A stretch of 64,000 nt of DNA from Asterias amurensis (Eukaryota; Echinodermata; Asteroidea; Forcipulatida; Asteriidae). Under the pieces are notes generated by a model. That model was not told the origin of the DNA. It ran no database searches and saw nothing but the letters and a program-made list of their open reading frames with translations. Of this stretch, positions 1-64,000 are shown in pieces. The stretch's first letter is position 1. Every line of letters starts with the position of its first letter. Where the stretch lies: NCBI RefSeq assembly GCF_032118995.1, contig NC_092665.1, forward strand, positions 1,586,001 to 1,650,000. Direction: 5' to 3'. The position numbers and the translations under genes were made by a program.

Positions 1-239
1 CCAAAAGTTTGAATCTGAGAAGGGTTACTGCAGTAATGCTTCCAAGATTGTGTGTTTGATAAGGGATTATTCTCCCTGCATATTTAAACATATTGGATTG
101 GGATTTCCAGGGACATTTAAAAAAACAACCTTTTGAATTGAAATTACATGTTTCAAAAAACCAAAGGTAATCTTTGCTGTCTTGAAAGATAACAAATCAT
201 GTTGCGAAAAAACACATTATTATCCATCACAAACTTAAG

Positions 240-512
240 GAAAAGTTCCTGGAACAAAAGTCTCTTTACTACACAATCCACACAAATCAGATGTTGTACA
301 GTGATCAAAATTGTCTAATGCAGGAATCACGGCGGGGAGGGGGGGGGTTGTCTGGTGTCTTCAACACAAAATTCCTGGAACAGAAATTTGTGATTATTCT
401 TGAGGGACAACAAAAGTCTCTTTTCTTTGACTAAAAGATTCTCTTTACAACACAATCCACACAAATCAGATGTTGTACAGTGATCAAAATTGTCTAATGC
501 AGGAATCACACA
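240..512. repeat. Direct duplication, about 75-bp core
   Basis: Two near-identical copies of a segment running from a CTCTTTAC motif through CACAATCCACACAAATCAGA to AATGCAGGAATCAC lie at about 262-328 and 440-510. The 5' flank (TTCCTGGAACA) is also shared. A G-rich tract separates them at about 334-350. It looks like a local segmental duplication; no coding potential is seen. Confidence 0.8.
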
Positions 513-524
513 CTTTGTCCACTA

Positions 525-800
525 GGAATTGGAAGTTAATGTCCATGTAAAAGTCAGTTGTTGCTGTCCATGTAGGAATCAGATGTCTATGTAGGAATGA
601 GTCATTGCTGTGTAGGGATCAGATGTGGCTGCCCATGTAGGAATCAGATGTGGCTGCCCATGTAGGAATATGAAGTGACTGTCATTGTAGGAACCAGATG
701 TGGCTATTCATGTAGGAATCATACATCATGTACGAATATGTGTATGTCCATGTAACAATCACACATTGCTGTCCATGTAGGAATCAGATGTCGATGCCCA
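525..800. repeat. Degenerate tandem repeat, unit about 28-31 bp
   Basis: The phrase CCATGTAGGAATCAGATG followed by TGGCTGC or similar recurs about nine times with small length changes. The repeat phrase resembles the end of the duplicated segment just upstream, so the array may have grown from it. Confidence 0.8.
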
Positions 801-1240
801 TCTTCTCCTCTTTAGATTTGAGAATTGTTGTGTCGCTCTTCTAATCAGCTTTCCCGTCTTCACTTAGATTCCAAAAATCCGTACAAGATCTGCACACAAA
901 AAGTAAATCACTTATGTATCAGTTCAAAATAAAATACTTGTCACAACAACCAAAATCGTAAATAATGTCCTGAAAATAATTATGTTTCTCAAAAATATCT
1001 TTTAAAATTTTACCTTACAAAATTTATTTTTGTTTTATTTCTTATAGTAAAACAAAATTAGGTTTCTCAAAAACCTGAACAGAAAGAACTAAGCTTAGCT
1101 GAACATTTGCAGCAAAACAGTTGAAAATTAATACCATTTCTGCGCCTTGAACACCCAGCAGGGTGGATATGTACGCATTAGAAGTCTTACTATAAATCTA
1201 AATTTTAAGTGAGACTTTTGTTTCTGTATTATTTTACAGT

Positions 1241-1375
1241 TTAAAGACACTGGATCCGCTTGGTAATTGTCAAATACCAGTTTTCTCATTCGGTATGCAC
1301 AAAAACGAAAATCTGCGGAAATGTTGACTCAGTTGGTCATTAAAATTGCAAGAGAATAATAAAGAAAAACAGCAG
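1241..1375 (+). mobile_element. Family A MITE fragment (Kolobok/T2-like)
   Basis: It starts TTAAAGACACTGGATCC and continues with GGTAATTGTCAAATACCAG, the terminal segment shared by about 19 copies in this window. Only the first 130 bp are recognisable. The rest of the element is absent or too diverged. Confidence 0.6.
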
Positions 1376-1545
1376 GTAGGGACTGAAACAACCCAACCAA
1401 ACCACATGCAAGGCTCCGGGAGTGAAATGGATGAAAACAAAAACGGTGAATGGATTTTCTTATTGCTTTGTTGTAGAGTGTCTAAAAATAGTTGCATGTA
1501 TCTTGCTTCGTGAGACGTAGCCCTGGGACGGATAAGACACCAGCA
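1376..1545. other. Unannotated spacer
   Basis: The sequence is AT-rich with short chance reading frames only. No splice-supported exon, RNA gene or named repeat is recognised. Confidence 0.5.
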
Positions 1546-1695
1546 GCCGATTTCATAAAACGCTAGGAATAATCCTACGTGTGTCTCGAGTCTAACTCGT
1601 CCTAACTTAGGATTAATCTTAAGTAAGGTTGGGACTCATCCCAAGTCCTAAGATTAATCTTAAGTTAGGAAGAGTTTGGTGAAATCGACGGCAGG
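1546..1695. mobile_element. Family C palindromic MITE
   Basis: Its terminus GATTTCATAAAACGCTAGG pairs imperfectly with GTTTGGTGAAATCGAC at the other end. The interior repeats CCTAACTTAGGATTAATC in inverted form. Related copies occur near 15.97, 43.47, 45.41, 51.12 and 52.01 kb. No transposase is present, so it is non-autonomous. Confidence 0.65.
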
Positions 1696-3137
1696 CCCCG
1701 TTGCTGTAACGGAGAGGTTCAACCTGTTTAGGCTAGCACCGTGTTGAGCCAATGGCATGGCGTTTGCACACAAAAACAAACACAACATTCAACTGGAACA
1801 ACAGTGACACAAAACACCCAGAAATTGTCAACTTACAACACAAGCATACCCCCGAAATAGCCTTATAATATGGAGTAACTTACCCACTACTGATGACCGA
1901 AAGATGAAGCATTATGGATGTTCTTGGAAGAGACAAATACTAAAAAGAAGTTCGCGGATGATATCAGCTGTCAAACTCAAACCTCCCTCCATTGTTGTGA
2001 AACTGACCTCATATTGAACTATGGAGGGCGCACTATAAAAACATATAAAAAAATTATTAGGTTTAAGAGCAGCGACGTAGCCCCCCCCCCCCCCCTCCCA
2101 AATTAATACGGTGAACGTGTTTTATTTCATAAAAGTTAGCTCAAAACAAATTATTATAAGGCTGTGCAAACCGCATGAATTGAAATTACCTCCTCATTAA
2201 TTTAAAAGTATTTATGCAGGATTTAATAGAGGTTAGATATAAAGAGTATGTGATGAGACTCTCATTATTGAGAGAATTCCATTTTGAAGTTAAGTGAGAT
2301 GTTTGGGATTTATCATAGCTTGTTGATTGTGGGGGTGGGGGGGGGGGGGGCTTGAAATATACAGGTCTACCCATTATGGGAAATAGTTGGCTGAATCTTT
2401 CAGATCACAGACAAAGTTAATGGTATTTTCCGAGAGGGCAACATGTTAGGGCCAAGCCAGGGGAAAAGATCTGGGGCGGCCAGAGGTATTGTTTGCTTGA
2501 TGAGCAATCTTGCCAGTTTGGGCAGATAGAGTATGACATAATATTATTGGGGGCTACCCCAAAATTTCGGGAAATTTAAATGTGGGATGCATTTTTTAAT
2601 TAACATAGGTGGAGGAAGGGGCAGGGGTTTGTTTTTGATCGATTGACAGCTGTGATGTAGATGATGCAAGTGGGTAACATAATTATTTGGGGCAAACCCA
2701 GATGGGAAAATCAATGTGGGATCCAATATTTGGTATTGACTGATTACAACACTAAATGAACAGGTGGGGTGGGGTAGCCTTTAGTCAAGGCGCAACCCCC
2801 CAAAATAATGTCTTGCGCTGGTTTTTCTTTTTCGTGCGAGACATCTGTGGTGATGCCACCGCGTGCGCCTTGATTAAAGGCTAAGTTGTGGGCAAATCCA
2901 ATGTATAGCATTAGGACTTAATGCAGCTTAATGGGGGTAAGGGGGGGGGGGTGACGCTTGATGATGGAGAAGTAGTGTTGTGCCTGTTTATGGCCTTAAT
3001 TTTACTCATTAAAAATAAACAATCAAGCCAACAAAAATAATGAAAGTACCACATTGTTTACAATCAATAACTTCGCCGTCATACTGAGACATTTATTTAC
3101 TCTTCCTTATTAAATTAATTAATTTCCGGTATTGTCG
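1696..3137. other. Gene-free stretch with poly(G/C) tracts
   Basis: No exon is supported. Notable contents are long C or G runs near 2079-2096, 2332-2350 and 2940-2952, and AT-rich sequence between them. The short open frames here run through the homopolymers and look spurious. Confidence 0.5.
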
Positions 3138-3366
3138 TTAAAGGCACTGGGCACTATTGGTAAATACTCAAAATAATTGTTAGGGAAAAAAGTTACTTGG
3201 TAACAAGCATTGTAAAGCTGTTGATAATATAAAACATTGTGAGAAATGACACCCTCTTAAAGTAACGTAGTTTTCGAGAAAGAAGTAAAAGATAATAATT
3301 TTTATTTGAATTTGATTTCGAGACCCCAGCATTTAGATTTTGAGGTCCCGAAATCAAGCATCTGTA
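3138..3366 (+). mobile_element. Family A MITE, truncated
   Basis: It opens TTAAAGGCACTGGGCAC and keeps the internal landmarks of the family: ACTTGGTAACAAGCA, ACATTGTGAGAAATG, TTTTCGAGAAAGAAG, and the GAGGTCCCGAAATCAAGC palindrome arm. The second terminus is missing. Confidence 0.8.
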
Positions 3367-4482
3367 TTTAATAAACCCTAATGTTGAATTACTGTTTGGG
3401 TCCACTTGTATTTTGAACGTATCACTCCACAAATTATTAAACATTATAAGCTTAACAGTTTGGGAAGAAATTAATACAATAATAAAAATTATTATATTTT
3501 ATTTATATTGACTATTATTTTTCACGATAAAATCTACACAGCCTTTAAGGAGGCTAAATTGATTTTTAGTTTTACATCACTAAGAAAAGTTAACAAATAC
3601 AACGCATGTTATTGAAACCCACAGTTTGTTTCAATCGGTATTTAAAAGGTTCCAAAAAACTAACCATTTCAAAAGTGGGTAAAGTTTTTGAGGTGCAAAC
3701 AACCTGGCCGGTTATGTTCAAGCGGGAAGAATCCTCTACAATATTATTGGAATACAGTCTGAGAACCGTTTCTGTCAGTAGCACATTTCAGATTAACTTT
3801 TTTGGGGGGAATTAAAAGGGACTCTAAACCACGACATGTTACTTCAGAGCTGCAGCAGCAGCTGTTTCTTACTTCTTATAACTTGTGATTGTTGGTAGTT
3901 TCCAGCGTCATTACCAAACGTAATATACATACCCATTGGTTTTAACTATTTGAAAACATTTCAAAAGGTCCTTAAACAATGAACATTTTGAAGTAACTTG
4001 TAGCTAAATACAGATATACTTGTTGCAAACAAGAGAGGTGGGTATTCTTAGAATTGTGCCAAAAGTGCAGTACACTCGGATACAAAGAAATAAAAACAAT
4101 GTCATGTATTTTTCACAAGACGAATAGATAATAATAGTTTGAAATAAATTGTTTCCGTTTGGTACACGCCCCCCCCCCATTCTATTACCCACACTGTAAT
4201 ACTGCCAATATCATAACACTGCCAATTTCTGTCTTGAGATGAAACTACGTTTCAAACGACGCAGTAATGCACATCCCCATTCGCTGACTTGTAAACTCCA
4301 ACTCAAGGCAGGAGTTGGTAGTTTACAGTACACAACACCTCGCTGTGCGTCGACTGGCTGAGTTTTGTAAAATAATTACTGCCCACTTTGAACTAGAGAG
4401 GGCGCTACACGCATTGACAACACATGGCGGACGGAACACGCACGTGCGAGTTGTCATCAAACAAATCGGCTAGAGAGCTAAG
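3367..4482. other. Spacer upstream of the DUF7869-like gene
   Basis: The stretch is AT-rich with a C run near 4168. From about 4260 it becomes more GC-balanced and includes the phrase GAGAGGGCGCTACACGC. This probably leads into the promoter of the downstream gene. No coding feature is supported. Confidence 0.45.
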
Positions 4483-4490
4483 TATAAAAG
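4483..4490 (+). promoter_or_regulatory. Candidate TATA box
   Basis: TATAAAAG lies about 144 bp before the chosen ATG of the six-exon gene, in the last AT-rich dip of a GC-richer leader. The spacing would allow a 5' UTR of roughly 110 bp. This is a sequence match only. Confidence 0.4.
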
Positions 4491-4633
4491 TATTTTCAAT
4501 AATAACTCTTATTGTAGGTGCAAGTTTCTGTGTGTGTGAAACTAATGTAGTGTAGCCCAACACGGCCGTAGTCCACCCATGCTAACACTGACTAACAAAT
4601 GTAAAATAACAGTACGAGTAACAGAGCAAGTTG

Positions 4634-7600
4634 ATGACAACATTCAAGTACCGGTTCTCGACAAACGAAGTGCACAAATCGAGAGGGCCCTTGCGTCCAT
4701 TTTGGATGCAAAACATCGACAACTCTAGTTCGGACGAAGCCAGTTTGAAACAGTTAGATATGGAGTACTTTGCTAGCGATTCTGTTCATTCAGACGATGA
4801 TGATAGTGACACTGACAGTGAAGGGATTGAGGCCAAGAAAAGTTCCAGAGCCCGGAGTAGAAAGGTAGAGCTAGAGGATGAAGGTGACTTTTCAAATCAA
4901 GATGATTCTGAAGAAGATGATGATGACCCGATCGTGACAAGTGACAAACTTGACCGTGTTCTCCACCTCCTAGAGGACACAATCGCCGAGGATCCGAACA
5001 TCGAACTGCAGAGGGCTCACGAGTTCAACTGCGGATGTGTTACCTTCGATGGACAACCTTGTATTCGGCAATTCTCCGATGAAGAGATATTCGACCTTCG
5101 CATTAGCATGCAGGGGTTGAACGAAGGTAGAAACTTTGTTGATTGAACTTTGGCTGAGCTGTTGAATTGTAATAATAACAAACTGGGCTTACTCATCATA
5201 GTCATGGTATTATTACAGCCCGTCCATACAGGGATAGCTTACAATACAGTTTATTAGTTACATCGATTAAATTCTAGCTGTACCCATTGATTTTAATCCT
5301 CTTAATAGAGCACAGTCCAGGGCCTGAATATGGCTTTACTTTGTTTAATTAAGAAGTAAGAGCACATGGGTTTAGTTGGGTAAAAATGCCCCAAAAATGT
5401 AAATAATATATTTCGATGTTTCCTTTTAGGTCAGAAAGACTTGATTCTCTTGGCAATATTTCACACATCGATGAACACGAGTGAGTTGATCTTCACCAAG
5501 GGCAAAAAGAAATCAGAGTTGAAAGAGTGCATAAGATCAAGAAATATTTACCTCGTCAAGAGCTTGAGAGTTTGTGCCAGCGCCTTCAGATTTCTTCACG
5601 TGTGAGTAGATGGTTACTGGTCAATCAAGATTGACACATCCAAACTGATCATTACTTATCTGAAATTGAAAGTACGAAGTTGGAAATTATACACATTCTA
5701 AGTTCATTTTGGTTTTTACCCATACACCGATGTGAGTTAGCACTGTATACTCGGTACTTCCCCCAAGCTCTGTGAACAAAAATCACAGGCATATTACTCA
5801 GGTGGGTTTCGAACCCATGACCTTTTCAATTCTAGAGCAGTGTATAGACATTTTATATGAGACAATGCAGCGTACTCAACAAGTTTTGGTGGCCTAGCCA
5901 TAGGGGTGTAGGAGGTCATGACTCTTGCTTCTCGTCACTCAAGGGTAAATTGGTACTCTCCAGACTAATGTTTCTCTTTTCCTTTAACCCTTCTTAAAGC
6001 GTTAGCAAGAACAAGGTGAGCGCCGTACAGCAGTGGTATCGGGAGCACGGCCTGACTCCCCGCCGGAAGAAGTCTGGTGGCCAAGTCGGTCCGAAACCGT
6101 TGCAATATGAGGACATCACAAGGATCTTTCGTTTCATCCAGAATTTCGCGGAGGAGCACGCTTTGGTACTCCCTAGTAGGCTACCTAGCTCTAAGGGGTC
6201 GTACCTTTCCTTGTTACCGTCCTCCCTCTCTAAGTCAGTCGTATGGAGAGACCACTACAAGGAGGCTTTGCGAGCAACAGGTACTAAACAACTTTTCAAC
6301 CAGGGCGCAATTTCATAGAGCTGCTTAAGAAGAAAGTATTTCTTGTAATTTGTTTGGTGTGCCCCTTCACGGGCCTGGAATGTCTTATTGAGAGGGCAAG
6401 GCCATTTTTATTGGGCAAAGGCAACTATCGATGATAAATCTAAAAGTCTATGGGAAACTGTAGAAGGGGCACCAATGCCAAGACAAGGGGCGTGCCCTTA
6501 AGAGTGAAGTATCCAGGCCGCTGTTTGTTTTATTGATAATTGATTTTTGTTTGTTTTGTGATTTAGAGTTCAGAGCAGCTCCACTCGGTACCTTTAAGAG
6601 GTTATGGCAACAACTTTGTCCTGAAATCATCGTCGGCCTACCAACAATCGACCTCTGTCAAGAATGCCGACAAAACAACAGCCTCATTGTCAAGACGGTC
6701 AAGTGCGACGAAGACTACAAATTATCTACCGTGAGGAAGCAGTTGGCCCACCTTCAAGGTGTCAAAGTCCAGCAGGACTTATACAGGAGCCAAGTTGCAG
6801 ATGCTAAACTAGTCGTCGGAAGTGGCAATATGAAGTTGGGCCGCAACGCCCCTTGCTCAAGACAGTGTGACATGCATTATTCTTTTGATTTTGGGCATCA
6901 GCTTCATTATCCGTCCAACCCCGTTCAGCCTAGCCCCCTGTACTTCCTGCAGCCCCGAAAATGCGGCTTATTCGGTGTCTGCTGTGAGGGCGTTCCCCAA
7001 CAGATTAACTACCTAATCGACGAAGGGATGGCGATGACACACAGCAGTAACGCCACTATCAGCTATCTTCACCACTTCTTTGAAACGTATGGACTGGGCG
7101 AAGAAAGCCTTAGTCTGCATTGTGACAACTGCGCAGGGCAGAATAAAAGCAGGTAAAATGTCATAATTATGACGTCATTATAAGGCAACCATCTTGTCAA
7201 TGTTTCCAAACTGAGGCTGGAAGTTGACCTGGTCGGGTTCCTTTTCACCTGGTATTAGTTGCCATCAGTCTAGCACACAAGGAACTGGATACAATACATG
7301 TAGCACCATGATGATGTCTATTATGAGCCAGTTCGAGTGCACACATTTAGTAACAACTCGTCAGGAAGCCTGGTCAACCTTTTGATAACCACGGAGCGCT
7401 TTGACATTGCTTTATGATTGAGGTGACTCCCACCAGATTCGAGAAGTATTTCGCAAAATAAAATGAAATGAAATAGTTAACAATTCTGTCTATTATTTTA
7501 TCAGATACTTGGTTTTCTACCTCATCTGGCGTACCATCCATGGACTACACAAGAACATCTCCCTGAACTATATGGTCGCAGGCCACACCAAATTCAGCCC

Positions 7601-8742
7601 CGATTGGTGTTTTGGTTTACTGAAGCAGAAGTTACGCCGAAGCCCAGTGTCATGTCTTCAAGACATTGCTCGCTTGACCCATCAGAGTACTGTGTCGGAG
7701 GTGAACCTGGCCCAACTCGTCGGCAGTGAGGCACAAGAAGTTTACGTTCCGCTTTACGACTGGCAAAGTTTCTTGGGCGAGTACTTCATTCCACTCATTG
7801 GATTCAAGAAGTTTCACCAATTCCGGTTAGATTTCTGTAATTTTTGTTACTTAACTACAACAATAACTACTTTTTTATCGATTGTCTTTGGGCATCTCAA
7901 AAAGCGCTTATCATAATTTATTTCCAGACAGGCTTTTGATGGGTTTTTTAACTATGAAATCCATTTATGTACACCTGGTAAGGGTTAACTTGGTGCTGCG
8001 GCGCATTTAGCACCCATTACACGAAACACAGGGGCAAACCCCATCTCTTAGCGATAAGTGTAACTGAGTGCTCTAACAAGAATTTCACAACACCTACATT
8101 TTTATACATCCTATCAACAGGACAAAGCATTAAGTGTCTTGCTTAAGATCGCAAGTGTCAAGACTGAGACTCGAACCCACACTCTACCATCAGAAACATC
8201 AGAGCTAGAATCCATTGTGCTTGCTCGCTTGGCCCTTTACATGCAAAGTTTTTAAGGTCATTTTGCCCACCTTCCAGAAAATGGAAACAAAATGACCTCA
8301 TGATTCTCAAGAAGATGACCAGAGTTGACTGGTCAAAACAAACCTGCGAGAGAGATTTCATACCACATGGTGTTACTGAAGGTTTATCTTGAATATCTAA
8401 ACCTATACTCACTTCAACATTGTCTCTACTTTCAGAATTTCTTCAGAGGAACCCGGTGTGGTTTATTCGTCTCAATCCCCAACAGATCAAGAGCAAGAAT
8501 TCAATCTTCTCCGTACGCCAGACACGTTCCCACCTCTGGAGTTGCCCCAGCAGACACCACCTCCTGGACTCGACGCAAGACGCCAGTGGTATCTATATGA
8601 AAAGATAAGAGAATTCTGTAGTGATGAAGGCGCAGATCATACATGCCCAAAACCCACCGTCCCAAACCCTGACTACTGCGCTGGTCTAGAGGAAATCAGC
8701 TCCACAGCGCAGAAGAAAAGAAAAGCGAATTGTAAAGTTTGA
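4634..8742 (+). CDS. DUF7869-like family protein, six exons, possibly transposase-derived
   Basis: Exons read by frame and splice consensus are 4634-5126, 5430-5601, 6000-6280, 6567-7152, 7505-7825 and 8436-8742. Phases agree throughout and give 719 aa. Residues about 35-105 are very acidic (DSEEDDDDP and Asp/Glu/Ser runs). The conserved body follows. It includes WYREHGLTPR, NFAEEHALVLPSR, the paired cysteines of DLCQEC, HYSFDFGHQLHYPSNP, CGLFGVCCEG and LHCDNCAGQNK at about 501-509. GHTKFSPDWCFGLLKQ, YDWQSFLGEYF and RRQWYLYEKIREFC come after it. I recognise this as a multicopy metazoan family found in fish, cnidarians and sponges. The aspartate-bearing DNCAGQNK motif suggests an RNase H-like (DDE-type) fold, which is inference. 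No terminal inverted repeats were found, and no frame is broken. It could be a host gene, a domesticated copy or an intact intron-bearing transposon gene. Confidence 0.85.
5705..5850 (-). mobile_element. tRNA-derived SINE (family F), in intron 2
   Basis: Read on the minus strand it has a tRNA-like B box (GGGTTCGAAACCC), then CACCTGAGTAATATGCC, a CACAGAGCTTGG segment and ACAGTGCTAACTCACATCG. The same order is seen near 27.4, 52.7, 55.9 and 58.3 kb. It lies in the intron between exons 2 and 3. Confidence 0.7.
7160..7500 (+). mobile_element. SINE/LINE-tail-like sequence, in intron 4
   Basis: The intron contains a GAGCGCTTTGACATTGC phrase and ends in a short A-rich repeat (AATGAAATGAAAT), typical of a short retroposon tail. 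The 5' boundary is not clear and no reading frame is present. Confidence 0.35.
7980..8245 (-). mobile_element. tRNA-derived SINE (family G), in intron 5
   Basis: On the minus strand there is a B-box-like GGGTTCGAGTCTCAG followed by GACACTTGCGATC and a CAAGACACTTAATGC body. This matches the order in copies near 52.5, 58.8, 62.7 and 63.5 kb. It sits between exons 5 and 6. Confidence 0.6.
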
Positions 8743-8865
8743 AAGGTTAGACAGGATTGGGAGAGCCGACAAAAAAGAAAGTCGCAGACGGTGTTCAAGT
8801 TTTGTTCGTGTTTTGTTAATGTTGCGTGAAGGCCCGATACTTTGTTGCCTTCATGCCCCCTGCCT

Positions 8866-9262
8866 TTGCATCATTGAAATGCTCCAGTAGAAATTTATAT
8901 TTACCTCATAGGGTTCCATTGACCAAGGAGAAGATGTCTTGGTGCCCTTGCCCTTTCGAAAGCGAAGCACACAGGTCTGCTCTGACCATTGCATTGGTGC
9001 CCTTGAAATGCTCCAGTAGAAATTTATGATTATGTACCTCATAGGGTTCCCTTTACCAAGGAGAAAATGTCTTTGGTGCCCTTGCCCTTCCAAAAACGAA
9101 CCAAACTGTACAGGCCATGCACTGGTCGTTGCCTCGGTGCCCCTAAAATGCTCCAGCAAAAATTTACAAAACCCTCAGTGGGTAGAGTGCCCTTTAACCA
9201 AGGAGAACATGCCTTGGTGCCCTTGCCCTTTCAAAATGGAAGCATACAGGCCTGTTTGTGTG
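8866..9262 (+). repeat. Tandem repeat, about 132-141 bp unit, 2.7 copies
   Basis: The phrases AAATGCTCCAGTAGAAATTT, TAGGGTTCC, ACCAAGGAGAA and TTGGTGCCCTTGCCCTTTC recur at about 8877, 9008 and 9147. It starts about 120 bp after the stop of the six-exon gene, so it probably lies in its 3' UTR or just past it. Inverted fragments with GGGCACCAAGG occur near 6.46, 20.6 and 21.7 kb, so the unit is a mobile repeat that multiplied locally. Confidence 0.75.
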
Positions 9263-9746
9263 TTAGTGTCAATGACATGAATCAACAAACCTCTAAAAAT
9301 GTGGGCTCAATCTTCTGTGTGAGTCAAGAAAAGAAAGTAAAAAACAATGCCCAATTGTCAGTATGCAAACACATTGTCCTAAAGTTTGGTTGTAACAGCC
9401 GAAACCAGCTGTTGCGTTTTTAAGGTTTTCAGGTAAAGTTTCTCGTCTTTCAGTTAGGAAATGTTTCTTATAAAAAAACTGTTCTAGTATGAACTTCATA
9501 ACCAGTATGCTTTCAAACTAAAATTTAACAATGGTGTTGTTAATCGTTACCATTTCGGTATAATACCTTTAAGTATTGAATTGTTTGTTCTTAATGAGTA
9601 AATTTGTTAGCTGAATTCAACATTGTTATCATATCATATTGACTTCTTTAAATGGTGGCAAACAAAACTGCTATCTTTGTACCCATAAATCGTTGTACCC
9701 TCTAACTTTATATGAAAGTATCTGTTTAACATTAACAATTTCCTGC
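9263..9746. other. Spacer, no recognised feature
   Basis: This is AT-rich sequence after the tandem repeat. A short reading frame continues from the repeat but matches nothing I know. No clear AATAAA polyadenylation signal was found for the upstream gene. Confidence 0.4.
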
Positions 9747-10126
9747 ATAAAGACAGTGGACACTATTGGTAGTTACTCAAAATAATTACAAGCATAAAAC
9801 CTTACTTGGTAACGAGCAATGGAGAGCTGTTGATAGTATAAAACATTGTGAGAAACGGCTCCCTCTGAAGGAATGTAGTTTTTGAGAAAGAAGTAATTTT
9901 CCACGAATTTGATTTCAAGAACCCAGATTTAGAACTTGAGGTCTCGAAATCAAGCATCTGAAAGCACAGATGACAAGGGTGTTTTTTCTTTCATTATTAT
10001 CTCGCAACTTCGGCGACCAATTGAGCTCAAATTTTCACAGGTTTCTTAATTTATGCATATGTTGAGATACACCAACTGTGAAGGCCAGTCTGTGACAAAT
10101 ACCAAAAGTGTCCAGTGTCTTCAAAA
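9747..10126 (+). mobile_element. Family A MITE, near full length
   Basis: It runs from AAAGACAGTGGACACTATTG to AAAAGTGTCCAGTGTCTT, so both termini are present as an inverted pair. The TTAA target is degraded to ATAA on the left. The internal GAGACC palindrome and the ACAAGGGTGTTTTTTC landmark are retained. Confidence 0.85.
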
Positions 10127-10299
10127 GTATTTTTTCTTGGATTGTTACTAAGCTTTTCCTGATGATTTTACTAAAACAAATTTCTTAAACAGTATATCTT
10201 TGAACAATGTTTGATCTTTATTCCGACTCACACCCTTATGTTCTGAAAACCCTATGTTTCAACAACCTCATGATTAAATTACACTCTTGGGTTAGGGTA

Positions 10300-10466
10300 A
10301 CAAAAACTTGCTTAGCACCGACTAATATTGCTTAGCAGAAACTGATTACCAGCCAAAAGACCATAAATTCACATTGTTTTGACTGGTGCTCATCCCAATT
10401 GTTGCTTAACACAGAAATTTGCTAAGCATTATTTTCTATAAAAAAGTTTTATGAAATTGGGCACTG
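10300..10466. mobile_element. Family B MITE
   Basis: The segment carries the family phrases TTGCTTAGCAGAAACTG, ACCAGCCAAAAG, TTGCTAAGCA and TTTTATGAAATTGGGC, with inverted symmetry around the centre. It corresponds to the better preserved copy at 19.74 kb. Confidence 0.65.
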
Positions 10467-10668
10467 TTAGAAATGCATTAATGTTTATCACAGAATGTTC
10501 ATTGGAAATAAATTCAAAATCATTGATTTAAAAACATTACTCAAGCTCTTTCATTGTGTTTTTTATTATTATGGCGATCCATATAAACATTTTATGTGCC
10601 CCAAAAATACTTTACAATGCTCAGTAATTTTATCCCAATTTTCCTACTGTAAGTTTTCAAAAATACTA

Positions 10669-10968
10669 TTAAAGGCTGTGGACACTATTGGTAATCACTA
10701 AAAATAATTTGTAGCATAAAACCTCACTTGGTAACGAGTAATGGGGAGAGGTTGATAGTATAAAACATTTTGAGAAACGGCTCCCTCTGAAGTGACGTAG
10801 ATTTCGAGAAAGAAGTAATTTTCCACGAATTTGATTTCGAGACCTCAAGTTTAGAATTTGAGGTTTCGAAATCAAGCATCTGAAAGCACACAACTTCGTG
10901 TGACAAGGGTGTTTTTATGTCATTCATATCTCGCAACTTCGACGACCAATTGAGCTCATTTCACAGGT
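10669..10968 (+). mobile_element. Family A MITE, 3' truncated
   Basis: It opens TTAAAGGCTGTGGACACTAT and contains the full left and central parts, including ACACAACTTCGTGTGACA. Similarity stops after CATTTCACAGG, so the right terminus is lost. Confidence 0.85.
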
Positions 10969-11335
10969 TGAAAAAAATAGTTCAAAATGATTTCGTTTTA
11001 CAGATATTTACAAGCATTCCTATCAACTTATTGTGAAGATTCTATTGGTAAAACGAAATAAGTGATCTCAAATAACAACAAGTTGATTTGTTTACAAGTT
11101 TGTATAAACTCTCCCTCTGAAGCCTTCATAAAACCACGGAGCTGCATGCTGTTTTTGATATGTTTTTATAAGCTATCTACAGAACGCCCCCGTCTTACAA
11201 AGTCCGTCTCGTTAAATTACAATAACGCCCTCTATTGACAAGAGCTGTCACTGTGGGCCGAAAAAGGCGCAACGATTAAAGGTTGGCCCCTACAGTTTTC
11301 CTAACGTAGTTACTAATTACAGAGTCAAGGTTCAC

Positions 11336-11546
11336 GTCGGTGTCGCATGCAATTATGTCCTCTATGCAATACTATCCGAAGAACATTATTGCATATGCAA
11401 TAATGTTCGCTGGACGGTTTTGCATATGCAATCGTGTCCGCCCGGACGCTGCTGCGTAATGCAGTTGTGTCCGCCCGGACACATTTGCATATGCAGTTGT
11501 GTCCGTAGGTTAAACGCCCTTGGTCGACAGAACACGTTCGCAATTT
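11336..11546 (+). repeat. GCATATGC-rich inverted repeat, left arm
   Basis: The arm is built from TTGCATATGCAA cores spaced by TGTCCGCCCGGAC-type phrases. It starts GGTGTCGCATGCAATTATG and ends GAACACGTTCGC. It matches the reverse complement of 13756-13988 over nearly its whole length, apart from one indel of about 25 bp. It may be a long terminal repeat of a foldback-type DNA element or a second copy of a short repeat. Confidence 0.8.
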
Positions 11547-12427
11547 GTTTACAAGCTAAGTGCATGTCTTATGAATGACATGGAACATATATCGGCCGTT
11601 GGGTATTCGCTGCAATCATAAAATACGTGAATATTCATACTGCATACGTATTTTCGGGGAGTGCTTGCACACGCTCGCATGAAAAGAGGGCGCTATCAGA
11701 TGAAGTGTGTACACAGTTCGCCGTTTCGGGGAGGGGAGGGGCCAGCATTTCGTGCCGCCAGACGCAGTTGGTCATCACACCTTAGTACGAAAAAGCGATT
11801 CTTCCGTCTGGAGCAATGCATTAAGAACTGACTCGGGTGTCACTTTTCACAGTACGGGCCGAAAATCATCTCACCTTAAAACATCAAGAAGCTTGATCAA
11901 ACTATTCTCTTTAAATATTGTTCCAAATTAATTCTCTTTGTACACAATGGGAATAAGTAAGACCATGGAGGAATAAGACAGACACGACAACGGGCTTGTA
12001 AATAGTTCATTGTGTAAGGTGTACAAGGGAGATGTCAACAGGTTGTCTTTTTGTGATGTTGTTAAACGAAAACAACGAAAGGTTTCGAATGAGTTTTTTG
12101 GAGGACAAGTTGCTAACGGTTGGGCGCGAAAAGGACAATGAATGGAAAAGTGTGGCAAGCTAGCTATGTGCACGTGCAAGACACATCTACGGTGTGGTGG
12201 CATTCTTGTTTTCGATTGCTCAAGGATGAGGGAACTTATTGATGTTTGGCTGAGAAAGTGAAGGAACAATGAGATGAGCCGATGATGTTTTCAGTGTGTC
12301 CTTGTTATCTCAAAATGTTTCTTCAAGGAGACACTTGGTAAAGTGGTGTGTTTATACTTCTTGTGTCAGCTTCGGTGAGCATCGCACAATGAGCTCACCG
12401 TAACAACCAATGCGTAAATGCTAAACA
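11547..12427. other. Spacer between the inverted arms
   Basis: No transposase or other recognisable protein is encoded here. Short frames are present but lack family motifs or splice support. Confidence 0.4.
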
Positions 12428-12520
12428 AGCCAGGGCCCAGCTTCATAAAGCTGTTAAAATACTGCTTAGCAAACATCTTTCCCATGAGCAAGACAATTAG
12501 CGAGGCACCAGTTGCAATGG
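12428..12520. mobile_element. Family B MITE fragment
   Basis: It begins GGGCCCAGCTTCATAAAGC and continues with ACTGCTTAGCAAA, which is one terminus of family B. The other half is not recognisable. Confidence 0.55.
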
Positions 12521-12734
12521 AAACTCCATATATATAATTTTTGTTTAAAGAGCTAGTGTACCCAAATGCTCAAGGCTGACAGTCAGCAACTCCAGGGCAC
12601 AATAATTGAAGATTGACAGACAATCCATACAAGCAATGACAGTCAAATCTTTGAATTACGGAAAAAGTTATTGGTTTGCATTTTTAAATAAAGCATGGTA
12701 AACTTTCCCGTTTTGATAAAAGACGAGTATTCTC

Positions 12735-12945
12735 ACAATTGGGGTGTATCCCAAAATGATATTTTTATGCATAATAAACACAATTTTGTGGAAATTTTGG
12801 CTCAATTGGTCATGGTGGCAAGGGGGAAATTAAAACGAAAGAAAAATCACAATTGTTGCAAAGAATTGTGTGCTTTCAGATGCACGAGAAAGGCTACATG
12901 CCTAAATCCTTTCTTATTTTTGTTTAACCCTAAAGGTGAACATTG
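12735..12945 (-). mobile_element. Family A MITE, internal part, inverted
   Basis: Family landmarks in reverse order are GGGGTGTATCCCAAAATG, TTTGGCTCAATTGGTCATGG and GTGTGCTTTCAGATGC. The termini are not visible and the copy is diverged. Confidence 0.55.
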
Positions 12946-13642
12946 GCTCTTTCTCTAATAAACTGCTTCAAAGGGGGGTGGTTTCTCACACCAATTAATA
13001 ATATCAACATATCTTGTGTGCTCTTTACAAGTTAGTTGTTATGGTCATTGTAGAGTAACTCCCCTAAAACACACTCTGCGTTCTAAGAAGCATTATAAAT
13101 TTTTAGAAAGTAAGACAACTCTACCTGGCAAGTAGATACTCACATGGTGTTACCGCAAAGCAAATATATATTGATACCTCACCATGCAATGCCTCAAATC
13201 CTATATAAGATTCATATAGCTGTGACTGTGCTATATTCTTATGAACATGATCCCACTGGTCAGACGCCCCATCTAGCCAAGGCAACACATCAAAAGCCGA
13301 TAATAAAAGACACAAAACTGACTCAATATTTGCACGAAGGCTTAAAAGACGTCCCGGAGTAAACACTGAATACATAAGACCAGTAAACACAACAAACCAG
13401 GCTTCGATTTACAGAATGGTCGCTCTCAAAACCGCAAAAAAGTAGCGACTCCTCGAAAGAACAAATAGTTTTGGGCGTCTTCGACACTGTTGTGATTGTT
13501 TTTCGTATTGACGTGCAATAAATGACACATCTGCGAAGAAAACTGCACCGGTTCGTATTACAAGTGTCAGTCTAAACAAAACGCATCAGACTTCGCGATC
13601 GAACTGGTGCATCTATAAACGAAAAATAAAAAAATACACTCT

Positions 13643-13755
13643 TTAAAAACAGTGGACATTATTGGTAAATTGTCAAAGACCAGTCCTCTCACTTGGTGTC
13701 TCTCAATATGCATAAACAAATACCTGTAAAAGTTTGAGCTCAAATTGGTCGTCGA
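13643..13755 (-). mobile_element. Family A MITE, half copy joined to the right inverted arm
   Basis: It opens TTAAAAACAGTGGACATTAT and runs to GCTCAAATTGGTCGTCGAAG, then the expected continuation is replaced by the GCATATGC-rich arm. The junction suggests that the arm was inserted into this MITE or recombined with it. Confidence 0.7.
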
Positions 13756-13990
13756 AGGGCGAACGTGTTCCGTCGTCCAAGGGCGTTTAATTTACTGCAA
13801 GGACGGTTTTGCACGAGGGCGGACACAACTGCACATGCAAATGTGTCCGGGCGGACACAATTGCGTCATGCAGCAGCGTCCGGGTGGACACGATTGCATA
13901 TGCAAAACCGTCCGGCGGACATTATTGCATATGCAACCATGTCCTCCGGATAGTATTGCATAGAGGAAATAATTGCATGCGACACCGGAA
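13756..13990 (-). repeat. GCATATGC-rich inverted repeat, right arm
   Basis: This is the inverted counterpart of 11336-11546, with the same order of TTGCATATGCAA cores and CCGCCCGGAC spacers. The outer end reads GCATGCGACACCGG. Relative to the left arm it has extra sequence near 13790-13820 containing a GCACGAGGG phrase. Identity by eye is about 85-90 percent. Confidence 0.8.
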
Positions 13991-14160
13991 CAGCAGAATA
14001 CTTGAGCAGCAGAATACTTGTGCAGCAACAAAGTCACGCATCACCCTGAAAACGATCACATTATATTTACACTCAACCACCCGGTTCTTTTTAGAACCAA
14101 CATTACTCCAAAGGTTGTGCGACGGTAGCACCGTAAACCATCCTGACAAATCAGACATGT

Positions 14161-14554
14161 TTAAAGGCAATGGACACTATTGATAATGACTCAAAATAAT
14201 TATTAGCATAAAACCTTATTTTGTAACAAGTAATGGGGAGAGGTTGATGGTACAAAAACATTGTGTGAAACGGTTCCCTCTGATTCCTGAAGTGCCATAG
14301 TTTTCGAGAAAGAAGTAATTTTCCACGAATTTGATTTCGAGACCTCAGATTTAGAACTCGAGGTCTCGAAATCAACCATCTAAACGCACATAACCTAGTA
14401 TGTGACAATGGTGTTTTTTCTGTCATTATTGTCTCGCAAGTTCGATGACCGATTGAGCTCAAACTTTCACAAGTATGTTATTTTATGCATAATATGTTGA
14501 GAAACTGTGAAGGCTAGTCTTTGACAATAATTACCAAGTCTCCACTGCCTTTAA
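14161..14554 (+). mobile_element. Family A MITE, full length with TTAA duplication
   Basis: It runs from TTAAAGGCAATGGACACTAT to CTCCACTGCCTTTAA. Both termini and TTAA on each side are present. The centre holds a GAGACCTCAG / CGAGGTCTC palindrome. There is no coding capacity beyond short frames common to the family. Confidence 0.9.
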
Positions 14555-16009
14555 ACCAGTCATAACTCCAACCTTTACACAGGTCAAAGTCAAGAGTTTT
14601 TATTTTAGCATCGATAGCTTCCTCACTTTTAACGGCAATCAAACACCCAAAGGTTATCAATAAAGTGAACAATCCCTTCGAACCATCGCCAATCGATTGG
14701 TTGTTCTAGTAGTTCCCACGCTTTTGAACAAAGCGTTGTGCCTGACATGCGTTTGAGGACAATTAATTTGGTGTCGCCCAATAATCATTCCGATAGTGAA
14801 GGAATGTTTCTCCGATGCTCATTAATTATAAAGGTGCGTAAAGGTCGAAGTGTCTCACTAATGGTGTTGGAATGAAACAGATAAAAATGGCACTGGTTGG
14901 TTTAAAGGGTACATTACAGTCTGTTGAAAAACACCAATAAGGTTTGGAGGTACCTCCATGGTTAACACACATCGGTGAAAATGGGTAAAACAAAAATAAA
15001 ATACTCTTATCCCCGATGCAAATCCGATGAAAATGTAACATTTACCAACAACAACAACAACAACAACAGTTTTTTTGACAAGATGAGTTTCATTTTAAAT
15101 TGAGAGTGACAACATTTTGCATTTTCTTTTTTAAAAAGTCACCATCAAAATTGACTCGGGATGGAAGAATGGCAAAACCAAAGTTGGTTGAAAATGGCAC
15201 TTAAACAACTTCCAAGTACTGACCCAGAAGCTCATAAAAACTGGTTCCGTTTCAAGATGCTTTATTGTTCATGTGCTTGCGAGGTGCGTAGGGGAGGAGG
15301 ACTATTTTTCTTCCTCCGTGGTGGTAAGGTGTTTACCCCCCCCCCACCCCCAATTGTATCATTTCACTGTGTTCTGATGAGAAACAGGAAATCTTTAGAG
15401 GATGGGGGGGGGGGGGACTTTACAAGATGAAAGGTGTGTGGGACAATTTGGTAGAAGACCCTCTGCTACATATCACGCATGGGTAAAAGAAACAATTGAC
15501 AAATCTTTGTGCCCCGTAAAAGTTTACTCTTGTTTCGGCGCTGGCAAGTATGCCCTGTGCCAAGTATTATACACTGCAAAAAACTGTGGTGTAAAGTTTA
15601 CAGCATGGGTATTGTTACAATAAGTAAAGAAAAGAAAAAAAGAAAAAAAAAAGAGAAAACCTGAAAATAACATCAAGGTAAATTGTGTAAGAAGAAATTA
15701 GTGTAGGCCTAATTTTAACACATGTAAATTTGATCCTTTTTTTTATTTTTTCAACCCAACTATGGTGTAAAATTTTAACCCCCAGTTTTTGCAGTGTACG
15801 TTTAAGGAAATCTCTCTCTATATCAATAATATTCAGACTGGCACGGTCTATACAGACAACAAAGGCACAGATGTCCTTGATATTCTTGATTGTTTTAAAT
15901 TATTTATAGCAAACTTTAAGTATGTGTAGAGCAAGGATGAAACACGGGTAAACTGGGGGTTCTGTGGTCGATTTCACAAAGATATTCATATTAGGACTAG
16001 TTAGGACTC
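14555..16009. other. Gene-free stretch
   Basis: Contents are a family F-like SINE piece near 14925-15045, a CAA microsatellite at 15048-15068, and a C run at about 15337 facing a G run at about 15404. No exon is supported. The left half of a family C MITE begins at about 15965. Confidence 0.5.
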
Positions 16010-16545
16010 TTAAAGGCAGTGGACACTTTTGGTAATTACTCAAAATAATTATTATCATAAAACCTTTCTTGGTGACGAGTAATGGGGAGAGGTTGATGGT
16101 ATAAAAACAATGTGAGAAACGGCTCCCTCTGAAGTGCCATAGTTTTCGAGAAAGAAGAAATTTTCCACGAATTTGATTTCGAGACCTCAGATTTAGAACT
16201 TGAGGTCTCGAAATCAACCATCTAATAACATACACAACTTCGTGTGACAAGGGTGTTTTTTATGTCATTCATTATTATCTCGCAAGTTCGATGACCGATT
16301 GAGCTCAATTTTTCACAGGTTTGTTATTTTATGCATGTGTTGAGATACACCAACTGTGAAGGCTAGTCTTTGACAATTACCAATAGTGTCCACTGCCTTT
16401 AATAGGAGTTTTTACAAACTTGAGGCTAGTCCGATGCTAAGTTAGATCATAGCGTAAGGACAGAGATCTGTCCTTACGCTATGGTTAGATCGTCCCCACT
16501 CGAGATAAGACTAGTCTTAGCTCTGTGTGAAACCCATCCCTGGAT
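15965..16545. mobile_element. Family C MITE interrupted by a family A MITE
   Basis: The left half (GATTTCACAAAGATATTC, TTAGGACTAGTTAGGAC) is at 15969-16009. The right half, ending AGTCTTAGCTCTGTGTGAAA, is at 16403-16545. Between them lies the family A copy at 16010-16402. The right half contains a 15-bp perfect inverted repeat, CATAGCGTAAGGACA, around 16450-16485. Confidence 0.75.
16010..16402 (+). mobile_element. Family A MITE, full length with TTAA duplication
   Basis: The element starts TTAAAGGCAGTGGACACTTT and ends GTGTCCACTGCCTTTAA. The TTAA on each side is the target duplication. It is inserted inside a family C MITE, so it is the younger of the two. Confidence 0.92.
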
Positions 16546-18448
16546 ACCAGTAAAACAAACAAGAGCTAACATCTAAATTGCTACATAAGAACTTTGGATG
16601 ACCCCGGTGCACAAAACCAAAGTCTCATAAAATAATAAGCTGGGTATACAATCGCATATATAAAAACGAAACTACGAGGAGAACCATAACGACTAGGCAA
16701 CGTCGACCCGGTAGCTATGCCGTAATGTTTGCCTTTCCCACGGTATTGTAGTCGATAGTTAAGATAACCAAAGGGCCCTTCAAGGGTATTACCTGTACGT
16801 ACACAGGTGTGCAGAGTAATCAACTAGCCCCGTAGAGAGGCGGGGCCTTGATCCGGGTTCGCCTTTCTAACCCGTAGCTACCTGGTGCCGGGTTCGTAAC
16901 ATGGTAACAGAGAGGCTAAAATAAACAATGACCACCTCTTAAAGTGACACTTATGTAAGAATCAAGTATTTTTTGACTCCTCACGACACTAACTAAAAGG
17001 ATGATGGTAGAGTGGGTTTTATTTCAATGAAAGGACTTGCCGTTACTTGCCATTGTTGCCCCCTATTGTTTTATCTATTGTCTTAATGTTTGTGCCCTTT
17101 TTACCGTATGGGGGGGGGGGGGTCCTGTATGTATAAGGATCTCGTGCTATCATTTTGTGGATTGCGATTCCTCGCTTTTTACCTATTTATTTCATCGATT
17201 CGGGGGGGGGGGGTGTATGTGACGAAAGCGAGGCTCATGGATACTGTTATAGAGCTGACAGGCCCATTGCTAGCAAGAGTTTAAATCACTGTTTAATATA
17301 GTTGTTGATCATGACGTCACTATTGGCAGTGGGTGGTTTGTTCCTCGTTTTCAAGCTAAAGTTACAGTTAATTTTGATTTTTACAACTGTTGATTTGTGT
17401 CGTCTATTACAATGTTTTTAGTATCTTGCACATGCTACCGCCTTGATTTTGGTTACATTAATTTAATTGACTAAATTGTAATTGTTTCTTTTCAGTTCAC
17501 ATTTACAAGAGAAGGAAGGATACATCACTGACCAAAAATGCAAGTAGCAATTTGGATTTTGCTTGTAGGATTGCCGAGCAAGCTACCGAAAAGGTCATTT
17601 TCGAAACCTAACTGAAACTTGCCCAATCCACCTTCGAATGTAACAGCTTGTAAAACTGTCACTTTACGAAGTGAGCTTTTTGGCACACATGACTATAGAA
17701 TTGTCAATTGTGTTGTTGTTATTTTCCCCCATTCGGATTACAATTAAAGTAGGGACGATAACAATGTGTTCATAGCTTCCACCCCATAGGAACACATTGC
17801 CGAAAAGCAGTACCAAGTAGTACCAAAAACAACTTCAAGGAATTCCAACCGCGAATTCCTTTACACGGAAAAATCAGAGCCTCCACTCTCTCGCGCCGTA
17901 TAACCGGCTAACCTTTCCACCAGAAAGATTACTTGGCTCTCACAGGGATTAAGGAAGCAGACTTTAGATTTTAATCCCCGGATTTGCGAAGTTTATCTCA
18001 ATTCTAACGGTTGACAGTCTACTAGCTGCCTGGGGGTTCACTCTGTACATTGAGCAAGAGCCAAGCCACGGGCCGGTAAACTCCAAAGACTCCAGTTGCC
18101 ACGCTCGAATGATCACAACAATAGCCCGGGCGCGTGCATTACCACAGGTACGCTGCCAACAAACCAAGGCCTAACACCTGTGCCGAAACAAACAACACGG
18201 CATTGTTATAAAGCCATTGATAAAACCATGTCGCCACAAAAACCTTGGACGAATCAGAAGCGGCGTTGTTGAGCCACTTGGAGACACGCTGATCCACTAT
18301 CGACCAATCACGAGCCGCGACTCTCGCACGTGCGGTTGAGACGGGTTTTTTTTTCTTCTTTTCTTTTTCGGCTGCTCTTGTTTCGGCCTTGCGTGTGGCC
18401 AAATCAGCCCTGATACCGTGAATGCGTAGGAATTCAGGTAGAGCGAAG
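16546..18448. other. Upstream region of the HES4-like gene
   Basis: No exon is confidently supported. Two G runs lie near 17108 and 17202. From about 17800 the sequence turns GC-richer, as is common before a developmental regulator. A minus-strand open frame at 18139-18402 ends in a hydrophobic segment but has no ATG. Confidence 0.45.
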
Positions 18449-18456
18449 CGTGGGAA
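18449..18456 (+). promoter_or_regulatory. Proximal RBPJ/Su(H) site of the HES4-like gene
   Basis: CGTGGGAA, followed by AA, lies about 310 bp before the ATG in a GC-rich promoter-like stretch. It is the strict consensus bound by RBPJ/Su(H), which mediates Notch activation of HES genes. No inverted partner at 15-17 bp was found, so it is not an SPS pair. Confidence 0.5.
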
Positions 18457-18759
18457 AAGTCGTCAGCCTGACTTCACACGGGTAAGATTTGGAAAGACAG
18501 GGGCTCGTGAAAGAACCTTTGGTTTTAGGGGAGGCCGTCGTGTGGGCCAACGGCACGCACTCTTTTATTCGCACCGCTCACTCGTGGTAGAAACCTGTGA
18601 CCACATTCCGATACATGGTGGAGATCATGTGAATCACTTTTCAAGTAAATAATATTACCACCCCGGCACCAAAATTATGTTTTGAAAACTGGGTGTTAAA
18701 TATTTATTCAGGGAAAATCAACTAGATGACAACTCCTGGAGTTGATGAGTTGATGAACG

Positions 18760-21700
18760 ATGGCAGCGGACAAGACGTCGAAAAGTCAGGAGAAACGAAA
18801 GGTAATCCTTTTATTTTTCTTCAACATTTAAACCTAATTATTTCGTGTTGATTTTGGGAGGGGGTCGCTGTTTTAAGTTTTTTAATCGATAAATCTCATC
18901 CCAAATCGTGGACTCGAATTAATCATGGAACAACTTAATTGATAACTGTAAAGTATGAATTTGCAAAATTCAATTTTCTGAAACAGCTGTATGTTATTAC
19001 AAAGACAGGTGTCAGTCGCGTGCTTAAATTACGAGTCTTGTAGTACGAGAAGCATAAAACGATTTAACAGCCTCAGTCCCTAAATGACTTCACTCACTTT
19101 AGTTATGTGACAAGGACCTGTCATGAGAAAAGTCAGAAATTCCATGAGAATAGACCTATTTTAATTGGCCCCCAAGGCCAACCCTAGACAGGGGAAAGGT
19201 GGCGGCATTCTACGGTCCGACCCATAACACTTCCTCAGTTTGGATAAATTTCTAGACAAGCTGGGACCACTAATTTCTTTTGAGTCACTGGGCAACGTTA
19301 TACCCGTAAAACCGTCTCTGCTTTTGTAGACATTATCTTGTGGAGATTTTAGGAATATTTAATCTTAAATTGGAGAAATAAATTAACTGAAACTGTTAGC
19401 TAACCTGATTAATAGACCACTAAAACAGGACCACCCTAAAAATGTAAACATGTATCACCATTCTGCCAAAACATGATAATCATCGGTGTTGAATATTGCA
19501 TATTTAATATTATATAGTGACTGACTCGTGTTACCTTTTGTCTTAATATATTTTCCTTTTTATTATTTGTGTTTCAAGATTCCATTAACACTATTTTGAT
19601 TAATTAATCAGTTAATTAATGAATAATTTTTGCACTTCGACGAGCTCAATTCTTAATTTATAGTTGTTTACTTTCTCATTAAAGATAATAATTCACAGAA
19701 TCCTTACTACAGGGATATACTAACTTAATTAAGGTCTGGGCCTGGGCCCAATTTCATAGAGCTGCTAAGCACAAATATTTGCTTAGCATGAAATTTCTTC
19801 CTTGATAAAAACATGATTACCAACCAAATTTCCGTATGTTGCATATTACTTGTTACTGGTATTCAGCTGATGTTTGCTCATCCCGAAAATCATGTGGAAA
19901 TATACGGTTGGTAATCCTGTTTTTATCAAGGAAGAAATTTCATGCTGAGCAACTGTTTGTGTTTAGCAGCTCTATGAAATAGGGCCCTGGTCATGGCTTT
20001 GGGGTCCTTCAAAAGTTTCACATCCATAGACTTCCGGATTTTTCAATGGCAAAATGAAAATGGCCTTGCGCTCTGATTGGGTACTTATAGAAAATATTAA
20101 TGAAAGAAAAAGGGGGAAAGGGCTTTCATTGTGTGTGCTTTCAGATGTCTGATAGGCTTCTCCTCATGTCTGAAGTCTTTCTCAGTTTCAAATATTATTT
20201 TGTGAGAAATTACCTCTTTCTAAAAAACTACGTTACTTCAGAGGGAGTCGTTTCTCACAATGCTTTATACTGCCAACATCTATTCGTTGCTCGTTACCAA
20301 GGAGGCTTTTATTCTATTATTTTGAGTAATGACCAGGTTCTTTAAATGTGTTTATCTCTACTCCTTATGTTGATTAGTCTTCCAAGCCGTTGATGGAGAA
20401 AAGGAGACGGGCCCGCATCAACGAGTGTCTATCTAAGCTTCAATCTATTCTAGAGGTAGTCAATGGTCATTCAGAGGTAATTGCGTTTAAATTATTCATA
20501 TACCATAATTCAACAAATAGCTGTTATTAAGGTAGCGGCCAGGCCCCTATGCTTCGTTTTTGAAAGGGCAGGGGCACTAAGGGACTTTTTCATTGTGGCA
20601 CCATGACGAAATTGTGGGCAGAGGATTTCAAGGGCACCAAGGATGACCAGAGGGAACGGAGGTTATTGCCTCCAGGCTTGAGTATCATATACCAGGGCCA
20701 AATTTCATTGAGCCGCTTCGGCACAGAAAGTAAGCTAAGCATAACAAAAGTGTGCTAACCGCAACTGGAAAACCAGCCTACACTTTCTGACTGGTATCAT
20801 GCTTATTTCTGCTTAGCAGCAAAATAAACCACACAAATTTTCTGATTAAGCACAACAGGTAGCTATTACAACAACATTGAGGCCTCGGATACGGAGGTAG
20901 TATTTGCAAACAAAACGGGGCAAACGACAACTTGCTAAGCAACAAGTGAGTGGGATATAACCCTAACATGTTTGCTGGTTAGCCGTAGCTATTACTGCTA
21001 CGACAAGTAGTCCGCCACTTTACACGTTAACCTTTACACGACATTTGTTGATTTTATACAGTATCTATTTCGGGTCATTACAAAAAGTATACACTCCTTT
21101 AAAGTGGATTCCATGTAGTTTATTCACCTTTGTGACTTGTTGATTTTAGGTCTCACCTTATGAGGTCATTATACATGCCTCTCAAAAAGATCACACTGTT
21201 GGTAAAGTCAAGGCCCGGTGCTTATAAAACCGATAACCTCACACGCAATAACGAAACATGAGTTTTTGAAGGCTGAGCAAAGATTCGATTTGGTGGTTCA
21301 AGGTTTTGGGATTTGTTTCAATTCTCCAGACAGGTACCACAAATTGATTACAATTTTCAGTACATGAATATGGCATAAATATTATGTAGGGCCTAATGAC
21401 GGTGCATATATATATAAACACGAACAAAGGAAACAAATGGTTGAACAAAGATTCGATTTGGTGGTTCAAGATTGGGATTTGTTTTTCAATTCTACAGATA
21501 TGGGTAGTAAATAAATTGATTACAATATACAGTACATATAGTAACAATATTTTTGAAGGCCTCTCAAAAAAAAAAAAATTCTCGCTGTTGGTAAAGTAAA
21601 TACAACCGACAACCTCTCAGTCTCACGCTATGAAACATGAATTCATGAAGGTTTAACAAAGATTTGATTTGGTGGTTTTGGTGCCCGATACGCTTCGTTT

Positions 21701-22203
21701 TAAAAGGGCAAGGGCACCAAGGCATGTTCCCCTTGTGAAGGGCATTACTACTGTATCATTTCAAGGGCACCAAGGCAATGACCAGGGGGCATGGAGGCGA
21801 TCGTCTTCATTGCCTCCGTAATGTATCAGTCCAGGCGGTTCATAATTACCGAACACAGTTTCAGAGATTAGCATATTTATCTTTACTCGAAGCCTATTGG
21901 TTCATAGTGCTCTACCCTCATGTTTTATTCAACAGACGCCCGGTGGTCATTCAAAAAGAGAGAAGGCTGAGATCCTTGAGCAGACTGTTCAGCTGGTAAA
22001 ACACCTCCGACAGCAAGAACAAGGAGGTACAATTACATGTGTTTTTTTTGTGTGTTTTTTTTGACAGTCTGTCGCTTTGATTTTCCCCTTAAAGTGGGCC
22101 TTTGGGAATGTCTAACTTGATGTTTGTGTCACCTTAGTATACGGTATACGTTTGGTAATGATTCAGCTTTGGATGTATTGCAATTATGCCGACCCCCCCC
22201 CCC

Positions 22204-22239
<36 letters not shown>

Positions 22240-24693
22240 CATATCACGAGCGTTCCCCCCCCCCCTCACCCCAATAGCCTATGTCGCCGTCTGGCTCAAG
22301 TGTTTTTGCCCCTTAACCTTTTCAGTGACTAAAGCCAGCAGGACCAGTCAGTTCTGACTGAAGGGGTTTTTTGGCCAGCGGACCACAAGGGGAACCGTTG
22401 CAATAGAAGTGTCCTCTAAATAGTAAATGAAATTCCAGGCCTGCGTTTATTATTGAAAAATCACACAAAACTAATATAAAGAACTACAGTTATATATTGC
22501 CCCTGTCAAAGTTTGCTAAATCTAAATCACGTACCCTCTCAAAATGACCAACACGCTCCAAACGACACGTGGGATTTAAACGGGTATTAATTTATCATGG
22601 ATTGATCGAGGGACCAGAGATTTGTTTGCCAATCTTTCTTGATTACAAACCTTAATCCACGATTAGTAGATAACGGAATGTTCTACACACTTGAGGAATT
22701 GAGGATAGGCACTAACCTAGACTTGATTCAAGTCCCATTCTCGTGTGAGAGGTCCCTAAGCTATTACCTCAACCATGCCTCAACTTACTATATAACAACA
22801 CGTAGCATACACAGTACAGTGCGCACTCGCCGTCAAAATGTGGTCCAGGTTTTTTTCTGGGGATGGCACGGGATTGGGACTTGAGTCAAGTCTAGCACTA
22901 ACCCTCTGCACGAGTCCAGACAACAAAATCAGAGTCGTTGTGTGACTTCAGTTGGAATATCGTCGGCTCCTCAGTGCTTAAAAGGCACTTTACACGTTGT
23001 CAAAGACCAGTATTCTCACTTGGTGTATCCCAACATGCATAAAATACCCAAAAATAACAATAAATTTGGACTCAATTGGTGATTGAGAAAATGAAAGAAA
23101 AAACACCCTTGATGCATAATGTGTGTTCTTTCAGATGCTTGAAAAAGGCTTCTGACCCAAAGTGTTTTATTATTTGGGTTGAGAAATTTATACATGTACC
23201 TCTTTCTCAAAAACTAGTATACGTTACTGCAGAGGGAGCCGTTTCTCACAATGTTTTATACTATCAACAGCTCTCCATAGCTCGTTACCAAATATGAAGC
23301 TTTTTTGGTAAAAAGTGTTTTGAGTATTACCAAATAGTGTCCAAGGTCTTTTGTCTGGGGGAAAGCGTCCCCTGATGTACCGGTGTTCAGCAATACTTAT
23401 TAAATACATTATAATGGTCGCAAGCAGAACTCACATGTCCAACGAAAGAAAATGTGTGAGGTGTTAAAGGTGTCACCATGGAGAAAGAAATAGATGGTGT
23501 CACCATGTTCACTCTCAATACGTTTTTTGTATTATTTTAATTTTGACACAGGGCAGACACGTGAGGTCCTCCCAATTGCACAATACAGGGCTGGATTCAA
23601 CGAGTGCCTGAATGAAGTCAGCCGATTTATGGACGTCAACGAGCGCGCCCTCAACGCCGAAACACGAGCAGGACTTCTCAACCACCTTGCCTCATCGATG
23701 CAGACGCCGGCCTCCGCGCCGCCGGCCTCGCCGAGTAACGGTGTCGGCACGGGGAGCAGTGGGTGGAACACCGGACAGTTTGTGCAGCAGAGTCCGAGGA
23801 AAGCGACACTACCAGAGGAACGGGTGGATGGTCGGGGCGTGGGGCGCCGTGGAAGCACGGTTGTCCAGCCGGTGAATCCCATGCCGCCACCTGACGCTGT
23901 GACCCCCTCACACGCTGGTGCAGCGTCAGCTTCAAACTATCCTACACGAATCTCTTCATCAAACAACCCAACATTACCACCGACGCAGCAGCACCCTCTC
24001 AGGATGGTCCAGCCGCAGAAATCACCCGTTATTATCCCTGCCTCACAGGGGGTGGCACTACCGATAAATCTACAGTCGCCACCAGCGGGTCATGTGGCTG
24101 TGGTCCTACCGGCACACTTACTGGGTTCATTCGTCGGTGGGCAGGTTGCCACTGGTCAACTTATTCCCTTATATCAGCAACAGGGTAGCGCCCCCGTCGC
24201 CAGTCAACGGGCACCGAGCTCAGAGTTGGTGACCATTCCGCCAGGGTCTAGTGCAATGTTCGTCCCTACACCTGGGAACAATCGCGATGTGAATCACGTC
24301 GATCCCACCGTCGGCTCTTCTTCAAACAGCAGGGGAGGTCGTGTGTTCGTAGCACCCAGCCCAGTTCCCGGATGTTCTCCCAACATGGGGTCAACCAGTG
24401 TAAGAATTGAGTCCTCTGCCCTGGCTAACCCAGAAAGACGGGTACCAGTAGCTACGAACCCACCAATCACGCCGTCGGGTGTGGAAACAATGGCCGCCAA
24501 AGGCACCCCTGAGCACGGCATCATCTACGCACCAGCATCACTACCTATGCAGTTCTACGTTGCGCCCTCTGCGTACGGTGCGGTAAGTGGCCCATTCCCG
24601 AATGGGCTCGCCTTAGCGAATCCGCCATCTTTGGCTTTGGATGCCATTGGAGGTCATTGGAGGCCATGGGGCTTAGAGCAGAATCAAAGATAA
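18760..24693 (+). CDS. HES4-like: Hairy/HES1/4-class bHLH-Orange transcriptional repressor
   Basis: Exons 18760-18801, 20378-20476, 21936-22026 and 23552-24693 have consistent phases and encode 457 aa. The basic region contains the family proline (KPLMEKRRRARINECL), and helix 2 is KREKAEILEQTVQLVKHL. The Orange domain follows at about residues 88-128 (QYRAGFNECLNEVSRFM, then LLNHLASSM). A long Pro/Ser/Gly-rich tail leads to WRPW at 447-450, the Groucho/TLE-recruiting motif. Family knowledge says such proteins bind N/E boxes as dimers and repress proneural genes downstream of Notch. The ATG chosen gives a 14-aa first exon. Seven residues follow WRPW, where HES1 has two. An alternative in-frame donor at 20455/20456 would drop seven loop residues. 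Assignment to the HES family is firm; the HES1/4 subclass is an inference from the Orange domain. Confidence 0.93.
19744..19988. mobile_element. Family B palindromic MITE, best copy
   Basis: The ends GGGCCCAATTTCATAGAGC and AGCTCTATGAAATAGGGCCC are inverted repeats. Subterminal GCTAAGCACAAA and TTGATAAAAACATGATTACC also pair with the other half. The length is about 245 bp with no coding capacity. It is a non-autonomous foldback-like element. Confidence 0.85.
20112..20347 (-). mobile_element. Family A MITE, partial and inverted
   Basis: Landmarks include TTGTGTGTGCTTTCAGATG, CTACGTTACTTCAGAGGGAG, GTTTCTCACAATGC and TTGAGTAATGACC, in the reverse order of the family. One terminus is missing. 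Confidence 0.7.
20535..20690 (-). repeat. GGTGCCC-family repeat in HES4-like intron 2
   Basis: GAAAGGGCAGGGGCACTAAGG and CAAGGGCACCAAGGATGACC (shared phrases trimmed at the ends) are the inverse of the tandem unit at 8866-9262. A second copy lies at 21685-21830. Confidence 0.55.
20695..20960. mobile_element. Family B MITE, diverged
   Basis: It starts GGGCCAAATTTCATTGAGCC and has AAGCTAAGCATAAC and TTTCTGCTTAGCAGC in inverted relation. It lies in intron 2 of the HES4-like gene. Confidence 0.55.
21176..21830. repeat. Tandem duplication cluster in HES4-like intron 2
   Basis: AAAGATTCGATTTGGTGGTTC followed by TGGGATTTGTTT and AAATTGATTACAAT (trimmed phrases) appears at about 21270 and 21442. 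A third start is seen near 21660. CTCTCAAAAA with TGTTGGTAAAGT also occurs twice. Units are roughly 170-210 bp. A GGTGCCC-family repeat closes the cluster at 21685-21830, about 105 bp before exon 3. Confidence 0.7.
22027..23551. other. HES4-like intron 3
   Basis: It holds a C run followed by about 33 As near 22193-22237, another C run near 22255, and a family A MITE at 22978-23352. The acceptor is TTTTGACACAG before exon 4. Confidence 0.6.
22978..23352 (-). mobile_element. Family A MITE, near full length, inverted
   Basis: It begins TTAAAAGGCACTTTACACG and ends AATAGTGTCCAAGGTCTTTT. The interior (CTTGGTGTATCCCAACATGC, GTTACTGCAGAGGGAGCC) runs in the reverse sense. The ends are diverged. Confidence 0.8.
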
Positions 24694-25329
24694 ACATGGC
24701 CCAGGAAAAGGACTTAACTCGAAAAGTTTCCAAAATTTGAAATCAGTAATCCGTCCAGTCCTTATTGTTTCAAATTAAAAAAAAAAAATGTATGCCGATC
24801 TTTATTATGAAATTGATTTTAGTTTTTATAGTTTTATATCAGTATGATTTGCCGAGGTGTGTTAAAGAAAATCCGTAAGCTGTCAACGTTTACGCGATTG
24901 TTTTTGGGTATCCTAAAACCGTGTACACTTTCGTTAAAAGAAAATACTTGGCAGCCGAACCAAATTTATGGGTTTCTGAACAGAAAATGCGTAAATTTCC
25001 ATAAAAAGTGGACATTATTATAACTATGTTTGAAAGTTAATGCAGTTTTGTTTTTCTTTTTGCTTTAAAAACCCACGGATATATTCCAAGTAGATAATAA
25101 TTTATAAAAACAATACATTCCGCACTCTATTGCAATTCCAAGATTTTACAAACCGATTAAAGTTAAATTAAAAACAAACTTTCCTCCTTGTTTTCAAAGT
25201 TCAGTTCGACTATGTACGGGGGAAAAGGCATGCACTTGTGTGCGTAAAGTTCTCACGTTTAGTGAAATAATTAGAGGTGAAATAATAACAACAACAGAGG
25301 GCGCTACAATAGAGCTTATCACAAAAATA
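24694..25329 (+). other. 3' UTR and downstream spacer of the HES4-like gene
   Basis: This is AT-rich sequence after the TAA stop. ATTAAA variants of the polyadenylation signal lie near 24774 and 25157; no AATAAA is obvious. The true end cannot be fixed from sequence alone. Confidence 0.4.
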
Positions 25330-25475
25330 CTGGGTATACGTGCGCTGTATGCGTTGATTGAGGGGCATGGTGGTCTAGCTAGCGCTCAAATTTGATCCCT
25401 AGCTAGACCAGCATGCACCTCGTTCAACAGATAGCGGTTACGCAATGGGTATTATTTGAGAAAAGGTCTGTGGAC
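25330..25475. mobile_element. Family D palindromic MITE
   Basis: A central TGGTGGTCTAGCTAGCG pairs with CTAGCTAGACCAGCATGCACC. The outer parts match the copy at 46678-46833. It is non-autonomous, with no coding sequence. Confidence 0.65.
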
Positions 25476-26084
25476 TTACTTGTTTGTGATAACTTTATAA
25501 TGGACTCGTCAGACTGTACACACGCAGCTTTGTGTTGCAGTCACTCTGTGGACATTCTTTTCATATGTACACTTTAGGAAGTTCCTGTTCTTTTACACTG
25601 TAAAAAACACTTTGTGGATGTGTGTATATTATCTACAGTGTTTCAAGTCAATACATTATGTGGACCTCGCTCGAAAACCAAGACGCTCATGAGTAACATA
25701 CGGTAATTTACGACTAACCATTCCTTTGATTTAGATTTAATTTAAAAGTACACTAAGTAATTTGATTATATTAATCGGACGTTGATTGGAAAATTGTGTT
25801 TGGAAACGAAAAACGCCCTCTCTCGTCAAAATGATTTTTCCGATGCTTGCTGTGGTTGACTGCTGTGCAGTGAAATGTTTTCTTATTTTTATCAAATCTA
25901 TATTAACTTTACGCAACTCAGTTTCTTCTATTTCAGATAATTTATCAAATCGTTCTATTTTTCTGTAATATCATATCATTATAAAAGAGATACTAACAAA
26001 CGAAAAAAGTATAAATAAAAGTTATATACAAATCAGAATAGTGTGTAGTTGAGTGTTGTTGAGATAGTTGGCCAGCAGGACCAT

Positions 26085-26333
26085 GGTCAAATTTCATAGA
26101 GCTGCTAAGCACAACAATTTGCTTAGCATGACATTATTCCTGCCTTGATAAACAAAGGTTTATTAACCAAATTTCTATTTTGTTACATATTGCTTGTTTA
26201 CTGGTATTCAGCTGTTGTTTGCTTATCCTGAAAATCACATGAAATTTGGTTGGTACTCCTGTTTTTATCGAAGTCAAAAATGTCATGCTAAGCAAATTTT
26301 TGTGCTTAGCAGTTCTATGAAATTGGGCCCATG
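26085..26333. mobile_element. Family B palindromic MITE
   Basis: TCAAATTTCATAGAGCTGCT and AGCAGTTCTATGAAATTGGG form the ends. The interior TTGATAAACAAAGG and CCTGTTTTTATCGAAG are inverted. It closely parallels the 19744-19988 copy. Confidence 0.8.
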
Positions 26334-27690
26334 TCATTTCATTAGTGAATGAAACGAGCCGCTGTGCTCGTTCCAGCCTAGACTTGATTCAAGTGCAAGA
26401 AGCGAGAGGTCCCTTAGCATTCCACCGTCAAAATGTAGCCATTGTGGCCCGGAGGTTGGGGGGGGGGGGTTCTGATGTTAGGCGATGGGAATTAAAATAA
26501 CGGGATTGGGACTTGAGTCAAGTTTAGTTCCATCCCTTCTCTTGCCCCCTTTCCACTCCCGCGCCCCCTGGAGTCCGCCCCTCCCCTCCCCACGCCGAAT
26601 TCCATTACATCGTTTCCACGCATCTCCAAGACCATCGACCCCTTGCTGTGTTCACAAGAAAAGACCCCCATCTAAACCAGGTGTTGCTTGTAAAAACTCC
26701 TTATAGATGTTCATGATCCAGGTTTCTATCAAAAGATCGCCAATCAATGATGATTGTATCATGCTCATTGATAGTTCCCAAACACTCCCTTTCCGGTGGG
26801 AATTGTCCTGCCGTAGTTTCACATCAGCTCACGGCAAGCCTCTCTTGTGTTAACGTTCATGTATCTTTTATCCCGTGCTGAGGAAAAATCGTTTTTTGAT
26901 GTCTGATAAGAGGGTTTATGGATGAGTCAAGATGCAGTTTGGCTCTTCCAACACCAGGGGGTGACAAATGTTAAACGGACCAGTGAAAAAGGACCAGTGA
27001 AAAAGATGGGGACTCGAAGTGAAATGACAAGACTGGTGTGGCTAGTCGCTAAAAAAATATATGGGCAAACTCATACTGGAAGTCATAATTCTCACGACAA
27101 TGTTGAAACATGGGGGAAACAAAATAAACCGATGTTTAAAGAAAAACCTTAAAACGTGGACCAATGAACCAATGAAATGACAAGCTATTTGATGACTTGC
27201 GATCAAAAAGATCAGAGCAAGTAATAAAAAACAGAGTTCTTTTCAGAACCGAGAAGTCCCCCGAAATGCTATAATCTACTCACTGGTAGTAAATATAGAG
27301 CAAGACAGTTCTCTACGGAACAACATCTACCTGACAAGTAGAAACACATTATGGTGTAACCGCAAACCAAAAATATGTAACTCCAGAATCACAAAGGTCG
27401 TGGGTTCACATCCCACCGAGCACTATGCTTGACTCTTTGTTCACGGAACTCGGGTATGCACTGAGTATACAGTGCTAACACACATGTGTATGGGTCAACT
27501 CAAAATGAATACTCTTTATCCCGATACAAATTTAACATCTAATATGCTACGTAAAATTGTCCATCAGAGCTACCCACTGGATTGGTAACGGCAGGGGTCA
27601 TACCACTCTCTGGGTCTTATCCTTAGTTAATTGTAAATAATTAAGGAGACGAGGGCTTTCATTCAAACTGGATTGGTCGAACAAGATCTT
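26334..27690. other. Gene-free stretch between convergent HES genes
   Basis: It contains a G run near 26457, a C/T-rich segment at 26520-26640, and a family F SINE at 27385-27545 with GTCGTGGGTTCACATCCC as its B box. No exon is supported. Confidence 0.5.
27385..27545 (+). mobile_element. tRNA-derived SINE (family F)
   Basis: A B-box-like GGGTTCACATCCCACC is followed by TTCACGGAACTCGGG, ACAGTGCTAACACACATG and CCGATACAAATTTAACATCT, in the same order as other copies. The A-box side is weak. Confidence 0.7.
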
Positions 27691-29048
27691 AGAGGTCGTT
27701 CACACGCCGTGTTAAAGTTGGTCTAAGTCCACTTAGACCGGTTCGGGTTCAACTTTTGTGCGTGTGAACGCAAATAAAGTTAGACCGGATCGGGTTTAAA
27801 CCCCAAAACTTAAACCGTCCAGCGAGGCGGTCTAAGTCTAAACCGGTTCGGGTTTATCTTTTAACACTGCGTGTGGACAGAATGACATCCGGTTTTAACT
27901 CACAACGGACGACCCATTGTGTGGTTCAATGCACACGCCCGGAACCCGGAGTGCTTGTATACGGTTTCTGTTGCCTCTGATGCTGAAAAGCACCGAGTAT
28001 TTATATTACTTTCTTGCCGCTTACCGAGTTGGCGAAACCCTCTCGATCAGTGTATGCAGTTTAACACAGGCCCACGCCCATGATTTATTAAATTCTTAAA
28101 CAAAATTATATTTTCCAAGCTTTTTTTTGTTGAGTGTCCTACAATAAATTGAAACTCCTTTTTTTATGCGTATACTACGAGCGCAGCGAAGAAGCATATG
28201 TTGTATTGCTTCTCACATGTACAGCGCTGCCATCCCATAGTGATCACTCTCTGATATCCCATAGTTATCCATCACCGATCCCGTGTATGTGACTTTCTAT
28301 TGCCGTCACCGTTACTAGCGTGCTGTACTTTCAATCTGGGAGAATGAACTGCAGTGAGCGCGAGGCTGTGTGTAGGGGAAATTCCCTACGCCAGCAATAT
28401 CACCACGTTGTTGGGAAGTTGGGAAAATACTGCAAAGTACATGTATTTACGTAACTTGCACGTGTGTAGTTGTGTTTATGAACGACTCAATCGGAATAAA
28501 AATCGCGGCACCAGCTTTTGAGAGATCGCAAATTCCAATCGATTGAAGTACAAACTAAAAGTATTTATTAAATCGGAAACAGTGGTATAAAACAAAACAC
28601 AAAAATGAAACGTGTTCTGTTTCATGGAATATGGACAATATTTTGGTGAGTTTTCTCGGCGGTTTGTATCAATATTTTGTTTGTTTAAAATAATTTCGAG
28701 TCGTGTTCATGTTTGTTTTAAGTGCCCATATCCTCCCAACGGTAAAACTGTTACCGCGTTCGATTGAGCCATTTGTATCAAATAATTATGCCCTGTCTGA
28801 TCATCCAGGGCATGGGGCACTCGGTATCTCGGCATACTCGGTGCGTGAATCTGATGAATATAGCCGGATGTTAGAGCAACGGGGTCGCGTCTACTTTGAC
28901 CTCTTAAAACCGAAGATAAACCGGATCGGGTTTAACTCTGTGCTGTCTGAACGCAATGGGTTTTTATTTTTACGACCACCCCCCGCTGCTCGTAAAAGTT
29001 AGACCGGTTCGGGTCTAAGTTAGTACGCTGTCTGAACATACCCTTAGT
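27690..29048. mobile_element. Possible DNA element with ACCGGTTCGGGT motifs at both ends
   Basis: Two clusters of ACCGG(T/A)TCGGGT phrases lie at 27730-27870 and 28915-29015. The outer ends, AGGTCGTTCACACGCCGTG and TACGCTGTCTGAACATACCC, are imperfect inverted counterparts. No transposase is recognised in the 1 kb between them. It could be one element or two related fragments. Confidence 0.4.
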
Positions 29049-29847
29049 CTCATTCAAGACATCTAAACCCAATTCACTAACCGCAACAAGTACATCTTTC
29101 CGGCTTGAGGGATTGGTCCCCAGTCCTGTTAATTGGTATAAGGGGAATGGAGGTCAGACTGCAAATAAAGAAAGGGGTGGAGCCCCCCCCCCTCCATCTC
29201 CACCACAGAAGAACAAAGTTGTCGCGTATGAAATAATTAATTGTGATATAATATTGGCAAGCCCCATCACGTGCTTTGTTGTTGTTGTTTTTAGGCGGAG
29301 TGGAGACACCCCCCCCCCCCCCCCCCCCATTCTGAGAAAAATTATAATGTTCGCATATGAAATAATTTATAGTTGTGGACGAAACCCAAGTGCTTTGTTG
29401 TAAGTTGTTTTGAGTAGCGGTATGGGTTTGTTCCGGTTTGGAAAAAAATTCAAAACAATACCATTAACTGTCTTTCCACAATGATACAAACCTTCAATTT
29501 TTTGTTTAGTTCCCAAAGAAAATATCCTCACAGTTAAGTTCCCTTTTGAGAAACTCAACAAGTACATCTCAGTGCAATTAGACCCCTGTATCTTGAAGGA
29601 GCCTCCCAGCTTGGCACACACAGTGTATTCAATGAAGATTTCTATGCCTATTGTTTTGCTCATCATCTGTAAAAAGCCCCCAAACCAATCGAAGAAGATA
29701 TCGCTCTAAGTCCGGTCTTATTGGCAAAACAAAGCCTTTGGGCAGACCAGCGGATCGAACCCAAGACTAAAGAACAAAATTGACTCGTTTGGGCGGGAGA
29801 GGGGGAATCCGACGCGGGTGGTAAAGTTTCCCACCAAGTTTTCCCGC

Positions 29848-30208
29848 TTAAAGCCACTGTGTGGGCCTTATTGGTAATTATCAAAGACTAGTCTTCTCAC
29901 TTGGTGTATCACAACATATGCATAAAATAACAAACCTGTGAAAATTTGAGCTCAATCGTCGAAGTTGCGAGATAACTATGAAAGAAAAAACACCCTTGTC
30001 ACACAAAGTTGTGTGCTTTCAGATGCTTGATTTCGAGACCTCAATTTCTAAACTTGAGGTCTCGAAATCAAATTCGTGGAAAAATACTTCTTTCTCGAAA
30101 ACTACGTTAATTCAGAGGAAGACGTTTCTCACAATGTTTTATACCATCAACCTCTCCCCATTACTCGTTACCAAGTAAGGTTTTATGCTAACAATTTGTG
30201 TCCACAGG
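29848..30208 (-). mobile_element. Family A MITE, near full length, inverted
   Basis: It opens TTAAAGCCACTGTGTGGGC and shows CACTTGGTGTATCACAACAT, GAGACCTCAATTTC and CATTACTCGTTACCAAG, ending at TTTGTGTCCACAGG. The termini are eroded. Confidence 0.8.
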
Positions 30209-31209
30209 ATGTGACAATAAAAAGTCTCGTTGAGAAGTTGGGTACTCAACAATGACAACATCACAGGTTTGTTATAAAACGGTCTGTATTATATTCAATT
30301 CATACATTGGGGCCATACAGCACCTTGGACAAAATGATATGGTACAATTCAAGTCGCTCACTCCGAGTGTCCACTCTCAAAAAGACTGGACCCTAAAAAC
30401 GTTTATTAATATGCAGAACAACCATTGAAATGTGTGTCATTTTCAACGTAAAGAGTGTGTACTGTTCAAATCGTCTCTAAATTACTAGTCCTACTGGAAA
30501 ATCTTTAAGTCGATGGGAAACTTCTTGAAGAGGTTCCAATATTAAGATCATGGCAACAGAGGACTAAGCCTCTTAGTCCCCTGTGGTAATATAGGCCTAT
30601 ACCTATTCTATTAAATAAAAAGTACGAGACAATAACGATGGCCAACAAAAACGAAAACTTTATAACTTTGTTAACTTTATACTCCAGATATACCAATATT
30701 TTGTACCATTTTACGTTTGAATTGATCATAGGCAACACAGGCAACACAGTAACACGGCTAGCCACTTCACTTTGGGTTTAATGGCATGGTGTTCCCGATT
30801 AAACCGATTCCACTGACATCAGAAGAAGCACTTTGATCATTGTGGATCTCATTTATCCTCACTTCGGTCAGCTATTGTGACCAATTAAGAACCAAATGAG
30901 AACGTCTTCAATTTCATGTAATCAGCCTTGATAAAGACACAATCAGATTAATTGGGGCCGTCTTGTAATTCCATCTTTGAATTCCTCCGTCTTTCCAAAC
31001 TCTCTTTTTTTTTGCCCTCTTGATTCTGATGAAGTCTTAATAGAGATAAGATGTTGCTGTACTTAAAGGCATGTACATCCTTTAATCAATAAGGAGTTTG
31101 ACATGGGATTTGGGATTAAGTCACACTGTCCAATTTATGCCTAATCCTTTGATACCGGTTTTGTTTTCCTTCTCAAGGTTTGAGGTGTTGGGACTTTGCA
31201 GACGTTTGG
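30209..31209. other. Spacer, no recognised feature
   Basis: This is AT-rich, unique-looking sequence with short chance frames only. No exon, RNA gene or named repeat is seen. Confidence 0.45.
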
Positions 31210-31370
31210 CTAAAGGTATGGGATACTGTTGGAATTTGTCAATGACTAGTAGGCCTATCCCAACTTGGTGTACACCAACGTGCATACAAAAATAAACTGT
31301 GAAAACTTGGGCTCGATTGTTTTATTGAAGTTGCGAGAAGGCAAGAAATAAACACCCTCCTTGCACCCAT
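31210..31370 (-). mobile_element. Family A MITE half, interrupted by a minisatellite
   Basis: GGAATTTGTCAATGACTAGT, CAACTTGGTGTACACCAACG and AAACACCCTCCTTGC are family A landmarks in the inverted sense. The element stops where the next tandem array begins. Confidence 0.6.
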
Positions 31371-31960
31371 GTTGGCATTTTGGATAAGCCATTTCCATCT
31401 GGTGCGTGTTGGTGGAAGCCATTTGTAACCACTTTGGCATTTTGGATAAGCCATTTCCATCTGGTGCGTTTTGGTGGAAGCCATTTGTAACCACTATGGC
31501 ATTTTGGATAAGCCATTTCCATCTGGTGCGTTTTGGTGGAAGCCATTTGCAACCACTTTTGGCCATTTTGGTACAAGCCGTTTCCAGCCACTTTGAGAAT
31601 TTTGGTAACAAGCCATTTGCAAACGTTGTGCATTTTGGACAATCAAGTCATTTGCAACCACTTTGGGTATTTTTGTCAAAGCCATTTGCAGCCACTTTGG
31701 GTGTACAAGCCATGCACTTTGTGTATTTTGGTACAAACCATTTGCAACCATGGCGGGTATTTTGGTACAAACCATTTGGAGCCATGGCGGGTATTTTGGT
31801 ACAGGCCATTTTCAGCCGTTTTGGTACGAGCCACGCATTCTTTGCTTTTTGGTATAAGCCATTTGAACTAATTATGGCCATTTTGGTACAATTGGGGCAT
31901 TGAGGACAAGTCATTCATAACCACTATATGCATTTTGGAACAAACCATGGCAATTTGTCC
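31371..31960 (+). repeat. Tandem repeat, 62-bp unit decaying to shorter units
   Basis: Three near-perfect 62-bp units (GGCATTTTGGATAAGCCATT, then TCCATCTGGTGCG) are followed by degenerate units of about 45-60 bp based on CATTTTGGTACAAGCCATTT. The array gives long open frames in several phases, which are an artefact of the repeat. Confidence 0.85.
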
Positions 31961-34468
31961 CAACTTTTTCAAATAAAAATAAAAACAGTCCGAAATTTGT
32001 TTGAGAACAATCACCGCGTTGCAACCTTCGGGATATCGATGTAATGAGTTAAGCCACAGGTGCCGTGTTTTTTAATCCGGGACCCGTGACCACAACCGCT
32101 CAATCAAGACCTTTGAATTTCGGTTCGATCCGTGTGCTTGCCCGCGGCCTTGTTTGGGGCCCTAAAATGAATATGTTGTAACCACAACATAATCCTTTAC
32201 AAAAGACACAGTTTTTCTTCGATTAGTTGAGGAGGGGGAGGGTAGGGGGGAACAGAAGATATCAACAGGCCCACACTGCATTGTTTTTCTACTTCGAGAT
32301 AAATTGCATAAGGGATGGGAGTGGCCAAGGGTTGTTTTAAAGGGGGGTAATACATCAGATAACGAAAGGAAGATGGCGATGTAATGGAATGTGTGGGTTG
32401 TATGGGGAAATTGACAAAGGTTTTCAGTCACAACGATGAACAAAACCGTGTATTGTTTTAATTTCGTTCATAGACAGCTTGTGATCCATGGGTAGCATGG
32501 AAGTTTGAACAAATCAAAAGTTAACAGCCGATTCTGGAGTCCGTAACAAACTTGGCCTTTTGAGATAATTGTAGAATGGACGCTGGAGTACAGTGCACAT
32601 ACCCAAACCACGTTGTCCACCATGTCTTAAATTGGCTCTTATGGCCATGTTATACATGAGGCAATTTACAGGCAACCAGTTCCAGGCAATATCCAAGAAG
32701 AGAAACGATTCACTTGGTGAATGTTCGGGAATTGTAAGACATTTTTTTCTGAAAATAATAATGACTGAACGTGCTACCAAAGTGGTCTGCAATTGGTTGA
32801 CTGTGTCAAAGTTGCCAAAGGCAGCCAATGGTTCACTGACAGTAAATCGTGCAAGGAGTTTTGTAAGCAACATTCACTTCAAGTCTGGACTGTAATCTTC
32901 AAGAACCAAGAAGTCTCACATGGTGTTACCGCAACCCAAATGATATACACAATGTATAAAGATTTCTTTCCAAAAATACTGTGTCACAATTCAATTAAAT
33001 ATTGGTTTATTTTATAAAACTACATCACCAAATAAAAAGTCAGAGACTGAGGGGAAAAAAGCGAGAAAAAAAAACCCCTGGTGGACACAAAATCACCCAT
33101 GAGTATAATGGTCACACGCAAGGTCCCACTTCTCAGAGCAAAGATCGAGCTTAGAATTCAGTTCCCTCGTCCCTCAATGACGTGTCCTATTGTTCCTTAA
33201 GAAGATGGCAGCGTTCCAACACACGCGAGGAAGGATTAAAGACGACAGGTAGATCAAAGGAACCTTTAGGTTTTGATCCACGTGAGAACATATCCGGAAT
33301 GAATAGAGCTTATCGATCGCCTTGAATGCCCGACACATGGATCGATTCGACCGCATTAATATTGACGGGTTGCAGATACACAACAAGGCTGACTTCAGCC
33401 CCCTTTTCACATGGGAACCGAAAACCAACGACCATCGCGAATTGGCTGTCCCAAAGATTGCAAGCGACGTCAGCCCTTTTCACACGAGAACCGAAAACCA
33501 ACGACTATCTTGGGGCGACAGTACTGTTGTCTGACACAAAATTTGTTTTCTTTCAGCGTCCAAAATAATAGTCTTCACCACCTCAGAGGGATCCGTTTCT
33601 CAAAATAGTTTACACTATCAACAGCTCTCCAATGCTGCTCTGTGAAACAAGCAGCTCGAGTCAATTACTTTAATTGTTTCAAATTCACCTTGTAAAAGTG
33701 ATACAGCGGTACTGCCTAATTTGAACAATGCGCAAGGAATGCAGTGTTGTAAAAGCAAATTAATTTTTGTAAGAACAAGCTTGGAAAGTTGTAGTGAGAT
33801 TTATGCTAAATTGTATCCGTGTTTACTACGAGGAACCATCTGGAACGCAAGTGGATGTAGAATCCCAATTTGTTAAAACGAAGCCTGCTGCTCGGGGAGG
33901 GGTTCATCAGTAACGGGCCGGGAGCCGACATAAGACAACAAAGGGCGCCACCAGCCGTCCCCTTTAACAATGCAGACTGTATAATCTAAATTGTACATAC
34001 AGTAGTTGCTTTGAAACAACAGAACCGAGACCAAGTGAGTTTCATGATTGAAATCTCAAAGGTTGACGACTACAAATATTAATATTACATTGTGGTTTTT
34101 TCTAGACTGCAGCGAGTGCTACCAAAGAAGGCCACTGTGTTTTTAAAACAAAAGTAGCGTTTGTGCCGTTTCGAATTGTTAACCAAAGTCTGTAGACTCA
34201 TGGAGGAATAGTTGGGATGAAAAAATCTCCAAGGCACATAAGTAAAGCCCAAGTTCCCCTCATGAACATTTCGTTTTCATTAACGCCATTGTTATTTTTG
34301 ATCTAGCCGATGTTAACCAAAAGATTACTAAATAAGAACTCCCCCTCCCCACCCGAGACTAAACAAACCGACCCTAATTCCATTCGCAGAACAAAATAGT
34401 TTTAAAAACACAAAACCAGACAAATCATTGGAATGAGACAGTTGTACTTTTACTTTTCACAATTCTAT
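31961..34468. other. Gene-free stretch downstream of the HES2-like gene
   Basis: The only internal structure noticed is a direct repeat at 33391-33512, two copies of a segment with GAACCGAAAACCAACGAC about 77 bp apart. A weak family A-like phrase, CTCAGAGGGATCCGTTTCTC, lies near 33582. Open frames near 32.5-32.9 kb have no recognised match. Confidence 0.4.
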
Positions 34469-34474
34469 TTTATT
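34469..34474 (-). terminator. Candidate polyadenylation signal of the HES2-like gene
   Basis: AATAAA on the minus strand lies about 485 bp past the stop codon. It is the first canonical signal noticed in the AT-rich 3' sequence. Confidence 0.4.
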
Positions 34475-34956
34475 TCAAGAACTTAAACCATCGACCAGCG
34501 ACACAAGCCCTCTCACACGCAATTCAAGCGGTAAAGTCACACAAAAAATTGTTATACAAAAATATCTGTTATTATTTGAATACAAATTTACATATCTTGA
34601 AAAAATAATAATATTAGCAAGAGCAGAAGTTGAGGTCTAAGAACATTGAGGTTAAGTCGTTTAAGTTTAACAGGGACCAAAAAGAAGCAATACTTTTAGA
34701 AACAGATTTATCTGACATTGTGTAATAATAGGCAAGCTTATTCAAAACGAGCAACTTGTCTATGTTCCTTGCTCTATGGTTAAACTTTTGGATTGGAAAG
34801 ACAAGTTGAACAAAAGAAGTGCTTAAACCTTCTTCAATTTATAAATCTTCAGGGGAAAAACATTCCTTAATAAATACAAATTGGCAAATTAATGTAATTT
34901 TTAAAGATCGAGAACGTTGAGCACCAATATAAATCTGAGAATTGTTCTGTAATTGT

Positions 34957-36971
34957 CTACCAGGGCCGCCACACATTCTCCTGTGGTACTACGTGATGGC
35001 TGACGGCTTTGTGACGTCTGACTGATGTAGCCATGGCTGACTTGACTTTAGGTTTGTACTGATGAGGAGATGGGAGCCGGGTGTATTGCTTCTGTTCGAC
35101 GGGTGACGGTGGGGGCGTTGGGAAGATGATGGAAGACTGGGTGCTGGACTGGCTAAGAAGGGATGGATTGCTATGGGCAACAAAGTCAGATGGGATGCAC
35201 AGCATCAGCTGGTTCTGTTGCTGTGCTGGCATGTAAGTGCTGCAGGTTGTTGACTTGGGAACAGGGCTGGAAGCAGGTGATGTGGTTGCAGCTGTGGTTT
35301 GTTTGACAGCATTTTGGCGATAACTGTAGCCACCCTGAGCTGCTGCTGGGCTGGGCTCGTTCAGGCTGCTGCAACGGTCAGCTAAGTGGTTCATGATTCT
35401 CAATCGGGTCTCCAAGTCGATGGATTCACAGTTGGAGAGAAAGCTGGAAGCCTCGCCAAGGCACTCGCTGTATCCAGCGTGGTATTGGCTGATCTGTGCG
35501 GATGGGGAGGTACGCCCGTCTGTGGATGTCGACTGGACCTCTTTAAGATAACGCACTGTCATCTCGAGTATATCTGCCTTTTCCATTTTGGGTTGGCGGG
35601 AAATCTGTGATAAGACAAAGAAACAAAATGAGAGAAATTAAGTACAAGCTCAAAATTTTTATTCAAGGTAAATAAACACGCTTATAACAAACCGGGGCAT
35701 TTTTAAACAGGCTTAAGATATCAAGGCCCAAGAGATGATCCAGGCAAGGTTGATTACAAAAGGCTTCCAAAACTTTCCCACGATCGTCTGTCATTATATC
35801 CTCCTGGACCCCATTGTACTGCACCCAGAAGTCGTTAGCACGTCGACTCGCTAACAATAAAGCTGCGGTGCTGTTTCACTGCCCGCATTCAGCACGAGCG
35901 AACAACAGATCAGTCGCGCGCCCTTCACACAAGCCCCCTTTGACAATCGCAGGAGCTCATGCGGTTTGGTTATGTCCATAAGCCTATTAACACAGCTTGG
36001 TGTTCCATTCAGGGGGACCGTGGGAATGCATTGGGATCCTGGAGTGATGAAGCCCAACTGAACAATGGGGGGAATACCTCAAAATAATGGGTTCGTTACC
36101 AACTAGGGCGGGTGAACCAGCACACTTCTATGTTGACAGGTTTTTTTTCTTTCTGGTGCGTCAGAGATGAATATGAATAACTTGTTTATGTGACCTTGCT
36201 TTTAGGTTGATTGATTGTGCATAGGGCACAAACAAACCCACGAAATTAAGACAAATTTAAGGTACCATGAGAGGCACACGAAATGCCTAGAGAATAGCAG
36301 TAAAACCTGATTGCAGTTCTAAATACAACACTATAAAAACACTTTCGTTTCCTTTCTATTCTGAAAATAGGGAAAACAATAAGAAGGAATACCGTTTCTG
36401 AATTGCATGTTGGAGGGTATCAATTTATGGTAATGTTTCAAGTGATACAAAAATGCTGTACATACCTCTTTGCGTATGGCAGGGAAGACTAGACTCTTGA
36501 GCTGCAACAAGCTGTCATTGATACGAGCCCTTCGTTTGCGCTCCATCATGTGTTTTGACGTCTGTTGGAAGAAAAAAATAACAATCATTAATTGTGTGAT
36601 TTGTAATACAGTCTATGTACAGTCAATCAAAATAAAAGCAACGATCGAAATGATTTGAATTTCAAATGGTTTAAAAAATTGTTTTCAGCAGAATTATTAA
36701 AACTTTAACAGTACAGCATGTTCATCATTGAGACAAATTCATTAAGTGTGTAAGACCATTTTAGGGCTTCGAATCCCAAGACATAGAACCACATATCAAT
36801 GGTTTGAATTTGACAGACAAAATATCAAATGTCAAACTTTAAAGACAGATTTACGGTGAAATATTAGTACAAAGTCCTACTGTACTAACAATATTGGAAG
36901 AGTTGAATGTATCAATAACGTACCTTAGGCCTGTCAATGGCGGATTCGTGCATCATAGCGTTGGCATACAT
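34957..36971 (-). CDS. HES2-like: HES2-like bHLH-Orange transcriptional repressor
   Basis: Three exons, 36971-36924, 36561-36466 and 35604-34957, splice in phase 0 and encode 263 aa. The basic region and helix 1 are ERKRRARINDSLLQLKSLV. Helix 2 is KMEKADILEMTVRYLKEVQ. The Orange domain spans about residues 86-126 (ISQYHAGYSECLGEASSFL to MNHLADRC). A Ser/Thr/Pro/Gln-rich region leads to a C-terminal WRPW at 260-263 immediately before the stop, which recruits Groucho/TLE. The basic region has Met where most HES proteins have the conserved Pro (SKHMMERKRR against KPxxEKRRR). The loop FPAIRKEISRQPKMEKAD resembles HES2 or E(spl) proteins more than HES1. Its 3' end faces that of the other HES gene about 10 kb away. 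Several CSL octamers lie in its introns and upstream, as expected for a Notch target. Confidence 0.93.
35775..36026. promoter_or_regulatory. Two RBPJ/Su(H) octamers in HES2-like intron 2
   Basis: TTCCCACG at 35775-35782 and CGTGGGAA at 36019-36026 are strict matches in opposite orientations, about 245 bp apart. Intronic Notch-responsive elements are plausible, but function is inferred only. Confidence 0.3.
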
Positions 36972-37029
36972 CTTGAAAATTCACTGACGAAAAATGTTTC
37001 CAAAAGATATAAGTGTAGACTGTCGTGAT

Positions 37030-37037
37030 CGTGGGAA
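37030..37037 (+). promoter_or_regulatory. Promoter-proximal RBPJ/Su(H) octamer of the HES2-like gene
   Basis: CGTGGGAA (followed by AC) lies about 60 bp before the ATG, inside the probable 5' UTR or core promoter. A weaker GGTGGGAAAA lies at about 37475. Confidence 0.5.
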
Positions 37038-37090
37038 ACGTCTCTGAGGATGGTCGGGTTTAGAATGATGTGATCTACAACACGAGAGTC

Positions 37091-37300
37091 CTATTTATCC
37101 GTCACACGTGCCGATCAGAGGGGAGTGCCCTCGGCGGTCTATTCAAGTGTGAAATTCCCTCACAACCGACCAATCCTCGCACGCGTCTCATTGTTACCCA
37201 GTGGTTCCACACTGCAGCCCGCCACGCGAGTAAGTGCTGCACAGTCATTGGTCGAAATGCATTACCTCATCTCGCTCCGCGACTCTGATTGGCTCGCACG
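37091..37300 (-). promoter_or_regulatory. Core promoter of the HES2-like gene
   Basis: On the minus strand a TATA-like GGATAAATAG lies at 37091-37100. CACGTG is at 37105-37110. CCAAT motifs are at 37247-37251 and 37288-37292, and an opposite-strand CCAAT is at 37170. CACGCG class C boxes are near 37180. HES proteins bind CACGNG-type boxes, so autoregulation is possible. The spacing of TATA to ATG is about 120 bp. Confidence 0.5.
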
Positions 37301-39090
37301 GTTAAGAATTAACATAAACCGTGATGCTGCTGGCTTTCACGATGCCAAACAACCCGTGTACGCGTCAGGGTTGTATTGTTCGCGTCTATTGACTGTGGTC
37401 GTTAGGGCCGCTAATCGGCACTCAACACGTGCGTGCCCTGTTGTTCCCAGCGACCGGTGCAGCAACCGAAAAGCGGTGGGAAAACTCCACCCCTTGGCTT
37501 CTTCGTGTGAGGGTAAACAATTGCCATTTGGTGTGCCAATATCAACCTACCAGCTGGCCCCCCTTCCAGCCCCCCCCCCCAATCATAGTCGTCACACACT
37601 TGCAACCAGCAATTTAATAGCGTGTGGATCGTGCATAAATCCTAATAATTCACATAACGCATGTCTCGCACGCGCTGATTCCACAGGACGGCAATTGTTC
37701 CCCCAAATTGGAACAATGTTCGAGGGGGGTTCACAAATAATTTCGGTTGGATAGAATGTATTTAGTTCAAAAGTTTTTAACGGAGAGTTTTTCATTTGTT
37801 TACACGTGACGCATTCGCGTGTCGACAGGTGCCTGTGTTCGGCTACTGGTAATTAAGTGGCCACCTTTATGAATCATCTCCAATATAATCAGAGAAGGTG
37901 AAAAGATCATTGCATTTTAATACTCCCAAATTGATAACTTTCAAAGCATGACAAGTATCATTTGATAAAGTAGCCTTTGCGTTGAAGACCAATAACTTTT
38001 AACACTTGTGTTTTGCGTCTCTACGAAAACATAAAAAAATTATCTCAATGCATCCAAACTTAATTTGAATAATATAACAAACGGTATTTTAAAATATGAA
38101 ATGAATAATGTTCCCTGAGACATAACTTACTTTTGAATGTAACAAATGGTACAAGAAGTCTAGCAAATAGAAAAATGACTAAGATCACAGTTTTCCTAAC
38201 GATATGCTCAAACAAAAAGGTGTAAAGTTTAATGAGGAAACTTTGCGCTAGGTTTACCAATCTGCAGCGAATAATATCGATCGTAAGTTGACTGAGTTTC
38301 ATAAAACATTGTATTTGGATCATTTTGTCTATTTTTAGATTTAGGATGGCTCGTCAGCCAGAAAATTAGGAAACAAATATCACTTTCATTCGTTGGTCAA
38401 ATTGTGTTGCAAATAAACAATCATGAACCAGATTTAAACAATGAGGTTTGTTTAAGAACCCTTTTCTTATAAAAAACATTGATATCATAAATTGTGAATT
38501 GCGAAAGTTAAGGGCAAGTTGCAACTTTTATAATGGTAGGTTTAGTTTTCCTCGCGACGGAAAAGGCTCTTAATATTTGACAGTTTCTTGTTTAATAATA
38601 ACCATAAGTAAGTACAATTAAACAAATGTTTGGTTTAAAAGTAAACTTCTCGTACGTCAAATCGACATTGTTATATCGAAGTGGGATATTAACAGCCCAA
38701 CACCCCAGGGTATAAAGTAAATTTCAGATTGGGCGAGAATAACTTTGTGTTGATGTGCATCATTATAAAAGTTGTTAAGAAGATTCTTTTTCTCGCAAGA
38801 AAAAAACCTAACTGCGCCCATCTTTCAAAACAAACGGCCAAATATGAACAGTTCAAGCCCATCATAACTCACAACATCTGAACTTATATGGAACAAACAT
38901 AATTTTATTTTTAAATATGACTAAGAATTTGCTATTTATTTTTTAAAAAGAACTAAAAAAAAATTCCCGCAAAAAAAATATTGTGAAATCGAAACCATTA
39001 TTTCGACAGATAAAAAAAAAAAACATATAAAAAACTCCAAACCATCTGAGCCACCGACCGCTGCAAGTTCCTGGGACCCGCGATCCCGGG
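37301..39090. other. Upstream region of the HES2-like gene
   Basis: The first 450 bp are GC-richer and have a long stop-free frame on the plus strand, which I judge non-coding. The rest is AT-rich, with no named repeat and no exon. Confidence 0.45.
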
Positions 39091-39091
39091 C

Positions 39092-39201
39092 CGTGGGAAC
39101 GGTGCTACGACGCTGTCAGCTTATGCTTAGCCCCAGGGGTTATTACCAGATCAGCGCGTTCAGGCGCAACACTTCCCTTTGTCCGCCGTAGTTTTCCCAC
39201 G
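39092..39201. promoter_or_regulatory. Two RBPJ/Su(H) octamers in a GC-rich island
   Basis: CGTGGGAA at 39092-39099 and TTCCCACG at 39194-39201 face each other 94 bp apart within a GC-rich patch (39050-39230) set in AT-rich DNA. The patch is about 2.1 kb upstream of the HES2-like ATG and is a good candidate for a Notch-responsive enhancer. Confidence 0.45.
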
Positions 39202-39742
39202 ACCGGATTGAAAGGAACACGGACAATTAACTGCGCGCGATATTACACCGATTGTTTAGCCGGGACTGTGGTGTGTGTATTGAGGTATGGGTTAGGGCAA
39301 CAGCCAACCCCCCCCCCCCCCCCCCCACCACCACCTACACAAAGCTATACAGACATGCCTTTCGTTTACACATGGTTTAAAACTATTAAGCACCTTGTTC
39401 AAATTATTATTAGACCACAAGAGGGAAGGGTTTATTTTCGTGTGACGTACGTGACTGGGTTCTACTTTGGAACGGTCTCTATTTGCCATTGGGGCTCGAT
39501 ATTTTGTTCAACTTGTTGCGAGTCTGCCCGCCTGAGCGTGAAATATCGGGCGGGTTTGACCCATGCATGAACATAGTAACCAACTGGTGGGGACATGTGA
39601 CTTTATAAATAAATGCAAAACGTTTATGTTTAAAAACAAATCATTGCAGAATTTACCGCTGAGATACACCCATCATAAACATATTTTGTTGGTAAACACG
39701 TAAAATATAATAATCACAGAACCCCATTGTGCAATAATGATA

Positions 39743-40060
39743 TTAAAGGTACCGGACTCATTTGGTAATTATCAAATACCAGTCTTCTCACTTGGTGTGT
39801 CTCAGCATTCTATATATGGATACATTAAGTTTGAACTCAATATTAGTCGTCGAAGTTGCGAGAGAATAACGGAACTTAGAAAAATACCCTTTTCGCACAC
39901 GGTGTGCTTTCAAATGCTTGAACTGGTCGGACCTCGAGGTATCGAATTCAATTCAAATATTTGAGTGAGAAGTTACTTCTCACAATGTTTTACACTATCA
40001 CCCACTATTCATTGCTCGTTGCCAAGTAAGTTCGTATGCTATTTTGAGTAATTATTCCGA
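39743..40060 (-). mobile_element. Family A MITE, diverged, inverted
   Basis: It starts TTAAAGGTACCGGACTCAT and includes CTTCTCACTTGGTGTGTCTC and CATTGCTCGTTGCCAAG. The right terminus is eroded. Confidence 0.75.
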
Positions 40061-40264
40061 AGCACTCGCCCTACCAAGCAGAGTGTCTGTGGTTGACTCG
40101 ATTGCGAAAAAGCTTTGCTACCATAAACCAACAATCCTAATAACTTGTGTAAATGTTTCAGATAATGTAGATTATAATGTTATATTTACACTTTGTTAAG
40201 GTCCATGTTGTTTGGACTCGTCAACAGCTGTCATAAACAACACATGATCAGATTACAGAGTGGT

Positions 40265-40272
40265 TTCCCACG
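40265..40272 (-). promoter_or_regulatory. Distal RBPJ/Su(H) octamer
   Basis: TTCCCACG lies about 3.3 kb upstream of the HES2-like ATG, between a MITE and the large minisatellite. It is a strict sequence match without further support. Confidence 0.25.
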
Positions 40273-40424
40273 CTGAAAGTTTAGACTTCGGTCTTTAGAG
40301 GGTTTTACAAATGCATGAATACACCACCGGCTTATAAAGCCGGCCTCACATCCATGCTTGACTGTACCTTTAAAAGGCGCTGTACATTAAGAAGGTCGTT
40401 ACAAAATCTGGAAAATTATAATTT

Positions 40425-43400
40425 ATTTACAAACCTGGAAAGAGAAAAAGAAACATGGGAAAAAAAAACAATGAGTTATTTACAAACCTGTAAAAAAAAA
40501 AAGATTAGTTGTTTACAAACCTGTAAATAAAAAAACTGCAATAATAAGTTATTTACAAAACTGTAAAGAGAAAGAAAAACCTGCAAGCAAAATGAATAAG
40601 TCATTTACAAACCTGTAAGAAGAAAAAATTACAAACCTGTAAAGAGAAACATAAAACCTGCAAACAAAATTGATAAGTTACTTACAAACCTGTAAAGAGA
40701 AACATAAAACCTGCAAACAAAATGAATAAGTTATTTACAAATCTGTAAAGAGAAACATAAAACCTGCAAACAAAATTAATAAGTTATTTACAAATCTGTA
40801 AAGAGGAACATAAAACCTGCGAACAAAATTAATAAGTTATTTACAAACCTGTTAAGAGAAACATAAAACCTGCAAACAAAATTTGTAAGTTATTTACAAA
40901 CCTGTAAAGAGAAATATACAACCTGCAAACAAAATTTATAAGTTATTTACAAACCTGTGTAAAGAGAAACATAAAACCTGCAAAGAAAAATTATAAGTTA
41001 TTTACAAACCTGTAAAGAGAAACATAAAACCTGCAAACAAAATTATTGAGTTATTTACAAACCTGTAAAGAGAAACATAAAACATGCAAACAAAAGTTAT
41101 ACGTTATTTACAAATCTGTAAAGATAAACATAAAACCTGCAAACAAAATTAATAAGTTATTTACAAATCCGTAAAGAGAAACATAAAACCTGCGAACAAA
41201 ACTAATAAGTTATTTACAAATCTGTAAAGAGAAACATAAAACCTGCAAACAAAATTAATAAGTTATTTACAAACCTGTAAAGAGAAACATAAAACCTGCA
41301 AACAAAATTTATAAGTTATTTACAAACCTGTAAAGAGAAACATAAAACCTGCAAACAAAATTTATAAATTATTTACAAACCTATAAAGAGAAACATACAA
41401 CCTGCAAACAAAATTAATAAGTTATTTACAAACCTGTAAAGAGAACATAAAACCTGCAAACAAAATAATTAAGTTATTTACAAACCTGTAAAGAGAAACA
41501 TACAACCTGCAAATAAAATTAATAAGTTATTTACAAATCTGTAAAGAGAAACATAAAACCTGCAAACAAAATGTATAAGTTATTTACAAACCTGTAAAGA
41601 GAAACATAAAACCTGCAAAACAAAATTAATAAGTTATTTACAAACCTGTAAAGAGAAACATAAAACCTGCAAACAAAATGTATAAGTTATTTCCAAACCT
41701 GTAAAGAGAAACATACAACCTGCAAATAAAATTAATAAGTTATTTACAAATCTGTAAAGAGAAACATAAAACCTGCAAACAAAATGTATAAGTTATTTAC
41801 AAACCTGTAAAGAGAAACATAAAACCTGCAAAACAAAATTAATAAGTTATTTACAAACCTGTAAAGAGAAACATAAAACCTGCAAACAAAATGTATAAGT
41901 TATTTCCAAATCTGTAAAGATAAACATAAAACCTGCAAAATAAACTAAAAAGTTATTTACAAACCTGTAAAGAGAAACATAAAACCTGCAAACAAAATTT
42001 AAAAGTTATTTACAAATCTGTAAAGAGAAACATAAAACCTGCAAAACAAAATTAATAAGTTGTTTACAAATCTGTAAAGAGAAACATTAAACCTGCAAAC
42101 AAAATTTATAAGTTATTTACAAACCTGTAAAGAGAAATATAAAACATGCAAAACAAAATTAATAAGTTATTTACAAACCTGTAAAGAGAAACATAAAACC
42201 TGCAAACAAAATGTACAAGTTATTTACAAATCTGTAAAGATAAACATAAAACCTGCAAAATAAACTAAAAAGTTATTTACAAACCTGTAAAGAGAAACAT
42301 AAAACCTGCAAACAAAATTTATAAGTTATTTACAAACCTGTAAAGAGAAACATAAAACCTGCAAACAAAATTTATAAGTTATTTACAAACCTGTAAAGAG
42401 AAACATTAAACCTGCAAACAAAATTTATAAGTTATTTACAAACATGTAAAGAGAAGCATAAAACCTGCAAAGAAAAAATATAAGTTATTTACAAACCTGT
42501 AAAGAGAAACATAAAACCTGCAAACAAAATTTATAAGTTATTTACAAACCTGTAAAGAGAAACAAACCTGCAAACAAAATTTATAGGTTATTTACAAACC
42601 TGTAAAGAGAAACATAAAACCTGCAAACAAAATTTATAAGTTATTTACAAACCTGTAAAGAGAAACATAAAACCTGCAAACAAAATTAATAAGTTATTTA
42701 CAAACCTGTAAAGAGAAACATAAAACCTGCAAACAAAATTTATAAGTTATTTACAAACCTGTAAAGAGAAACATAAAACCTGCAAACAAAATTAATAAGT
42801 TATTTACAAACCTGTAAAGAGAAACATAAAACCTGCAAAGAAAAAATATAAGTTATTTACAAACCTGTAAAGAGAAACATAAAACCTGCAAATAAAATAA
42901 TTAAGTTATTTACGAACCTGTAAAAAGAAACATAAAACCTGCAAAACAAAGTTAATAAGTTATTTACAAACCTATAAAGAGAAACATAAAACCTGCAAAT
43001 AAAATTTATAAGTTATTTACAAACCTGTAAAGAGAAACATAAAACCTGCAAACAAAATTTATAAGTTATTTACAAACCTGTAAAGAGAAACAAACCTGCA
43101 AACAAAATTTATAAGTTATTTACAAATCTGTAAAGAGAAACATAAAACCTGCAAACAAAATTAATAAGTTATTTACAAACCTGTAAAGAGAAACATAAAA
43201 CCTGCAAAACAAAATTAATAAGTTATTTACAAATCTGTAAAGATAAACATAAAACCTGCAAAATAAACTAAAAAGTTATTTACAAACCTGTTAAGAGAAA
43301 CATAAAACCTGCAAACAAAATTAATAAGTTATTTACAAACCTGTAAAGAGAAACATAAAACCTGCAAAGAAAATTTATAAGTTATTTACAAACCTGTAAA

Positions 43401-43435
43401 GAGAAACAAACCTGCAAACAAAATGTATAAGTTCT
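40425..43435 (+). repeat. Minisatellite, 53-bp unit, about 56 copies
   Basis: The unit reads AAGTTATTTACAAACCTGTA, then AAGAGAAACATAAAACCTGC, then AAACAAAATTAAT. The first few units are irregular and the rest highly homogeneous. Variant units (AAATAAACTAAAAAGTTATT after a TAAAGATAAAC unit) recur at about 41.93, 42.25 and 43.25 kb, showing higher-order duplication of blocks. Stop codons in all phases exclude coding. Confidence 0.97.
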
Positions 43436-43467
43436 TAACTTTCTACAGTGCAGGTACTATAGATAGT

Positions 43468-43597
43468 ACAGGGTGGATTTCACAAAGAGTTAAGACCAGT
43501 CTTATCTCGAGTTAGGACGAGTTACTCGTCCTAACTTAGGACTAGCCACACGTTTTTTATATCTCCTCCCTAACTCTTTGAGAAATCGACCCCAGGT
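43468..43597. mobile_element. Family C palindromic MITE
   Basis: Ends GATTTCACAAAGAGTTAAG and TAACTCTTTGAGAAATCGAC are inverted repeats. The interior has GTCCTAACTTAGGAC. It lies right after the minisatellite. Confidence 0.8.
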
Positions 43598-44600
43598 GGA
43601 TTAAACATTTTATAGTATACACTTTAGGTTAGATCTGCTGTATATGCCACAGCCGCCTTTATTTTTATTGTGTTTTGTTTAAAAATTTATCATTACCCCC
43701 TTTTTAATATTTTTTTTTTAAAATTATTATTTATTAATATTAGTGAGCCCGAAGTGAATAGCCACACGACTTGGTAGCATATGGTTAATACATACGCATG
43801 ATGGTTAATGGGTTCTTATTCTATACGACAATGCTAACGGAAGGGGACACTCCTATATCTTGAAAGGGTTTCGGCGCGTGGACGCAGCCGAACCATTTTG
43901 CAGTACCGGAGGAAATTGAATGATTGAGGGCACCCCCATCAGCTAGCCACGCGAGTGGCCGTTTGCAGTGCCATGTGGGTCTCAAAATAACAGCAGGGTT
44001 TTTCTTATAGTGGCACGCTCCACGTATGCTGAGGTCACGCGACCAAGTTTGCCCCCGGTCGCCTTGGTTTTTTTTTTTCGTGACCAGAAAGAATCAACAA
44101 TGACTGTATGGGATCAAATTTCACCGCAAGTTAATAAGCTGGAAGTGATGTGTGGTGCCGTATGGCTATTTCAGCCGACCAAATTGGGGGGGGGGGGGAG
44201 TGGTCGCCCGCTTTCCATTGTTGAAATCATTTATGTACATCTTTCTTACAGCGCGTTAAAAGACACCAACTTAATTGAGATTTCTTATGCGAAAGAATAT
44301 TGTGCGGAGGAAACAAGGAACACGCAGCAGGTGTCATTGAAGCAAGAAACATAGGTACTCAACCATAATTGCTTCTCTAAACCCAGGTGTATAATGGAAA
44401 CCTGCGAGGGCTGAGATATAGTTGTAAGTGGTGTTTGAAGCTTTGTTTATGATAATAGTGAACTTAATTGCGGGTACAGGGTAATAATTCTCTTTTGAGC
44501 GGGTCTTTGCTCTGAAAAGAGCCGGTTGGTGTCGATGAATTTCGTAAAGTATAGTCTGCTCGTCTTCAGGAGAAAGATGTGTTGGTAACCCCTTAGTACT
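43598..44600. other. Spacer with no recognised gene
   Basis: It contains an AT-rich tract near 43.68-43.74 kb and a G run near 44187. A stop-free frame across the G run has no recognisable similarity and no ATG start. Confidence 0.4.
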
Positions 44601-44987
44601 TTAAAGACACTGGACACCTTTGGTAATTGTCGAAGACTAGTCTTCTCAATTGGTGCATCTCAACATATGCATAAAATAACAAACCTGTGAAAATTTTAGC
44701 TCGATCGGTCGTCGGAGTTGCGAGATAACTATGAAAGAAAAAAGCACCCTTTTCACACGAAGTTGTGTGCTTTCATGCTTGATTTCGAGACCTCAAGTTC
44801 TAAACTTGAGGTCTCGAAATCAAATTCGTGGAAAATTACTTCTTTCTCCAAAACTACGTCACTTCAGAGGGAGCTGTTTCTCACAATGTTTTATACTCAT
44901 CAACCTCTCCCCATTACTCGTTCCAAAGTAAGGTTTTATGCCAATTAATTATTTGGAGTAATTACCAATAGTGTCCACTGCCTTTAA
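44601..44987 (-). mobile_element. Family A MITE, full length with TTAA duplication, inverted
   Basis: It runs from TTAAAGACACTGGACACC to TGTCCACTGCCTTTAA. The central palindrome TCAAGTTCTAAACTTGAGG is nearly perfect, and all internal landmarks are present. Confidence 0.92.
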
Positions 44988-45214
44988 GCAGTTTGTGTAT
45001 TTCCTTCTTCCCCCATGGTTGTATGCTCACTGGGCATAACAGTAATGCCGAAACGCCCTCTTTGATTTAGCTGTCCGAACCGACTACTTTTATTCTCAGA
45101 GTGTGCTTTTTACAATCCATGGTTTGTCTGTCCATTGGGAAAGATCCCTCCATGCTATTATAAGTCTTAAGTTGCACCTTTTACGGTCACAATATAACAG
45201 AGCCTCAGTGGGGT

Positions 45215-45222
45215 TTCCCACG
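45215..45222 (-). promoter_or_regulatory. Isolated RBPJ/Su(H) octamer
   Basis: TTCCCACG is the most distal strict match, about 8.2 kb upstream of the HES2-like gene and 6.4 kb past the 3' end of MIB2. Confidence 0.2.
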
Positions 45223-45407
45223 GGCGTGAACTACAACACAACACATGGGCGTATCTAGACGGCCTGATTAATACTCATCCCTCTCTTAATAGATGAGCAA
45301 GTTTTATTACAGGCAAATGAAGAGGCGTAACCAATCAAACACACTTGCGCTAAAATGTACCAGTATTTACCTTTGCGATTCGAGGCCACGGTTTAAAACA
45401 TTCCCTG

Positions 45408-45563
45408 GGGTCGATTTCACAAAAAGAGTTAGGACTAGTCCTAACTTAGGACTAGTCCTATGAGATAATAAAAACGTATCGCTAGTCCTAAGTTAGGACA
45501 AGTAACTCAACCTATAACAAGAGATAAGAATAGTCTTAACTCTTTGTAAAATCCACCCCTGAG
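45408..45563. mobile_element. Family C palindromic MITE, best copy
   Basis: GGGGTCGATTTCACAAAAAG and TTTGTAAAATCCACCCC form the ends. The interior has AGGACTAGTCCTAACTTAGG and its inverse. There is no coding sequence. Confidence 0.85.
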
Positions 45564-45589
45564 CTGGTTAATATGTTTAAGACCATACA

Positions 45590-45815
45590 TTGAAAGTCAA
45601 AAGGGCTTCTGAAGCAGAACATTATTTTACTGAACAATTTCCTGCTAAGCAAAACATGAGCAGGGATACCAGTCATAAATAAATGGTACACGTGAAATGG
45701 TATTTCGGCCGGTAACCTGTTTCTAGTTAGCATAATTTTGCTGTGCTGGCTACGCTATAGTTGTGCTTTGAGCAGCACAGACTGAGCCGAGGGCCAAATT
45801 CCATAAAGCTGCTTA
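45590..45815. mobile_element. Family B MITE, diverged
   Basis: TGCTAAGCAAAACATGAGCAG and GGATACCAGTCATAAATAAA (trimmed) match the centre of the family, and CCAAATTCCATAAAGCTGCT is its terminus. Confidence 0.6.
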
Positions 45816-46677
45816 TAAGTAAATGAATCGTCTTTCTACAAGGTAGTCTAAGAACCAGTGATGTTCTGGGGGCTGGGCGGGGGGGGGGGGGGTGATGTGC
45901 CAAAACTATATAAACTCAATATTCGTGGTTGTTGCCATGACAAATCACCGCCTTAAGTATTGCTGTTTACAAAATCAAAAACGCTTCTCATATTTTGAGC
46001 ATGGGGTGTAGTTATAGGCCGTTTGTAACAAATCTTGGGCTGAAAAACACGTCTTTCTTGTTCAGATTGACAGGGAACCAAATATTGTTTATGAAAGTGA
46101 CAGTTTTGTAAATATTGATGTGTCCCCCAAACAAGTAATTTGTCTGATTATGAAAAGGCCTATCCATAAATAGACTACCTTTGTTATTAGGTGGTCGGTT
46201 TCGCTTGGGTAGCATGTGAACATGGTCCCATTGTTACTATCGTTATCGTGGACTATTCAATAAACATGATTTTGGTGCTGCATTGCGACGATAATAAATG
46301 GCAGTTGTCAGGGAACTGCTACATGTCTGCGACTGTTGTATGTTCTTTGTGAGCATTGTTGGCAAGAAATTGACAATAGGCAACGTGTTTACACAAGCGT
46401 AAAGAAAGACACATAACAGTTTCTGTTGCTTGTGACCTTGGAGCTCGCTAAGACTGGTTACAAATGGGTTTATAATTGTTCAAATTGATGGAACATTAAT
46501 TATCAATTTTGAATAGGGCCATACATCAAAAAATGTTCTGCCCAATTTGTTCCTGAGAGTGATTGGAGTTGGAGGGGCATTTTTATTATTATAATGAGTC
46601 GACTTATTCAAGTCTATGCTGATGCGCGGCAACCACCTGCCACTGTTATGTCACTTGCGCCGTTGAGTGTTTCTGAC
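45816..46677. other. Spacer, no recognised gene
   Basis: A G run lies near 45880. The remainder is unique-looking and AT-rich, with no exon or named repeat. Confidence 0.4.
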
Positions 46678-46833
46678 ATAGACCTTTTCGCAAATACTGG
46701 GGCGCGCGCGTAAAGCTTGGAATTAGGTGCATTGTGGTCTAGCTGGCAGCAAAATTTGATTCATATGTATCCCACAATGCACCTCATTCAACAGTCTGCG
46801 CTTGCGCATTGGTATTTGCAATAAGGTCTATTG
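46678..46833. mobile_element. Family D palindromic MITE, best copy
   Basis: The ends ATAGACCTTTTCGCAAATAC and GTATTTGCAATAAGGTCTAT are inverted repeats. The centre has GTGCATTGTGGTCTAGC paired with CACAATGCACC. Copies also lie at 25.33 and 50.71 kb. Confidence 0.8.
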
Positions 46834-48281
46834 GAACAGTCAAACAAAAGTGCGCCACCAACGCTACTCTGTTGGTTTCAGAAAGTATTTACAACTACGC
46901 CCTCTATTGACAGGTATGGGGGACAACTAAATTATTATTCCCTGGTGGCTTTTGAAGAATGTGTCAATTCCTTGCTATAATGATGGATTACTCCTTTTTC
47001 TTGAAGCAGAACCTCTCAAATAAGACAATTGATGAGATTTACAGACAAATGCATCATCAGACAAACAACATTACAGGTTTGGACACTATTGTGGAGTAGT
47101 ATTTATTTCTCCCTTTGGGGTTCTGGTGAATGTTTTACTTGCTTGTGAGAAAATTTGGAGTCTTGAGAAAATGTGAAGGCAACTTGAAGGGGGAGGCGGA
47201 GAAACTGAATGCCCGTTGACATACAACCTGACGACTGACCCATAGTCAAGGCCCAACATCCAAACACTCAAAAATTAGGCTACCCAATTATTTACTCCCT
47301 TGCATATTTTTAACATTATTTTTGTAATTGCAGTTAGGTCTGCTGAATCTGGGCAGAAATGTTTTCATGTTCATCTTTATTGTAGAGTTCAAAGCAAATG
47401 AATAATAAAAAAAAACTAAAAACCAAGTTTCTTGTAAAACAAAATACATCTCCATTGTTATGGTGGACGGTGCGCCTGCACCTGTAGCGAACAGGGTGCA
47501 AACGTCTTAATTGATTGAATGATTTGGCTAGTGCCACTAAAATTACTTTGCATGCTTCGTTTGCATTTTAAGATTTTGAAAACGAAGTTTAATAACGTCC
47601 ATAGAATAACAACACATAATAATATGTTAATATAACATGTTTAATATGTTATTAAACTAAATCTCACCGAATAGTATTGTAAAATTTAGACTTCAGACAA
47701 AGTTGTTTTTCGAGTTTGAACATCAAAAAAGATGGTACATGAAGTACGACAGGAATTCTGCGCACCGCGTGCAGCGAGTGTATTCCATACCGATTAACGC
47801 TCCGGAAACCCCGATCAGAATTCAGAACAACCAAGAGCTCAGCTCGTACAATACATAATCAAATCGTTTTAATCCTGCAACATTTTTCAATGCAATTTTC
47901 ATACAACAGACATTTTCTTGAAGAATTATGTTGACTCAATAAGCCATAAATAATGAAATTGTAAAAAGGGTTCAACTTACCCTCGAAAACATCCTTCAAA
48001 GTCACACATTTTTCGCTCAAAATCGTGTGCCCCGAGTGACACTTTTGCTGACCGCCTGTTTTTTAAACTTCAACCTCTTTCCCAGATCCCATAGGGGTTT
48101 CAACCCATTACAATACATTTCGCCATATACATGTACTTGTATGGGGGAGGCGATACAAAGTGGTAATCGTGAGCACGAGGCTGATCATTTAAGTTGATAC
48201 AGACTGGTGCCCACACCCAGGGTGAACTATCGGAATAAGTGGAGGGTACCAGTTAACACCATTTAAAGGGACACCATTTAA
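46834..48281. other. Spacer, no recognised gene
   Basis: It is AT-rich with a small palindrome near 47625-47660 (TAATATAACATGTTTAATATG). Short frames lack motifs or splice support. Confidence 0.4.
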
Positions 48282-48600
48282 AGGGACACGTTGCCTTGGA
48301 TTTGACGGGTTCAAAAATGGTTCATGAAAAACGTTTGTTTATAAATTGCATATGTTTGGAAAGATGTTTTAAAAGCAGAATATAATGATCCACACAAAAA
48401 TGCCTCGAAATTGCATGGTTTTCCTTATTCATCGTGAAATGACTCGGCACTCGCTGTTGGCCGATATGAAAATACAAGAAAAACCACACAATTTCAAAGC
48501 ATGTGGATCATTAATAGTCTACTTCTAAAACTACTTTATAACCATAAACGTTTCATAACAAACGGTTTCAAACACTTTTCATAGACTAACCTGCTCAATT
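48282..48600. mobile_element. Family E palindromic MITE (Kolobok/T2-like)
   Basis: The terminus TTAAAGGGACACGTTGCC fits the TTAAAGGRR consensus known for T2-MITEs of the Kolobok superfamily. The body CAAAAATGCCTCGAAATTGC pairs with an inverse near 48490. A better delimited copy lies at 52069-52432. Confidence 0.7.
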
Positions 48601-48680
48601 ATTACACGGTTGTGAGTGCGAATCCCTCAAGCTCAATTGCTGAGTTTCACAAAGACTAAGTAGGGATATGGTTCAAAACA

Positions 48681-48772
48681 ACAGTTTCGGCACAAGGGTG
48701 TCGTAACAAAGGGTTGTCGGAACAAAGGGGTGTCTGAACAATGGGGTGTCTGAACAAAGGGGTTTCAGAAAG
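48681..48772 (+). repeat. Short tandem repeat, about 17-bp unit, 5 copies
   Basis: Variants of GGGGTGTCTGAACAAAG repeat five times in a row with one- or two-base changes. No function is apparent. Confidence 0.8.
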
Positions 48773-50007
48773 TAGATACCAATAATGCATCTACTCCATC
48801 TAGAAACAAATCAGTCTTAGATAAATAATTCCGATTCAAATCAAAAGGGTGTCACAAAATTAAAGTACTATTTTTCTTTTATTTGTATATAAACATTATA
48901 TATAAAATTGTCTGAATAATTCTACCACATTATATATAAATAAAAACAATCCAGGAAGAATGAAATGTATAATACCAAATAATTTTTTGATTAAATACAA
49001 ATTTGATAACGGGCAACAAAACAAAAATTCAGGAAATTCTAGATTATTCATATTGAACAGAGAAAGTTGTACATCATTGAAAACTAAGTTTTCAAAAATA
49101 ATAATCAATCAAATTCCATTTCAGTTAATGCAAGCCTAAGGGATCTCACTTATAAATACCCATATAAATTTAAAAGGAATAGTGTTAAGCCCAGTTCATA
49201 CTTCAAGCAAATTATTATGATAAAACAAAATTAATTAAGTCACAAACTCATAACGAATAATCCGCAAGAGTTGAACTGTCGCTGCGAAAACAGCCATGCA
49301 TTCGCATTCGCAGGAAGTATAAACCACGCTTTATGCGATTATCAAATCATTTTTCATGCGTCGTTCTCATTTGTAATGTTTAAAGGTTTCAAATCAATTT
49401 TATGATAGTTGCATTTCTGCTTGAAAACTTTATAGTAGGAAGTTGGAGTTCATGCATCTTTCAAATGAAAACGTTCGCTCAAATTGGATTTACTAGATTA
49501 AAGAGAACGTTTTTAAGTCACACAGTTATGGGCCAGCTTTTGTGTAGCAACCTCTCAGTTTCATTTAAAATTATGTAACAAAACTTTGCCACAACTTTGG
49601 CAAAGCTTACCCTGAACCATGTGACAAAACAACTGTCTTCCTCACGTTTTTGTGATTAATTTGTTGTTCTTTTCTTTTCCTTCTTTTCTTTTTGTTAGTG
49701 CGCCATGAGCGTCAGTCATGGCGGATACCGGCGCCTTATAAATTTTCATTATTATTATTATTATAGTCTGAGGAACTAAATTTAAGTTGCCACTTATAGA
49801 TATTATAAGCAAGTCATTGTGAAAAGGATTATATTGCTATCTTAAAAAAATTTGTGTGTTGAAAACCAAAACGAAAAAAGAAATTAACAAAAATATATAA
49901 ATAAATACATTTTGTTTAAAAAAATCCAGCACTCTGCACCGAGTAACAGTAACTAGAAAAACAACCTTAAGAATACAGGTTTATATCAAACAAACATCTC
50001 CCTTTAA
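48773..50007. other. AT-rich spacer with a retroposon tail
   Basis: No exon is supported. Around 49685-49766 a GCGCCTTATAAATTTTC phrase followed by ATT repeats looks like a LINE or SINE 3' tail. The rest is unremarkable AT-rich DNA. Confidence 0.4.
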
Positions 50008-50393
50008 TTAAAGGCAGTGGATACTATTTGTAATTACTCAACATAATTATTGGCATAAAACCTCACTTGGTGACGAACAATGGGGAGAGGTTGATGGTAT
50101 AAAACATTGTGAGAAACGGCTCTCTCTGAAGTGTCATAGTTTAAGAGAAAGACGTTTTTTTCCACAAATTTAATTTGGAGACCTCAGATTTAAAACTTGA
50201 GGTCTCGAAATCAACCATCTAAACGCACACAACTTCGTGTGACAAGGGTGTTTTTTTCTTTCATTATTATCTCGCAGGTCGATGACCGATTGAGCTCAAA
50301 TTTTCACAGGTTTTCTATTTTATGCTTATGTTGAGATACACCAACTGTGAAGGCTAGTCTTTGACAATTGCCAATAGTGTCCACTGCCTTTAA
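50008..50393 (+). mobile_element. Family A MITE, full length with TTAA duplication
   Basis: TTAAAGGCAGTGGATACTAT to GTCCACTGCCTTTAA, with TTAA on both sides. All internal landmarks are present. Confidence 0.92.
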
Positions 50394-50707
50394 AAAGTTG
50401 GGACAACTTGTTACTTCAAGTAAAACAAATACTTGTTTTAAATTCATCCACTATACTGCTCAATTGCCCGTTAGAGAATAATACCTATGCACAAAATTTA
50501 CACGTACTGTCAATGTTATATAAATATTTTTACAAACTGATTTTGTTGTGCAAACTTCAGCGGAAAGACCCTTTTTGATTTTGCGACTACACCCCAGTAA
50601 TGGTAAGTTTAGCGACTGTACTCTTTATAGCTAAGCACAGTTCATATTTATATTAAAATATTCTTTTGTGGAGCTACACTGATTCACAGCGCAACACTGT
50701 ATGCACT

Positions 50708-50900
50708 GTACCATAGACCTTATCGCAAATACTCGGTATTAAGCATGGAATGAGGGGCATGCTGAGCGCTTAGAAACTCTCTTTATGAGGTGTTAGGCGC
50801 AATAAAAATGCGGTTGTTATTATTGTTATTATTATTATTATTATGCTGGTCTAGCTAGCAGTGATCAAACTAGAGATCAATCAGACAGTGGTAACCAGGT
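50708..50900. mobile_element. Family D MITE containing a retroposon tail
   Basis: ATAGACCTTATCGCAAATAC and GCTGGTCTAGCTAGCAG belong to family D. Between them GCGCTTAGAAACTCTC and an ATT microsatellite at about 50819-50842 look like the 3' end of a LINE or SINE inserted into the MITE. Confidence 0.55.
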
Positions 50901-51092
50901 TCATAAAGGCCATATGTTAGCACAACAACCTTGCTAAGCACAGACAAGTATTGCTTAACAGAAACAGGTTACCGACAAAAATTACATTGAGTCTCCACTG
51001 TCCACTGACTTGTGCCACACTAAATTTTGGCTTACCAAAGAAATTTGTTAAGCAGTGTTTTCTGCTTGCCAGCTTTATGAAACTGGGCCCAG
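50895..51092. mobile_element. Family B MITE
   Basis: CCAGGTTCATAAAGGCC and CAGCTTTATGAAACTGGG (ends) enclose TTGCTAAGCACAGACAAG and GAAATTTGTTAAGCAGTG in inverted relation. Confidence 0.7.
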
Positions 51093-51119
51093 GTAGAGTT
51101 GGTGGTTCGGGTTTATTGA

Positions 51120-51640
51120 CCAAGGGATGGATTTCACAAAGAGTTAAGACTAGTCTTACCTCGAGATAGAAGAGTAACTTAGGACTAGCCTTAAAGACAC
51201 TGGACACTATTGGTAATTGTCAAGGACCAGTCTTCTCACTTGGTGTATCTCAACACATGCATAAAATAACGAACCTGTGAAAATTTGGGCTCAATTGGTC
51301 ATCGAAGTTGCAAGATTACTTTGAAAGAAAAAAACACCCTCGTCACACGAAGTTGTGTGCTTTCTAATGCTTGATTTCGAGACCTCAAATTCTAAACTTG
51401 AGGTCTCGAAATCAAATTCGTGGAAAAATGAATTCTTTCTCGAAAACTACGTCACTTCAGAGGGAGCTGTTTCTCACAATGTTTTATACTATCAACCTCT
51501 CCCCATTGGTCGTAATCAAGAAAGGTTTTATGATGATAATTATTTTGAGTAATTACCAATAGTGTCCACTGCCTTTAAGTTTGTAGTATCTTCTAGGACT
51601 AGTCCAAAGTTACGCCTAACTCTTTGTGAAATTGACCCTA
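51120..51640. mobile_element. Family C MITE interrupted by a family A MITE
   Basis: The left half, GATGGATTTCACAAAGAGTT to ACTTAGGACTAGCC, ends at 51190. The right half, TCTAGGACTAGTCCAAAG to AACTCTTTGTGAAATTGACC, resumes at 51579. The family A copy at 51191-51578 lies between them with TTAA on both sides. This is just past the MIB2 stop, probably in or near its 3' UTR. Confidence 0.8.
51191..51578 (-). mobile_element. Family A MITE, full length with TTAA duplication, inverted
   Basis: TTAAAGACACTGGACACTAT to GTGTCCACTGCCTTTAA. The internal AACTTGAGGTCTCGAAATC palindrome arm is intact. It is inserted in the family C MITE downstream of MIB2. Confidence 0.92.
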
Positions 51641-51654
51641 GCTTATTCTTTTGT

Positions 51655-51902
51655 TTATCCTGAATACAGTGCAATCTTCTTCGTGATGGCTTTCCGACAG
51701 ATAGGGCAATGCTTGAGGGGTTTGGAACATTTCTTACACGTGCTGTGTCCGCAGAGAAACGCTGTGTCCTTCTTCTTCTCCATGCAGATGTTGCACAGCT
51801 GGGCTTCCTCAAGCTCCTGCATCTTCTGCCTCAGCTCCTGGATCTCCTTGCTGGAGGAAGGAAGCGATGACGAGGAGGGTATCGCTGAATCAGATGAAGC
51901 AC
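51655..51902 (-). CDS. MIB2: MIB2 terminal exon: coiled coil and RING 3
   Basis: A Ser-rich start is followed by a short coiled coil ([16 protein letters not shown]). The C3HC4 RING follows: [20 protein letters not shown]. The protein ends KKIALYSG. The final RING in mind bomb proteins carries the ligase activity. Cys and His ligands are all present. The layout, coiled coil directly before the last RING, is also seen in MIB1. Confidence 0.93.
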
Positions 51903-54900
51903 CTGAGATGGACAGATGAATAGATGGTGTTCATAGATAATAATAGTAACAATAATATAGCTCGCAGTTCACAATAACCCGAATCAATACACTGTACATT
52001 AGTGCCCTGGGGTCAATTTCACAAAGAGTTAGGATTAGACACAACTTAGGACTAAGCCTAGGAAAAACTTAAAGAAACATGTTGCCTTGGATTGGACGAG
52101 TTGGTCTATAAAAAGCGTTTGTAACCGTTTTTTTTTTTAAATGCATATGGTTGGAAAGATGTTTTAAAAGTAGAGTACAATGATCCACATCCATTTGCCT
52201 CAAAATTGCGTGGTTTTCCTTTTACCATGCGAACTCAAAATTTGACTCCCATAAATGGCCGACCGTGTTAGTCGACGAGTTAAAATGAAAGCCACGCAAT
52301 TTCGATATGTTCGTGTGGATCATTGTATTGTACTTTTACAACATCTTTCTACCCGTATGCTTTTAATAACAAACGGTTACAAACGCTTTTTAAAGACCAA
52401 CTCAACAGATCCAAGGCAATGTGTTCCTTTAAGGCAAGCCTTAACTCTTTGTGACATCCACCCCTGGTCATTGCGTCAACAACATTCCATTTATCATTCT
52501 CAGCTCCCTGGGTAGTATACAACCTGGGCAATTGTAGCTTTTTCATACACAACATCGCCCTCTACCCTCGCAGGAACCCCATTTATACCCCTGGGTCAAG
52601 AGAAACAAGTGGCGTAAAGTATCTTGCTCAAGGACACAAGTGTCACGACCGGGATTCGGACCCACACACAAGGTCGTGGGTACTGAGAATACAGTGCTAT
52701 CACACGTGCAAGGGTTACACCAAAATGAATATTGAACATGAATATATCATATGGGGGATAACCCTCATGCAAATTTAACATCTACCAAAACAAACACTTG
52801 TCAATATGTCAATGGGCTGTATTCATAAAAAATAGCAATTGCTTTTTCTAGGCTTTTGCTTACATCTTTATACATACATCTGTATAAAGATGTAAGCAAA
52901 AGCCTAGAAAAACGAATACGGCCCATTAGAAATGCACACAAATTAAGACACATCACAACACCTTTGCGTTTGGTCTTCAGAGGCGGGGTTCCCTTCTGAG
53001 TACCGGCGGGCGCCACAGCGGCAGTCACCCCTCTTGGAGTGACTTGATGTCCGTCTTTATCGGCGGGCAACGGCGGGCATGGCGTGAGAGCATGCAGAGT
53101 GTGATGGGTGAAGATGATCAAGGGTGCAATGGGTGGATGATCGGGCATAATCAGAGGAAAACGGGAAAAACAGAAGGGAAGAAACACTGGGATTGGATTA
53201 GGATTATCTGGAAATTTTTTGTAATTAGCATATTTCATGGGAAGAGTCCATTTGCTTAGGTCAATGGTGAATTGGAAATGGGTGGAAACACACATTCAAC
53301 AACAGCCAAACAGTGATTAAACACAGCAAAACACACACAGGAAAAGGGTGAATTTTTTGAGTAGTTTGAGTACGTTTGTCAAACAAATTGAAAATGCAAA
53401 AATGTTGATTCATTTGCTCACCTTTTCCTAGCTTTTCTTCAATGGTTCGGCAGCAAACAGTACATTCTTTAATGTTCACTGAGCACTCTGACAAAAGCAC
53501 AAATAAGAGAATGAAATTAATGTAGAAAAAAACATTGCAGGGAAGAGTCAGGCTCTTGCCAAACAACAGCTGAATACCAGTAACAAGCAATATGCAACAA
53601 ATGAAAATTTGGTTGGTAATCCTGTTTTTATCAAGGAAGAAATTTCATGCTAAGCAAATTTTTGTACTTAGCAGCTCTATGAAACTGGGCCCAAGTCTCT
53701 GTACTTAAATAAAAGACCATTCCATGTACCTGTTACATTGGCAAGTTCTAGGGTCTGGTGCCCAATTCATCAAGTGCACTGGACTCAAGTTTGAAAGGTT
53801 AAGTCATCAGGGACCCAACTCATGGCTCTGTTTACCATAAGCAAAAATAGGCCATCTTGTTTTATCGCCCGTTCATATCTATGTAACCAAGGCTGGAAGA
53901 AAACAAAGTCTGGTTCCTTTTTGCACATAGCATCCATTACCGTTATTGGATACGGGGAACACGACCATGATAGTCAGGACATGATAAAGGTCCATGGTAG
54001 TGAGTGCAAGGCGCCTTGGTTCTTGGTTCAGAAGCCCCTATTAGCTTAGACTGGGCCCCTGTCTTTATCGCAAGGATAAAGACAGGTCCCTGCCACTAGA
54101 TCCAGTGATTCCCATTGGATACAATGCACGTACAGTGACATAGATGCCCAAATAGCCACTGCTCTCAAGTCCGCAATGGAATTTGACTGCGTATCTATAT
54201 GTAAAACAACAGAGGTCAGAGGTCAAACTACACGCCGGTTTTGCAATTTTTTGAGCCCGGTCTCTGGCGTTTTTCACGAGCCTCGAAGAATGACGTCAGA
54301 CGTTCAGGCTACTATTAGCTTTACCTGTGCAGACAACCTTGTGTCCACAAGGCCGAAAGGTGATATCTGCACTTCTAGAGTTACACTTGGAACACTTTGT
54401 GACCCCGTCTACTCTCTCAGCCTCTGTCACGGATACCTGTGTTAATAAACAGTTACAAAACAATAATAAGTATTATCTTCAAGTACGCGCTAATCCTCCA
54501 ATCAGATTTGCAGAATGGAGTGGTGATATAAACCTATATTGCACGGCTAATATCACTACCATGCGTCGTGTGTGTTCTATGTCACGCGCCAAGTTTGCTT
54601 GAGGATAAATACGTTATCACTAGCGCTCGTAGAAATACGGAAAAATATAGCGCGTCCCGTCCCATATCAAACTCGGCCTCAATGGATATGGGATGCAGAA
54701 GCGCTACATTTTTCCATATTCAACTCGCGCTTGTGTGATAACTTATAATAAATAAACCTGAAAATTTATCACAAATACAAAACGTAACTCGTGCAAATTG
54801 AAATCCCAACACCAAATTAATGCTTAAACATGTTATACATCATAACCAATGGGATGACATACACTAACTTCTACAACTGCATACATAATTGTTTGTGTTA

Positions 54901-57900
54901 CATTATGTTACTTTAAATTATAAGTAAATTAACACTTAAATGCACAACCACGGGGAAAAATTAATCATTATAAACTGTCCAGGACAGATCATTACAGTGA
55001 CTGGACCTTTTCAAACATTGGTTTGAATTCTCTAGAACAAACTACCCAAATTCCATCTCGAACATTGTTTCTATGGAAACTTTCAAAAACAGACCGAAAA
55101 CACTGCTCTTTACACAAGCATTGTGTTTAGTTTTCTAAGCAATGACTTTTTCACCAGATAATCATGAGTATATAGAATTAGCTGTTACAAACAACTTGCC
55201 AACAAAATGGACCGATGTTTAATCATTGCATACCTGTTTTCATCTTTTGCCGAAGCGCCATTTAGTAAGGTATATTTGATTGTGCGCTTTTTAAAAACAT
55301 ATTACGTTTATTCTTCTTCTGATTATTTTTTTATAATAAACCTCCTCCTTACATGTAACCGAGTAGCCTTTATGTCTTTATTACACATCCAAAAGCAATA
55401 TGAGCGCCAATGACATTATGAATAGGAAACAAGAAGACATGTTTAATTTTGGACTTGGAAGGAAAACCACAATGGAGGAAAACCCATGCAATCAGGTAGG
55501 GACTGAAAACCCAATCCACATGCAAGGTGGGATTCGAACCAGATAAACGTGCCGACTCTCTACCAACTGATGTATCTAACCCTATGTTGGCGGTCTCAAT
55601 ATCTTTGTTTGGGGGATCACGTCAGAATTCAACACTGAAGTTATAAAATCAAAGCTTCCATGCAACACCAACTTAATCAATATCCCAATGATTGTCTTAC
55701 CTCAAGATCAACCTTAGAATTCAAGAAGCGAAAAATAGAAAAGATCATATGATACAAATTGTAACATTATAAATATTTTTGGGGTTGAACAAAGAATTGG
55801 TTGAATGGAATGGGATTTTGTACAGGAGCGGGCATGGTATAAAACCAAAATTAAATAATAGATGGAAATTTGCATCGGGATAAAGAATATAAATTTTGGT
55901 TTTACCCTTTACACCAGTATGTGTAATAGCACCATGTACTCAGTACTTTCCTGAGCTCTTTGAAAACAAATCACAGGCATGTTACTTGGGTGGGATTCAG
56001 ACCCACAACCTTAGCGATTCTGAAACTGAAATAAGCGCTTTCTGAACTGTCTAAACAAACACACCTTGCATATGGAGCATTTCTGAAACAGCTTAGCACA
56101 GTCCGTACAGACAACCTGGTGCCCACAGGGTTTGAAGCGACAGTTGGCTGGCATCTGACACAACTGACACTGCGTCATAATGGCACGGAGGTTGCCACCG
56201 TCAGTCTGGGCGCTAGACTTGGGGTCTGGTACCTTGCTGGCTGCATTGTCCCCAGATGAAGAAGTGACAGGAGCGATGGGCGCCTGGCTACGCTGGGATT
56301 TTTGTTTAGTGGAAGGTTGAGAGTTGCGTTCTTTTGACGACTCCCGTAGCCTTTGTCTGTTTGAGACAAACAATTGAAAAATGTTATTTTATAGCCAACA
56401 ATCCTTTGCAAAAGTGAAGCCACAAGTGTAAGACTATTGAGAGCTTAGTCGTGTTGCGACTACTGTTTTTCAACTACTCAGTTAATCGTGCTGCCACGAC
56501 TACTACAAAAATAATAATACACCTTCCTGCTTGGTGAACCAATTGTGTCGCTCACTAAAATTCACAAAAAACACAATTTACTTTTGACACACAATCAGAC
56601 ATCAGTGACACAAACCTTAAACCGTTTCATCGTAAAGTTTACCATACTAGCGCCTGCAGCAAACAATATGCAGCAATGCGTCTTGGGAATTAAAAATTAG
56701 TTGCCACCAGTGTTGAAGACACAACTATTTGAGGATGCACCAAGACAAGAAGTAAATTTCACTAGTTTATTTCTTTTTACTCACTCTCTGAGATCTGCAC
56801 ACTGCTGTAGGAGGCTGTCCATTTTCAGAGCTGCGGCAAGAAACAAAGGCGTCTTGCCCTGAGTATTCCTCTGATTCAGGTTAGCGCCCTCTATTGTTAG
56901 GTAACAGGCAACTGCTATCCCTGTGCCAATGTTGTTGTTGCTTGGCGGTAAGGAAGAACGGATCTGGGGGGAAAAAAATTATTGCAAGTTAACGACCACT
57001 TTAAAAAAAAATTAACACCTATTCTAAATAGTGTTTGTAGACAAGATTTGCTAACAATAAACATGTCCTCAGAACAAACATAATTACAACAAAACAATTT
57101 GTAAAATAAAAGTCCTGTGTGATGTGTACTGACCGTACAAGAACCCAAACGAGTCATTCTCAATTTTAGTACATTGCCACTTCGGGTAATTATAGGACGG
57201 GATGCTCGGCTGAAATTTTGAGCAGGCTCAAACTTTTGGAGCACCTTCCTGATCAAACAAGTCCAAGCCCATCCATGAAGCTCCCAAACAGACTATTAAA
57301 AGGTGCCACTACTGCCGTATTGTTTGCATAAAGTTTTAGCCAGTTCAGCTACAGTTTTCAAAACGTATCGAGAACGAGTTCAGTGTGATGGGGGGTATAC
57401 CTTGGACAGAATTGGAGTACTGTCGGCGGTTGCATAGACACTCTGCCTCATCAAGGCAAGATGTAGACACGTATCTCCGTCCTCATCGACTGCGTTGACG
57501 CCCGCTCCCCTTGAGACGAGCAGCTCAATGACGTTGGTGTGACCCTGACCCACCGAGAGGAGTAAGGGCGTCTGCTTCCGGCTATTCCGAATGTCAATAT
57601 CCGCCAGACCCTTATAGGTTTAAATAACAAAAAAAAAATCAGTTTAATGGTTAAGATATCTGTTTTAGTATACAGGAGTCATGGGTTCGAATCCCACCCA
57701 ACTGCAGAAAATGTCAATGTCTGCCTGACCCTATTAGATTTAAACACAAAACAAATATTAGTTTAACGGTTAAGATATCTGCTTTAGAATACAGGAGTCA
57801 TGGGTTCGAATCCCACCCAAGTAATATACCTGTGAAATTTTTCCAAAGGTATAAAATTGTGGCAATTGTCAATGCCTGACCCTACAAGGTTTAAACACAA

Positions 57901-60900
57901 CACAAATATTGGTTTAATGATTAAGATATCTGCTTTAGAAAACAGGAGTCATGGGTTCGAATCCCACCCAGTTGCGGAAAATGTCAATGTCTGCCTGATT
58001 TAAATACAAAGACAAATAAAAGTCTGAAGACAGAAGGCATGAGTAGTGTGCCTGTGGAATAGTTGTCGTGAGTTTATCCCGAACCTTTGTAATAAGGACT
58101 TCCGCTACATCCCTGTGGCCGTTCAGCGCGGAGAGATGGAGAGCCGAGAAGCCATCATCCTTCTTCACGTTGACCAGCTGTCTAGCTCGCGTGACTAGCT
58201 TCTCAGTTGCACTGGAAATTCAAGTAAAAGAACAAAAAAATAATAGGTTGTGGTTCTAATCCCACCCAAGTAACTCGGCTGTGGATTTTTTATCACAGAC
58301 GTTAGGAAAGTACTGAGGATGCAGTACTTCAACACATCGGTGTAAGGGTCAAACAAATTATTTTTTTTATCCCTGATGAAAAACTAGAATCTATAAAAAC
58401 GGTGCAGTACCTGCTGGTTACACATAGGATTCGAACTGCCTCTAGTCCACAGGGCTAGCTCGGTGGTTCAGTGGTAAGACACCTATCTGCTCTGGCAATG
58501 CCAAGGTTTTGGTTTCGAATCCCACCGGGGTGATTTTTTTAATTTTTTTTATGCAAGTCGCTAGACACACAAGGCCTAAAGGCCACTTCAAGGTGTGGGC
58601 TACAATTGTTTGTCCAGAGGCTGTTGCCACCTACTCCTAGGGCTGAAACAGGGTTACCCCTTTTTACAGTCCATATGGATGTAGGCTTGGGTAACATCAG
58701 TCCGAAGCCTGGCCGGTAGAGCAGAAAGCGCTACCTCCCCAATTTTATGTAGCAAGTGTCACGACCGGGACTCGAACCCACACTCTGCTGATCAAACACC
58801 AGAGTTGAATTCAGTGATCTTTACCGCTGACATACCCCTGTTTGACATACCCCTGTTTATCAGCCATACTTTTAGAACATTCCCTGGGTAGCATACAACC
58901 CCAAGCTTTATTTATTAACCCAACAAAATACTGTCTCAGCCCTCTCAGGTTCCCATTTATACACCCGGGTGAAGAGAAGCAACTATCGTTAAGCGCCTAC
59001 AACACACAGAGGTACTTACTAGTGGTTTCCTTTTAAGGCAGCGTGGTGTAGTACATTGAATCCACGTTGATTCTTTAGCGTGAAAAGTGCTCCGCTTGCC
59101 TCTACTAGCATATCTATTATATCTTTACAATTCTTGGCTATTGCATCGTGTAGGGCAGTGTCACCGTACGAATCCTTTGGTTCGAAGAAAAATACCAGAG
59201 CAGAAAATGGTTAGTGGACTGACGTCTTGACCCTTAAAGGCAGTGGACACTATTGGTAATTAGTCAAAATAATTATTAGCATAAAACCTTTCTTGGTGAC
59301 GGGAAGAGGTTGACAGAAACACAAGAGCTTAAGCCTGGTGCTCTTATCCGCTCGGCTTGACATGCCACATGAATAAACAGAAAAAGCTCCCCCCCCCCCA
59401 AGGTACCAAGACGAGCTTTCTCATACCTGTAGGTTAGTGTTGCATTTGTGCCTGAGTAGCACTCGTACACAGGCAGTGAAGCTCTTGTTGACTGCTACAT
59501 GGAGACTGCTGCACTGGCCGTTGTTGACGGCGTCGATCTTGGCTTTCTTCTTCAAGAGGTATTCGGCTACATCCGGCTGATTTCTAAAGGGTAATGTAAA
59601 GGATAAACATGTACATCTTATCATGATCAGTTGGCTCTCCACTATAGATTCAGGTGCCCGCTGCCGTTTCCCAAGAAAGCAGCCACGTGTATAGCCCGAC
59701 TTCTGACGTCACACTTCGAGGCTCATGAACTATGACAGACATCTGCAGTTGAGCCTTCATCAATCACTGCCAATACTTAACTTTCACCTACATTCACTTC
59801 ACATGGAGAATCTAGTCAAATCCAGTGCCAGCCGTACCTGGACAATTTCCATGCCCCAACTGTGGACGGCTGTGCCGCTCTCGAATTGGACTATATAGTC
59901 ACATGCGAACACACTGAATGCACAAAGACGTCATCGTCGAATACGACGGACAACCTACTACTATATAACACTACATGCAATTACATGTACTGTGCATTAT
60001 ACACAGTGCACATCACAGTCTACCACGTGTACAACCTTGACAAGGAAACTTGAAATAAAATAATGAAAAGCGTACCCGAAGACAGCGTAATGCAGAGCAG
60101 TATCCCCTTCCTGATCGTGTATCTCCAGACTGGCCTTGCTCATCAGCAATACCTTGATGACTTCTAGATGACCTTGGTGGCTCGCAACCTGCAACGCAGT
60201 CTTCCCAGAGTTCATAGTGTTCACCTACATGTTAAGTGGGAGAGTAGTATTGGGGTCATTCTTAAGTACTGGGTCCAATTTCATAAAGGGTGTAAGCACA
60301 AAAACTTGCTAAGCACAGGAAAGTATTGCTTAAAGGCAGTGGACACTATTGGTAATTGCCAAAGACTAGCCTTCACAGTTGGTGTATTTCAACATATGCA
60401 TAAAATAACAAACATGTGAAAACTTGAGCTCAATTGGTCGTCGGAGTTGCGAGATAATAATGAAAGAAAGAAACACCCTTGCCGCGGGAAGTTGTGTGCT
60501 TTCAGATGATTGATTTTGAGACCTCAATTCTAAATCTGAGTACTCGAAATCAAATTCATGGAAATTGACTTCTTTCTCAAAAACTATGTTACTTCAGAGG
60601 GAGCCGTTTCTCACAATGTTTTATACCATCAACAGCTCTCCATTACTCGTCACCAAGATAGGTTTCATACTAATAATTACTTTGAGTAACTACCAATAGT
60701 GTCCACTGCCTTTAAGTGGGAGAGTCGTATTGGAGTAATTCTTAACTACTGGGTCCAATTTCATAAAACCTGTAAGCACAGAAACTTGCTAAGCACAGAA
60801 GACACAGGTTACCAGCCGAAACTACTGGCAACTGCACCTATATTACTATAAGCAAAGTATCAAGGTTTACAGAAGCAGGGAATTTCGCGCTCACATTAAG

Positions 60901-63350
60901 TGTATTTCAAACGTTAGCAGGGAATTTTAGCTTGTGCGCATGGGTACTAATACTAGGCATTCTTCGCTTACACGGCTAGCGCAGAAATTAGGCGCTTTCT
61001 TCTCAGTATAAGCAGAAAATGGTGATCTGAAGAAGTTCTACAATTTCTCCCTTTCAACTTGCGCTTGCATGATAACTAATATCATCATTACTACTATTAT
61101 TATCAATTGAATTTCTGCTATTCGTACCCAGTCAGGATGCTTGACTAGTAGTTCAGCAACTGCACCTTTATTGCCTTGTGCCGCTTCACTGACTAACTTG
61201 GCAGGGGCGTCGCTGTTTGGCGGATGAGAGATGATTTGGTCCAGTAACAATCGAAGATGACCTACAAGAATGAATCACCAATACAAAAAACAACAATATC
61301 AAGTCTTTGTTTGTTTGTTTATTTGTTTGTTTGTTTGTTTAGATGATCTTCCCATCAAGAGAACCAGCAAAACAACACAACAAAACAATATTAAGTCTTC
61401 GTTTGTTTGTTTCTATTGTTTTTTTTTGTTTTTTTTTTGATGATCTTGCCATCAAGGAACTCTGCAAACTCCCACAAGGGGATAAGGTGATCCCTGGCTA
61501 CACAGCAGTCGACGGTTGTATGTCAACGATTGTTCTGTCATCGAGGGCTAGATAGGTCTATGGTTTAAGGCCTACTCTAGTCAACTGTTTTTTGTTCAAC
61601 CCAAACCATTTAAAATTTACCCAAGCATTTTTCTCTTGTGGCTTATAACATTTGAAAGAAATACAATAAAATAAATTTGAGATTTTTGAAATGTTCAAAA
61701 TAAGTTAAGACACTACCTGACTGCTCCTCATCTCTTTCCGAGACAAGGGTGTTGTTCAGATCGGGAGCGTGAGGCCCAACTTGGGTGACGCAGGAGGGAT
61801 TAAAGGTCCAGGCTTGATCCTCAATCGAGATTCTCAGATCCCCATCTGGGTAAACTTTGAGAATCTTTCCTGTTTTGCCTAAAGTCTGCAAAGAAGTACA
61901 AATAGATAAAAAAAATACATATCATTTCAACAATCATTATACAAATGCCTATTGGACTCAATAATAGTGCTGGGCGAATAGTGAAATTTTGTTATTCGGA
62001 TACCGCTGGCCAACTATCCGAAATTAACCGGATATTCGAATAGTTTTTTCGCCGCTAGAGGGCGCTGTTCGTTTGTGAATGAGATCTTTTGGGCGGATTG
62101 ATATTAGTTTTAGACAGTGTCACTCGGTTCATTCATAAAAATGACCGGATCTAATTTAAAGATGGCGATTTGCTTTTTCTTTTGATCGTGATTGACTCTA
62201 CGTGAAGGAAAACTTTTGTAATCTTTGAACAAATTACGTCAGAAATGTCATTGTTTTAACTCTTCACGGAGGTGAGCATAGTTAAATACTTAATATATGC
62301 TGTTTTATGCTGTCTTAATAGAAGTTTCATAAGGATTCAGACAAAACATTCATATCAGTTGTCGCCCGACGTCCGCGGATATTAAAGAATATCCGGTTAC
62401 TCGGTTGTAATTACAGAATTATCCGGTTTGTAAATAGGTATTCGCGCCCTATGCGGATATCCGGTTAAGAAAAAAAAAGGCATTTGCGGTTACGGATAGG
62501 AAAACCTATTCGCCATTAACCGGATATTCAAATAATTCGCCCAGGCCTACTCAATAACAACACCAATAACAACAAATTCTTATATAGCGCATTTCACAAT
62601 AACAGTATCAATGCTCTTGACATCAGTGCCCTAGTCATGGGGCCAATAACATCCCTGTAATGTTTCTCAGCTCCCTTGGGAGTATACAGCCCTGAGCTGC
62701 CTGTAAGGCGCTTGTGGCTTTTTCATACACAATATCAACCTCTACCCTCGCAGGTACCCATTTATACCCCCTGGGTGAAGAGAAGCAATTATAGTGAAGT
62801 ATCTTTCTCAAGGACACAAGTGTCACGACTGCACTGCAGTGCTGCTTATCCCGTCAGTCATTACGGCCAGGTATCCCCTCCATTTAAAGGCACTGGACAT
62901 TATTGTAAATACTCAAAATAGGTTTTAGCATAAAACTTACTCGGTAGTGAACAATGGAGAGCTGTTTAAAGTATAAAACAACTGCTCCCTCTGAAGTAAC
63001 GTACTTTTTTGAGAGAAAGAGGTAATTTCTCACTCATACAATAAAAGAAAGCTCACATAAACTTGTGCAACAAGGGTGTTTTTTTCTTGCATTTTTCTCG
63101 CGCAACTTCGGTGACCAATTGAGTAAAAATGTTCACAGGTTTGTTTTTTGATGCATTAGTTGGGATACACCAAGTGACAATACTGGTCGGAGACAATGAC
63201 CAAAGGTATACCCTTTTTTTAAAGGAAGTGTTTTACTCTACTTACTACTTGCATATTGTCGCTCCATTCTCCGTGGCCGGCTTGTAGTTTCTTTACTTTG
63301 GTGATGTCAGAGCTAACTCGCACCTTGTCACCCTGAGCAAACACATCCAC
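51655..63350 (-). CDS. MIB2: MIB2, E3 ubiquitin ligase mind bomb 2 (3' 14 exons; N-terminus off-window)
   Basis: Exons, in coding order, are 63350-63246, 61885-61717, 61261-61128, 60224-60076, 59583-59427, 59174-59020, 58211-58085, 57610-57401, 56963-56785, 56356-56065, 54436-54325, 53487-53422, 53054-52962 and 51902-51655. All junctions are GT-AG and phases agree, giving 731 aa to the stop. Order of parts: MIB repeat, ankyrin repeats, then three RING fingers. The ankyrin part tracks human MIB2 closely ([54 protein letters not shown]). Mind bomb proteins ubiquitinate Delta/Serrate at the plasma membrane and trigger the ligand endocytosis needed for Notch activation. The missing N-terminus should carry the MIB/HERC2 and ZZ domains, about 280-300 aa by family length. 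The donor after exon 58211-58085 (GTTCGG) is weak. The linker exon 53054-52962 is the least certain. Confidence 0.93.
52013..52472. mobile_element. Family C MITE halves flanking a family E MITE
   Basis: Left: GGTCAATTTCACAAAGAGTT to CTAAGCCTAGGAAAAACT. Right: GCCTTAACTCTTTGTGAC to CCACCCC. The break is at the TTAA bounding the family E insertion. Confidence 0.75.
52069..52432. mobile_element. Family E palindromic MITE with TTAA duplication
   Basis: TTAAAGAAACATGTTGCC and GGCAATGTGTTCCTTTAA are the inverted ends, with TTAA on both sides. Subterminal TTGGATTGGACGAGTTGGTC and GACCAACTCAACAGATCC also pair. It is the same family as the copy at 48282. Confidence 0.88.
52675..52800 (+). mobile_element. 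tRNA-derived SINE piece (family F)
   Basis: ACTGAGAATACAGTGCTATC, GTGCAAGGGTTACACC and ATGCAAATTTAACATCTACC follow the order of the family body. The tRNA-like head is not distinguishable from the adjoining family G element. Confidence 0.55.
52809..52928. mobile_element. Small MITE with a perfect 30-bp hairpin
   Basis: Arms 52843-52872 and 52883-52912 are perfect reverse complements around a 10-nt loop. Outer AATGGGCTGTATTC pairs with GAATACGGCCCATT with one mismatch. It lies about 35 bp from the MIB2 linker exon, within the intron. Confidence 0.85.
53422..54436 (-). CDS. MIB2: MIB2 exons encoding RING 2
   Basis: Exon 54436-54325 carries CSKC and [10 protein letters not shown]. Exon 53487-53422 supplies [13 protein letters not shown], so the C3HC4 finger is split by an intron after the fifth ligand. 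Phases (1 to 1) agree across the junction. The intron holds half of a family B MITE at 53575-53695. Confidence 0.9.
53575..53695. mobile_element. Family B MITE, half copy
   Basis: TTGGTTGGTAATCCTGTTTT, ATCAAGGAAGAAATTTCATG and GCAGCTCTATGAAACTGGGC (trimmed) match the right half of the 19.74-kb copy. It lies in a MIB2 intron. Confidence 0.75.
53696..54324. other. MIB2 intron, no other feature
   Basis: The only structure noted is an 11-bp perfect stem, CTGTCTTTATC, around 54059-54085. No additional exon is seen. Confidence 0.4.
54595..54745. repeat. Imperfect palindrome, possible MITE
   Basis: ATCACTAGCGCTCG, GAAAAATATAGCGC and CCCATATC on the left are mirrored by GATATGGGATG, GCGCTACATTTTTCC and CGCGCTTGTGTGATAAC. 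A related half sequence lies near 61015-61080. Confidence 0.55.
54746..56064. other. MIB2 intron between RING 1 and RING 2 exons
   Basis: It is AT-rich. A family F SINE in reverse orientation occupies 55870-56020 (CACAGGCATGTTACTTGGGT as shared phrase), and a GGTGGGATTCGAACC tRNA-like patch lies near 55525. No additional exon is recognised. Confidence 0.5.
56065..56963 (-). CDS. MIB2: MIB2 exons: last ankyrin segment, linker and RING 1
   Basis: Exon 56963-56785 ([20 protein letters not shown]) matches the final ankyrin region of MIB2. Exon 56356-56065 begins with a Ser/Gln/Lys-rich linker and ends in RING 1: [22 protein letters not shown]. All C3HC4 ligands are present. The 58-codon linker is low complexity, as expected for this position. 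Confidence 0.92.
57401..61261 (-). CDS. MIB2: MIB2 exons encoding the ankyrin-repeat domain
   Basis: Seven consecutive exons (61261-61128 through 57610-57401) encode a run of ankyrin repeats with the GxTALHxA helix signature. Examples are [80 protein letters not shown] and GDTCLHLAL. The domain is expected to bind partners such as ligand tails. The protein breaks at exon borders follow the human MIB2 sequence as I recall it. Confidence 0.92.
57590..58010 (-). repeat. Tandem duplication of an exon's splice acceptor plus SINE head
   Basis: The end of exon 57610-57401 with its acceptor (plus strand ATGTCAATATCCGCCAGACC then CTTATAGG) recurs as ATGTCAATGTCTGCCTGACC at about 57712 and 57982, and in shortened form at about 57868. 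Between the copies lies a tRNA-like segment (GTTTAACGGTTAAGATATC, GGTTCGAATCCCACCC) at about 57641, 57761 and 57911. The period is about 120 then 150 bp. Confidence 0.8.
58245..58400 (+). mobile_element. tRNA-derived SINE (family F)
   Basis: GGTTCTAATCCCACCCAAGT (B box), CTGTGGATTTTTTATCACAG, GAAAGTACTGAGGATGCAGT and ATCCCTGATGAAAA follow the family order. It lies in a MIB2 intron. Confidence 0.7.
58450..58560 (+). mobile_element. tRNA-derived SINE head
   Basis: An A-box-like TAGCTCGGTGGTTCAGTGGT and a B-box-like GGTTTCGAATCCC lie about 45 bp apart, followed by a T-rich tract. The spacing suits Pol III promoters. It does not fold convincingly as a functional tRNA. Confidence 0.55.
58735..59012 (-). 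mobile_element. tRNA-derived SINE (family G)
   Basis: GTGTCACGACCGGGACTCGA and ACCCACACTCTGCTGATCAA (tRNA-like end) are followed by TTCCCTGGGTAGCATACAAC and CCATTTATACACCCGGGTG. It abuts the acceptor side of the exon at 59174-59020. Confidence 0.65.
59234..59313 (+). mobile_element. Family A MITE fragment
   Basis: TTAAAGGCAGTGGACACTAT through AGCATAAAACCTTTCTTGG, then truncated. It lies about 60 bp upstream of a MIB2 exon acceptor in the coding sense. Confidence 0.8.
60234..60805. repeat. About 95-bp direct repeats flanking a family A MITE
   Basis: GTGGGAGAGTAGTATTGGGG to CTTGCTAAGCACAGGAAAG at 60234-60323 is repeated at 60716-60805 (GTGGGAGAGTCGTATTGGAG onward) with about a dozen differences. 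The repeat includes a family B terminus (GGTCCAATTTCATAAA). The MITE lies exactly between the two copies. Confidence 0.8.
60330..60715 (-). mobile_element. Family A MITE, full length with TTAA duplication, inverted
   Basis: TTAAAGGCAGTGGACACTAT to GTGTCCACTGCCTTTAA. It is flanked by the direct repeats described at 60234-60805, in a MIB2 intron. Confidence 0.92.
61290..61450 (+). repeat. TTTG microsatellite and duplicated flank
   Basis: A GTTT repeat at 61307-61340 and a T-rich repeat near 61400-61438 each precede GATGATCTT(C/G)CCATCAAG. Thus a segment of about 100 bp with the CAACAATA(T)TAAGTCTT phrase is present twice. Confidence 0.65.
61717..63350 (-). CDS. MIB2: MIB2 exons encoding the MIB repeat
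   Basis: Exon 63350-63246 encodes [20 protein letters not shown] and GEWSDNM. Exon 61885-61717 continues [20 protein letters not shown] and WTFNPSCV. Together they form one MIB repeat as found between the MIB/HERC2 and ankyrin parts of MIB proteins. The 1.36-kb intron between them holds a hAT-like element, a SINE and a MITE. Confidence 0.92.
61964..62548. mobile_element. hAT-like non-autonomous DNA transposon
   Basis: The ends AGTGCTGGGCGAAT and ATTCGCCCAGGCCT are imperfect inverted repeats of the hAT type. The octamer ACTCAATA occurs directly at both flanks (61956-61963 and 62549-62556) and fits an 8-bp target duplication. The interior is rich in CCGGATATTCG-like phrases and lacks a transposase. 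Confidence 0.75.
62560..62850 (-). mobile_element. tRNA-derived SINE (family G), best body
   Basis: ATAGCGCATTTCACAATAAC, TCTACCCTCGCAGGTACCC, TTTATACCCCCTGGGTG and AAGGACACAAGTGTCACGAC mark the body on the complementary strand. The tRNA-like end is eroded after CACGACTGCACTGC. Confidence 0.7.
62884..63222 (+). mobile_element. Family A MITE, diverged
   Basis: TTAAAGGCACTGGACATTAT, ACAATGGAGAGCTGTT, CTGCTCCCTCTGAAGTAACG and GATACACCAAGTGACAATAC are family landmarks. It ends within 25 bp of a MIB2 donor site. Confidence 0.8.
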
Positions 63351-63454
63351 CTGTAGACCATGGATATGAGGAAAGACTGTTCAGTTTTGTTTTACAAACC
63401 ATGAGTAGCGATTGTCAGTTTTAATGTTTGGTGTAAAACTCACATAATGTGAAG

Positions 63455-63635
63455 ATGTCGTGGCAGAGTGGTCAAGTGCCCCGCACTCAAGCTCCAATGT
63501 TTCTGATCAGCAGAGTGTGGGTTTGAGTCACTTCTTGACAGTTGACACTTAAAGCAAGACACCTAACAACAACTGCTGCTTTCTTTGCATGGGACGTAAA
63601 CTTGTAGGCCCTATTCGTTGTGAAATGCATGTTAA
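63455..63635 (+). mobile_element. tRNA-derived SINE (family G), head visible
   Basis: An A-box-like TGGCAGAGTGGTCAAGTG and a B-box-like GGGTTTGAGTC lie about 60 bp apart, as in a long-arm (Ser/Leu type) tRNA. They are followed by AAAGCAAGACACCTAAC, the SINE body. This copy shows that family G is tRNA-derived. Confidence 0.65.
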
Positions 63636-63769
63636 AAAACTAAGCTACACATACTGCTAAAATAGGGGTTTGCCTTAGTGTTTCTGGCAGTGGCTGCTGA
63701 ATGCGCAGCAGCACCTTGTACTCCCCCCAACGTGATGCTGTATAAATGGGTATTATAATTTAAACTCAG

Positions 63770-63950
63770 TACCTGTCTTAAGCAGAAAATATTGCTAAAA
63801 AAAAATTCTGCTAAGCAGACATGAGTAGGATACCAGTCATAAAATAATACATGTAGCATGGTAGATTGGCTGGTAACCTTAATCTGGTAAGCATAAACTT
63901 TGTGCTTAGCTACTTTGTGTGCTTAAGCAGCTATATGAAACTAGGGCCTG
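63770..63950. mobile_element. Family B MITE
   Basis: TGCTAAGCAGACATGAGTAG, GGATACCAGTCATAAAATAA and GCTATATGAAACTAGGGCC (trimmed) match the family in order. It is upstream of the first MIB2 exon visible in the window, so in an intron. Confidence 0.65.
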
Positions 63951-64000
63951 GGTGTTATATTAGTGTTCTAATCTTCACCTTATTCAATGATCCTGGATGG

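Follow-up and report, generated by a model that had tools for sequence, protein, structure and literature searches.

Are two bHLH-Orange genes and a mind-bomb gene that lie side by side in Asterias amurensis a remnant of the gene neighborhood found on human chromosome band 1p36, and if so, what has held them together? The window analyzed here is the whole stretch of 64,000 nucleotides at C18:1586001-1650000, taken from a genome of 491.5 Mb in 23 contigs of which C18 makes up 17.1 Mb, or 3.48%. Positions given below without a contig name are window positions.

Genes of the window and its flank

The Notch-type trio reported by an initial annotation is real, as gene models and Pfam domains place two bHLH-Orange genes and a mind-bomb gene where they had been annotated. 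The first bHLH-Orange gene, HES-A (18760-24693, plus strand; 457 amino acids), has four coding exons (18760-18801, 20378-20476, 21936-22026 and 23552-24693) with intron phases 0-0-1, and its HLH (1.9e-12) and Hairy_orange (5.6e-13) domains both score above the Pfam cut-off. Its WRPW motif is not terminal, being followed by seven more residues, and its loop is two residues longer than in all other rows of a 16-row alignment. The second gene, HES-B (34957-36971, minus strand; 263 amino acids), has three coding exons (36971-36924, 36561-36466 and 35604-34957), carries the same two domains above cut-off (HLH, 1.5e-12; Hairy_orange, 1e-11) and ends in WRPW. A proline in the basic region is a feature of HES proteins. 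It is present in HES-A and replaced by histidine in HES-B (36561-36466), at a site where the other HES-type rows covering it in the same alignment have proline; judged from the protein sequence, this substitution may alter the DNA preference of HES-B. The two genes are convergently oriented and 10.3 kb apart.

Between HES-B and the mind-bomb gene lies an AT-rich tandem array of about 53 copies of a 53-bp unit (40629-43433, no strand), to which we assign no role in the block; GC content is 0.28 over the stretch holding it (40001-44000). Plus-strand ORFs at 37074, 39031 and 43947 matched no Pfam family over the cut-off and are taken as non-coding, and no tRNA genes were found in the window. Elsewhere, a gene-like string of ORFs occupies 4620-8742 on the plus strand, in which the ORF at 7467-7916 matches DUF7869 (2.2e-8) and two others match no Pfam family. 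A dispersed repeat of about 390 bp occurs at 16011-16405 and at about 16 other places, MIB2 introns among them, and gives 20 BLAST pieces in the window (the seed itself included; the others at 71-96% identity).

The mind-bomb gene is represented in the window by its 3' part (approximately 51663-63350, minus strand), which encodes the second SH3-like repeat, ankyrin repeats and three RING-type fingers according to Pfam and alignment. Its 5' exons, with MIB_HERC2 and ZZ domains, extend up to C18:1655967, 6 kb outside the window. The initial annotation was right about the identity and place of the gene, of which the window contains only a part. The complete MIB2 architecture (MIB_HERC2-ZZ-MIB_HERC2, SH3-like repeats, ankyrins and RINGs) is present, with MIB_HERC2, ZZ, ankyrin and RING domains called by Pfam and the SH3-like repeats by alignment to MIB2 only. 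Exon edges are approximate because at five of 14 places automatic splice chaining gave no junction. Of the three RING-type fingers, which lie within 51663-56350, the most N-terminal scores below the Pfam cut-off, at 24.6 versus 27 bits. Human MIB2 has two RING fingers, and three RING-type fingers are possibly the ancestral state of this protein.

A first leaning, based on the C-terminus with its three RING fingers and last residues, was that the window gene is MIB1, which peptide scores and a tree ruled out. In comparisons with human MIB1 and MIB2, 14 of 15 exon peptides of the window gene score higher against MIB2 and one against MIB1, and all 12 peptides of a gene at C20:8.67 Mb are closer to MIB1, none to MIB2. 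A four-row tree with the same human sequences separates the MIB2 (C18) and MIB1 (C20) groups at 100/100. By these sequence comparisons, the window gene is MIB2 and MIB1 is the gene on C20. The N-terminal part of the window gene is also similar to a solved structure of MIB1; this match shows the family rather than MIB2 itself. Further MIB-like genes or fragments, with MIB_HERC2 and at some places also ZZ and ankyrin pieces, occur at C18:3204-3216 kb, C18:10045-10069 kb, C1:35.68-35.73 Mb and C4:25.26 Mb. Most of them are about equidistant from MIB1 and MIB2, and judging from such matches mind-bomb-like genes are expanded in this genome.

In the flank of MIB2 outside the window, C18:1668.4-1683.0 kb contains a series of minus-strand ORFs. 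Eight of them were tested with Pfam, which detected Kazal, laminin-EGF, EGF and laminin-G (LamG) domains in six; the ORFs with such domains cover 1668.4-1682.2 kb. The best solved relative of the LamG ORF at 1673.0 kb is agrin (8s9p, 1.5e-36), and its best non-agrin relative is neurexin (1.4e-17); for the LamG ORF nearest MIB2 (1668.8 kb), neurexin (6.8e-32) is slightly ahead of agrin (5.5e-28). The agrin NtA domain has one strong match in the genome, at C18:1760511-1760837 on the same strand as MIB2 (76.5 bits), and a second, weak match on C5 (29.8 bits) that is also above the cut-off of 25.1. The LamG, Kazal and EGF ORFs together with the NtA match identify the gene as agrin. It probably spans about 1668-1761 kb of C18, at most about 12 kb from the first exon of MIB2, and is transcribed in the same direction; the NtA exon would belong to one gene with the Kazal-to-LamG exons, from which it is separated by about 78 kb. 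HES-A, HES-B, MIB2 and agrin thus lie together within about 156 kb. A methyltransferase-like ORF is located between MIB2 and agrin (C18:1660862, plus strand).

Linkage to human 1p36 on two scales

Linkage was tested with six gene families represented on human 1p36 (SSU72, DVL, P53, NOC2, RER1 and CAMTA/CG-1), whose human positions were looked up after the searches (PMC3893467 Table 1 and text; PMC9318831 Table 1). Every marker tried is reported; some of the families have further human members off 1p36. All six matched solely on C18 in the genome search: SSU72 at 7.78 Mb (6.1 Mb from the window block), dishevelled (DVL) at 2.109-2.145 Mb (0.45 Mb away and less than 0.5 Mb from MIB2), the CG-1 domain of CAMTA at 3.88 Mb, RER1 at 10.65 Mb (9 Mb away), and P53 at 16.55 Mb and a multi-exon NOC2 at 16.73 Mb (both about 15 Mb away), NOC2 having a second, single-match place at 3.39 Mb. 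None of 13 control loci is on C18. Eleven of these are chaperonin loci on ten other contigs, obtained by grouping 58 matches by place; the other two are Brix loci on C13 and C15, few for that family and a thin control. Given the share of C18 in the genome, six of six markers on it has a probability of 1.8e-9, and the Fisher test against the 13 controls gives 3.7e-5.

HEY is on C17 and MIB1 on C20, and two among the 40 HLH matches listed are on C18, both of them HES genes. A genome-wide search for Hairy_orange domains above cut-off found five places, one being Hey on C17 and the other four lying on C18: the two window genes and two canonical HES1/4-type genes at 15.427 and 15.470 Mb, 13.8 Mb from the window genes. 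Four of five places on a contig of 17.1 of 491.5 Mb exceeds chance. With six of six markers and none of the controls on it, C18 therefore corresponds in large part to the 1p36 gene set. This fits the many one-to-one chromosome correspondences among deuterostomes described in PMC11175523. The proposal that the linkage predates the split of echinoderms and chordates is supported in that the markers, and agrin adjoining MIB2, make the linkage look old; membership of these HES genes in the HES4 and HES2 clades is not supported.

At the local scale, human HES4 is at 924 kb, AGRN at 945-981 kb, DVL1 at 1.26 Mb and MIB2 at 1.54 Mb; both AGRN and MIB2 are plus-strand genes (PMC3893467 Table 1). HES4 and AGRN are 20 kb apart and AGRN and MIB2 0.56 Mb; at 0.62 Mb between HES4 and MIB2 and 5.5 Mb between HES4 and HES2, the human genes are not a tight block (PMC3893467 Table 1). 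SSU72 is listed beside MIB2 in human, and miR-200 lies in the human interval (PMC9318831 Table 1). In cattle, a single 23-kb deletion spans ISG15, the 5' region of HES4 and exons 1 and 2 of AGRN (PMC4929742). The literature searched on HES, MIB2 and agrin linkage yielded no mention of an ancestral HES-MIB2-AGRN block.

On C18 much of this order has changed. Rfam gave no match to miR-200 in the window or in six flanking loci, and none was found in the window when two mismatches were allowed or in 50 loci with the exact pattern; these searches covered the agrin interval except for about 73 kb (C18:1686001-1759010). With SSU72 6.1 Mb, NOC2 15 Mb and the canonical HES genes 13.8 Mb away and miR-200 not found, much local order has therefore decayed. 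Close together on C18 are HES-A, HES-B, MIB2 and agrin, with dishevelled in the vicinity. Under random placement on C18, three loci fall within less than 0.51 Mb with p = 0.0027 and two within 0.15 Mb with p = 0.018, the agrin part of this probability being post hoc because agrin was found while reading the flank.

We consider it fairly likely that the window is part of an old neighborhood equivalent to human 1p36.33, partly preserved on a contig that corresponds for the most part to the 1p36 linkage group. The HES genes, MIB2 and agrin would have kept together in a span of about 156 kb, with dishevelled no more than 0.5 Mb from MIB2, as the other 1p36 markers tested dispersed along C18. Such linkage would persist mainly because genes seldom move to another chromosome and their order along it is lost slowly, and not because of a shared pathway.

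The competing account that fares best, one we think rather unlikely, is that the chromosome-level linkage alone is ancient and that intrachromosomal shuffling brought HES-A, HES-B, MIB2 and agrin close by chance in this lineage. SSU72, p53, NOC2 and RER1 are scattered over 15 Mb, as expected from chromosome-wide shuffling, the canonical HES pair is distant, and two loci on C18 are expected within less than 0.15 Mb in 1.8% of placements in a setting where many gene pairs could have been noticed. A chance re-encounter does not readily explain, however, why the human counterparts are also near each other at the distances given above (PMC3893467), why AGRN and MIB2 are on the same strand both in human and on C18, or why DVL, a marker chosen before agrin was seen, is close as well.

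Subfamily of the window HES genes

The canonical genes at 15.427 and 15.470 Mb are 70/62% and 67/65% identical to HES1/HES4 over 112 and 110 columns, and the corresponding values are 45/44% for HES-A and 45/47% for HES-B. HES-B is 39% identical to HES2, which is below its identity to HES1/4 and to the canonical pair; its best value, 48%, is with the canonical C18 pair. Both window genes are divergent by these measures.

Trees did not assign the window genes more closely. A first tree of 16 rows, including the long-branched HES3/5/6/7 and m8, gave no resolution, and these five sequences were dropped to leave 11 rows. In the 11-row tree HES-B joins HES2 at a support of 54/18 only, and HES-A is separate from HES1/HES4; constraining it to group with them costs 3.1 lnL and is not rejected (AU p 0.137). 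Even the canonical 15.43 Mb gene does not form a single clade with HES1/HES4 in the best 11-row tree (AU p 0.056), so the power of the tree is low throughout. The rows, among them vertebrate and fly sequences, are few, and the tree is therefore weak in both directions. The identification of HES-A as HES4 and of HES-B as HES2, and with it the labels "HES4-like" and "HES2-like" of the initial annotation, is unsupported by trees and identities, neither gene having a supported grouping with HES4 or HES2. The exon pattern of HES-A, four exons with phases 0-0-1, is that given for HES1/4 and also for HES2 in PMC3396596, and is hence not diagnostic.

These results bear on a second alternative. The canonical pair at 15.4 Mb would be the genuine HES genes of 1p36 type, and HES-A and HES-B would be fast-evolving copies, specific to this lineage, that arrived beside MIB2 after the echinoderm-chordate split. 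We regard this as unlikely. The higher identity of the canonical pair to HES1/HES4 (62-70%, versus 44-47% for the window pair) speaks in its favor, but HES-A keeps the 4-exon 0-0-1 pattern reported for HES1/4 and HES2 (PMC3396596), and HES-A and HES-B are only 37% alike and therefore unlike recent duplicates of each other.

Regulation, meaning and comparison with known systems

A third possibility is a HES-MIB2-agrin(-DVL) micro-linkage of bilaterian age, in which developmental HES enhancers in or near MIB2 and agrin would trap these genes as bystanders and the human HES4-AGRN pair would be the last vertebrate remnant. We think this improbable.

Shared Notch regulation was the reason first proposed for the genes being held together. 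One copy of the RBPJ-type motif CGTGGGAA was found in the 1 kb preceding each HES gene, at 18449-18456 for HES-A and at 37030-37037 for HES-B (both plus strand), and none in the 1 kb preceding the first-exon ORF of MIB2. Simulated sequences contained at least one copy in 78/500 and 69/500 cases (14-16%), and as a sign of shared Notch control the motifs are at chance level. Agrin, the nearest further neighbor with a 1p36 counterpart, is not known as a core Notch-pathway gene, and MIB1 is unlinked to the block, on C20. Zebrafish mib2 mutants are described as free of Notch phenotypes (PMC4728363), and Mib2-null mice are reported to be viable and grossly normal (PMC2082076); exencephaly of a Mib2-null mouse is listed in PMC3893467 Table 1, where MIB2 is called a ligase for Notch ligands, and MIB2 may therefore still act in Notch signaling. 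A Notch-pathway block maintained through joint cis-regulation or within one chromatin domain is very improbable, as the single upstream motifs and the naming of MIB2 as a Notch-ligand ligase (PMC3893467 Table 1) are all that favor it, against a motif count within the simulated range, MIB2 reported as dispensable in zebrafish and mouse (PMC4728363, PMC2082076), and SSU72, beside MIB2 in human (PMC9318831), lying 6 Mb off here. We have no evidence that Notch signaling holds the HES-MIB2-agrin neighborhood together.

Under the preferred reading of a partly preserved 1p36.33-type neighborhood, the genes would most likely keep the ordinary roles of their families. HES-A and HES-B would be DNA-binding repressors that recruit Groucho/TLE via WRPW, and MIB2 would be a RING ubiquitin ligase; since MIB1 is present elsewhere, it is probably not the chief ligase for Notch ligands. 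If HES, MIB2 and agrin already adjoined in the ancestor of deuterostomes, human HES4 and AGRN would have remained side by side, as a relic, for more than half a billion years. Position could then be used to order fast-evolving HES genes that the trees here do not sort, and the locus would be a concrete case for asking if regulation or slow decay accounts for the persistence of such blocks.

Three known systems may be compared with this locus. C18 resembles the conserved ancestral deuterostome chromosomes presented in PMC11175523 in that the 1p36 markers tested are found together, in shuffled order, on a single invertebrate chromosome; for C18 the comparison covered six markers, which is less than a genome-wide dot plot. 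The vertebrate hes5 clusters and the HES duplications of fly and amphioxus, as covered by PMC8320183 and PMC3396596, are similar in having several HES genes per chromosome, some of them close. HES-A and HES-B, in contrast, are 37% alike and convergent, unlike a recent tandem array. The closest likeness is with human 1p36.33, where the order is HES4-ISG15-AGRN-...-DVL1-...-SSU72-MIB2 (PMC3893467, PMC9318831). The C18 locus differs from it in having two divergent HES genes in place of HES4, located 3' of MIB2 and not beside the agrin 5' end, in the distant positions of SSU72 and the NOC2L counterpart, and in the absence of miR-200 from the sequence read. Common to both are HES, AGRN, DVL and MIB2 genes that all lie close, with AGRN upstream of MIB2 on the same strand.
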